Shown here piece by piece: positions 1-64,000 of a stretch of 64,000 bases of DNA. A program made the translations under genes and the position numbers. Below the pieces are notes generated by a model that did not search any database, was not told the origin of the DNA, and saw only the letters and a list, made by a program, of their open reading frames with translations. The first letter of the stretch is position 1. Each line of letters begins with the position of its first letter. The DNA comes from Siphonodentalium dalli. Its lineage: Eukaryota > Mollusca > Scaphopoda > Gadilida > Siphonodentaliidae. Where the stretch lies: contig CP136062.1 in NCBI GenBank assembly GCA_032622095.1, positions 150,406,875 to 150,470,874 on the forward strand, given 5' to 3'.

Positions 1-24
1 GATTAATAAAATTGCATTTCCCTT
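1..24 (+). repeat. B monomer, right end only (cut by window edge)
   Basis: Matches the last 24 bases of every B monomer and ends in CCCTT immediately before A1. Confidence 0.9.
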
Positions 25-191
25 AAGGTGACACTCCACAGTTTCGAATGATCAGTAGGGGTAAATTTCTTAGAATAGAGTACCAGTGTTTTCTGTCACC
101 GTGGGTGTGGTATGTTTATTGAGAGAAGGTTAGTTATGAATTTGTGGATTTTTAGAGGATGTCTTTGAGTTTTGAAAAATATTGTTTCAGG

Positions 192-200
192 TGACCTTGA
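192..200 (-). promoter_or_regulatory. Nuclear-receptor-like motif TCAAGGTCA in A (reference instance)
   Basis: On the minus strand the sequence reads GGGGTCAAGGTCACC. It contains TCAAGGTCA, the consensus of the ERR/FTZ-F1 (SF-1) monomer sites, and can also be read as two half-sites, GGGTCA and AGGTCA, with no spacer (DR0). The same motif sits at the equivalent place in the other A copies and in the diverged copy at 63236-63244. Binding is not shown; this is a sequence match only. Confidence 0.35.
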
Positions 201-567
201 CCCCACCAGTATGAAGTAGTAGCGATTTCTGCGAAACAGTGGCTCCAGACACCAGCGTGACTTTTTAGCACCTAAAATTTGTCATCTGCATGAAAAATAT
301 TTTTTTTAAACTTACAGTGGTGAGAAGTTTGAAATTTTTTGATATTATTGTGAGGAAACAGTGTTCTTCCAGACAACATAGGCGGCTATACCATAGATTT
401 TCTGGTTTTTGTGTCCCACGGGCCTGAAAATCGCTTATTTTGGCCATTTTTGCATCAAAATTTCATTTTTCAGGCACACAATCCAGGGGCATAACTCTTG
501 CTACCCCCATTAAAATGACAATTCTGTACCAAAATCTTTAAGCCTAGTATGTGCTCAACCCAGGTAT

Positions 568-582
568 ATATACATTGTATAT
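568..582. repeat. 15-bp palindrome in A (reference instance)
   Basis: ATATACA and TGTATAT are reverse complements around a central T. It is present in nearly every A copy; A7 carries a one-base change (GCATAT) in the right arm. It could form a small hairpin. No function is evident. Confidence 0.6.
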
Positions 583-675
583 GTGTTGTGGGATAACATT
601 TCAGTTATTTTTCATTGAATTGATGCCCCCCTTAGTTTTGCACCAATCCCTGCAGAAACTGTGGAGTGTCACCTT

Positions 676-1518
676 CAAGACCAGCAAATAGCACTATTTT
701 CATCTGTCAACTTGACAAATATTGTTACTGAAAATCATTTTTTAGCAAATCTGTTCAGTTAGAAGGAACATTTTATGGTAGATACACCATTCTTCTATGG
801 AAATTCCAATACAGGTTGTCTTTAGTCATATAAATTGGTGGGCATATGGAGTCTTGGAGCAGTGGGGGGGGGGTGGTGGTTCATGTATATGGTTATTGGT
901 GATTTTTCAGATGATGGGTACTTCTTCGTGACATCATATGCTCCTTGAATCTTAGCTGAAAAGGCTGATATTGTGACATTACACAGTATACAACAAGATT
1001 TTTTTTTTTAGATATTCAGTCTTTCTTATTCACAAGTGTGAAATATAATAATTCAGGTTTCCTTGGTCATATTTCACTTGACAACATATTGTTCATGTGA
1101 TGTCATAACCTTGTAAAGCTTTCCCTTAATGCAAAATAAGACTTGGAATTTTTTAACCCATAGTTTTGGGAGAGTATTAAAGATAGTTGTTGTATGAAAT
1201 ATTATGTTTTATTTTGATATCTGAGGAAAATATGCATCTCATAATATATTTTATACAACATTTTAGCATTTCAGACCTTTTTCAAGCCATAGATGATGGT
1301 TGAATATATCCATTTTGTCACTACGTCAAGCATAACGTCATTGGGTTCTGAAAGACCCAAAAGGGGTGAAATCATGGGGGTGCATGTAAATCCCCACCCA
1401 ATCTTGCTGCCTGTGATTGCAATAACGCATGGGGTGTAATATATCATTTTAAGCGGTATAATGCAGAGAATATGGAGGTGTGGTCCCTATTAAAGATTAA
1501 TAAAATTGCATTTCCCTT
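676..1518 (+). repeat. B satellite monomer 1a (reference copy)
   Basis: Reference for all B monomers. It starts CAAGACCAGCAAATAGC and ends TTGCATTTCCCTT, with phase defined by the A insertion site. There are no terminal inverted repeats and no coding potential. Landmarks: a G-run (10 G here) followed by TGGTGG near 864-880; a T-tract near 1001-1011; TGACATCA at 929-936 and its reverse complement TGATGTCA at 1098-1105; an imperfect hairpin at 1189-1259; two ACGTCA sequences at 1323-1328 and 1335-1340; a C/T variant site within ATATAT(C/T)ATTTT, C here. It is followed directly by another B (unoccupied site CCCTTCAAG). Confidence 0.93.
1189..1259. repeat. Imperfect inverted repeat in B (reference instance)
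   Basis: The left arm at 1189-1206 (GTTGTATGAAATATTATG) pairs with 1240-1259 (CATAATATATTTTATACAAC), with one mismatch and a 2-base bulge around a loop of about 33 bases. It is present in all full B monomers. It could form a cruciform or an RNA stem; no role is known. Confidence 0.6.
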
Positions 1519-2362
1519 CAAGACCAGCAAATAGCACTATTTTCATCTGTCAACTTGACAAATATTGTTACTGAAAATCATTTTTTAGCAAATCTGTTCA
1601 GTTAGAAGGAACATTTTATGGTAGATACACCATTCTTCTATGGAAATTCCAATACAGGTTGTCTTTAGTCATATAAATTGGTGGGCATATGGAGTCTTGG
1701 AGCAGTGGGGGGGGGGGTGGTGGTTCATGTATATGGTTATTGGTGATTTTTCAGATGATGGGTACTTCTTCGTGACATCATATGCTCCTTGAATCTTAGC
1801 TGAAAAGGCTGATATTGTGACATTACACAGTATACAACAAGATTTTTTTTTTTAGATATTCAGTCTTTCTTATTCACAAGTGTGAAATATAATAATTCAG
1901 GTTTCCTTGGTCATATTTCACTTGACAACATATTGTTCATGTGATGTCATAACCTTGTAAAGCTTTCCCTTAATGCAAAATAAGACTTGGAATTTTTTAA
2001 CCCATAGTTTTGGGAGAGTATTAAAGATAGTTGTTGTATGAAATATTATGTTTTATTTTGATATCTGAGGAAAATATGCATCTCATAATATATTTTATAC
2101 AACATTTTAGCATTTCAGACCTTTTTCAAGCCATAGATGATGGTTGAATATATCCATTTTGTCACTACGTCAAGCATAACGTCATTGGGTTCTGAAAGAC
2201 CCAAAAGGGGTGAAATCATGGGGGTGCATGTAAATCCCCACCCAATCTTGCTGCCTGTGATTGCAATAACGCATGGGGTGTAATATATCATTTTAAGCAG
2301 TATAATGCAGAGAATATGGAGGTGTGGTCCCTATTAAAGATTAATAAAATTGCATTTCCCTT
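1519..2362 (+). repeat. B satellite monomer 1b (extra B)
   Basis: Follows B1a with no A between them. G-run 11, C allele. Private change: AAGCAGTATA instead of AAGCGGTATA near 2290. Followed by A2. Confidence 0.93.
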
Positions 2363-3012
2363 AAGGTGACACTCCACAGTTTCGAATGATCAGTAGGGGT
2401 AAATTTCTTAGAATAGAGTACCAGTGTTTTCTGTCACCGTGGGTGTGGTATGTTTATTGAGAGAAGGTTAGTTATGAATTTGTGGATTTTTAGAGGATGT
2501 CTTTGAGTTTTGAAAAATATTGTTCAGGTGACCTTGACCCCACCAGTATGAAGTAGTAGCGATTTCTGCGAAACAGTGGCTCCAGACACCAGCGTGACTT
2601 TTTAGCACCTAAAATTTGTCATCTGCATGAAAAATATTTTTTTTAAACTTACAGTGGTGAGAAGTTTGAAATTTTTTGATATTATTGTGAGGAAACAGTG
2701 TTCTTCCAGACAACATAGGCGGCTATACCATAGATTTTCTGGTTTTTGTGTCCCACGGGCCTGAAAATCGCTTATTTTGGCCATTTTTGCATCAAAATTT
2801 CATTTTTCAGGCACACAATCCAGGGGCATAACTCTTGCTACCCCCATTAAAATGACAATTCTGTACCAAAATCTTTAAGCCTAGTATGTGCTCAACCCAG
2901 GTATATATACATTGTATATGTGTTGTGGGATAACATTTCAGTTATTTTTCATTGAATTGATGCCCCCCTTAGTTTTGCACCAATCCCTGCAGAAACTGTG
3001 GAGTGTCACCTT
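2363..3012 (+). mobile_element. A element copy 2
   Basis: One T is missing just before the CAGGTGACC block (TGTTCAGG instead of TGTTTCAGG), making this copy 650 bp. TIRs intact. Confidence 0.9.
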
Positions 3013-3856
3013 CAAGACCAGCAAATAGCACTATTTTCATCTGTCAACTTGACAAATATTGTTACTGAAAATCATTTTTTAGCAAATCTGTTCAGTTAGA
3101 AGGAACATTTTATGGTAGATACACCATTCTTCTATGGAAATTCCAATACAGGTTGTCTTTAGTCATATAAATTGGTGGGCATATGGAGTCTTGGAGCAGT
3201 GGGGGGGTGGTGGTTCATGTATATGGTTATTGGTGATTTTTCAGATGATGGGTACTTCTTCGTGACATCATATGCTCCTTGAATCTTAGCTGAAAAGGCT
3301 GATATTGTGACATTACACAGTATACAACAAGAATTTTTTTTTTAGATATTCAGTCTTTCTTATTCACAAGTGTGAAATATAATAATTCAGGTTTCCTTGG
3401 TCATATTTCACTTGACAACATATTGTTCATGTGATGTCATAACCTTGTAAAGCTTTCCCTTAATGCAAAATAAGACTTGGAATTTTTTAACCCATAGTTT
3501 TGGGAGAGTATTAAAGATAGTTGTTGTATGAAATATTATGTTTTATATTGATATCTGAGGAAAATATGCATCTCATAATATATTTTATACAACATTTTAG
3601 CATTTCAGACCTTTTTCAAGCCATAGATGATGGTTGAATATATCCATTTTGTCACTACGTCAAGCATAACGTCATTGGGTTCTGAAAGACCCAAAAGGGG
3701 TGAAATCATGGGGGTGCATGTAAATCCCCACCCAATCTTGCTGCCTGTGATTGCAATAACGCATGGGGTGTAATATATCATTTTAAGCGGTATAATGCAG
3801 AGAATATGGAGGTGTGGTCCCTATTAAAGATTAATAAAATTGCATTTCCCTTAATT
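3013..3856 (+). repeat. B satellite monomer 2
   Basis: G-run 7, C allele. The T-tract begins GAAT instead of GATT; TTTTATATTGAT near 3541 is private. It ends in TTAATT before A3, so the left junction reads TTAATTAAGG. Confidence 0.93.
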
Positions 3857-4507
3857 AAGGTGACACTCCACAGTTTCGAATGATCAGTAGGGGTAAATTT
3901 CTTAGAATAGAGTACCAGTGTTTTCTGTCACCGTGGGTGTGGTATGTTTATTGAGAGAAGGTTAGTTATGAATTTGTGGATTTTTAGAGGATGTCTTTGA
4001 GTTTTGAAAAATATTGTTTCAGGTGACCTTGACCCCACCAGTATGAAGTAGTAGCGATTTCTGCGAAACAGTGGCTCCAGACACCAGCGTGACTTTTTAG
4101 CACCTAAAATTTGTCATCTGCATGAAAAATATTTTTTTTAAACTTACAGTGGTGAGAAGTTTGAAATTTTTTGATATTATTGTGAGGAAACAGTGTTCTT
4201 CCAGACAACATAGGCGGCTATACCATAGATTTTCTGGTTTTTGTGTCCCACGGGCCTGAAAATCGCTTATTTTGGCCATTTTTGCATCAAAATTTCATTT
4301 TTCAGGCACACAATCCAGGGGCATAACTCTTGCTACCCCCATTAAAATGACAATTCTGTACCAAAATCTTTAAGCCTAGTATGTGCTCAACCCAGGTATA
4401 TATACATTGTATATGTGTTGTGGGATAACATTTCAGTTATTTTTCATTGAATTGATGCCCCCCTTAGTTTTGCACCAATCCCTGCAGAAACTGTGGAGTG
4501 TCACCTT
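3857..4507 (+). mobile_element. A element copy 3 (TTAATTAA left junction)
   Basis: TIRs intact. The left flank carries an extra TTAA (TTAATTAA at 3851-3858), one of six copies with this junction. Confidence 0.9.
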
Positions 4508-5350
4508 CAAGACCAGCAAATAGCACTATTTTCATCTGTCAACTTGACAAATATTGTTATTGAAAATCATTTTTTAGCAAATCTGTTCAGTTAGAAGGAA
4601 CATTTTATGGTAGATACACCATTCTTCTATGGAAATTCCAATACAGGTTGTCTTTAGTCATATAAATTGGTGGGCATATGGAGTCTTGGAGCAGTGGGGG
4701 GGGGTGGTGGTTCATGTATATGGTTATTGGTGATTTTTCAGATGATGGGTACTTCTTCGTGACATCATATGCTCCTTGAATCTTAGCTGAAAAGGCTGAT
4801 ATTGTGACATTACACAGTATACAACAAGATTTTTTTTTTTTAGATATTCAGTCTTTCTTATTCACAAGTGTGAAATATAACAATTCAGGTTTCCTTGGTC
4901 ATATTTCACTTGACAACATATTGTTCATGTGATGTCATAACCTTGTAAAGCTTTCCCTTAATGCAAAATAAGACTTGGAATTTTTTAACCCATAGTTTTG
5001 GGAGAGTATTAAAGATAGTTGTTGTATGAAATATTATGTTTTATTTTGATATCTGAGGAAAATATGCATCTCATAATATATTTTATACAACATTTTAGCA
5101 TTTCAGACCTTTTTCAAGCGATAGATGATGGTTGAATATATCCATTTTGTCACTACGTCAAGCATAACGTCATTGGGTTCTGAAAGACCCAAAAGGGGTG
5201 AAATCATGGGGGTGCATGTAAATCCCCACCCAATCTTGCTGCCTGTGATTGCAATAACGCATGGGGTGTAATATATCATTTTAAGCGGTATAATGCAGAG
5301 AATTTGGAGGTGTGGTCCCTATTAAAGATTAATAAAATTGCATTTCCCTT
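4508..5350 (+). repeat. B satellite monomer 3a
   Basis: G-run 9, C allele. Private changes include TGTTATTG (near 4556), AACAATTC (4879), AAGCGATAG (5118) and GAATTTGG (5301). Unoccupied junction with the next B. Confidence 0.93.
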
Positions 5351-6192
5351 CAAGACCAGCAAATAGCACTATTTTTATCTGTCAACTTGACAAATATTGT
5401 TACTGAAAATCATTTTTTAGCAAATCTGTTCAGTTAGAAGGAACATTTTATGGTAGATACACCATTCTTCTATGGAAATTCCAATACAGGTTGTCTTTAG
5501 TCATATAAATTGGTGGGCATATGGAGTCTTGGAGCAGTGGGGGGGGTGGTGGTTCATGTATATGGTTATTGGTGATTTTTCAGATGATGGGTACTTCTTC
5601 GTGACATCATATGCTCCTTGAATCTTAGCTGAAAAGGCTGATATTGTGACATTACACAGTATACAACAAGATTTTTTTTTTTTAGATATTCAGTCTTTCT
5701 TATTCACAAGTGTGAAATATAATAATTCAGGTTTCCTTGGTCATATTTCACTTGACAACATATTGTTCATGTGATGTCATAACCTTGTAAAGCTTTCCCT
5801 TAATGCAAAATAAGACTTGGAATTTTTTAACCCATAGTTTTGGGAGAGTATTAAAGATAGTTGTTGTATGAAATATTATGTTTTATTTTGATATCTGAGG
5901 AAAATATGCATCTCATAATATATTTTATACAACATTTTAGCATTTCAGACCTTTTTCAAGCCATAGATGATGGTTGAATATATCCATTTTGTCACTACGT
6001 CAAGCATAACGTCATTGGGTTCTGAAAGACCCAAAAGGGGTGAAATCATGGGGGTGCATGTAAATCCCCACCCAATCTTGCTGCCTGTGATTGCAATAAC
6101 GCATGGGGTGTAATATATTATTTTAAGCGGTATAATGCAGAGAATATGGAGGTGTGGTCCCTATTAAAGATTAATAAAATTGCATTTCCCTT
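5351..6192 (+). repeat. B satellite monomer 3b (extra B)
   Basis: G-run 8, T allele. Private TTTTTATCTG near the left end. Followed by A4. Confidence 0.93.
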
Positions 6193-6843
6193 AAGGTGAC
6201 ACTCCACAGTTTCGAATGATCAGTAGGGGTAAATTTCTTAGAATAGAGTACCAGTGTTTTCTGTCACCGTGGGTGTGGAATGTTTATTGAGAGAAGGTTA
6301 GTTATGAATTTGTGGATTTTTAGAGGATGTCTTTGAGTTTTGAAAAATATTGTTTCAGGTGACCTTGACCCCACCAGTATGAAGTAGTAGCGATTTCTGC
6401 GAAACAGTGGCTCCAGACACCAGCGTGACTTTTTAGCACCTAAAATTTGTCATCTGCATGAAAAATATTTTTTTTAAACTTACAGTGGTGAGAAGTTTGA
6501 AATTTTTTGATATTATTGTGAGGAAACAGTGTTCTTCCAGACAACATAGGCGGCTATACCATAGATTTTCTGGTTTTTGTGTCCCACGGGCCTGAAAATC
6601 GCTTATTTTGGCCATTTTTGCATCAAAATTTAATTTTTCAGGCACACAATCCAGGGGCATAACTCTTGCTACCCCCATTAAAATGACAATTCTGTACCAA
6701 AATCTTTAAGCCTAGTATGTGCTCAACCCAGGTATATATACATTGTATATGTGTTGTGGGATAACATTTCAGTTATTTTTCATTGAATTGATGCCCCCCT
6801 TAGTTTTGCACCAATCCCTGCAGAAACTGTGGAGTGTCACCTT
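6193..6843 (+). mobile_element. A element copy 4
   Basis: Private changes GTGGAATG (near 6279) and AATTTAATTTTT (near 6631). The second happens to lengthen the meaningless minus-strand open frame found in every A copy. TIRs intact. Confidence 0.9.
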
Positions 6844-7684
6844 CAAGACCAGCAAATAGCACTATTTTCATCTGTCAACTTGACAAATATTGTTACTGAA
6901 AATCATTTTTTAGCAAATCTGTTCAGTTAGAAGGAACATTTTATGGTAGATACACCATTCTTCTATGGAAATTCCAATACAGGTTGTCTTTAGTCATATA
7001 AATTGGTGGGCATATGGAGTCTTGGAGCAGTGGGGGGGGTGGTGGTTCATGTATATGGTTATTGGTGATTTTTCAGATGATGGGTACTTCTTCGTGACAT
7101 CATATGCTTCTTGAATCTTAGCTGAAAAGGCTGATATTGTGACATTACACAGTATACAACAAGATTTTTTTTTTTAGATATTCAGTCTTTCTTATTCACA
7201 AGTGTGAAATATAATAATTCAGGTTTCCTTGGTCATATTTCACTTGACAACATATTGTTCATGTGATGTCATAACCTTGTAAAGCTTTCCCTTAATGCAA
7301 AATAAGACTTGGAATTTTTTAACCCATAGTTTTGGGAGAGTATTAAAGATAGTTGTTGTATGAAATATTATGTTTTATTTTGATATCTGAGGAAAATATG
7401 CATCTCATAATATATTTTATACAACATTTTAGCATTTCAGACCTTTTTCAAGCCATAGATGATGGTTGAATATATCCATTTTGTCACTACGTCAAGCATA
7501 ACGTCATTGGGTTCTGAAAGACCCAAAAGGGGTGAAATCATGGGGGTGCATGTAAATCCCCACCCAATCTTGCTGCCTGTGATTGCAATAACGCATGGGG
7601 TGTAATATATCATTTTAAGCGTTATAATGCAGAGAATATGGAGGTGTGGTCCCTATTAAAGATTAATAAAATTGCATTTCCCTT
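6844..7684 (+). repeat. B satellite monomer 4
   Basis: G-run 8, C allele. Private changes ATGCTTCTTG (near 7105) and AAGCGTTATA (near 7619). Confidence 0.93.
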
Positions 7685-8335
7685 AAGGTGACACTCCACA
7701 GTTTCGAATGATCAGTAGGGGTAAATTTCTTAGAATAGAGTACCAGTGTTTTCTGTCACCGTGGGTGTGGTATGTTTATTGAGAGAAGGTTAGTTATGAA
7801 TTTGAGGATTTTTAGAGGATGTCTTTGAGTTTTGAAAAATATTGTTTCAGGTGACCTTGACCCCACCAGTATGAAGTAGTAGCGATTTCTGCGAAACAGT
7901 GGCTCCAGACACCAGCGTGACTTTTTAGCACCTAAAATTTGTCATCTGCATGAAAAATATTTTTTTTAAACTTACAGTGGTGAGAAGTTTGAAATTTTTT
8001 GATATTATTGTGAGGAAACAGTGTTCTTCCAGACAACATAGGCGGCTATACCATAGATTTTCTGGTTTTTGTGTCCCACGGGCCTGAAAATCGCTTATTT
8101 TGGCCATTTTTGCATCAAAATTTCATTTTTCAGGCACACAATCCAGGGGCATAACTCTTGCTACCCCCATTAAAATGACAATTCTGTACCAAAATCTTTA
8201 AGCCTAGTATGTGCTCAACCCAGGTATATATACATTGTATATGTGTTGTGGGATAACATTTTAGTTATTTTTCATTGAATTGATGCCCCCCTTAGTTTTG
8301 CACCAATCCCTGCAGAAACTGTGGAGTGTCACCTT
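7685..8335 (+). mobile_element. A element copy 5
   Basis: Private changes TTTGAGGATT (near 7802) and CATTTTAGTT (near 8258). TIRs intact. Confidence 0.9.
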
Positions 8336-9178
8336 CAAGACCAGCAAATAGCACTATTTTCATCTGTCAACTTGACAAATATTGTTACTGAAAATCATTT
8401 TTTAGCAAATCTGTTCAGTTAGAAGGAACATTTTATGGTAGATACACCATTCTTCTATGGAAATTCCAATACAGGTTGTCTTTAGTCATATAAATTGGTG
8501 GGCATATGGAGTCTTGGAGCAGTGGGGGGGGGTGGTGGTTCATGTATATGGTTATTGGTGATTTTTCAGATGATGGGTACTTCTTCGTGACATCATATGC
8601 TCCTTGAATCTTAGCTGAAAAGGCTGATATTGTGACATTACACAGTATACAACAAGATTTTTTTTTTTTAGATATTCAGTCTTTCTTATTCACAAGTGTG
8701 AAATATAATAATTCAGGTTTCCTTGGTCATATTTCACTTGACAACATATTGTTCATGTGATGTCATAACCTTGTAAAGCTTTCCCTTAATGCAAAATAAG
8801 ACTTGGAATTTTTTAACCCATAGTTTTGGGAGAGTATTAAAGATAGTTGTTGTATGAAATATTATGTTTTATTTTGATATCTGAGGAAAATATGCATCTC
8901 ATAATATATTTTATACAACATTTTAGCATTTCAGACCTTTTTCAAGCCATAGATGATGGTTGAATATATCCATTTTGTCACTACGTCAAGCATAACGTCA
9001 TTGGGTTCTGAAAGACCCAAAAGGGGTGAAATCATGGGGGTGCATGTAAATCCCCACCCAATCTTGCTGCCTGTGATTGCAATAACGCATGGGGTGTAAT
9101 ATATTATTTTAAGCGGTATAATGCAGAGAATATGGAGGTGTGGTCCCTATTAAAGATTAATAAAACTGCATTTCCCTT
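8336..9178 (+). repeat. B satellite monomer 5
   Basis: G-run 9, T allele. Private AAAACTGCATTT at the right end. Confidence 0.93.
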
Positions 9179-9829
9179 AAGGTGACACTCCACAGTTTCG
9201 AATGATCAGTAGGGGTAAATTTCTTAGAATAGAGTACCAGTGTTTTCTGTCACCGTGGGTGTGGTATGTTTATTGAGAGAAGGTTAGTTATGAATTTGTG
9301 GATTTTTAGAGGATGTCTTTGAGTTTTGAAAAATATTGTTTCAGGTGACCTTGACCCCACCAGTATGAAGTAGTAGCGATTTCTGCGAAACAGTGGCTCC
9401 AGACACCAGCGTGACTTTTTAGCACCTAAAATTTGTCATCTGCATGAAAAATATTTTTTTTAAACTTACAGTGGTGAGAAGTTTGAAATTTTTTGATATT
9501 ATTGTGAGGAAACAGTGTTCTTCCAGACAACATAGGCGGCTATACCATAGATTTTCTGGTTTTTGTGTCCCACGGGCCTGAAAATCGCTTATTTTGGCCA
9601 TTTTTGCATCAAAATTTCATTTTTCAGGCACACAATCCAGGGGCATAACTCTTGCTACCCCCATTAAAATGACAATTCTGTACCAAAATCTTTAAGCCTA
9701 GTATGTGCTCAACCCAGGTATATATACATTGTATATGTGTTGTGGGATAACATTTCAGTTATTTTTCATTGAATTGATGCCCCCCTTAGTTTTGCACCAA
9801 TCCCTGCAGAAACTGTGGAGTGTCACCTT
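9179..9829 (+). mobile_element. A element copy 6
   Basis: No difference from the majority sequence noticed. TIRs intact. Confidence 0.9.
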
Positions 9830-10669
9830 CAAGACCAGCAAATAGCACTATTTTCATCTGTCAACTTGACAAATATTGTTACTGAAAATCATTTTTTAGC
9901 AAATCTGTTCAGTTAGAAGGAACATTTTATGGTAGATACACCATTCTTCTATGGAAATTCCAATACAGGTTGTCTTTAGTCATATAAATTGGTGGGCATA
10001 TGGAGTCTTGGAGCAGTGGGGGGGGTGGTGGTTCATGTATATGGTTATTGGTGATTTTTCAGATGATGGGTACTTCTTCGTGACATCATATGCTCCTTGA
10101 ATCTTAGCTGAAAAGGCTGATATTGTGACATTACACAGTATACAACAAGATTTTTTTTTTTAGATATTCAGTCTTTCTTATTCACAAGTGTGAAATATAA
10201 TAATTCAGGTTTCCTTGGTCATATTTCACTTGACAACATATTGTTCATGTGATGTCATAACCTTGTAAAGCTTTCCCTTAATGCAAAATAAGACTTGGAA
10301 TTTTTTAACCCATAGTTTTGGGAGAGTATTAAAGATAGTTGTTGTATGAAATATTATGTTTTATTTTGATATCTGAGGAAAATATGCATCTCATAATATA
10401 TTTTATACAACATTTTAGCATTTCAGACCTTTTTCAAGCCATAGATGATTGTTGAATATATCCATTTTGTCACTACGTCAAGCATAACGTCATTGGGTTC
10501 TGAAAGACCCAAAAGGGGTGAAATCATGGGGGTGCATGTAAATCCCCACCAATCTTGCTGCCTGTGATTGCAATAACGCATGGGGTGTAATATATCATTT
10601 TAAGCGGTATAATGCAGAGAATATGGAGGTGTGGTCCCTATTAAAGATTAATAAAATTGCATTTCCCTT
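9830..10669 (+). repeat. B satellite monomer 6
   Basis: G-run 8, C allele. Private changes GATGATTGTTG (near 10447) and loss of one C in CCCCACCAATC (near 10546). Confidence 0.93.
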
Positions 10670-11320
10670 AAGGTGACACTCCACAGTTTCGAATGATCAG
10701 TAGGAGTAAATTTCTTAGAATAGAGTACCAGTGTTTTCTGTCACCGTGGGTGTGGTATGTTTATTGAGAGAAGGTTAGTTATGAATTTGTGGATTTTTAG
10801 AGGATGTCTTTGAGTTTTGAAAAATATTGTTTCAGGTGACCTTGACCCCACCAGTATGAAGTAGTAGCGATTTCTGCGAAACAGTGGCTCCAGACACCAG
10901 CGTGACTTTTTAGCACCTAAAATTTGTCATCTGCATGAAAAATATTTTTTTTAAACTTACAGTGGTGAGAAGTTTGAAATTTTTTGATATTATTGTGAGG
11001 AAACAGTGTTCTTCCAGACAACATAGGCGGCTATACCATAGATTTTCTGGTTTTTGTGTCCCACGGGCCTGAAAATCGCTTATTTTGGCCATTTTTGCAT
11101 CAATATTTCATTTTTCAGGCACACAATCCAGGGGCATAACTCTTGCTACCCCCATTAAAATGACAATTCTGTACCAAAATCTTTAAGCCTAGTATGTGCT
11201 CAACCCAGGTATATATACATTGCATATGTGTTGTGGGATAACATTTCAGTTATTTTTCATTGAATTGATGCCCCCCTTAGATTTGCACCAATCCCTGCAG
11301 AAACTGTGGAGTGTCACCTT
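10670..11320 (+). mobile_element. A element copy 7
   Basis: One of the more diverged array copies: CAGTAGGAGTAA (near 10698), ATCAATATTTC (11099), ATTGCATATG (11219, breaking the palindrome) and CTTAGATTTGC (11276). TIRs intact. Confidence 0.9.
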
Positions 11321-12163
11321 CAAGACCAGCAAATAGCACTATTTTCATCTGTCAACTTGACAAATATTGTTACTGAAAATCATTATTTAGCAAATCTGTT
11401 CAGTTAGAAGGAACATTTTATGGTAGATACACCATTCTTCTATGGAAATTCCAATACAGGTTGTCTTTAGTCATATAAATTGGTGGGCATATGGAGTCTT
11501 GGAGCAGTGGGGGGGGGGTGGTGGTTCATGTATATGGTTATTGGTGATTTTTCAGATGATGGGTACTTCTTCGTGACATCATATGCTCCTTGAATCTTAG
11601 CTGAAAAGGCTGATATTGTGACATTACACAGTATACAACAAGATTTTTTTTTTTAGATATTCAGTCTTTCTTATTCACAAGTGTGAAATATAATAATTCA
11701 GGTTTCCTTGGTCATATTTCACTTGACAACATATTGTTCATGTGATGTCATAACCTTGTAAAGCTTTCCCTTAATGCAAAATAAGACTTGGAATTTTTTA
11801 ACCCATAGTTTTGGGAGAGTATTAAAGATAGTTGTTGTATGAAATATTATGTTTTATTTTGATATCTGAGGAAAATATGCATCTCATAATATATTTTATA
11901 CAACATTTTAGCATTTCAGACCTTTTTCAAGCCATAGATGATGGTTGAATATATCCATTTTGTCACTACGTCAAGCATAACGTCATTGGGTTCTGAAAGA
12001 CCCAAAAGGGGTGAAATCATGGGGGTGCATGTAAATCCCCACCCAATCTTGCTGCCTGTGATTGCAATAACGCATGGGGTGTAATATATTATTTTAAGCG
12101 GTATAATGCAGAGAATATGGAGGTGTGGTCCCTATTAAAGATTAATAAAATTGCATTTCCCTT
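11321..12163 (+). repeat. B satellite monomer 7
   Basis: G-run 10, T allele. Private ATCATTATTTAGC near 11380. Confidence 0.93.
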
Positions 12164-12814
12164 AAGGTGACACTCCACAGTTTCGAATGATCAGTAGGGG
12201 TAAATTTCTTAGAATAGAGTACCAGTGTTTTCTGTCACCGTGGGTGTGGTATGTTTATTGAGAGAAGGTTAGTTATGAATTTGTGGATTTTTAGAGGATG
12301 TCTTTGAGTTTTGAAAAATATTGTTTCAGGTGACCTTGACCCCACCAGTATGAAGTAGTAGCGATTTCTGCGAAACAGTGGCTCCAGACACCAGCGTGAC
12401 TTTTTAGCACCTAAAATTTGTCATCTGCATGAAAAATATTTTTTTTAAACTTACAGTGGTGAGAAGTTTGAAATTTTTTGATATTATTGTGAGGAAACAG
12501 TGTTCTTCCAGACAACATAGGCGGCTATACCATAGATTTTCTGGTTTTTGTGTCCCACGGGCCTGAAAATCGCTTATTTTGGCCATTTTTGCATCAAAAT
12601 TTCATTTTTCAGGCACACAATCCAGGGGCATAACTCTTGCTACCCCCATTAAAATGACAATTCTGTACCAAAATCTTTAAGCCTAGTATGTGCTCAACCC
12701 AGGTATATATACATTGTATATGTGTTGTGGGATAACATTTCAGTTATTTTTCATTGAATTGATGCCCCCCTTAGTTTTGCACCAATCCCTGCAGAAACTG
12801 TGGAGTGTCACCTT
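12164..12814 (+). mobile_element. A element copy 8
   Basis: No difference from the majority sequence noticed. TIRs intact. Confidence 0.9.
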
Positions 12815-13659
12815 CAAGACCAGCAAATAGCACTATTTTCATCTGTCAACTTGACAAATATTGTTACTGAAAATCATTTTTTAGCAAATCTGTTCAGTTA
12901 GAAGGAACATTTTATGGTAGATACACCATTCTTCTATGGAAATTCCAATACAGGTTGTCTTTAGTCATATAAATTGGTGGGCATATGGAGTCTTGGAGCA
13001 GTGGGGGGGGGGGGTGGTGGTTCATGTATATGGTTATTGGTGATTTTTCAGATGATGGGTACTTCTTCGTGACATCATATGCTCCTTGAATCTTAGCTGA
13101 AAAGGCTGATATTGTGACATTACACAGTATACAACAAGATTTTTTTTTTTAGATATTCAGTCTTTCTTATTCACAAGTGTGAAATATAATAATTCAGGTT
13201 TCCTTGGTCATATTTCACTTGACAACATATTGTTCATGTGATGTCATAACCTTGTAAAGCTTTCCCTTAATGCAAAATAAGACTTGGAATTTTTTAACCC
13301 ATAGTTTTGGGAGAGTATTAAAGATAGTTGTTGTATGAAATATTATGTTTTATTTTGATATCTGAGGAAAATATGCATCTCATAATATATTTTATACAAC
13401 ATTTTAGCATTTCAGACCTTTTTCAAGCCATAGATGATGGTTGAATATATCCATTTTGTCACTACGTCAAGCATAACGTCATTGGGTTCTGAAAGACCCA
13501 AAAGGGGTGAAATCATGGGGGTGCATGTAAATCCCCACCCAATCTTGCTGCCTGTGATTGCAATAACGCATGGGGTGTAATATATCATTTTAAGCGGTAT
13601 AATGCAGAGAATATGGAGGTGTGGTCCCTATTAAAGATTAATAAAATTGCATTTCCCTT
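12815..13659 (+). repeat. B satellite monomer 8a
   Basis: G-run 12, C allele. Unoccupied junction with the next B. Confidence 0.93.
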
Positions 13660-14501
13660 CAAGACCAGCAAATAGCACTATTTTCATCTGTCAACTTGAC
13701 AAATATTGTTACTGAAAATCATTTTTTAGCAAATCTGTTCAGTTAGAAGGAACATTTTATGGTAGATACACCATTCTTCTATGGAAATTCCAATACAGGT
13801 TGTCTTTAGTCATATAAATTGGTGGGCATATGGAGTCTTGGAGCAGTGGGGGGGGGGGTGGTGGTTCATGTATATGGTTATTGGTGATTTTTCAGATGAT
13901 GGGTACTTCTTCGTGACATCATATGCTCCTTGAATCTTAGCTGAAAAGGCTGATATTGTGACATTACACAGTATACAACAAGATTTTTTTTTAGATATTC
14001 AGTCTTTCTTATTCACAAGTGTGAAATATAATAATTCAGGTTTCCTTGGTCATATTTCACTTGACAACATATTGTTCATGTGATGTCATAACCTTGTAAA
14101 GCTTTCCCTTAATGCAAAATAAGACTTGGAATTTTTTAACCCATAGTTTTGGGAGAGTATTAAAGATAGTTGTTGTATGAAATATTATGTTTTATTTTGA
14201 TATCTGAGGAAAATATGCATCTCATAATATATTTTATACAACATTTTAGCATTTCAGACCTTTTTAAAGCCATAGATGATGGTTGAATATATCCATTTTG
14301 TCACTACGTCAAGCATAACGTCATTGGGTTCTGAAAGACCCAAAAGGGGTGAAATCATGGGGGTGCATGTAAATCCCCACCCAATCTTGCTGCCTGTGAT
14401 TGCAATAACGCATGGGGTGTAATATATTATTTTAAGCGGTATAATGCAGAAGATATGGAGGTGTGGTCCCTATTAAAGATTAATAAAATTGCATTTCCCT
14501 T
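13660..14501 (+). repeat. B satellite monomer 8b (extra B)
   Basis: G-run 11, T allele. Private TTTTTAAAGCC near 14262. Shares GCAGAAGATATGG near the right end only with B9. Confidence 0.93.
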
Positions 14502-15152
14502 AAGGTGACACTCCACAGTTTCGAATGATCAGTAGGGGTAAATTTCTTAGAATAGAGTACCAGTGTTTTCTGTCACCGTGGGTGTGGTATGTTTATTGAG
14601 AGAAGGTTAGTTATGAATTTGTGGATTTTTAGAGGATGTCTTTGAGTTTTGAAAAATATTGTTTCAGGTGACCTTGACCCCACCAGTATGAAGTAGTAGC
14701 GATTTCTGCGAAACAGTGGCTCCAGACACCAGCGTGACTTTTTAGCACCTAAAATTTGTCATCTGCATGAAAAATATTTTTTTTAAACTTACAGTGGTGA
14801 GAAGTTTGAAATTTTTTGATATTATTGTGAGGAAACAGTGTTCTTCCAGACAACATAGGCGGCTATACCATAGATTTTCTGGTTTTTGTGTCCCACGGGC
14901 CTGAAAATCGCTTATTTTGGCCATTTTTGCATCAAAATTTCATTTTTCAGGCACACAATCCAGGGGCATAACTCTTGCTACCCCCATTAAAATGACAATT
15001 CTGTACCAAAATCTTTAAGCCTAGTATGTGCTCAACCCAGGTATATATACATTGTATATGTGTTGTGGGATAACATTTCAGTTATTTTTCATTGAATTGA
15101 TGCCCCCCTTAGTTTTGCACCAATCCCTGCAGAAACTGTGGAGTGTCACCTT
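14502..15152 (+). mobile_element. A element copy 9
   Basis: No difference from the majority sequence noticed. TIRs intact. Confidence 0.9.
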
Positions 15153-15996
15153 CAAGACCAGCAAATAGCACTATTTTCATCTGTCAACTTGACAAATATT
15201 GTTACTGAAAATCATTTTTTAGCAAATCTGTTCAGTTAGAAGGAACATTTTATGGTAGATACACCATTCTTCTATGGAAATTCCAATACAGGTTGTCTTT
15301 AGTCATATAAATTGGTGGGCATATGGAGTCTTGGAGCAGTGGGGGGGGGGGGTGGTGGTTCATGTATATGGTTATTGGTGATTTTTCAGATGATGGGTAC
15401 TTCTTCGTGACATCATATGCTCCTTGAATCTTAGCTGAAAAGGCTGATATTGTGACATTACACAGTATACAACAAGATTTTTTTTTTAGATATTCAGTCT
15501 TTCTTATTCACAAGTGTGAAATATAATAATTCAGGTTTCCTTGGTCATATTTCACTTGACAACATATTGTTCATGTGATGTCATAACCTTGTAAAGCTTT
15601 CCCTTAATGCAAAATAAGACTTGGAATTTTTTAACCCATAGTTTTGGGAGAGTATTAAAGATAGTTGTTGTATGAAATATTATGTTTTATTTTGATATCT
15701 GAGGAAAATATGCATCTCATAATATATTTTATACAACATTTTAGCATTTCAGACCTTTTTCAAGCCATAGATGATGGTTGAATATATCCATTTTGTCACT
15801 ACGTCAAGCATAACGTCATTGGGTTCTGAAAGACCCAAAAGGGGTGAAATCATGGGGGTGCATGTAAATCCCCACCCAATCTTGCTGCCTGTGATTGCAA
15901 TAACGCATGGGGTGTAATATATTATTTTAAGCGGTATAATGCAGAAGATATGGAGGTGTGGTCCCTATTAAAGATTAATAAAATTGCATTTCCCTT
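15153..15996 (+). repeat. B satellite monomer 9
   Basis: G-run 12, T allele. Carries the GCAGAAGATATGG variant shared with B8b, 1,495 bp away. Confidence 0.93.
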
Positions 15997-16647
15997 AAGG
16001 TGACACTCCACAGTTTCGAATGATCAGTAGGGGTAAATTTCTTAGAATAGAGTACCAGTGTTTTCTGTCACCGTGGGTGTGGTATGTTTATTGAGAGAAG
16101 GTTAGTTATGAATTTGTGGATTTTTAGAGGATGTCTTTGAGTTTTGAAAAATATTGTTTCAGGTGACCTTGACCCCACCAGTATGAAGTAGTAGCGATTT
16201 CTGCGAAACAGTGGCTCCAGACACCAGCGTGACTTTTTAGCACCTAAAATTTGTCATCTGCATGAAAAATATTTTTTTTAAACTTACAGTGGTGAGAAGT
16301 TTGAAATTTTTTGATATTATTGTGAGGAAACAGTGTTCTTCCAGACAACATAGGCGGCTATACCATAGATTTTCTGGTTTTTGTGTCCCACGGGCCTGAA
16401 AATCGCTTATTTTGGCCATTTTTGCATCAAAATTTCATTTTTCAGGCACACAATCCAGGGGCATAACTCTTGCTACCCCCATTAAAATGACAATTCTGTA
16501 CCAAAATCTTTAAGCCTAGTATGTGCTCAACCCAGGTATATATACATTGTATATGTGTTGTGGGATAACATTTCAGTTATTTTTCATTGAATTGATGCCC
16601 CCCTTAGTTTTGCACCAATCCCTGCAGAAACTGTGGAGTGTCACCTT
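15997..16647 (+). mobile_element. A element copy 10
   Basis: No difference from the majority sequence noticed. Followed by the run of three full and one truncated B. Confidence 0.9.
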
Positions 16648-17490
16648 CAAGACCAGCAAATAGCACTATTTTCATCTGTCAACTTGACAAATATTGTTAC
16701 TGAAAATCATTTTTTAGCAAATCTGTTCAGTTAGAAGGAACATTTTATGGTAGATACACCATTCTTCTATGGAAATTCCAATACAGGTTGTCTTTAGTCA
16801 TATAAATTGGTGGGCATATGGAGTCTTGGAGCAGTGGGGGGGGGTGGTGGTTCATGTATATGGTTATTGGTGATTTTTCAGATGATGGGTACTTCTTCGT
16901 GACATCATATGCTCCTTGAATCTTAGCTGAAAAGGCTGATATTGTGACATTACACAGTATACAACAAGATTTTTTTTTTAGATATTCAGTCTTTCTTATT
17001 CACAAGTGTGAAATATAATAATTCAGGTTTCCTTGGTCATATTTCACTTGACAACATATTGTTCATGTGATGTCATAACCTTGTAAAGCTTTCCCTTAAT
17101 GCAAAATAAGACTTGGAATTTTTTAACCCATAGTTTTGGGAGAGTATTAAAGATAGTTGTTGTATGAAATATTATGTTTTATTTTGATATCTGAGGAAAA
17201 TATGCATCTCATAATATATTTTATACAACATTTTAGCATTTCAGACCTTTTTCAAGCCATAGATGATGGTTGAATATATCCATTTTGTCACTACGTCAAG
17301 CATAACGTCATTGGGTTCTGAAAGACCCAAAAGGGGTGAAATCATGGGGGTGCATGTAAATCCCCACCCAATCTTGCTGCCTGTGATTGCAATAACGCAT
17401 GGGGTGTAATATATCATTTTAAGCGGTATAATGCAGAGAATATGGAGGTGTGGTCCCTATTAAAGATTAATAAAATTGCATTTCCCTTTT
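16648..17490 (+). repeat. B satellite monomer 10a, with TTTT junction
   Basis: G-run 9, C allele. Its right junction reads CCCTTTTCAAG, the only B-B junction with two extra T. This equals the sequence expected if A were lost while both flanking TT were kept. Confidence 0.93.
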
Positions 17491-18333
17491 CAAGACCAGC
17501 AAATAGCACTATTTTCATCTGTCAACTTGACAAATATTGTTACTGAAAATCATTTTTTAGCAAATCTGTTCAGTTAGAAGGAACATTTTATGGTAGATAC
17601 ACCATTCTTCTATGGAAATTCCAATACAGGTTGTCTTTAGTCATATAAATTGGTGGGCATATGGAGTCTTGGAGCAGTGGGGGGGGGGTGGTGGTTCATG
17701 TATATGGTTATTGGTGATTTTTCAGATGATGGGTACTTCTTCGTGACATCATATGCTCCTTGAATCTTAGCTGAAAAGGCTGATATTGTGACATTACACA
17801 GTATACAACAAGATTTTTTTTTTCAGATATTCAGTCTTTCTTATTCACAAGTGTGAAATATAATAATTCAGGTTTCCTTGGTCATATTTCACTTGACAAC
17901 ATATTGTTCATGTGATGTCATAACCTTGTAAAGCTTTCCCTTAATGCAAAATAAGACTTGGAATTTTTTAACCCATAGTTTTGGGAGAGTATTAAAGATA
18001 GTTGTTGTATGAAATATTATGTTTTATTTTGATATCTGAGGAAAATATGCATCTCATAATATATTTTATACAACATTTTAGCATTTCAGACCTTTTTCAA
18101 GCCATAGATGATGGTTGAATATATCCATTTTGTCACTACGTCAAGCATAACGTCATTGGGTTCTGAAAGACCCAAAAGGGGTGAAATCATGGGGGTGCAT
18201 GTAAATCCCCACCCAATCTTGCTGCCTGTGATTGGAATAACGCATGGGGTGTAATATATCATTTTAAGCGGTATAATGCAGAGAATATGGAGGTGTGGTC
18301 CCTATTAAAGATTAATAAAATTGCATTTCCCTT
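17491..18333 (+). repeat. B satellite monomer 10b (extra B)
   Basis: G-run 10, C allele. The T-tract ends in CAG rather than TAG. GATTGGAATAACG near 18232 is shared with distant B24a. Unoccupied junction. Confidence 0.93.
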
Positions 18334-19174
18334 CAAGACCAGCAAATAGCACTATTTTCATCTGTCAACTTGACAAATATTGTTACTGTAAATCATTTTT
18401 TAGCAAATCTGTTCAGTTAGAAGGAACATTTTATGGTAGATACACCATTCTTCTATGGAAATTCCAATACAGGTTGTCTTTAGTCATATAAATTGGTGGG
18501 CATATGGAGTCTTGGAGCAGTGGGGGGGGTGGTGGTTCATGTATATGGTTATTGGTGATTTTTCAGATGATGGGTACTTCTTCGTGACATCATATGCTCC
18601 TTGAATCTTAGCTGAAAAGGCTGATATTGTGACATTACACAGTATACAACAAGATTTTTTTTTTTAGATATTCAGTCTTTCTTATTCACAAGTGTGAAAT
18701 ATAATAATTCAGGTTTCCTTGGTCATATTTCACTTGACAACATATTGTTCATGTGATGTCATAACCTTGTAAAGCTTTCCCTTAATGCAAAATAAGACTT
18801 GGAATTTTTTAACCCATAGTTTTGGGAGAGTATTAAAGATAGTTGTTGTATGAAATATTATGTTTTATTTTGATATCTGAGGAAAATATGCATCTCATAA
18901 TATATTTTATACAACATTTTAGCATTTCAGACCTTTTTCAAGCCATAGATGATGGTTGAATATATCCATTTTGTCACTACGTCAAGCATAACGTCATTGG
19001 GTTCTGAAAGACCCAAAAGGGGTGAAATCATGGGGGTGCATGTAAATCCCCACCCAATCTTGCTGCCTGTGATTGCAATAACGCATGGGGTGTAATATAT
19101 TATTTTAAGCGGTATAATGCAGAGAATATGGAGGTGTGGTCCCTATTAAAGATTAATAAAATTGCATTTCCCTT
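18334..19174 (+). repeat. B satellite monomer 10c (extra B)
   Basis: G-run 8, T allele. Private TTACTGTAAATC near 18382. Unoccupied junction with the truncated B. Confidence 0.93.
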
Positions 19175-19790
19175 CAAGACCAGCAAATAGCACTATTTTC
19201 ATCTGTCAACTTGACAAATATTGTTACTGAAAATCATTTTTTAGCAAATCTGTTCAGTTAGAAGGAACATTTTATGGTAGATACACCATTCTTCTATGGA
19301 AATTCCAATACAGGTTGTCTTTAGTCATATAAATTGGTGGGCATATGGAGTCTTGGAGCAGTGGGGGGGGGGGGGTGGTGGTTCATGTATATGGTTATTG
19401 GTGATTTTTCAGATGATGGGTACTTCTTCGTGACATCATATGCTCCTTGAATCTTAGCTGAAAAGGCTGATATTGTGACATTACACAGTATACAACAAGA
19501 TTATTTTTTTTAGGTATTCAGTCTTTCTTATTCACAAGTGTGAAATATAATAATTCAGGTTTCCTTGGTCATATTTCACTTGACAACATATTGTTCATGT
19601 GATGTCATAACCTTGTAAAGCTTTCCCTTAATGCAAAATAAGACTTGGAATTTTTTAACCCATAGTTTTGGGAGAGTATTAAAGATAGTTGTTGTATGAA
19701 ATATTATGATTTATTTTGATATCTGAGGAAAATATGCATCTCATAATATATTTTATACAACATTTTAGCATTTCAGACCTTTTTCAAGCC
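19175..19790 (+). repeat. B satellite monomer 10d, truncated on the right
   Basis: G-run 13. The monomer stops at TTTTTCAAGCC and is joined directly to the first base of A11, losing about 230 bp of B's right end, including the normal CCCTT flank. Private changes: T-tract starting TTATTTT and ending TAGGTATTC, and ATTATGATTTA near 19704. Confidence 0.93.
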
Positions 19791-20441
19791 AAGGTGACAC
19801 TCCACAGTTTCGAATGATCAGTAGGTGTAAATTTCTTAGAATAGAGTACCAGTGTTTTCTGTCACCGTGGGTGTGGTATGTTTATTGAGAGAAGGTTAGT
19901 TATGAATTTGTGGATTTTTAGAGGATGTCTTTGAGTTTTGAAAAATATTGTTTCAGGTGACCTTGACCCCACCAGTATGAAGTAGTAGCGATTTCTGCGA
20001 AACAGTGGCTCCAGACACCAGCGTGACTTTTTAGCACCTAAAATTTGTCATCTGCATGAAAAATATTTTTTTTAAACTTACAGTGGTGAGAAGTTTGAAA
20101 TTTTTTGATATTATTGTGAGGAAACAGTGTTCTTCCAGACAACATAGGCGGCTATACCATAGATTTTCTGGTTTTTGTGTCCCACGGGCCTGAAAATCGC
20201 TTATTTTGGCCATTTTTGCATCAAAATTTCATTTTTCAGGCACACAATCCAGGGGCATAACTCTTGCTACCCCCATTAAAATGACAATTCTGTACCAAAA
20301 TCTTTAAGCCTAGTATGTGCTCAACCCAGGTATATATACATTGTATATGTGTTGTAGGATAACATTTCAGTTATTTTTCATTGAATTGATGCCCCCCTTA
20401 GTTTTGCACCAATCCCTGCAGAAACTGTGGAGTGTCACCTT
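19791..20441 (+). mobile_element. A element copy 11 (novel left flank)
   Basis: The left TIR begins exactly at AAGG but is preceded by TTCAAGCC from the middle of B instead of CCCTT. The right flank is the normal B start. Private AGTAGGTGTAAA (near 19823) and TTGTAGGATA (near 20353). Confidence 0.9.
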
Positions 20442-21281
20442 CAAGACCAGCAAATAGCACTATTTTCATCTGTCAACTTGACAAATATTGTTACTGAAAA
20501 TCATTTTTTAGCAAATCTGTTCAGTTAGAAGGAACATTTTATGGTAGATACACCATTCTTCTATGGAAATTCCAATACAGGTTGTCTTTAGTCATATAAA
20601 TTGGTGGGCATATGGAGTCTTGGAGCAGTGGGGGGGTGGTGGTTCATGTATATGGTTATTGGTGATTTTTCAGATGATGGGTACTTCTTCGTGACATCAT
20701 ATGCTCCTTGAATCTTAGCTGAAAAGGCTGATATTGTGACATTACACAGTATACAACAAGATTTTTTTTTTTAGATATTCAGTCTTTCTTATTCACAAGT
20801 GTGAAATATAATAATTCAGGTTTCCTTGGTCATATTTCACTTGACAACATATTGTTCATGTGATGTCATAACCTTGTAAAGCTTTCCCTTAATGCAAAAT
20901 AAGACTTGGAATTTTTTAACCCATAGTTTTGGGAGAGTATTAAAGATAGTTGTTGTATGAAATATTATGTTTTATTTTGATATCTGAGGAAAATATGCAT
21001 CTCATAATATATTTTATACAACATTTTAGCATTTCAGACCTTTTTCAAGCCATAGATGATGGTTGAATATATCCATTTTGTCACTACGTCAAGCATAACG
21101 TCATTGGGTTCTGAAAGACCCAAAAGGGGTGAAATCATGGGGGTGCATGTAAATCCCCACCCAATCTTGCTGCCTGTGATTGCAATAACGCATGGGGTGT
21201 AATATATCATTTTAAGCGGTATAATGCAGAGAATATGGAGGTGTGGTCCCTATTAAAGATTAATAAAATTGCATTTCCCTT
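20442..21281 (+). repeat. B satellite monomer 11
   Basis: G-run 7, C allele. No other difference noticed. Confidence 0.93.
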
Positions 21282-21932
21282 AAGGTGACACTCCACAGTT
21301 TCGAATGATCAGTAGGGGTAAATTTCTTAGAATAGAGTACCAGTGTTTTCTGTCACCGTGGGTGTGGTATGTTTATTGAGAGAAGGTTAGTTATGAATTT
21401 GTGGATTTTTAGAGGATGTCTTTGAGTTTTGAAAAATATTGTTTCAGGTGACCTTGACCCCACCAGTATGAAGTAGTAGCGATTTCTGCGAAACAGTGGC
21501 TCCAGACACCAGCGTGACTTTTTAGCACCTAAAATTTGTCATCTGCATGAAAAATATTTTTTTTAAACTTACAGTGGTGAGAAGTTTGAAATTTTTTGAT
21601 ATTATTGTGAGGAAACAGTGTTCTTCCAGACAACATAGGCGGCTATACCATAGATTTTCTGGTTTTTGTGTCCCACGGGCCTGAAAATCGCTTATTTTGG
21701 CCATTTTTGCATCAAAATTTCATTTTTCAGGCACACAATCCAGGGGCATAACTCTTGCTACCCCCATTAAAATGACAATTCTGTACCAAAATCTTTAAGC
21801 CTAGTATGTGCTCAACCCAGGTATATATACATTGTATATGTGTTGTGGGATAACATTTCAGTTATTTTTCATTGAATTGATGCCCCCCTTAGTTTTGCAC
21901 CAATCCCTGCAGAAACTGTGGAGTGTCACCTT
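21282..21932 (+). mobile_element. A element copy 12
   Basis: No difference from the majority sequence noticed. TIRs intact. Confidence 0.9.
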
Positions 21933-22774
21933 CAAGACCAGCAAATAGCACTATTTTCATCTGTCAACTTGACAAATATTGTTACTGAAAATCATTTTTT
22001 AGCAAATCTGTTCAGTTAGAAGGAACATTTTATGGTAGATACACCATTCTTCTATGGAAATTCCAATACAGGTTGTCTTTAGTCATATAAATTGGTGGGC
22101 ATATGGAGTCTTGGAGCAGTGGGGGGGGTGGTGGTTCATGTATATGGTTATTGGTGATTTTTCAGATGATGGGTACTTCTTCGTGACATCATATGCTCCT
22201 TGAATCTTAGCTGAAAAGGCTGATATTGTGACATTACACAGTATACAACAAGATTATTTTTTTTTAGATATTCAGTCTTTCTTATTCACAAGTGTGAAAT
22301 ATAATAATTCAGGTTTCCTTGGTCATATTTCACTTGACAACATATTGTTCATGTGATGTCATAACCTTGTAAAGCTTTCCCTTAATGCAAAATAAGACTT
22401 GGAATTTTTTAACCCATAGTTTTGGGAGAGTATTAAAGATAGTTGTTGTATGAAATATTATGTTTTATTTTGATATCTGAGGAAAATATGCATCTCATAA
22501 TATATTTTATACAACATTTTAGCATTTCAGACCTTTTTCAAGCCATAGATGATGGTTGAATATATCCATTTTGTCACTACGTCAAGCATAACGTCATTGG
22601 GTTCTGAAAGACCCAAAAGGGGTGAAATCATGGGGGTGCATGTAAATCCCCACCCAATCTTGCTGCCTGTGATTGCAATAACGCATGGGGTGTAATATAT
22701 CATTTTAAGCGGTATAATGCAGAGAATATGGAGGTGTGGTCCCTATTAAAGATTAATAAAATTGCATTTCCCTT
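21933..22774 (+). repeat. B satellite monomer 12
   Basis: G-run 8, C allele. T-tract interrupted by A (GATTATTTT). Confidence 0.93.
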
Positions 22775-23425
22775 AAGGTGACACTCCACAGTTTCGAATG
22801 ATCAGTAGGGGTAAATTTCTTAGAATAGAGTACCAGTGTTTTCTGTCACCGTGGGTGTGGTATGTTTATTGAGAGAAGGTTAGTTATGAATTTGTGGATT
22901 TTTAGAGGATGTCTTTGAGTTTTGAAAAATATTGTTTCAGGTGACCTTGACCCCACCAGTATGAAGTAGTAGCGATTTCTGCGAAACAGTGGCTCCAGAC
23001 ACCAGCGTGACTTTTTAGCACCTAAAATTTGTCATCTGCATGAAAAATATTTTTTTAAAACTTACAGTGGTGAGAAGTTTGAAATTTTTTGATATTATTG
23101 TGAGGAAACAGTGTTCTTCCAGACAACATAGGCGGCTATACCATAGATTTTCTGGTTTTTGTGTCCCACGGGCCTGAAAATCGCTTATTTTGGCCATTTT
23201 TGCATCAAAATTTCATTTTTCAGGCACACAATCCAGGGGCATAACTCTTGCTACCCCCATTAAAATGACAATTCTGTACCAAAATCTTTAAGCCTAGTAT
23301 GTGCTCAACCCAGGTATATATACATTGTATATGTGTTGTGGGATAACATTTCAGTTATTTTTCATTGAATTGATGCCCCCCTTAGTTTTGCACCAATCCC
23401 TGCAGAAACTGTGGAGTGTCACCTT
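22775..23425 (+). mobile_element. A element copy 13
   Basis: Private TTTTTTTAAAACTTAC (one T to A in the T-run near 23057). TIRs intact. Confidence 0.9.
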
Positions 23426-24267
23426 CAAGACCAGCAAATAGCACTATTTTCATCTGTCAACTTGACAAATATTGTTACTGAAAATCATTTTTTAGCAAAT
23501 CTGTTCAGTTAGAAGGAACATTTTATGGTAGATACACCATTCTTCTATGGAAATTCCAATACAGGTTGTCTTTAGTCATATAAATTGGTGGGCATATGGA
23601 GTCTTGGAGCAGTGGGGGGGGGTGGTGGTTCATGTATATGGTTATTGGTGATTTTTCAGATGATGGGTACTTCTTCGTGACATCATATGCTCCTTGAATC
23701 TTAGCTGAAAAGGCTGATATTGTGACATTACACAGTATACAACAAGATTTTTTTTTTTAGATATTCAGTCTTTCTTATTCACAAGTGTGAAATATAATAA
23801 TTCAGGTTTCCTTGGTCATATTTCACTTGACAACATATTGTTCATGTGATGTCATAACCTTGTAAAGCTTTCCCTTAATGCAAAATAAGACTTGGAATTT
23901 TTTAACCCATAGTTTTGGGAGAGTATTAAAGATAGTTGTTGTATGAAATATTATGTTTTATTTTGATATCTGAGGAAAATATGCATCTCATAATATATTT
24001 TATACAACATTTTAGCATTTCAGACCTTTTTCAAGCCATAGATGATGGTTGAATATATCCATTTTGTCACTACGTCAAGCATAACGTCATTGGGTTCTGA
24101 AAGACCCAAAAGGGGTGAAATCATGGGGGTGCATGTAAATCCCCACCCAATCTTGCTGCCTGTGATTGCAATAACGCATGGGGTGTAATATATTATTTTA
24201 AGCGGTATAATGCAGAGAATATGGAGGTGTGGTCCCTATTAAAGATTAATAAAATTGCATTTCCCTT
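23426..24267 (+). repeat. B satellite monomer 13
   Basis: G-run 9, T allele. Confidence 0.93.
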
Positions 24268-24918
24268 AAGGTGACACTCCACAGTTTCGAATGATCAGTA
24301 GGGGTAAATTTCTTAGAATAGAGTACCAGTGTTTTCTGTCACCGTGGGTGTGGTATGTTTATTGAGAGAAGGTTAGTTATGAATTTGTGGATTTTTAGAG
24401 GATGTCTTTGAGTTTTAAAAAATATTGTTTCAGGTGACCTTGACCCCACCAGTATGAAGTAGTAGCGATTTCTGCGAAACAGTGGCTCCAGACACCAGCG
24501 TGACTTTTTAGCACCTAAAATTTGTCATCTGCATGAAAAATATTTTTTTTAAACTTACAGTGGTGAGAAGTTTGAAATTTTTTGATATTATTGTGAGGAA
24601 ACAGTGTTCTTCCAGACAACATAGGCGGCTATACCATAGATTTTCTGGTTTTTGTGTCCCACGGGCCTGAAAATCGCTTATTTTGGCCATTTTTGCATCA
24701 AAATTTCATTTTTCAGGCACACAATCCAGGGGCATAACTCTTGCTACCCCCATTAAAATGACAATTCTGTACCAAAATCTTTAAGCCTAGTATGTGCTCA
24801 ACCCAGGTATATATACATTGTATATGTGTTGTGGGATAACATTTCAGTTATTTTTCATTGAATTGATGCCCCCCTTAGTTTTGCACCAATCCCTGCAGAA
24901 ACTGTGGAGTGTCACCTT
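24268..24918 (+). mobile_element. A element copy 14
   Basis: Private GAGTTTTAAAAAATATTG near 24411. TIRs intact. Confidence 0.9.
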
Positions 24919-25764
24919 CAAGACCAGCAAATAGCACTATTTTCATCTGTCAACTTGACAAATATTGTTACTGAAAATCATTTTTTAGCAAATCTGTTCA
25001 GTTAGAAGGAACATTTTATGGTAGATACACCATTCTTCTATGGAAATTCCAATACAGGTTGTCTTTAGTCATATAAATTGGTGGGCATATGGAGTCTTGG
25101 AGCAGTGGGGGGGGGGGGGTGGTGGTTCATGTATATGGTTATTGGTGATTTTTCAGATGATGGGTACTTCTTCGTGACATCATATGCTCCTTGAATCTTA
25201 GCTGAAAAGGCTGATATTGTGACATTACACAGTATACAACAAGATTTTTTTTTTTAGATATTCAGTCTTTCTTATTCACAAGTGTGAAATATAATAATTC
25301 AGGTTTCCTTGGTCATATTTCACTTGACAACATATTGTTCATGTGATGTCATAACCTTGTAAAGCTTTCCCTTAATGCAAAATAAGACTTGGAATTTTTT
25401 AACCCATAGTTTTGGGAGAGTATTAAAGATAGTTGTTGTATGAAATATTATGTTTTATTTTGATATCTGAGGAAAATATGCATCTCATAATATATTTTAT
25501 ACAACATTTTAGCATTTCAGACCTTTTTCAAGCCATAGATGATGGTTGAATATATCCATTTTGTCACTACGTCAAGCATAACGTCATTGGGTTCTGAAAG
25601 ACCCAAAAGGGGTGAAATCATGGGGGTGCATGTAAATCCCCACCCAATCTTGCTGCCTGTGATTGCAATAACGCATGGGGTGTAATATATTATTTTAAGC
25701 GGTATAATGCAGAGAATATGGAGGTGTGGTCCCTATTAAAGATTAATAAAATTGCATTTCCCTT
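24919..25764 (+). repeat. B satellite monomer 14
   Basis: G-run 13, T allele. Confidence 0.93.
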
Positions 25765-26422
25765 AAGGTGACACTCCACAGTTTCGAATGATCAGTAGGG
25801 GTAAATTTCTTAGAATAGAGTACCAGTGTTTTCTGTCACCGTGGGTGTGGTATGTTTATTGAGAGAAGGTTAGTTATGAATTTGTGGATTTTTAGAGGAT
25901 GTCTTTGAGTTTTGAAAAATATTGTTTCAGGTGACCTTGACCCCACCAGTATGAAGTAGTAGCGATTTCTGCGAAACAGTGGCTCCAGACACCAGCGTGA
26001 CTTTTTAGCACCTAAAATTTGTCATCTGCATGAAAAATATTTTTTTTAAACTTACAGTGGTGAGAAGTTTGAAATTTTTTGATATTATTGTGAGGAAACA
26101 GTGTTCTTCCAGACAACATACATGTAGGCGGCTATACCATAGATTTTCTGGTTTTTGTGTCCCACGGGCCTGAAAATCGCTTATTTTGGCCATTTTTGCA
26201 TCAAAATTTCATTTTTCAGGCACACAATCCAGGGGCATAACTCTTGCTACCCCCATTAAAATGACAATTCTGTACCAAAATCTTTAAGCCTAGTATGTGC
26301 TCAACCCAGGTATATATACATTGTATATGTGTTGTGGGATAACATTTCAGTTATTTTTCATTGAATTGATGCCCCCCCTTAGTTTTGCACCAATCCCTGC
26401 AGAAACTGTGGAGTGTCACCTT
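25765..26422 (+). mobile_element. A element copy 15 (6-bp and 1-bp insertions)
   Basis: A private 6-bp insertion CATGTA at 26121-26126 (ACATACATGTAGGCGG) and one extra C in the C-run near 26372-26378 make this copy 658 bp, the longest in the window. TIRs intact. Confidence 0.9.
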
Positions 26423-27262
26423 CAAGACCAGCAAATAGCACTATTTTCATCTGTCAACTTGACAAATATTGTTACTGAAAATCATTTTTTAGCAAATCTG
26501 TTCAGTTAGAAGGAACATTTTATGGTAGATACACCATTCTTCTATGGAAATTCCAATACAGGTTGTCTTTAGTCATATAAATTGGTGGGCATATGGAGTC
26601 TTGGAGCAGTGGGGGGGTGGTGGTTCATGTATATGGTTATTGGTGATTTTTCAGATGATGGGTACTTCTTCGTGACATCATATGCTCCTTGAATCTTAGC
26701 TGAAAAGGCTGATATTGTGACATTACACAGTATACAACAAGATTTTTTTTTTCAGATATTCAGTCTTTCTTATTCACAAGTGTGAAATATAATAATTCAG
26801 GTTTCCTTGGTCATATTTCACTTGACAACATATTGTTCATGTGATGTCATAACCTTGTAAAGCTTTCCCTTAATGCAAAATAAGATTTGGAATTTTTTAA
26901 CCCATAGTTTTGGGAGAGTATTAAAGATAGTTGTTGTATGAAATATTATGTTTTATTTTGATATCTGAGGAAAATATGCATCTCATAATATATTTTATAC
27001 AACATTTTAGCATTTCAGACCTTTTTCAAGCCATAGATGATGGTTGAATATATCCATTTTGTCACTACGTCAAGCATAACGTCATTGGGTTCTGAAAGAC
27101 CCAAAAGGGGTGAAATCATGGGGGTGCATGTAAATCCCCACCCAATCTTGCTGCCTGTGATTGCAATAACGCATGGGGTGTAATATATCATTTTAAGCGG
27201 TATAATGCAGAGAATATGGAGGTGTGGTCCCTATTAAAGATTAATAAAATTGCATTTCCCTT
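26423..27262 (+). repeat. B satellite monomer 15
   Basis: G-run 7, C allele, T-tract ending CAG. These three states together are shared with B17. Private TAAGATTTGG near 26881. Confidence 0.93.
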
Positions 27263-27913
27263 AAGGTGACACTCCACAGTTTCGAATGATCAGTAGGGGT
27301 AAATTTCTTAGAATAGAGTACCAGTGTTTTCTGTCACCGTGGGTGTGGTATGTTTATTGAGAGAAGGTTAGTTATGAATTTGTGGATTTTTAGAGGAAGT
27401 CTTTGAGTTTTGAAAAATATTGTTTCAGGTGACCTTGACCCCACCAGTATGAAGTAGTAGCGATTTCTGCGAAACAGTGGCTCCAGACACCAGCGTGACT
27501 TTTTAGCACCTAAAATTTGTCATCTGCATGAAAAATATTTTTTTTAAACTTACAGTGGTGAGAAGTTTGAAATGTTTTGATATTATTGTGAGGAAACAGT
27601 GTTCTTCCAGACAACATAGGCGGCTATACCATAGATTTTCTGGTTTTTGTGTCCCACGGGCCAGAAAATCGCTTATTTTGGCCATTTTTGCATCAAAATT
27701 TCATTTTTCAGGCACACAATCCAGGGGCATAACTCTTGCTACCCCCATTAAAATGACAATTCTGTACCAAAATCTTTAAGCCTAGTATGTGCTCAACCCA
27801 GGTATATATACATTGTATATGTGTTGTGGGATAACATTTCAGTTATTTTTCATTGAATTGATGCCCCCCTTAGTTTTGCACCAATCCCTGCAGAAACTGT
27901 GGAGTGTCACCTT
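27263..27913 (+). mobile_element. A element copy 16
   Basis: Carries AGAGGAAGTC and GGGCCAGAAAATC, both shared only with A18, plus private GAAATGTTTTG near 27570. TIRs intact. Confidence 0.9.
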
Positions 27914-28757
27914 CAAGACCAGCAAATAGCACTATTTTCATCTGTCAACTTGACAAATATTGTTACTGAAAATCATTTTTTAGCAAATCTGTTCAGTTAG
28001 AAGGAACATTTTATGGTAGATACACCATTCTTCTATGGAAATTCCAATACAGGTTGTCTTTAGTCATATAAATTGGTGGGCATATGGAGTCTTGGAGCAG
28101 TGGGGGGGGGGGTGGTGGTTCATGTATATGGTTATTGGTGATTTTTCAGATGATGGGTTCTTCTTCGTGACATCATATGCTCCTTGAATCTTAGCTGAAA
28201 AGGCTGATATTGTGACATTACACAGTATACAACAAGATTTTTTTTTTTAGATATTTAGTCTTTCTTATTCACAAGTGTGAAATATAATAATTCAGGTTTC
28301 CTTGGTCATATTTCACTTGACAACATATTGTTCATGTGATGTCATAACCTTGTAAAGCTTTCCCTTAATGCAAAATAAGACTTGGAATTTTTTAACCCAT
28401 AGTTTTGGGAGAGTATTAAAGATAGTTGTTGTATGAAATATTATGTTTTATTTTGATATCTGAGGAAAATATGCATCTCATAATATATTTTATACAACAT
28501 TTTAGCATTTCAGACCTTTTTCAAGCCATAGATGATGGTTGAATATATCCATTTTGTCACTACGTCAAGCATAACGTCATTGGGTTCTGAAAGACCCAAA
28601 AGGGGTGAAATCATGGGGGTGCATGTAAATCCCCACCCAATCTTGCTGCCTGTGATTGCAATAACGCATGGGGTGTAATATATTATTTTAAGCGGTATAA
28701 TGCAGAGAATATGGAGGTGTGGTCCCTATTAAAGATTAATAAAATTGCATTTCCCTT
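27914..28757 (+). repeat. B satellite monomer 16
   Basis: G-run 11, T allele. GGGTTCTTC and GATATTTAGTC are shared with B18 only. Confidence 0.93.
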
Positions 28758-29408
28758 AAGGTGACACTCCACAGTTTCGAATGATCAGTAGGGGTAAATT
28801 TCTTAGAATAGAGTACCAGTGTTTTCTGTCACCGTGGGTGTGGTATGTTTATTGAGAGAAGGTTAGTTATGAATTTGTGGATTTTTAGAGGATGTCTTTG
28901 AGTTTTGAAAAATATTGTTTCAGGTGACCTTGACCCCACCAGTATGAAGTAGTAGCGATTTCTGCGAAACAGTGGCTCCAGACACCAGCGTGACTTTTTA
29001 GCACCTAAAATTTGTCATCTGCATGAAAAATATTTTTTTTAAACTTACAGTGGTGAGAAGTTTGAAATTTTTTGATATTATTGTGAGGAAACAGTGTTCT
29101 TCCAGACAACATAGGCGGCTATACCATAGATTTTCTGGTTTTTGTGTCCCACGGGCCTGAAAATCGCTTATTTTGGCCATTTTTGCATCAAAATTTCATT
29201 TTTCAGGCACACAATCCAGGGGCATAACTCTTGCTACCCCCATTAAAATGACAATTCTGTACCAAAATCTTTAAGCCTAGTATGTGCTCAACCCAGGTAT
29301 ATATACATTGTATATGTGTTGTGGGATAACATTTCAGTTATTTTTCATTGAATTGATGCCCCCCTTAGTTTTGCACCAATCCCTGCAGAAACTGTGGAGT
29401 GTCACCTT
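28758..29408 (+). mobile_element. A element copy 17
   Basis: No difference from the majority sequence noticed. TIRs intact. Confidence 0.9.
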
Positions 29409-30248
29409 CAAGACCAGCAAATAGCACTATTTTCATCTGTCAACTTGACAAATATTGTTACTGAAAATCATTTTTTAGCAAATCTGTTCAGTTAGAAGGA
29501 ACATTTTATGGTAGATACACCATTCTTCTATGGAAATTCCAATACAGGTTGTCTTTAGTCATATAAATTGGTGGGCATATGGAGTCTTGGAGCAGTGGGG
29601 GGGTGGTGGTTCATGTATATGGTTATTGGTGATTTTTCAGATGATGGGTACTTCTTCGTGACATCATATGCTCCTTGAATCTTAGCTGAAAAGGCTGATA
29701 TTGTGACATTACACAGTATACAACAAGATTTTTTTTTTCAGATATTCAGTCTTTCTTATTCACAAGTGTGAAATATAATAATTCAGGTTTCCTTGGTCAT
29801 ATTTCACTTGACAACATATTGTTCATGTGATGTCATAACCTTGTAAAGCTTTCCCTTAATGCAAAATAAGACTTGGAATTTTTTAACCCATAGTTTTGGG
29901 AGAGTATTAAAGATAGTTGTTGTATGAAATATTATGTTTTATTTTGATATCTGAGGAAAATATGCATCTCATAATATATTTTATACAACATTTTAGCATT
30001 TCAGACCTTTTTCAAGCCATAGATGATGGTTGAATATATCCATTTTGTCACTACGTCAAGCATAACGTCATTGGGTTCTGAAAGACCCAAAAGGGGTGAA
30101 ATCATGGGGGTGCATGTAAATCCCCACCCAATCTTGCTGCCTGTGATTGCAATAACGCATGGGGTGTAATATATCATTTTAAGCGGTATAATGCAGAGAA
30201 TATGGAGGTGTGGTCCCTATTAAAGATTAATAAAATTGCATTTCCCTT
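29409..30248 (+). repeat. B satellite monomer 17
   Basis: G-run 7, C allele, T-tract ending CAG; matches B15. Confidence 0.93.
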
Positions 30249-30899
30249 AAGGTGACACTCCACAGTTTCGAATGATCAGTAGGGGTAAATTTCTTAGAAT
30301 AGAGTACCAGTGTTTTCTGTCACCGTGGGTGTGGTATGTTTATTGAGAGAAGGTTAGTTATGAATTTGTGGATTTTTAGAGGAAGTCTTTGAGTTTTGAA
30401 AAATATTGTTTCAGGTGACCTTGACCCCACCAGTATGAAGTAGTAGCGATTTCTGCGAAACAGTGGCTCCAGACACCAGCGTGACTTTTTAGCACCTAAA
30501 ATTTGTCATCTGCATGAAAAATATTTTTTTTAAACTTACAGTGGTGAGAAGTTTGAAATTTTTTGATATTATTGTGAGGAAACAGTGTTCTTCCAGACAA
30601 CATAGGCGGCTATACCATAGATTTTCTGGTTTTTGTGTCCCACGGGCCAGAAAATCGCTTATTTTGGCCATTTTTGCATCAAAATTTCATTTTTCAGGCA
30701 CACAATCCAGGGGCATAACTCTTGCTACCCCCATTAAAATGACAATTCTGTACCAAAATCTTTAAGCCTAGTATGTGCTCAACCCAGGTATATATACATT
30801 GTATATGTGTTGTGGGATAACATTTCAGTTATTTTTCATTGAATTGATGCCCCCCTTAGTTTTGCACCAATCCCTGCAGAAACTGTGGAGTGTCACCTT
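30249..30899 (+). mobile_element. A element copy 18
   Basis: Carries the AGAGGAAGTC and GGGCCAGAAAATC variants of A16. TIRs intact. Confidence 0.9.
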
Positions 30900-31743
30900 C
30901 AAGACCAGCAAATAGCACTATTTTCATCTGTCAACTTGACAAATATTGTTACTGAAAATCATTTTTTAGCAAATCTGTTCAGTTAGAAGGAACATTTTAT
31001 GGTAGATACACCATTCTTCTATGGAAATTCCAATACAGGTTGTCTTTAGTCATATAAATTGGTGGGCATATGGAGTCTTGGAGCAGTGGGGGGGGGGGTG
31101 GTGGTTCATGTATATGGTTATTGGTGATTTTTCAGATGATGGGTTCTTCTTCGTGACATCATATGCTCCTTGAATCTTAGCTGAAAAGGCTGATATTGTG
31201 ACATTACACAGTATACAACAAGATTTTTTTTTTTAGATATTTAGTCTTTCTTATTCACAAGTGTGAAATATAATAATTCAGGTTTCCTTGGTCATATTTC
31301 ACTTGACAACATATTGTTCATGTGATGTCATAACCTTGTAAAGCTTTCCCTTAATGCAAAATAAGACTTGGAATTTTTTAACCCATAGTTTTGGGAGAGT
31401 ATTAAAGATAGTTGTTGTATGAAATATTATGTTTTATTTTGATATCTGAGGAAAATATGCATCTCATAATATATTTTATACAACATTTTAGCATTTCAGA
31501 CCTTTTTCAAGCCATAGATGATGGTTGAATATATCCATTTTGTCACTACGTCAAGCATAACGTCATTGGGTTCTGAAAGACCCAAAAGGGGTGAAATCAT
31601 GGGGGTGCATGTAAATCCCCACCCAATCTTGCTGCCTGTGATTGCAATAACGCATGGGGTGTAATATATTATTTTAAGCGGTATAATGCAGAGAATATGG
31701 AGGTGTGGTCCCTATTAAAGATTAATAAAATTGCATTTCCCTT
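30900..31743 (+). repeat. B satellite monomer 18
   Basis: G-run 11, T allele, with the GGGTTCTTC and GATATTTAGTC variants of B16. Confidence 0.93.
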
Positions 31744-32394
31744 AAGGTGACACTCCACAGTTTCGAATGATCAGTAGGGGTAAATTTCTTAGAATAGAGT
31801 ACCAGTGTTTTCTGTCACCGTGGGTGTGGTATGTTTATTGAGAGAAGGTTAGTTATGAATTTGTGGATTTTTAGAGGATGTCTTTGAGTTTTGAAAAATA
31901 TTGTTTCAGGTGACCTTGACCCCACCAGTATGAAGTAGTAGCGATTTCTGCGAAACAGTGGCTCCAGACACCAGCGTGACTTTTTAGCACCTAAAATTTG
32001 TCATCTGCATGAAAAATATTTTTTTTAAACTTACAGTGGTGAGAAGTTTGAAATTTTTTGATATTATTGTGAGGAAACAGTGTTCTTCCAGACAACATAG
32101 GCGGCTATACCATAGATTTTCTGGTTTTTGTGTCCCACGGGCCTGAAAATCGCTTATTTTGGCCATTTTTGCATCAAAATTTCATTTTTCAGGCACACAA
32201 TCCAGGGGCATAACTCTTGCTACCCCCATTAAAATGACAATTCTGTACCAAAATCTTTAAGCCTAGTATGTGCTCAACCCAGGTATATATACATTGTATA
32301 TGTGTTGTGGGATAACATTTCAGTTATTTTTCATTGAATTGATGCCCCCCTTAGTTTTGCACCAATCCCTGCAGAAACTGTGGAGTGTCACCTT
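31744..32394 (+). mobile_element. A element copy 19
   Basis: No difference from the majority sequence noticed. TIRs intact. Confidence 0.9.
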
Positions 32395-33242
32395 CAAGAC
32401 CAGCAAATAGCACTATTTTCATCTGTCAACTTGACAAATATTGTTACTGAAAATCATTTTTTAGCAAATCTGTTCAGTTAGAAGGAACATTTTATGGTAG
32501 ATACACCATTCTTCTATGGAAATTCCAATACAGGTTGTCTTTAGTCATATAAATTGGTGGGCATATGGAGTCTTGGAGCAGTGGGGGGGGGGGTGGTGGT
32601 TCATGTATATGGTTATTGGTGATTTTTCAGATGATGGGTACTTCTTCGTGACATCATATGCTCCTTGAATCTTAGCTGAAAAGGCTGATATTGTGACATT
32701 ACACAGTATACAACAAGATTTTTTTTTTTAGATATTCAGTCTTTCTTATTCACAAGTGTGAAATATAATAATTCAGGTTTCCTTGGTCATATTTCACTTG
32801 ACAACATATTGTTCATGTGATGTCATAACCTTGTAAAGCTTTCCCTTAATGCAAAATAAGACTTGGAATTTTTTAACCCATAGTTTTGGGAGAGTATTAA
32901 AGATAGTTGTTGTATGAAATATTATGTTTTATTTTGATATCTGAGGAAAATATGCATCTCATAATATATTTTATACAACATTTTAGCATTTCAGACCTTT
33001 TTCAAGCCATAGATGATGGTTGAATATATCCATTTTGTCACTACGTCAAGCATAACGTCATTGGGTTCTGAAAGACCCAAAAGGGGTGAAATCATGGGGG
33101 TGCATGTAAATCCCCACCCAATCTTGCTGCCTGTGATTGCAATAACGCATGGGGTGTAATATATTATTTTAAGCGGTATAATGCAGAGAATATGGAGGTG
33201 TGGTCCCTATTAAAGATTAATAAAATTGCATTTCCCTTAATT
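32395..33242 (+). repeat. B satellite monomer 19
   Basis: G-run 11, T allele. Right end carries the extra TTAA. Confidence 0.93.
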
Positions 33243-33893
33243 AAGGTGACACTCCACAGTTTCGAATGATCAGTAGGGGTAAATTTCTTAGAATAGAGTA
33301 CCAGTGTTTTCTGTCACCGTAGGTGTGGTATGTTTATTGAGAGAAGGTTAGTTATGAATTTGTGGATTTTTAGAGGATGTCTTTGAGTTTTGAAAAATAT
33401 TGTTTCAGGTGACCTTGACCCCACCAGTATGAAGTAGTAGCGATTTCTGCGAAACAGTGGCTCCAGACACCAGCGTGACTTTTTAGCACCTAAAATTTGT
33501 CATCTGCATGAAAAATTTTTTTTTTAAACTTACAGTGGTGAGAAGTTTGAAATTTTTTGATATTATTGTGAGGAAACAGTGTTCTTCCAGACAACATAGG
33601 CGGCTATACCATAGATTTTCTGGTTTTTGTGTCCCACGGGCCTGAAAATCGCTTATTTTGGCCATTTTTGCATCAAAATTTCATTTTTCAGGCACACAAT
33701 CCAGGGGCATAACTCTTGCTACCCCCATTAAAATGACAATTCTGTACCAAAATCTTTAAGCCTAGTATGTGCTCAACCCAGGTATATATACATTGTATAT
33801 GTGTTGTGGGATAACATTTCAGTTATTTTTCATTGAATTGATGCCCCCCTTAGTTTTGCACCAATCCCTGCAGAAACTGTGGAGTGTCACCTT
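33243..33893 (+). mobile_element. A element copy 20 (TTAATTAA left junction)
   Basis: TTAATTAA at 33237-33244. Private CACCGTAGGTG (near 33317), and an A-to-T change lengthening the T-run near 33517. TIRs intact. Confidence 0.9.
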
Positions 33894-34739
33894 CAAGACC
33901 AGCAAATAGCACTATTTTCCTCTGTCAACTTGACAAATATTGTTACTGAAAATCATTTTTTAGCAAATCTGTTCAGTTAGAAGGAACATTTTATGGTAGA
34001 TACACCATTCTTCTATGGAAATTCCAATACAGGTTGTCTTTAGTCATATAAATTGGTGGGCATATGGAGTCTTGGAGCAGTGGGGGGGGGTGGTGGTTCA
34101 TGTATATGGTTATTGGTGATTTTTCAGATGATGGGTACTTCTTCGTGACATCATATGCTCCTTGAATCTTAGCTGAAAAGGCTGATATTGTGACATTACA
34201 CAGTATACAACAAGATTTTTTTTTTTAGATATTCAGTCTTTCTTATTCACAAGTGTGAAATATAATAATTCAGGTTTCCTTGGTCATATTTCACTTGACA
34301 ACATATTGTTCATGTGATGTCATAACCTTGTAAAGCTTTCCCTTAATGCAAAATAAGACTTGGAATTTTTTAACCCATAGTTTTGGGAGAGTATTAAAGA
34401 TAGTTGTTGTATGAAATATTATGTTTTATTTTGATATCTGAGGAAAATATGCATCTCATAATATATTTTATACAACATTTTAGCATTTCAGACCTTTTTC
34501 AAGCCATAGATGATGGTTGAATATATCCATTTTGTCACTACGTCAAGCATAACGTCATTGGGTTCTGAAAGACCCAAAAGGGGTGAAATCATGGGGGTGC
34601 ATGTAAATCCCCACCCAATCTTGCTGCCTGTGATTGCAATAACGCATGGGGTGTAATATATCATTTTAAGCGGTATAATGCAGAGAATATGGAGGTGTGG
34701 TCCCTATTAAAGATTAATAAAATTGCATTTCCCTTAATT
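33894..34739 (+). repeat. B satellite monomer 20
   Basis: G-run 9, C allele. Private ATTTTCCTCTGTC near 33914. Right end carries the extra TTAA. Confidence 0.93.
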
Positions 34740-35390
34740 AAGGTGACACTCCACAGTTTCGAATGATCAGTAGGGGTAAATTTCTTAGAATAGAGTACCA
34801 GTGTTTTCTGTCACCGTGGGTGTGGTATGTTTATTGAGAGAAGGTTAGTTATGAATTTGTGGATTTTTAGAGGATGTCTTTGAGTTTTGAAAAATATTGT
34901 TTCAGGTGACCTTGACCCCACCAGTATGAAGTAGTAGCGATTTCTGCGAAACAGTGGCTCCAGACACCAGCGTGACTTTTTAGCACCTAAAATTTGTCAT
35001 CTGCATGAAAAATATTTTTTTTAAACTTACAGTGGTGAGAAGTTTGAAATTTTTTGATATTATTGTGAGGAAACAGTGTTCTTCCAGACAACATAGGCGG
35101 CTATACCATAGATTTTCTGGTTTTTGTGTCCCACGGGCCTGAAAATCGCTTATTTTGGCCATTTTTGCATCAAAATTTCATTTTTCAGGCACACAATCCA
35201 GGGGCATAACTCTTGCTACCCCCATTAAAATGACAATTCTGTACCAAAATCTTTAAGCCTAGTATGTGCTCAACCCAGGTATATATACATTGTATATGTG
35301 TTGTGGGATAACATTTCAGTTATTTTTCATTGAATTGATGCCCCCCTTAGTTTTGCACCAATCCCTGCAGAAACTGTGGAGTGTCACCTT
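34740..35390 (+). mobile_element. A element copy 21 (TTAATTAA left junction)
   Basis: TTAATTAA at 34734-34741. No other difference noticed. TIRs intact. Confidence 0.9.
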
Positions 35391-36236
35391 CAAGACCAGC
35401 AAATAGCACTATTTTCATCTGTCAACTTGACAAATATTGTTACTGAAAATCATTTTTTAGCAAATCTGTTCAGTTAGAAGGAACATTTTATGGTAGATAC
35501 ACCATTCTTCTATGGAAATTCCAATACAGGTTGTCTTTAGTCATATAAATTGGTGGGCATATGGAGTCTTGGAGCAGTGGGGGGGGGGGGGTGGTGGTTC
35601 ATGTATATGGTTATTGGTGATTTTTCAGATGATGGGTACTTCTTCGTGACATCATATGCTCCTTGAATCTTAGCTGAAAAGGCTGATATTGTGACATTAC
35701 ACAGTATACAACAAGATTATTTTTTTTAGATATTCAGTCTTTCTTATTCACAAGTGTGAAATATAATAATTCAGGTTTCCTTGGTCATATTTCACTTGAC
35801 AACATATTGTTCATGTGATGTCATAACCTTGTAAAGCTTTCCCTTAATGCAAAATAAGACTTGGAATTTTTTAACCCATAGTTTTGGGAGAGTATTAAAG
35901 ATAGTTGTTGTATGAAATATTATGTTTTATTTTGATATCTGAGGAAAATATGCATCTCATAATATATTTTATACAACATTTTAGCATTTCAGACCTTTTT
36001 CAAGCCATAGATGATGGTTGAATATATCCATTTTGTCACTACGTCAAGCATAACGTCATTGGGTTCTGAAAGACCCAAAAGGGGTGAAATCATGGGGGTG
36101 CATGTAAATCCCCACCCAATCTTGCTGCCTGTGATTGCAATAACGCATGGGGTGTAATATATTATTTTAAGCGGTATAATGCAGAGAATATGGAGGTGTG
36201 GTCCCTATTAAAGATTAATAAAATTGCATTTCCCTT
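35391..36236 (+). repeat. B satellite monomer 21
   Basis: G-run 13, T allele, T-tract interrupted by A. Confidence 0.93.
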
Positions 36237-36887
36237 AAGGTGACACTCCACAGTTTCGAATGATCAGTAGGGGTAAATTTCTTAGAATAGAGTACCAGTG
36301 TTTTCTGTCACCGTGGGTGTGGTATGTTTATTGAGAGAAGGTTAGTTATGAATTTGTGGATTTTTAGAGGATGTCTTTGAGTTTTGAAAAATATTGTTTC
36401 AGGTGACCTTGACCCCACCAGTATGAAGTAGTAGCGATTTCTGCGAAACAGTGGCTCCAGACACCAGCGTGACTTTTTAGCACCTAAAATTTGTCATCTG
36501 CATGAAAAATATTTTTTTTAAACTTACAGTGGTGAGAAGTTTGAAATTTTTTGATATTATTGTGAGGAAACAGTGTTCTTCCAGACAACATAGGCGGCTA
36601 TACCATAGATTTTCTGGTTTTTGTGTCCCACGGGCCTGAAAATCGCTTATTTTGGCCATTTTTGCATCAAAATTTCATTTTTCAGGCACACAATCCAGGG
36701 GCATAACTCTTGCTACCCCCATTAAAATGACAATTCTGTACCAAAATCTTTAAGCCTAGTATGTGCTCAACCCAGGTATATATACATTGTATATGTGTTG
36801 TGGGATAACATTTCAGTTATTTTTCATTGAATTGATGCCCCCCTTAGTTTTGCACCAATCCCTGCAGAAACTGTGGAGTGTCACCTT
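36237..36887 (+). mobile_element. A element copy 22
   Basis: No difference from the majority sequence noticed. TIRs intact. Confidence 0.9.
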
Positions 36888-37730
36888 CAAGACCAGCAAA
36901 TAGCACTATTTTCATCTGTCAACTTGACAAATATTGTTACTGAAAATCATTTTTTAGCAAATCTGTTCAGTTAGAAGGAACGTTTTATGGTAGATACACC
37001 ATTCTTCTATGGAAATTCCAATACAGGTTGTCTTTAGTCATATAAATTGGTGGGCATATGGAGTCTTGGAGCAGTGGGGGGGGGTGGTGGTTCATGTATA
37101 TGGTTATTGGTGATTTTTCAGATGATGGGTACTTCTTCGTGACATCATATGCTCCTTGAATCTTAGCTGAAAAGGCTGATATTGTGACATTACACAGTAT
37201 ACAACAAGATTTTTTTTTTTTAGATATTCAGTCTTTCTTATTCACAAGTGTGAAATATAATAATTCAGGTTTCCTTGGTCATATTTCACTTGACAACATA
37301 TTGTTCATGTGATGTCATAACCTTGTAAAGCTTTCCCTTAATGCAAAATAAGACTTGGAATTTTTTAACCCATAGTTTTGGGAGAGTATTAAAGATAGTT
37401 GTTGTATGAAATATTATGTTTTATTTTGATATCTGAGGAAAATATGCATCTCATAATATATTTTATACAACATTTTAGCATTTCAGACCTTTTTCAAGCC
37501 ATAGATGATGGTTGAATATATCCATTTTGTCACTACGTCAAGCATAACGTCATTGGGTTCTGAAAGACCCAAAAGGGGTGAAATCATGGGGGTGCATGTA
37601 AATCCCCACCCAATCTTGCTGCCTGTGATTGCAATAACGCATGGGGTGTAATATATTATTTTAAGCGGTATAATGCAGAGAATATGGAGGTGTGGTCCCT
37701 ATTAAAGATTAATAAAATTGCATTTCCCTT
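36888..37730 (+). repeat. B satellite monomer 22
   Basis: G-run 9, T allele. GGAACGTTTTATGG (36978-36991) is shared only with B23. Confidence 0.93.
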
Positions 37731-38381
37731 AAGGTGACACTCCACAGTTTCGAATGATCAGTAGGGGTAAATTTCTTAGAATAGAGTACCAGTGTTTTCT
37801 GTCACCGTGGGTGTGGTATGTTTATTGAGAGAAGGTTAGTTATGAATTTGTGGATTTTTAGAGGATGTCTTTGAGTTTTGAAAAATATTGTTTCAGGTGA
37901 CCTTGACCCCACCAGTATGAAGTAGTAGCGATTTCTGCGAAACAGTGGCTCCAGACACCAGCGTGACTTTTTAGCACCTAAAATTTGTCATCTGCATGAA
38001 AAATATTTTTTTTAAACTTACAGTGGTGAGAAGTTTGAAATTTTTTGATATTATTGTGAGGAAACAGTGTTCTTCCAGACAACATAGGCGGCTATACCAT
38101 AGATTTTCTGGTTTTTGTGTCCCACGGGCCTGAAAATCGCTTATTTTGGCCATTTTTGCATCAAAATTTCATTTTTCAGGCACACAATCCAGGGGCATAA
38201 CTCTTGCTACCCCCATTAAAATGACAATTCTGTACCAAAATCTTTAAGCCTAGTATGTGCTCAACCCAGGTATATATACATTGTATATGTGTTGTGGGAT
38301 AACATTTCAGTTATTTTTCATTGAATTGATGCCCCCCTTAGTTTTGCACCAATCCCTGCAGAAACTGTGGAGTGTCACCTT
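37731..38381 (+). mobile_element. A element copy 23
   Basis: No difference from the majority sequence noticed. TIRs intact. Confidence 0.9.
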
Positions 38382-39224
38382 CAAGACCAGCAAATAGCAC
38401 TATTTTCATCTGTCAACTTGACAAATATTGTTACTGAAAATCATTTTTTAGCAAATCTGTTCAGTTAGAAGGAACGTTTTATGGTAGATACACCATTCTT
38501 CTATGGAAATTCCAATACAGGTTGTCTTTAGTCATATAAATTGGTGGGCATATGGAGTCTTGGAGCAGTGGGGGGGGGTGGTGGTTCATGTATATGGTTA
38601 TTGGTGATTTTTCAGATGATGGGTACTTCTTCGTGACATCATATGCTCCTTGAATCTTAGCTGAAAAGGCTGATATTGTGACATTACACAGTATACAACA
38701 AGATTTTTTTTTTTAGATATTCAGTCTTTCTTATTCACAAGTGTGAAATATAATAATTCAGGTTTCCTTGGTCATATTTCACTTGACAACATATTGTTCA
38801 TGTGATGTCATAACCTTGTAAAGCTTTTGCCTTAATGCAAAATAAGACTTGGAATTTTTTAACCCATAGTTTTGGGAGAGTATTAAAGATAGTTGTTGTA
38901 TGAAATATTATGTTTTATTTTGATATCTGAGGAAAATATGCATCTCATAATATATTTTATACAACATTTTAGCATTTCAGACCTTTTTCAAGCCATAGAT
39001 CATGGTTGAATATATCCATTTTGTCACTACGTCAAGCATAACGTCATTGGGTTCTGAAAGACCCAAAAGGGGTGAAATCATGGGGGTGCATGTAAATCCC
39101 CACCCAATCTTGCTGCCTGTGATTGCAATAACGCATGGGGTGTAATATATTATTTTAAGCGGTATAATGCAGAGAATATGGAGGTGTGGTCCCTATTAAA
39201 GATTAATAAAATTGCATTTCCCTT
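38382..39224 (+). repeat. B satellite monomer 23
   Basis: G-run 9, T allele (the rightmost T allele in the window). Shares GGAACGTTTTATGG with B22. Private AAGCTTTTGCC (38821) and TAGATCATGG (near 38997). Confidence 0.93.
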
Positions 39225-39875
39225 AAGGTGACACTCCACAGTTTCGAATGATCAGTAGGGGTAAATTTCTTAGAATAGAGTACCAGTGTTTTCTGTCACC
39301 GTGGGTGTGGTATGTTTATTGAGAGAAGGTTAGTTATGAATTTGTGGATTTTTAGAGGATGTCTTTGAGTTTTGAAAAATATTGTTTCAGGTGACCTTGA
39401 CCCCACCAGTATGAAGTAGTAGCGATTTCTGCGAAACAGTGGCTCCAGACACCAGCGTGACTTTTTAGCACCTAAAATTTGTCATCTGCATGAAAAATAT
39501 TTTTTTTAAACTTACAGTGGTGAGAAGTTTGAAATTTTTTGATATTATTGTGAGGAAACAGTGTTCTTCCAGACAACATAGGCGGCTATACCATAGATTT
39601 TCTGGTTTTTGTGTCCCACGGGCCTGAAAATCGCTTATTTTGGCCATTTTTGCATCAAAATTTCATTTTTCAGGCACACAATCCAGGGGCATAACTCTTG
39701 CTACCCCCATTAAAATGACAATTCTGTACCAAAATCTTTAAGCCTAGTATGTGCTCAACCCAGGTATATATACATTGTATATGTGTTGTGGGATAACATT
39801 TCAGTTATTTTTCATTGAATTGATGCCCCCCTTAGTTTTGCACCAATCCCTGCAGAAACTGTGGAGTGTCACCTT
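39225..39875 (+). mobile_element. A element copy 24
   Basis: No difference from the majority sequence noticed. TIRs intact. Confidence 0.9.
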
Positions 39876-40720
39876 CAAGACCAGCAAATAGCACTATTTT
39901 CATCTGTCAACTTGACAAATATTGTTACTGAAAATCATTTTTTAGCAAATCTGTTCAGTTAGAAGGAACATTTTATGGTAGATACACCATTCTTCTATGG
40001 AAATTCCAATACAGGTTGTCTTTAGTCATATAAATTGGTGGGCATATGGAGTCTTGGAGCAGTGGGGGGGGGGGGTGGTGGTTCATGTATATGGTTATTG
40101 GTGATTTTTCAGATGATGGGTACTTCTTCGTGACATCATATGCTCCTTGAATCTTAGCTGAAAAGGCTGATATTGTGACATTACACAGTATACAACAAGA
40201 TTTTTTTTTTTAGATATTCAGTCTTTCTTATTCACAAGTGTGAAATATAATAATTCAGGTTTCCTTGGTCATATTTCACTTGACAACATATTGTTCATGT
40301 GATGTCATAACCTTGTAAAGCTTTCCCTTAATGCAAAATAAGACTTGGAATTTTTTAACCCATAGTTTTGGGAGAGTATTAAAGATAGTTGTTGTATGAA
40401 ATATTATGTTTTATTTTGATATCTGAGGAAAATATGCATCTCATAATATATTTTATACAACATTTTAGCATTTCAGACCTTTTTCAAGCCATAGATGATG
40501 GTTGAATATATCCATTTTGTCACTACGTCAAGCATAACGTCATTGGGTTCTGAAAGACCCAAAAGGGGTGAAATCATGGGGGTGCATGTAAATCCCCACC
40601 CAATCTTGCTGCCTGTGATTGGAATAACGCATGGGGTGTAATATATCATTTTAAGCGGTATAATGCAGAGAATATGGAGGTGTGGTCCATATTAAAGATT
40701 AATAAAATTGCATTTCCCTT
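39876..40720 (+). repeat. B satellite monomer 24a
   Basis: G-run 12, C allele. GATTGGAATAACG is shared with B10b; GGTCCATATT is private. Unoccupied junction with the next B. Confidence 0.93.
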
Positions 40721-41567
40721 CAAGACCAGCAAATAGCACTATTTTCATCTGTCAACTTGACAAATATTGTTACTGAAAATCATTTTTTAGCAAATCTGTT
40801 CAGTTAGAAGGAACATTTTATGGTAGATACACCATTCTTCTATGGAAATTCCAATACAGGTTGTCTTTAGTCATATAAATTGGTGGGCATATGGAGTCTT
40901 GGAGCAGTGGGGGGGGGGGGGGTGGTGGTTCATGTATATGGTTATTGGTGATTTTTCAGATGATGGGTACTTCTTCGTGACATCATATGCTCCTTGAATC
41001 TTAGCTGAAAAGGCTGATATTGTGACATTACACAGTATACAACAAGATTTTTTTTTTTAGATATTCAGTCTTTCTTATTCACAAGTGTGAAATATAATAA
41101 TTCAGGTTTCCTTGGTCATATTTCACTTGACAACATATTGTTCATGTGATGTCATAACCTTGTAAAGCTTTCCCTTAATGCAAAATAAGACTTGGAATTT
41201 TTTAACCCATAGTTTTGGGAGAGTATTAAAGATAGTTGTTGTATGAAATATTATGTTTTATTTTGATATCTGAGGAAAATATGCATCTCATAATATATTT
41301 TATACAACATTTTAGCAATTCAGACCTTTTTCAAGCCATAGATGATGGTTGAATATATCCATTTTGTCACTACGTCAAGCATAACGTCATTGGGTTCTGA
41401 AAGACCCAAAAGGGGTGAAATCATGGGGGTGCATGTAAATCCCCACCCAATCTTGCTGCCTGTGATTGCATTAACGCATGGGGTGTAATATATCATTTTA
41501 AGCGGTATAATGCAGAGAATATGGAGGTGTGGTCCCTATTAAAGATTAATAAAATTGCATTTCCCTT
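40721..41567 (+). repeat. B satellite monomer 24b (extra B)
   Basis: G-run 14, the longest in the window; C allele. Private TTAGCAATTCAG (near 41312) and TTGCATTAACG (near 41466). Confidence 0.93.
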
Positions 41568-42218
41568 AAGGTGACACTCCACAGTTTCGAATGATCAGTA
41601 GGGGTAAATTTCTTAGAATAGAGTACCAGTGTTTTCTGTCACCGTGGGTGTGGTTTGTTTATTGAGAGAAGGTTAGTTATGAATTTGTGGATTTTTAGAG
41701 GATGTCTTTGAGTTTTGAAAAATATTGTTTCAGGTGACCTTGACCCCACCAGTATGAAGTAGTAGCGATTTCTGCGAAACAGTGGCTCCAGACACCAGCG
41801 TGACTTTTTAGCACCTAAAATTTGTCATCTGCATGAAAAATATTTTTTTTAAACTTACAGTGGTGAGAAGTTTGAAATTTTTTGATATTATTGTGAGGAA
41901 ACAGTGTTCTTCCAGACAACATAGGCGGCTATACCATAGATTTTCTGGTTTTTGTGTCCCACGGGCCTGAAAATCGCTTATTTTGGCCATTTTTGCATCA
42001 AAATTTCATTTTTCAGGCACACAATCCAGGGGCATAACTCTTGCTACCCCCATTAAAATGACAATTCTGTACCAAAATCTTTAAGCCTAGTATGTGCTCA
42101 ACCCAGGTATATATACATTGTATATGTGTTGTGGGATAACATTTCAGTTATTTTTCATTGAATTGATGCCCCCCTTAGTTTTGCACCAATCCCTGCAGAA
42201 ACTGTGGAGTGTCACCTT
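41568..42218 (+). mobile_element. A element copy 25
   Basis: Private GTGGTTTGTTT near 41650. TIRs intact. Confidence 0.9.
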
Positions 42219-43061
42219 CAAGACCAGCAAATAGCACTATTTTCATCTGTCAACTTGACAAATATTGTTACTGAAAATCATTTTTTAGCAAATCTGTTCA
42301 GTTAGAAGGAACATTTTATGGTAGATACACCATTCATCTATCGAAATTCCAATACAGGTTGTCTTTAGTCATATAAATTGGTGGGCATATGGAGTCTTGG
42401 AGCAGTGGGGGGTGGGTGGTGGTTCATGTATATGGTTATTGGTGATTTTTCAGATGATGGGTACTTCTTCGTGACATCATATGCTCCTTGAATCTTAGCT
42501 GAAAAGGCTGATATTGTGACATTACACAGTATACAACAAGATTATTTTTTTTAGATATTCAGTCTTTCTTATTCACAAGTGTGAAATATAATAATTCAGG
42601 TTTCCTTGGTCATATTTCACTTGACAACATATTGTTCATGTGATGTCATAACCTTGTAAAGCTTTCCCTTAATGCAAAATAAGACTTGGAATTTTTTAAC
42701 CCATAGTTTTGGGAGAGTATTAAAGATAGTTGTTGTATGAAATATTATGTTTTATTTTGATATCTGAGGAAAATATGCATCTCATAATATATTTTATACA
42801 ACATTTTAGCATTTCAGACCTTTTTCAAGCCATAGATGATGGTTGAATATATCCATTTTGTCACTACGTCAAGCATAACGTCATTGGGTTCTGAAAGACC
42901 CAAAAGGGGTGAAATCATGGGGGTGCATGTAAATCCCCACCCAATCTTGCTGCCTGTGATTGCAATAACGCATGGGGTGTAATATATCATTTTAAGCGGT
43001 ATAATGCAGAGAATATGGAGGTGTGGTCCCTATTAAAGATTAATAAAATTGCATTTCCCTT
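42219..43061 (+). repeat. B satellite monomer 25
   Basis: Only B with an interrupted G-run (six G, T, three G). T-tract interrupted by A. Private ATTCATCTATCGAAA near 42331. Confidence 0.93.
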
Positions 43062-43712
43062 AAGGTGACACTCCACAGTTTCGAATGATCAGTAGGGGTA
43101 AATTTCTTAGAATAGAGTACCAGTGTTTTCTGTCACCGTGGGTGTGGTATGTTTATTGAGAGAAGGTTAGTTATGAATTTGTGGATTTTTAGAGGATGTC
43201 TTTGAGTTTTGAAAAATATTGTTTCAGGTGACCTTGACCCCACCAGTATGAAGTAGTAGCGATTTCTGCGAAACAGTGGCTCCAGACACCAGCGTGACTT
43301 TTTAGCACCTAAAATTTGTCATCTGCATGAAAAATATTTTTTTTAAACTTACAGTGGTGAGAAGTTTGAAATTTTTTGATATTATTGTGAGGAAACAGTG
43401 TTCTTCCAGACAACATAGGCGGCTATACCATAGATTTTCTGGTTTTTGTGTCCCACGGGCCTGAAAATCGCTTATTTTGGCCATTTTTGCATCAAAATTT
43501 CATTTTTCAGGCACACAATCCAGGGGCATAACTCTTGCTACCCCCATTAAAATGACAATTCTGTACCAAAATCTTTAAGCCTAGTATGTGCTCAACCCAG
43601 GTATATATACATTGTATATGTGTTGTGGGATAACATTTCAGTTATTTTTCATTGAATTGATGCCCCCCTTAGTTTTGCACCAATCCCTGCAGAAACTGTG
43701 GAGTGTCACCTT
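43062..43712 (+). mobile_element. A element copy 26
   Basis: No difference from the majority sequence noticed. Followed by five B monomers. Confidence 0.9.
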
Positions 43713-44555
43713 CAAGACCAGCAAATAGCACTATTTTCATCTGTCAACTTGACAAATATTGTTACTGAAAATCATTTTTTAGCAAATCTGTTCAGTTAGA
43801 AGGAACATTTTATGGTAGATACACCATTCTTCTATGGAAATTCCAATACAGGTTGTCTTTAGTCATATAAATTGGTGGGCATATGGAGTCTTGGAGCAGT
43901 GGGGGGGGGGTGGTGGTTCATGTATATGGTTATTGGTGATTTTTCAGATGATGGGTACTTCTTCGTGACATCATATGCTCCTTGAATCTTAGCTGAAAAG
44001 GCTGATATTGTGACATTACACAGTATGCAACAAGATTTTTTTTTTTAGATATTCAGTCTTTCTTATTCACAAGTGTGAAATATAATAATTCAGGTTTCCT
44101 TGGTCATATTTCACTTGACAACATATTGTTCATGTGATGTCATAACCTTGTAAAGCTTTCCCTTAATGCAAAATAAGACTTGGAATTTTTTAACCCATAG
44201 TTTTGGGAGAGTATTAAAGATAGTTGTTGTATGAAATATTATGTTTTATTTTGATATCTGAGGAAAATATGCATCTCATAATATATTTTATACAACATTT
44301 TAGCATTTCAGACCTTTTTCAAGCCATAGATGATGGTTGAATATATCCATTTTGTCACTACGTCAAGCATAACGTCATTGGGTTCTGAAAGACCCAAAAG
44401 GGGTGAAATCATGGGGGTGCATGTAAATCCCCACCCAATCTTGCTGCCTGTGATTGCAATAACGCATGGGGTGTAATATATCATTTTAAGCGGTATAATG
44501 CAGAGAATATGGAGGTGTGGTCCCTATTAAAGATTAATAAAATTGCATTTCCCTT
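43713..44555 (+). repeat. B satellite monomer 26a
   Basis: G-run 10, C allele. Private CAGTATGCAACAAG near 44021. Unoccupied junction. Confidence 0.93.
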
Positions 44556-45397
44556 CAAGACCAGCAAATAGCACTATTTTCATCTGTCAACTTGACAAAT
44601 ATTGTTACTGAAAATCATTTTTTAGCAAATCTGTTCAGTTAGAAGGAACATTTTATGGTAGATACACCATTCTTCTATGGAAATTCCAATACAGGTTGTC
44701 TTTAGTCATATAAATTGGTGGGCATATGGAGTCTTGGAGCAGTGGGGGGGGGTGGTGGTTCATGTATATGGTTATTGGTGATTTTTCAGATGATGGGTAC
44801 TTCTTCGTGACATCATATGCTCCTTGAATCTTAGCTGAAAAGGCTGATATTGTGACATTACACAGTATACAACAAGATTATTTTTTTTAGATATTCAGTC
44901 TTTCTTATTCACAAGTGTGAAATATAATAATTCAGGTTTCCTTGGTCATATTTCACTTGACAACATATTGTTCATGTGATGTCATAACCTTGTAAAGCTT
45001 TCCCTTAATGCAAAATAAGACTTGGAATTTTTTAACCCATAGTTTTGGGAGAGTATTAAAGATAGTTGTTGTATGAAATATTATGTTTTATTTTGATATC
45101 TGAGGAAAATATGCATCTCATAATATATTTTATACAACATTTTAGCATTTCAGACCTTTTTCAAGCCATAGATGATGGTTGAATATATCCATTTTGTCAC
45201 TACGTCAAGCATAACGTCATTGGGTTCTGAAAGACCCAAAAGGGGTGAAATCATGGGGGTGCATGTAAATCCCCACCCAATCTTGCTGCCTGTGATTGCA
45301 ATAACGCATGGGGTGTAATATATCATTTTAAGCGGTATAATGCAGAGAATATGGAGGTGTGGTCCCTATTAAAGATTAATAAAATTGCATTTCCCTT
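44556..45397 (+). repeat. B satellite monomer 26b (extra B)
   Basis: G-run 9, C allele, T-tract interrupted by A. Unoccupied junction. Confidence 0.93.
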
Positions 45398-46239
45398 CAA
45401 GACCAGCAAATAGCACTATTTTCATCTGTCAACTTGACAAATATTGTTACTGAAAATCATTTTTTAGCAAATCTGTTCAGTTAGAAGGAACATTTTATGG
45501 TAGATACACCATTCTTCTATGGAAATTCCAATACAGGTTGTCTTTAGTCATATAAATTGGTGGGCATATGGAGTCTTGGAGCAGTGGGGGGGGGTGGTGG
45601 TTCATGTATATGGTTATTGGTGATTTTTCAGATGATGGGTACTTCTTCGTGACATCATATGCTCCTTGAATCTTAGCTGAAAAGGCTGATATTGTGACAT
45701 TACACAGTATACAACAAGATTTTTTTTTTTAGATATTCAGTCTTTCTTATTCACAAGTGTGAAATATAATAATTCAGGTTTCCTTGGTCATATTTCACTT
45801 GACAACATATTGTTCATGTGATGTCATAACCTTGTAAAGCTTTCCCTTAATGCAAAATAAGACTTGGAATTTTTTAACCCATAGTTTTGGGAGAGTATTA
45901 AAGATAGTTGTTGTATGAAATATTATGTTTTATTTTGATATCTGAGGAAAATATGCATCTCATAATATATTTTATACAACATTTTAGCATTTCAGACCTT
46001 TTTCAAGCCATAGAGGATGGTTGAATATATCCATTTTGTCACTACGTCAAGCATAACGTCATTGGGTTCTGAAAGACCCAAAAGGGGTGAAATCATGGGG
46101 GTGCATGTAAATCCCCACCCAATCTTGCTGCCTGTGATTGCAATAACGCATGGGGTGTAATATATCATTTTAAGCGGTATAATGCAGAGAATATGGAGGT
46201 GTGGTCCCTATTAAAGATTAATAAAATTGCATTTCCCTT
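45398..46239 (+). repeat. B satellite monomer 26c (extra B)
   Basis: G-run 9, C allele, uninterrupted T-tract. Private ATAGAGGATGG near 46011. Unoccupied junction. Confidence 0.93.
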
Positions 46240-47083
46240 CAAGACCAGCAAATAGCACTATTTTCATCTGTCAACTTGACAAATATTGTTACTGAAAATC
46301 ATTTTTTAGCAAATCTGTTCAGTTAGAAGGAACATTTTATGGTAGATACACCATTCTTCTATGGAAATTCCAATACAGGTTGTCTTTAGTCATATAAATT
46401 GGTGGGCATATGGAGTCTTGGAGCAGTGGGGGGGGGGGTGGTGGTTCATGTATATGGTTATTGGTGATTTTTCAGATGATGGGTACTTCTTCGTGACATC
46501 ATATGCTCCTTGAATCTTAGCTGAAAAGGCTGATATTGTGACATTACACAGTATACAACAAGATTATTTTTTTTAGATATTCAGTCTTTCTTATTCACAA
46601 GTGTGAAATATAATAATTCAGGTTTCCTTGGTCATATTTCACTTGACAACATATTGTTCATGTGATGTCATAACCTTGTAAAGCTTTCCCTTAATGCAAA
46701 ATAAGACTTGGAATTTTTTAACCCATAGTTTTGGGAGAGTATTAAAGATAGTTGTTGTATGAAATATTATGTTTTATTTTGATATCTGAGGAAAATATGC
46801 ATCTCATAATATATTTTATACAACATTTTAGCATTTCAGACCTTTTTCAAGCCATAGATGATGGTTGAATATATCCATTTTGTCACTACGTCAAGCATAA
46901 CGTCATTGGGTTCTGAAAGACCCAAAAGGGGTGAAATCATGGGGGTGCATGTAAATCCCCACCCAATCTTGCTGCCTGTGATTGCAATAACGCATGGGGT
47001 GTAATATATCATTTTAAGCGGTATAATGCAGAGAATATGGAGGTGTGGTCCCTATTAAAGATTAATAAAATTGCATTTCCCTT
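46240..47083 (+). repeat. B satellite monomer 26d (extra B)
   Basis: G-run 11, C allele, T-tract interrupted by A. Unoccupied junction. Confidence 0.93.
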
Positions 47084-47929
47084 CAAGACCAGCAAATAGC
47101 ACTATTTTCATCTGTCAACTTGACAAATATTGTTACTGAAAATCATTTTTTAGCAAATCTGTTCAGTTAGAAGGAACATTTTATGGTAGATACACCATTC
47201 TTCTATGGAAATTCCAATACAGGTTGTCTTTAGTCATATAAATTGGTGGGCATATGGAGTCTTGGAGCAGTGGGGGGGGGTGGTGGTTCATGTATATGGT
47301 TATTGGTGATTTTTCAGATGATGGGTACTTCTTCGTGACATCATATGCTCCTTGAATCTTAGCTGAAAAGGCTGATATTGTGACATTACACAGTATACAA
47401 CAAGATTATTTTTTTTAGATATTCAGTCTTTCTTATTCACAAGTGTGAAATATAATAATTCAGGTTTCCTTGGTCATATTTCACTTGACAACATATTGTT
47501 CATGTGATGTCATAACCTTGTAAAGCTTTCCCTTAATGCAAAATAAGACTTGGAATTTTTTAACCCATAGTTTTGGGAGAGTATTAAAGATAGTTGTTGT
47601 ATGAAATATTATGTTTTATTTTGATATCTGAGGAAAATATGCATCTCATAATATATTTTATACAACATTTTAGCATTTCAGACCTTTTTCAAGCCATAGA
47701 TGATGGTTGAATATATCCATTTTGTCACTACGTCAAGCATAACGTCATTGGGTTCTGAAAGACCCAAAAGGGGTGAAATCATGGGGGTGCATGTAAATCC
47801 CCACCCAATCTTGCTGCCTGTGATTGCAATAACGCATGGGGTGTAATATATCATTTTAAGCGGTATAATGCAGAGAATATGGAGGTGTGGTCCCTATTAA
47901 AGATTAATAAAATTGCATTTCCCTTAATT
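47084..47929 (+). repeat. B satellite monomer 26e (extra B)
   Basis: G-run 9, C allele, T-tract interrupted by A. Right end carries the extra TTAA. Confidence 0.93.
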
Positions 47930-48580
47930 AAGGTGACACTCCACAGTTTCGAATGATCAGTAGGGGTAAATTTCTTAGAATAGAGTACCAGTGTTTTCTG
48001 TCACCGTGGGTGTGGTATGTTTATTGAGAGAAGGTTAGTTATGAATTTGTGGATTTTTAGAGGATGTCTTTGAGTTTTGAAAAATATTGTTTCAGGTGAC
48101 CTTGACCCCACCAGTATGAAGTAGTAGCGATTTCTGCGAAACAGTGGCTCCAGACACCAGCGTGACTTTTTAGCACCTAAAATTTGTCATCTGCATGAAA
48201 AATATTTTTTTTAAACTTACAGTGGTGAGAAGTTTGAAATTTTTTGATATTATTGTGAGGAAACAGTGTTCTTCCAGACAACATAGGCGGCTATACCATA
48301 GATTTTCTGGTTTTTGTGTCCTACGGGCCTGAAAATCGCTTATTTTGGCCATTTTTGCATCAAAATTTCATTTTTCAGGCACACAATCCAGGGGCATAAC
48401 TCTTGCTACCCCCATTAGAATGACAATTCTGTACCAAAATCTTTAAGCCTAGTATGTGCTCAACCCAGGTATATATACATTGTATATGTGTTGTTGGATA
48501 ACATTTCAGTTATTTTTCATTGAATTGATGCCCCCCTTAGTGTTGCACCAATCCCTGCAGAAACTGTGGAGTGTCACCTT
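47930..48580 (+). mobile_element. A element copy 27 (TTAATTAA left junction)
   Basis: TTAATTAA at 47924-47931. Among the most diverged array copies: GTCCTACGGG (near 48319), CATTAGAATG (48413), TTGTTGGATA (48492) and TTAGTGTTGC (48538). TIRs intact. Confidence 0.9.
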
Positions 48581-49423
48581 CAAGACCAGCAAATAGCACT
48601 ATTTTCATCTGTCAACTTGACAAATATTGTTACTGAAAATCATTTTTTAGCAAATCTGTTCAGTTAGAAGGAACATTTTATGGTAGATACACCATTCTTC
48701 TATGGAAATTCCAATACAAGTTGTCTTTAGTCATATAAATTGGTGGGCATATGGAGTCTTGGAGCAGTGGGGGGGGGTGGTGGTTCATGTATATGGTTAT
48801 TGGTGATTTTTCAGATGATGGGTACTTCTTCGTGACATCATATGCTCCTTGAATCTCAGCTGAAAAGGCTGATATTGTGACATTACACAGTATACAACAA
48901 GATTTTTTTTTTTAGATATTCAGTCTTTCTTATTCACAAGTGTGAAATATAATAATTCAGGTTTCCTTGGTCATATTTCACTTGACAACATATTGTTCAT
49001 GTGATGTCATAACCTTGTAAAGCTTTCCCTTAATGCAAAATAAGACTTGGAATTTTTTAACCCATAGTTTTGGGAGAGTATTAAAGATAGTTGTTGTATG
49101 AAATATTATGTTTTATTTTGATATCTGAGGAAAATATGCATCTCATAATATATTTTATACAACATTTTAGCATTTCAGACCTTTTTCAAGCCATAGATGA
49201 TGGTTGAATATATCCATTTTGTCACTACGTCAAGCATAACGTCATTGGGTTCTGAAAGACCCAAAAGGGGTGAAATCATGGGGGTGCATGTAAATCCCCA
49301 CCCAATCTTGCTGCCTGTGATTGCAATAACGCATGGGGTGTAATATATCATTTTAAGCGGTATAATGCAGATAATATGGAGGTGTGGTCCCTATTAAAGA
49401 TTAATAAAATTGCATTTCCCCTT
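48581..49423 (+). repeat. B satellite monomer 27
   Basis: G-run 9, C allele. Private ATACAAGTTGTC (near 48714), ATCTCAGCTG (48854) and GCAGATAATATGG (49367). One extra C at the right end (TTTCCCCTTAAGG). Confidence 0.93.
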
Positions 49424-50074
49424 AAGGTGACACTCCACAGTTTCGAATGATCAGTAGGGGTAAATTTCTTAGAATAGAGTACCAGTGTTTTCTGTCACCG
49501 TGGGTGTGGTATGTTTATTGAGAGAAGGTTAGTTATGAATTTGTGGATTTTTAGAGGATGTCTTTGAGTTTTGAAAAATATTGTTTCAGGTGACCTTGAC
49601 CCCACCAGTATGAAGTAGTAGCGATTTCTGCGAAACAGTGGCTCCAGACACCAGCGTGACTTTTTAGCACCTAAAATTTGTCATCTGCATGAAAAATATT
49701 TTTTTTAAACTTACAGTGGTGAGAAGTTTGAAATTTTTTGATATTATTGTGAGGAAACAGTGTTCTTCCAGACAACATAGGCGGCTATACCATAGATTTT
49801 CTGGTTTTTGTGTCCCACGGGCCTGAAAATCGCTTATTTTGGCCATTTTTGCATCAAAATTTCATTTTTCAGGCACACAATCCAGGGGCATAACTCTTGC
49901 TACCCCCATTAAAATGACAATTCTGTACCAAAATCTTTAAGCCTAGTATGTGCTCAACCCAGGTATATATACATTGTATATGTGTTGTGGGATAACATTT
50001 CAGTTATTTTTCATTGAATTGATGCCCCCCTTAGTTTTGCACCAATCTCTGCAGAAACTGTGGAGTGTCACCTT
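49424..50074 (+). mobile_element. A element copy 28
   Basis: CCAATCTCTGCAG near 50042 is shared only with A29. TIRs intact. Confidence 0.9.
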
Positions 50075-50916
50075 CAAGACCAGCAAATAGCACTATTTTC
50101 ATCTGTCAACTTGACAAATATTGTTACTGAAAATCATTTTTTAGCAAATCTGTTCAGTTAGAAGGAACATTTTATGGTAGATACACCATTCTTCTATGGA
50201 AATTCCAATACAGGTTGTCTTTAGTCATATAAATTGGTGGGCATATGGAGTCTTGGAGCAGTGGGGGGGGGTGGTGGTTCATGTATATGGTTATTGGTGA
50301 TTTTTCAGATGATGGGTACTTCTTCGTGACATCATATGCTCCTTGAATCTTAGCTGAAAAGGCTGATATTGTGACATTACACAGTATACAACAAGATTAT
50401 TTTTTTTAGATATTCAGTCTTTCTTATTCACAAGTGTGAAATATAATAATTCAGGTTTCCTTGGTCATATTTCACTTGACAACATATTGTTCATGTGATG
50501 TCATAACCTTGTAAAGCTTTCCCTTAATGCAAAATAAGACTTGGAATTTTTTAACCCATAGTTTTGGGAGAGTATTAAAGATAGTTGTTGTATGAAATAT
50601 TATGTTTTATTTTGATATCTGAGGAAAATATGCATCTCATAATATATTTTATACAACATTTTAGCATTTCAGACCTTTTTCAAGCCATAGATGATGGTTG
50701 AATATATCCATTTTGTCACTACGTCAAGCATAACGTCATTGGGTTCTGAAAGACCCAAAAGGGGTGAAATCATGGGGGTGCATGTAAATCCCCACCCAAT
50801 CTTGCTGCCTGTGATTGCAATAACGCATGGGGTGTAATATATCATTTTAAGCGGTATAATGCAGAGAATATGGAGGTGTGGTCCCTATTAAAGATTAATA
50901 AAATTGCATTTCCCTT
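50075..50916 (+). repeat. B satellite monomer 28a
   Basis: G-run 9, C allele, T-tract interrupted by A. Unoccupied junction with the next B. Confidence 0.93.
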
Positions 50917-51763
50917 CAAGACCAGCAAATAGCACTATTTTCATCTGTCAACTTGACAAATATTGTTACTGAAAATCATTTTTTAGCAAATCTGTTCAGT
51001 TAGAATGAACATTTTATGGTAGATACACCATTCTTCTATGGAAATTCCAATACAGGTTGTCTTTAGTCATATAAATTGGTGGGCATATGGAGTCTTGGAG
51101 CAGTGGGGGGGGGGTGGTGGTTCATGTATATGGTTATTGGTGATTTTTCAGATGATGGGTACTTCTTCGTGACATCATATGCTCCTTGAATCTTAGCTGA
51201 AAAGGCTGATATTGTGACATTACACAGTATACAACAAGATTTTTTTTTTTAGATATTCAGTCTTTCTTATTCACAAGTGTGAAATATAATAATTCAGGTT
51301 TCCTTGGTCATATTTCACTTGACAACATATTGTTCATGTGATGTCATAACCTTGTAAAGCTTTCCCTTAATGCAAAATAAGACTTGGAATTTTTTAACCC
51401 ATAGTTTTGGGAGAGTATTAAAGATAGTTGTTGTATGAAATATTATGTTTTATTTTGATATCTGAGGAAAATATGCATCTCATAATATATTTTATACAAC
51501 ATTTTAGCATTTCAGACCTTTTTCAAGCCATAGATGATGGTTGAATATATCCATTTTGTCACTACGTCAAGCATAACGTCATTGGGTTCTGAAAGACCCA
51601 AAAGGGGTGAAATCATGGGGGTGCATGTAAATCCCCACCCAATCTTGCTGCCTGTGATTGCAATAACGCATGGGGTGTAATATATCATTTTAAGCGGTAT
51701 AATGCAGAGAATATGGAGGTGTGGTCCCTATTAAAGATTAATAAAATTGCATTTCCCTTAATT
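50917..51763 (+). repeat. B satellite monomer 28b (extra B)
   Basis: G-run 10, C allele. TTAGAATGAACATT near 51000. Right end carries the extra TTAA. Confidence 0.93.
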
Positions 51764-52414
51764 AAGGTGACACTCCACAGTTTCGAATGATCAGTAGGGG
51801 TAAATTTCTTAGAATAGAGTACCAGTGTTTTCTGTCACCGTGGGTGTGGTATGTTTATTGAGAGAAGGTTAGTTATGAATTTGTGGATTTTTAGAGGATG
51901 TCTTTGAGTTTTGAAAAATATTGTTTCAGGTGACCTTGACCCCACCAGTATGAAGTAGTAGCGATTTCTGCGAAACAGTGGCTCCAGACACCAGCGTGAC
52001 TTTTTAGCACCTAAAATTTGTCATCTGCATGAAAAATATTTTTTTTAAACTTACAGTGGTGAGAAGTTTGAAATTTTTTGATATTATTGTGAGGAAACAG
52101 TGTTCTTCCAGACAACATAGGCGGCTATACCATAGATTTTCTGGTTTTTGTGTCCCACGGGCCTGAAAATCGCTTATTTTGGCCATTTTTGCATCAAAAT
52201 TTCATTTTTCAGGCACACAATCCAGGGGCATAACTCTTGCTACCCCCATTAAAATGACAATTCTGTACCAAAATCTTTAAGCCTAGTATGTGCTCAACCC
52301 AGGTATATATACATTGTATATGTGTTGTGGGATAACATTTCAGTTATTTTTCATTGAATTGATGCCCCCCTTAGTTTTGCACCAATCTCTGCAGAAACTG
52401 TGGAGTGTCACCTT
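51764..52414 (+). mobile_element. A element copy 29 (TTAATTAA left junction)
   Basis: TTAATTAA at 51758-51765. CCAATCTCTGCAG shared with A28. TIRs intact. Confidence 0.9.
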
Positions 52415-53259
52415 CAAGACCAGCAAATAGCACTATTTTCATCTGTCAACTTGACAAATATTGTTACTGAAAATCATTTTTTAGCAAATCTGTTCAGTTA
52501 GAAGGAACATTTTATGGTAGATACACCATTCTTCTATGGAAATTCCAATACAGGTTGTCTTTAGTCATATAAATTGGTGGGCATATGGAGTCTTGGAGCA
52601 GTGGGGGGGGGGGGTGGTGGTTCATGTATATGGTTATTGGTGATTTTTCAGATGATGGGTACTTCTTCGTGACATCATATGCTCCTTGAATCTTAGCTGA
52701 AAAGGCTGATATTGTGACATTACACAGTATACAACAAGATTATTTTTTTTAGATATTCAGTCTTTCTTATTCACAAGTGTGAAATATAATAATTCAGGTT
52801 TCCTTGGTCATATTTCACTTGACAACATATTGTTCATGTGATGTCATAACCTTGTAAAGCTTTCCCTTAATGCAAAATAAGACTTGGAATTTTTTAACCC
52901 ATAGTTTTGGGAGAGTATTAAAGATAGTTGTTGTATGAAATATTATGTTTTATTTTGATATCTGAGGAAAATATGCATCTCATAATATATTTTATACAAC
53001 ATTTTAGCATTTCAGACCTTTTTCAAGCCATAGATGATGGTTGAATATATCCATTTTGTCACTACGTCAAGCATAACGTCATTGGGTTCTGAAAGACCCA
53101 AAAGGGGTGAAATCATGGGGGTGCATGTAAATCCCCACCCAATCTTGCTGCCTGTGATTGCAATAACGCATGGGGTGTAATATATCATTTTAAGCGGTAT
53201 AATGCAGAGAATATGGAGGTGTGGTCCCTATTAAAGATTAATAAAATTGCATTTCCCTT
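52415..53259 (+). repeat. B satellite monomer 29a
   Basis: G-run 12, C allele, T-tract interrupted by A as in B28a. Unoccupied junction. Confidence 0.93.
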
Positions 53260-54106
53260 CAAGACCAGCAAATAGCACTATTTTCATCTGTCAACTTGAC
53301 AAATATTGTTACTGAAAATCATTTTTTAGCAAATCTGTTCAGTTAGAATGAACATTTTATGGTAGATACACCATTCTTCTATGGAAATTCCAATACAGGT
53401 TGTCTTTAGTCATATAAATTGGTGGGCATATGGAGTCTTGGAGCAGTGGGGGGGGGGTGGTGGTTCATGTATATGGTTATTGGTGATTTTTCAGATGATG
53501 GGTACTTCTTCGTGACATCATATGCTCCTTGAATCTTAGCTGAAAAGGCTGATATTGTGACATTACACAGTATACAACAAGATTTTTTTTTTTAGATATT
53601 CAGTCTTTCTTATTCACAAGTGTGAAATATAATAATTCAGGTTTCCTTGGTCATATTTCACTTGACAACATATTGTTCATGTGATGTCATAACCTTGTAA
53701 AGCTTTCCCTTAATGCAAAATAAGACTTGGAATTTTTTAACCCATAGTTTTGGGAGAGTATTAAAGATAGTTGTTGTATGAAATATTATGTTTTATTTTG
53801 ATATCTGAGGAAAATATGCATCTCATAATATATTTTATACAACATTTTAGCATTTCAGACCTTTTTCAAGCCATAGATGATGGTTGAATATATCCATTTT
53901 GTCACTACGTCAAGCATAACGTCATTGGGTTCTGAAAGACCCAAAAGGGGTGAAATCATGGGGGTGCATGTAAATCCCCACCCAATCTTGCTGCCTGTGA
54001 TTGCAATAACGCATGGGGTGTAATATATCATTTTAAGCGGTATAATGCAGAGAATATGGAGGTGTGGTCCCTATTAAAGATTAATAAAATTGCATTTCCC
54101 TTAATT
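53260..54106 (+). repeat. B satellite monomer 29b (extra B)
   Basis: G-run 10, C allele. TTAGAATGAACATT as in B28b. Right end carries the extra TTAA. Confidence 0.93.
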
Positions 54107-54757
54107 AAGGTGACACTCCACAGTTTCGAATGATCAGTAGGGGTAAATTTCTTAGAATAGAGTACCAGTGTTTTCTGTCACCGTGGGTGTGGTATGTTTA
54201 TTGAGAGAAGGTTAGTTATGAATTTGTGGATTTTTAGAGGATGTCTTTGAGTTTTGAAAAATATTGTTTCAGGTGACCTTGACCCCACCAGTATGAAGTA
54301 GTAGCGATTTCTGCGAAACAGTGGCTCCAGACACCAGCGTGACTTTTTAGCACCTAAAATTTGTCATCTGCATGAAAAATATTTTTTTTAAACTTACAGT
54401 GGTGAGAAGTTTGAAATTTTTTGATATTATTGTGAGGAAACAGTGTTCTTCCAGACAACATAGGCGGCTATACCATAGATTTTCTGGTTTTTGTGTCCCA
54501 CGGGCCTGAAAATCGCTTATTTTGGCCATTTTTGCATCAAAATTTCATTTTTCAGGCACACAATCCAGGGGCATAACTCTTGCTACCCCCATTAAAATGA
54601 CAATTCTGTACCAAAATCTTTAAGCCTAGTATGTGCTCAACCCAGGTATATATACATTGTATATGTGTTGTGGGATAACATTTCAGTTATTTTTCATTGA
54701 ATTGATGCCCCCCTTAGTTTTGCACCAATCCCTGCAGAAACTGTGGAGTGTCACCTT
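54107..54757 (+). mobile_element. A element copy 30 (TTAATTAA left junction)
   Basis: TTAATTAA at 54101-54108. No other difference noticed. TIRs intact. Confidence 0.9.
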
Positions 54758-55601
54758 CAAGACCAGCAAATAGCACTATTTTCATCTGTCAACTTGACAA
54801 ATATTGTTACTGAAAATCATTTTTTAGCAAATCTGTTCAGTTAGAAGGAACATTTTATGGTAGATACACCATTCTTCTATGGAAATTCCAATACAGGTTG
54901 TCTTTAGTCATATAAATTGGTGTGCATATGGATGGAGTCTTGGAGCAGTGGGGGGGGTGGTGGTTCATGTATATGGTTATTGGTGATTTTTCAGATGATG
55001 GGTACTTCTTCGTGACATCATATGCTCCTTGAATCTTAGCTGAAAAGGCTGATATTGTGACATTACACAGTATACAACAAGATTTTTTTTTTAGATATTC
55101 AGTCTTTCTTATTCACAAGTGTGAAATATAATAATTCAGGTTTCCTTGGTCATATTTCACTTGACAACATATTGTTCATGTGATGTCATAACCTTGTAAA
55201 GCTTTCCCTTAATGCAAAATAAGACTTGGAATTTTTTAACCCATAGTTTTGGGAGAGTATTAAAGATAGTTGTTGTATGAAATATTATGTTTTATTTTGA
55301 TATCTGAGGAAAATATGCATCTCATAATATATTTTATACAACATTTTAGCATTTCAGACCTTTTTCAAGCCATAGATGATGGTTGAATATATCCATTTTG
55401 TCACTACGTCAAGCATAACGTCATTGGGTTCTGAAAGACCCAAAAGGGGTGAAATCATGGGGGTGCATGTAAATCCCCACCCAATCTTGCTGCCTGTGAT
55501 TGCAATAACGCATGGGGTGTAATATATCATTTTAAGCGGTATAATGCAGAGAATATGGAGGTGTGGTCCCTATTAAAGATTAATAAAATTGCATTTCCCT
55601 T
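54758..55601 (+). repeat. B satellite monomer 30
   Basis: G-run 8, C allele. Private GTGTGCATATGGATGGAG near 54920, containing a 4-bp tandem duplication (ATGG). Confidence 0.93.
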
Positions 55602-56252
55602 AAGGTGACACTCCACAGTTTCGAATGATCAGTAGGGGTAAATTTCTTAGAATAGAGTACCAGTGTTTTCTGTCACCGTGGGTGTGGTATGTTTATTGAG
55701 AGAAGGTTAGTTATGAATTTGTGGATTTTTAGAGGATGTCTTTGAGTTTTGAAAAATATTGTTTCAGGTGACCTTGACCCCACCAGTATGAAGTAGTAGC
55801 GATTTCTGCGAAATAGTGGCTCCAGACACCAGCGTGACTTTTTAGCACCTAAAATTTGTCATCTGCATGAAAAATATTTTTTTTAAACTTACAGTGGTGA
55901 GAAGTTTGAATTTTTTTGATATTATTGTGAGGAAACAGTGTTCTTCCAGACAACATAGGCGGCTATACCATAGATTTTCTGGTTTTTGTGTCCCACGGGC
56001 CTGAAAATCGCTTATTTTGGCCATTTTTGCATCAAAATTTCATTTTTCAGGCACACAATCCAGGGGCATAACTCTTGCTACCCCCATTAAAATGACAATT
56101 CTGTACCAAAATCTTTAAGCCTAGTATGTGCTCAACCCAGGTATATATACATTGTATATGTGTTGTGGGATAACATTTCAGTTATTTTTCATTGAATTGA
56201 TGCCCCCCTTAGTTTTGCACCAATCCCTGCAGAAACTGTGGAGTGTCACCTT
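55602..56252 (+). mobile_element. A element copy 31
   Basis: GCGAAATAGTGGC (near 55808) and TTGAATTTTTTTGAT (near 55908) are both shared only with A35. TIRs intact. Confidence 0.9.
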
Positions 56253-57096
56253 CAAGACCAGCAAATAGCACTATTTTCATCTGTCAACTTGACAAATATT
56301 GTTACTGAAAATCATTTTTTAGCAAATCTGTTCAGTTAGAAGGAACATTTTATGGTAGATACACCATTCTTCTATGGAAATTCCAATACAGGTTGTCTTT
56401 AGTCATATAAATTGGTGGGCATATGGAGTCTTGGAGCAGTGGGGGGGGGGGTGGTGGTTCATGTATATGGTTATTGGTGATTTTTCAGATGATGGGTACT
56501 TCTTCGTGACATCATATGCTCCTTGAATCTTAGCTGAAAAGGCTGATATTGTGACATTACACAGTATACAACAAGATTTTTTTTTTTAGATATTCAGTCT
56601 TTCTTATTCACAAGTGTGAAATATAATAATTCAGGTTTCCTTGGTCATATTTCACTTGACAACATATTGTTCATGTGATGTCATAACCTTGTAAAGCTTT
56701 CCCTTAATGCAAAATAAGACTTGGAATTTTTTAACCCATAGTTTTGGGAGAGTATTAAAGATAGTTGTTGTATGAAATATTATGTTTTATTTTGATATCT
56801 GAGGAAAATATGCATCTCATAATATATTTTATACAACATTTTAGCATTTCAGACCTTTTTCAAGCCATAGATGATGGTTGAATATATCCATTTTGTCACT
56901 ACGTCAAGCATAACGTCATTGGGTTCTGAAAGACCCAAAAGGGGTGAAATCATGGGGGTGCATGTAAATCCCCACCCAATCTTGCTACCTGTGATTGCAA
57001 TAACGCATGGGGTGTAATATATCATTTTAAGCGGTATAATGCAGAGAATATGGAGGTGTGGTCCCTATTAAAGATTAATAAAATTGCATTTCCCTT
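56253..57096 (+). repeat. B satellite monomer 31
   Basis: G-run 11, C allele. CTTGCTACCTGTG near 56981 is shared with B32b only. Confidence 0.93.
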
Positions 57097-57747
57097 AAGG
57101 TGACACTCCACAGTTTCGAATGATCAGTAGGGGTAAATTTCTTAGAATAGAGTACCAGTGTTTTCTGTCACCGTGGGTGTGGTATGTTTATTGAGAGAAG
57201 GTTAGTTATGAATTTGTGGATTTTTAGAGGATGTCTTTGAGTTTTGAAAAATATTGTTTCAGGTGACCTTGACCCCACCAGTATGAAGTAGTAGCGATTT
57301 CTGCGAAACAGTGGCTCCAGACACCAGCGTGACTTTTTAGCACCTAAAATTTGTCATCTGCATGAAAAATATTTTTTTTAAACTTACAGTGGTGAGAAGT
57401 TTGAAATTTTTTGATATTATTGTGAGGAAACAGTGTTCTTCCAGACAACATAGGCGGCTATACCATAGATTTTCTGGTTTTTGTGTCCCACGGGCCTGAA
57501 AATCGCTTATTTTGGCCATTTTTGCATCAAAATTTCATTTTTCAGGCACACAATCCAGGGGCATAACTCTTGCTACCCCCATTAAAATGACAATTCTGTA
57601 CCAAAATCTTTAAGCCTAGTATGTGCTCAACCCAGGTATATATACATTGTATATGTGTTGTGGGATAACATTTCAGTTATTTTTCATTGAATTGATGCCC
57701 CCCTTAGTTTTGCACCAATCCCTGCAGAAACTGTGGAGTGTCACCTT
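57097..57747 (+). mobile_element. A element copy 32
   Basis: No difference from the majority sequence noticed. TIRs intact. Confidence 0.9.
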
Positions 57748-58593
57748 CAAGATCAGCAAATAGCACTATTTTCATCTGTCAACTTGACAAATATTGTTAC
57801 TGAAAATCATTTTTTAGCAAATCTGTTCAGTTAGAATGAACATTTTATGGTAGATACACCATTCTTCTATGGAAATTCCAATACAGGTTGTCTTTAGTCA
57901 TATAAATTGGTGGGCATATGGAGTCTTGGAGCAGTGGGGGGGGGGGGGTGGTGGTTCATGTATATGGTTATTGGTGATTTTTCAGATGATGGGTACTTCT
58001 TCGTGACATCATATGCTCCTTGAATCTTAGCTGAAAAGGCTGATATTGTGACATTACACAGTATACAACAAGATTATTTTTTTTAGATATTCAGTCTTTC
58101 TTATTCACAAGTGTGAAATATAATAATTCAGGTTTCCTTGGTCATATTTCACTTGACAACATATTGTTCATGTGATGTCATAACCTTGTAAAGCTTTCCC
58201 TTAATGCAAAATAAGACTTGGAATTTTTTAACCCATAGTTTTGGGAGAGTATTAAAGATAGTTGTTGTATGAAATATTATGTTTTATTTTGATATCTGAG
58301 GAAAATATGCATCTCATAATATATTTTATACAACATTTTAGCATTTCAGACCTTTTTCAAGCCATAGATGATGGTTGAATATATCCATTTTGTCACTACG
58401 TCAAGCATAACGTCATTGGGTTCTGAAAGACCCAAAAGGGGTGAAATCATGGGGGTGCATGTAAATCCCCACCCAATCTTGCTGCCTGTGATTGCAATAA
58501 CGCATGGGGTGTAATATATCATTTTAAGCGGTATAATGCAGAGAATATGGAGGTGTGGTCCCTATTAAAGATTAATAAAATTGCATTTCCCTT
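57748..58593 (+). repeat. B satellite monomer 32a
   Basis: G-run 13, C allele, T-tract interrupted by A. Private CAAGATCAGC at the left end; TTAGAATGAACATT as in B28b and B29b. Unoccupied junction. Confidence 0.93.
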
Positions 58594-59435
58594 CAAGACC
58601 AGCAAATAGCACTATTTTCATCTGTCAACTTGACAAATATTGTTACTGAAAATCATTTTTTAGCAAATCTGTTCAGTTAGAAGGAACATTTTATGGTAGA
58701 TACACCATTCTTCTATGGAAATTCCAATACAGGTTGTCTTTAGTCATATAAATTGGTGGGCATATGGAGTCTTGGAGCAGTGGGGGGGGGTGGTGGTTCA
58801 TGTATATGGTTATTGGTGATTTTTCAGATGATGGGTACTTCTTCGTGACATCATATGCTCCTTGAATCTTAGCTGAAAAGGCTGATATTGTGACATTACA
58901 CAGTATACAACAAGATTTTTTTTTTTAGATATTCAGTCTTTCTTATTCACAAGTGTGAAATATAATAATTCAGGTTTCCTTGGTCATATTTCACTTGACA
59001 ACATATTGTTCATGTGATGTCATAACCTTGTAAAGCTTTCCCTTAATGCAAAATAAGACTTGGAATTTTTTAACCCATAGTTTTGGGAGAGTATTAAAGA
59101 TAGTTGTTGTATGAAATATTATGTTTTATTTTGATATCTGAGGAAAATATGCATCTCATAATATATTTTATACAACATTTTAGCATTTCAGACCTTTTTC
59201 AAGCCATAGATGATGGTTGAATATATCCATTTTGTCACTACGTCAAGCATAACGTCATTGGGTTCTGAAAGACCCAAAAGGGGTGAAATCATGGGGGTGC
59301 ATGTAAATCCCCACCCAATCTTGCTACCTGTGATTGCAATAACGCATGGGGTGTAATATATCATTTTAAGCGGTATAATGCAGAGAATATGGAGGTGTGG
59401 TCCCTATTAAAGATTAATAAAATTGCATTTCCCTT
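58594..59435 (+). repeat. B satellite monomer 32b (extra B)
   Basis: G-run 9, C allele. CTTGCTACCTGTG as in B31. Confidence 0.93.
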
Positions 59436-60086
59436 AAGGTGACACTCCACAGTTTCGAATGATCAGTAGGGGTAAATTTCTTAGAATAGAGTACCAGTGT
59501 TTTCTGTCACCGTGGGTGTGGTATGTTTATTGAGAGAAGGTTAGTTATGAATTTGTGGATTTTTAGAGGATGTCTTTGAGTTTTGAAAAATATTGTTTCA
59601 GGTGACCTTGACCCCACCAGTATGAAGTAGTAGCGATTTCTGCGAAACAGTGGCTCCAGACACCAGCGTGACTTTTTAGCACCTAAAATTTGTCATCTGC
59701 ATGAAAAATATTTTTTTTAAACTTACAGTGGTGAGAAGTTTGAAATTTTTTGATATTATTGTGAGGAAACAGTGTTCTTCCAGACAACATAGGCGGCTAT
59801 ACCATAGATTTTCTGGTTTTTGTGTCCCACGGGCCTGAAAATCGCTTATTTTGGCCATTTTTGCATCAAAATTTCATTTTTCAGGCACACAATCCAGGGG
59901 CATAACTCTTGCTACCCCCATTAAAATGACAATTCTGTACCAAAATCTTTAAGCCTAGTATGTGCTCAACCCAGGTATATATACATTGTATATGTGTTGT
60001 GGGATAACATTTCAGTTATTTTTCATTGAATTGATGCCCCCCTTAGTTTTGCACCAATCCCTGCAGAAACTGTGGAGTGTCACCTT
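59436..60086 (+). mobile_element. A element copy 33
   Basis: No difference from the majority sequence noticed. TIRs intact. Confidence 0.9.
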
Positions 60087-60925
60087 CAAGACCAGCAAAT
60101 AGCACTATTTTCATCTGTCAACTTGACAAATATTGTTACTGAAAATCATTTTTTAGCAAATCTGTTCAGTTAGAATGTACATTTTATGGTAGATACACCA
60201 TTCTTCTATGGAAATTCCAATACAGGTTGTCTTTAGTCATATAAATTGGTGGGCATATGGAGTCTTGGAGCAGTGGGGGGGTGGTGGTTCATGTATATGG
60301 TTATTGGTGATTTTTCAGATGATGGGTACTTCTTCGTGACATCATATGCTCCTTGAATCTTAGCTGAAAAGGCTGATATTGTGACATTACACAGTATACA
60401 ACAAGATTTTTTTTTTAGATATTCAGTCTTTCTTATTCACAAGTGTGAAATATAATAATTCAGGTTTCCTTGGTCATATTTCACTTGACAACATATTGTT
60501 CATGTGATGTCATAACCTTGTAAAGCTTTCCCTTAATGCAAAATAAGACTTGGAATTTTTTAACCCATAGTTTTGGGAGAGTATTAAAGATAGTTGTTGT
60601 ATGAAATATTATGTTTTATTTTGATATCTGAGGAAAATATGCATCTCATAATATATTTTATACAACATTTTAGCATTTCAGACCTTTTTCAAGCCATAGA
60701 TGATGGTTGAATATATCCATTTTGTCACTACGTCAAGCATAACGTCATTGGGTTCTGAAAGACCCAAAAGGGGTGAAATCATGGGGGTGCATGTAAATCC
60801 CCACCCAATCTTGCTGCCTGTGATTGCAATAACGCATGGGGTGTAATATATCATTTTAAGCGGTATAATGCAGAGAATATGGAGGTGTGGTCCCTATTAA
60901 AGATTAATAAAATTGCATTTCCCTT
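60087..60925 (+). repeat. B satellite monomer 33
   Basis: G-run 7, C allele. TTAGAATGTACATT near 60170 looks like the B32a variant with one further change. Confidence 0.93.
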
Positions 60926-61576
60926 AAGGTGACACTCCACAGTTTCGAATGATCAGTAGGGGTAAATTTCTTAGAATAGAGTACCAGTGTTTTCTGTCAC
61001 CGTGGGTGTGGTATGTTTATTGAGAGAAGGTTAGTTATGAATTTGTGGATTTTTAGAGGATGTCTTTGAGTTTTGAAAAATATTGTTTCAGGTGACCTTG
61101 ACCCCACCAGTATGAAGTAGTAGCGATTTCTGCGAAACAGTGGCTCCAGACACCAGCGTGACTTTTTAGCACCTAAAATTTGTCATCTGCATGAAAAATA
61201 TTTTTTTTAAACTTACAGTGGTGAGAAGTTTGAAATTTTTTGATATTATTGTGAGGAAACAGTGTTCTTCCAGACAACATAGGCGGCTATACCATAGATT
61301 TTCTGGTTTTTGTGTCCCACGGGCCTGAAAATCGCTTATTTTGGCCATTTTTGCATCAAAATTTCATTTTTCAGGCACACAATCCAGGGGCATAACTCTT
61401 GCTACCCCCATTAAAATGACAATTCTGTACCAAAATCTTTAAGCCTAGTATGTGCTCAACCCAGGTATATATACATTGTATATGTGTTGTGGGATAACAT
61501 TTCAGTTATTTTTCATTGAATTGATGCCCCCCTTAGTTTTGCACCAATCCCTGCAGAAACTGTGGAGTGTCACCTT
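60926..61576 (+). mobile_element. A element copy 34
   Basis: No difference from the majority sequence noticed. TIRs intact. Confidence 0.9.
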
Positions 61577-62418
61577 CAAGACCAGCAAATAGCACTATTT
61601 TCATCTGTCAACTTGACAAATATTGTTACTGAAAATCATTTTTTAGCAAATCTGTTCAGTTAGAAGGAACATTTTATGGTAGATACACCATTCTTCTATG
61701 GAAATTCCAATACAGGTTGTCTTTAGTCATATAAATTGGTGGGCATATGGAGTCTTGGAGCAGTGGGGGGGGGGTGGTGGTTCATGTATATGGTTATTGG
61801 TGATTTTTCAGATGATGGGTACTTCTTCGTGACATCATATGCTCCTTGAATCTTAGCTGAAAAGGCTGATATTGTGACATTACACAGTATACAACAAGAT
61901 TTTTTTTTTAGATATTCAGTCTTTCTTATTCACAAGTGTGAAATATAATAATTCAGGTTTCCTTGGTCATATTTCACTTGACAACATATTGTTCATGTGA
62001 TGTCATAACCTTGTAAAGCTTTCCCTTAATGCAAAATAAGACTTGGAATTTTTTAACCCATAGTTTTGGGAGAGTATTAAAGATAGTTGTTGTATGAAAT
62101 ATTATGTTTTATTTTGATATCTGAGGAAAATATGCATCTCATAATATATTTTATACAACATTTTAGCATTTCAGACCTTTTTCAAGCCATAGATGATGGT
62201 TGAATATATCCATTTTGTCACTACGTCAAGCATAACGTCATTGGGTTCTGAAAGACCCAAAAGGGGTGAAATCATGGGGGTGCATGTAAATCCCCACCCA
62301 ATCTTGCTGCCTGTGATTGCAATAACGCATGGGGTGTAATATATCATTTTAAGCGGTATAATGCAGAGAATATGGAGGTGTGGTCCCTATTAAAGATTAA
62401 TAAAATTGCATTTCCCTT
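61577..62418 (+). repeat. B satellite monomer 34 (last B)
   Basis: G-run 10, C allele. No other difference noticed. No B sequence is recognised to the right of this monomer. Confidence 0.93.
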
Positions 62419-63067
62419 AAGGTGACACTCCACAGTTTCGAATGATCAGTAGGGGTAAATTTCTTAGAATAGAGTACCAGTGTTTTCTGTCACCGTGGGT
62501 GTGGTATGTTTATTGAGAGAAGGTTAGTTATGAATTTGTGGATTTTTAGAGGATGTCTTTGAGTTTTGAAAAATATTGTTTCAGGTGACCTTGACCCCAC
62601 CAGTATGAAGTAGTAGCGATTTCTGCGAAATAGTGGCTCCAGACACCAGCGTGACTTTTTAGCACCTAAAATTTGTCATCTGCATGAAAAATATTTTTTT
62701 TAAACTTACAGTGGTGAGAAGTTTGAATTTTTTTGATATTATTGTGAGGAAACAGTGTTCTTCCAGACAACATAGGCGGCTATACCATAGATTTTCTGGT
62801 TTTTGTGTCCCACGGGCCTGAAAATCGCTTATATTGGCCATTTTTGCATCAAAATTTCATTTTTCAGGCACACAATCCAGGGGCATAACTCTTGCTACCC
62901 CCATTAAAATGACAATTCTGTACCAAAATCTTTAAGCCTAGTATGTGCTCAACCCAGGTATATATACATTGTATATGTGTTGTGGGATAACATTTCAGTT
63001 ATTTTTCATTGAATTGATGCCCCCCTTAGTTTTGCACCAATCCCTGCAGAAACTGTGGAGTGTCACC
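62419..63067 (+). mobile_element. A element copy 35 (last array copy, right boundary)
   Basis: Shares GCGAAATAGTGGC and TTGAATTTTTTTGAT with A31; private CTTATATTGGCC near 62827. The right TIR is complete to ...GTGTCACC, but the next bases are AGA instead of TTCAAG, so the homogeneous array ends exactly at the element terminus. Confidence 0.9.
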
Positions 63068-63070
63068 AGA

Positions 63071-63718
63071 GGTGACACTCCACAGTTTCGAATGATCAGT
63101 AGGGGTGATTTTATAGATATAAAGTGCTAGTGGTTTCTGGCACCATTAATGTGGTATGTATATTAAGACAAGGTGGGATATGAATTTGTGTAATTTTAGA
63201 AGGTGTTCTCGACTGATGAAAAAATTAAGTGCAAGTGACCTTGACCCCACCCATAGACAGCAGTAGCGTTTTCTGCGAAACAGTGGCTCTAGATACTGGG
63301 TCAATTTTTTAGCACCCAAAATTTGTCATCTGCATTAAAAATTGATTTTCTGGAAAATTTAACGGCGAAAGTTTGAATTTTTTTTCACATTGATGTTGGA
63401 AGCCAGAGGCCTCTAAACCAACATAGGTGACCATGCTTGAAACAATCTGGTATTCGTGCCTCTTGGGTATGAAAATTCAATATTTTGGTCATTTTTTGAA
63501 TAAAAATCACATTTTCGATCAAAAGATCAAGGGCCATAACTCTTGATAGCCCATATATTATGGAAATTATGTATCAAATTCTGAATGCCTATTCTGTACT
63601 AATTTCAGGCATATATATATTGTCTATATGGTTTGGGATCATAATCCAGATAAATTTCAATGAATCTATGGGCCCCCTATTTATGGGCCCATACCTGTTG
63701 AAACTGTGGAGTGTCACC
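63071..63718 (+). mobile_element. Diverged full-length relative of the A element (A36)
   Basis: Core length of 648 bp against 647 bp for A1 without its terminal AA/TT. It has a perfect 19-bp TIR, GGTGACACTCCACAGTTTC at 63071-63089, matched at 63700-63718. The first 35 bases (63071-63105) are identical to array copies. The interior then diverges by many substitutions and small indels, while short blocks stay recognisable: GTGACCTTGACCCCACC, GCGAAACAGTGGCTC, AAAATTTGTCATCTGCAT and GGCCATAACTCTTG. Both ends are bordered by AGA (63068-63070 and 63719-63721). It is an older family member outside the homogenised array. No coding frame is supported. Confidence 0.85.
63236..63244 (-). promoter_or_regulatory. 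Nuclear-receptor-like motif TCAAGGTCA conserved in A36
   Basis: Sits in the unchanged block GTGACCTTGACCCCACC inside a diverged interior, at the place equivalent to 192-200 in A1. Functional binding is not established. Confidence 0.35.
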
Positions 63719-63790
63719 AGAACCAGTCCTTGTGAGTCTTGGAAATGTTTGTATATAAAATTTGGTTGAGAATTTTTTTAAAGAAAAAAA
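63719..63790. other. Short unique spacer, probable 3' untranslated start of the kinase gene
   Basis: AT-rich non-repetitive DNA between the right end of A36 and the kinase stop codon. On the minus strand, no canonical AATAAA is seen here or in A36. The transcript 3' end is therefore either non-canonical or lies further left, inside repeat DNA. Each array A copy carries a minus-strand AATAAA (the plus-strand TTTATT in TGTTTATTGAG). Confidence 0.5.
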
Positions 63791-64000
63791 TTATTGTAAC
63801 CACTTATGTTCGCGGATTTCAGAGAGGGTTATGCGTTTATTCACATCTGGTTCCAGAAGTCTCAATACTAAATCGACACAGTCATTCCCAACTTCGAGCG
63901 ATTTTGGCAGCAGTGTTTCTCCGGGGGTTTGATTCTTCACAATTTTCTGGATATATGAGTTGCTGAATGGCATTCTTCCAAACACCAATGAGTACATAAT
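63791..64000 (-). CDS. Protein kinase C-terminal coding segment, TSSK-like (partial)
   Basis: Reading leftwards from the window edge, 69 codons end at TAA (63791-63793). The peptide contains MYSLVFGRMPF, then ten residues starting SNSYIQKIVK, then CVDLVLRLLEPDVNKR and ITLSEIREHKWLQ. This matches the end of a Ser/Thr kinase C-lobe: the helix-F tail with G-x-MPF, the helix-H segment with LLxPD, and the subdomain XI arginine followed by H-x-W. The protein stops right after the kinase domain, and the MPF(D/S)(D/N)S and LLEPD patterns resemble testis-specific serine/threonine kinases (TSSK1/2/3 group). Family membership is inferred; another CAMK-group kinase is possible. The frame stays open to the window edge, so the methionine 3 bases in is internal, not a start. 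ATP-binding and catalytic motifs (HRD, DFG) lie outside the window. No frameshift or premature stop is visible. Confidence 0.75.
   Translation of the reverse strand: MMYSLVFGRMPFSNSYIQKIVKNQTPGETLLPKSLEVGNDCVDLVLRLLEPDVNKRITLSEIREHKWLQ

Follow-up and report, generated by a model that had tools for sequence, protein, structure and literature searches.

The window, i.e., the whole 64,000-base stretch of Siphonodentalium dalli DNA analyzed here, is filled from position 1 to 63067 by a head-to-tail tandem array of 35 A blocks and 48 B blocks, all in a single orientation. Two kinds of unit make up the array: B by itself (~843 bp) and B joined to A (~1494 bp). A was present after 34 of the 48 B blocks and absent after 14, leaving 14 B-B junctions. 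The blocks follow the order ABBABABBABABABABABBABABBBBABABABABABABABABABABABABABABBABABBBBBABABBABBABABABBABABA, with the first A preceded by 24 bases of another B. Identity to the first copy of each block was 98.9 to 100% for A and 99.0 to 100% for B, and one B of the 48 is truncated. Chance repetition was ruled out by units that are ~99 to 100% identical across 63 kb. The preliminary description of this DNA had counted 35 A blocks of 651 bp and 14 B-B junctions lacking A at one identical site, together forming an irregular string of occupied and unoccupied monomers. Our block count, a check of the junction sequences, and the block order bear this out; the figure of 651 bp is counted from AA to TT, and 647 bp lie between the inverted-repeat ends. 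With 63 kb of head-to-tail repeats, a nucleotide diversity (pi) of about 0.3%, and variants common to near units, the array has the structure of a satellite homogenized by concerted evolution. Tandem Repeats Finder did not detect it because the longest period of that program is 500.

Coordinates of the features in the window
Feature	Position	Strand	Remarks
Tandem array with 35 A blocks, 48 B blocks, and 14 A-less B-B junctions	1..63067	+	Left part lies outside the window
Terminal A block (A35), 647 bp, perfect 19-bp TIRs	62421..63067	+	Right end is the right end of the array
B48, example of a B block, coding capacity not found	61577..62418	+	
B16, truncated B, 3' part gone (230 alignment columns) to the left end of A11	19175..19792	+	
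Example of an empty B-B junction, CCCTTCAAG	1503..1528	+	
Sole variant empty junction, CCCTTTTCAAG	17473..17500	+	
Extra TTAA copies	3853-3856, 33239-33242, 34736-34739, 47926-47929, 51760-51763, 54103-54106		
B21-A16-B22-A17 repeated as B23-A18-B24-A19, variants common to both	26423..32394	+	Exact 2029-bp repeat, offset 2986
B39-B40-A29 repeated as B41-B42-A30, empty junction included	50075..54757	+	Exact 2125-bp repeat, offset 2343
AGA spacer from the last A of the array to A'	63068..63070	+	AGA recurs after A'
A', diverged A-family element with B-free flanks	63071..63718	+	19-bp TIRs same as A; AGA on each side
Protein-kinase gene, 3' end (final 69 codons plus stop)	63791..64000	-	Pfam, structure comparison by sequence

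Smaller differences between units were also seen. There is a TACATG insertion inside A15 (25767-26420) and an ATGG insertion, which is a tandem duplication, inside B43 (54758-55601). In each B, the length of the poly-G tract (e.g., at about 865-875) ranges between 6 and 13 G across units and differs even between neighbors, reflecting either fast slippage or sequencing error.

To the right of the array lie a diverged A-family element, termed A', and the end of a protein-kinase gene. From the latter, 68 residues matched Pfam Pkinase (E value of 2.2e-6) with a bit score of 27.7, which is below the curated cut-off of 31.7. Among solved structures, SIK3 and AMPK were the closest by sequence. A distance of 72 bp separates the kinase stop codon from A', and about 0.7 kb separates it from the array, which thus adjoins a gene.

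Block A and its relative A'

Block A is 647 bp long and has perfect 19-bp terminal inverted repeats (TIRs), GGTGACACTCCACAGTTTC. A' is 648 bp long and oriented like A, with 464 of 647 aligned sites identical (~72%); BLAST of the two gave 73.5% over a 653-column alignment. Their ends are identical at 55 terminal sites (36 left and 19 right), and the interior is 69% identical. Such identity would be expected from constraint, the ends being what a transposase recognizes, with gene conversion between neighbors as an alternative account. Because A' lies beyond the array and has no adjoining B, A is, judging from sequence, an element family. The junction of A and A' (63049-63089) forms a near-perfect palindrome in which two 19-bp TIRs face each other across AGA.

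The preliminary description had proposed that a miniature inverted-repeat transposable element (MITE) was captured by a satellite and had expected isolated A copies with other flanks. The first part of this holds insofar as A belongs to the TIR elements and its family includes A', which is unlinked to B. A' also qualifies as a copy with other flanks, and it is the only A-family member in the 64-kb window besides the array copies, right next door to them. Both A and A' have TIRs, and A is short, with no transposase coding found among the 10 of 20 listed open reading frames (ORFs) that were scanned against Pfam (five from A, three from B, and two from A'). At an E value of 0.1, the five A ORFs and the two A' ORFs had no match, and the three B ORFs had none except a subthreshold EGF match in B (E value of 0.088). 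On these 10 ORFs, a coding function for A or B was rejected. A structured RNA of a known family was likewise rejected for positions 59000-64000, the segment scanned, which had no Rfam match. The terminal A, as a single DNA strand, folded more stably than shuffled sequences (z of -3.9 from only 20 shuffles). Exact matches to the A TIR or to internal motifs were absent from viral and genome contig collections, which included no eukaryote genomes, and blastn found no relative of A among plasmids or of B among phages. A literature search with the TIR string returned only unrelated papers, as judged by titles and abstract openings.

The A site and the array edge

Empty B-B junctions read CCCTTCAAG in 13 of 14 cases and CCCTTTTCAAG in the remaining one. 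On the left, A is flanked by CCCTTAA in 27 of 35 copies, by TTAATTAA in six, by CCCCTTAA in one, and by the truncated B in one, so that seven copies carry an extra TTAA or C beyond the plain CCCTTAA. On the right, the flank is TTCAAG in 34 of 35 copies, the exception being the terminal A (AGA). The common occupied site, TTAA-A-TTCA, is therefore the common empty site TTCA plus A and one extra 4-bp copy, and this exact difference, A and one TTMA copy, also agrees with the proposed capture of A. As expected for a single event, the pair would fit one insertion with a 4-bp duplication in which one copy changed and, equally well, one precise excision. The extra TTAA at the left end of six A copies occurs on differing B backgrounds, and either conversion or recurrent duplication could account for it.

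Candidate target-site duplications are TTAA/TTCA for A (a match at three of four bases) and AGA/AGA for A' (3 bp), and the terminal A is flanked by TTAA on the left side and by AGA on the right side. Elements of the piggyBac type and others that target TTAA have TTAA duplicated on both sides. A does not show this pattern, its right side being TTCA in 34 of 35 copies and AGA at the terminal copy, with AGA also at A'. A TA duplication of the Tc1/mariner kind is not seen either, since the bases adjacent to the TIRs are AA/TT (A) and GA/AG (A').

On its right, the array stops precisely at the end of an A block, with three bases between that end and A'. By simple arithmetic, an edge of random phase would lie within one base of an A end with a chance of about 0.004. 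The 3' truncation of B16 also stops at the left end of an A. We counted five distinct nonhomopolymer indels of at least 2 bp, of which three (the B16 truncation, the extra TTAA, and the TTTT variant at the empty form of the site) lie at the A site, a zone of about 24 bp in a unit of 1494 bp (P of about 4e-5, a post hoc value since this zone was picked after data inspection). The count omits the empty allele itself and homopolymer changes, and the TTTT case, coded as a substitution in the alignment, was added by hand. The ends of A seem to break or slip more often, via transposase or hairpin formation. With the array edge at an A terminus and three of five indels at the A site, A seems to be involved in breakpoints. 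One extension of this idea, which we regard as improbable, is that transposase cutting at the A ends both empties monomers and transplants or anchors array stretches at new loci, here beside A'. If true, A would be the active joint of the array, not a passenger, and the satellite would spread as a composite transposon bounded by internal MITEs.

Diversity and probable exchange within the array

We compared the diversity of the two blocks. Singletons numbered 21 over 35 A copies (0.00093 per bp per copy) versus 35 over 48 B copies (0.00089; Fisher p of 0.89). With the poly-G and poly-T tracts of B masked, pi was 0.00271 for A and 0.00335 for B, a ratio of 0.81 with a 95% bootstrap interval of 0.43 to 1.43. 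Within this wide interval, A and B look about equally old within the array, and since A diversity is not markedly below that of B, it gives no sign of A as a late arrival. The 23 B blocks touching an empty junction had a mean of 2.42 pairwise differences compared to 2.88 for the 25 B blocks between two A blocks (permutation p of 0.46). When only the left neighbor was considered, B blocks left of empty junctions differed by a mean of 1.98 and those left of A by 2.93, a nominal difference. About equal diversity of A and B, together with B blocks at empty junctions that do not look older, implies that the mixture of occupied and empty monomers looks about as old as the last homogenization of the array. 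The earlier suggestion that the array was frozen partway to fixation thus found no support: singleton rates of A and B are equal, their diversity is similar (again with a wide interval), and B at empty junctions is not older-looking than B between two A blocks.

Near units share more than distant ones. Shared variants per B pair were 0.19, 0.37, and 0.20 at distances of 1, 2, and 3 units and 0.024 at 21 to 47 units. Two stretches of several blocks are also duplicated along the array, and the duplicated BBA block carries an empty junction plus the scarce variants 335A, 90T, and TTAATTAA. Unequal exchange that moves both unit types is the simplest account of the shared variants and the block duplications. 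Occupancy itself was not significantly clustered (18 runs versus 20.85 expected; one-sided p of 0.20). Distances between A blocks were not significantly correlated with those between the preceding B blocks (r of -0.125; p of 0.78) or the following B blocks (r of 0.235; p of 0.086; 34 pairs each). Recombination therefore probably also falls between A and B, and these distances give no evidence of coinheritance of A and B. Linkage of occupancy to four single nucleotide polymorphisms (SNPs) was weak and gives no direction, with uncorrected p values of 0.037 for 780T, 0.099 for 335A, and 1 for the other two. Using A' as an outgroup, the array-majority base was also found in A' at 18 of 25 variable A sites, and at two of the other seven A' had the minority base; this polarity bears on A only, not on B.

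Origin of the mixed monomers

The best explanation of these data, to which we would give about even chances, is a single insertion of A into B-type sequence followed by unequal exchange of A-bearing and A-less monomers in a recently homogenized array. The non-autonomous TIR transposon A would have inserted once at a TTCA site with a 4-bp duplication, one copy of which would later have come to read TTAA. Unequal exchange would then have amplified and intermixed units with and without A as equivalent monomers, and the array edge may have arisen via A, e.g., through recombination with an A copy already present next to A'. We infer the insertion-first direction, the 4-bp duplication, the unequal exchange, and the role of A at the edge. 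Insertion into B-type sequence is favored because the flanks of A resemble each other across the B-B join, a resemblance that two separate insertions would leave to chance. Against this account, B at empty junctions, which should be the older class, is if anything less diverse, the two 4-bp copies do not fully match (TTAA/TTCA), and the flanks of A' point to a different duplication, AGA, of 3 bp.

The reverse direction is a serious rival, possible if somewhat doubtful: A plus B would be ancestral, and the 14 empty junctions would go back to A excising once or a few times, with repair at TT or TTMA microhomology and spread by unequal exchange. The two empty-junction alleles would suit such repair, although CCCTTTTCAAG can also be derived from a slip of two T, and the clustering of indels at the A site points the same way but may come from transposase-independent slippage at the palindromic ends. 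In their diversity, the B classes lean slightly toward loss, without significance, in that B left of empty junctions is not more diverse than B left of A. When the MITE mPing was assayed in yeast with nonmatching target duplications, repaired excision sites mostly kept one copy, and both were kept in about 14% (PMC4561436). The empty site is, however, also exactly as a preinsertion site should look, and within the window, where B has no outgroup, insertion and precise excision are indistinguishable. We consider it quite unlikely that two A elements in the same orientation once flanked B, that exchange then built an (A-B)n array bounded by A at both ends, and that the empty units are later losses. 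An array edge exactly at an A terminus would be expected from this history, and two head-to-tail A-family elements sharing a 3-bp AGA resemble transposon dimers as portrayed in PMC12628747. However, the terminal A has CCCTTAA on the left, AGA on the right, and no duplication, and the match at three of four bases between the flanks of A within the array is left to chance by this model.

Long near-identical arrays are hard to assemble. This difficulty, along with poly-G tracts that change between units, raises the question of whether the A-less junctions are collapsed or misjoined repeats. We hold such artifacts to be very unlikely, since the join at the TIR site is exact to the base in 13 of the 14 empty junctions, these junctions lie at many separate places, and one was duplicated within a block along with scarce variants. 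Insertion of A followed by unequal exchange remains our preferred account.

There is ample documentation of satellites that derive from MITEs or contain them (PMC12628747, PMC9659126, and PMC2581405), as there is of head-to-tail multiplication of transposons (PMC8834629). The satellite DNA of Messor bouvieri carries the mariner element Mboumar, with the MITE IRE-130 (PMC2581405 and PMC9659126). Like the present array, it has a TIR transposon inside a satellite, and there a MITE accompanies the transposon and has been proposed to contribute to satellite evolution. In contrast, A is 647 bp long with no transposase found in it and no TA duplication, and occupied and empty monomers alternate here in one assembled array. 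In the MITE- or transposon-derived satellites Xstir and miDNA4 of Xenopus, Tetris TIR-220 of Drosophila, and HindIII/BIV160 of bivalves (PMC12628747 and PMC9659126), mobile-element sequence similarly enters a tandem repeat, whereas A is a dispensable block in a larger unit and did not itself give rise to the monomer. A general likeness of the present array to mollusk repeats may also exist. McGurk and Barbash 2018 are credited with describing how double insertion yields transposon dimers and tandem arrays (PMC12628747). A and A' likewise lie head to tail with a shared AGA, and they mark the end of the array, but they differ at about 28% of sites, and B, which lies outside the element, is part of the array unit. 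The Bari1 cluster at h39 of D. melanogaster (PMC8834629) is a comparable case of precise head-to-tail multiplication of a TIR transposon; its copies are described as head to tail, whereas the A copies are set apart by B. In a shallow search of partial texts, we met no report of occupied and empty monomers alternating within one array, which we do not take to mean that none exists.

Many satellites are thought to derive from transposons or to have absorbed them, and most have been observed only after fixation. That a transposon becomes part of a repeat array is already an accepted class of event, of which this array is a clear example. It preserves the occupied and empty states base-exact, with a diverged relative of A and a gene alongside, so that insertion first versus excision first is testable by comparing loci and related species.
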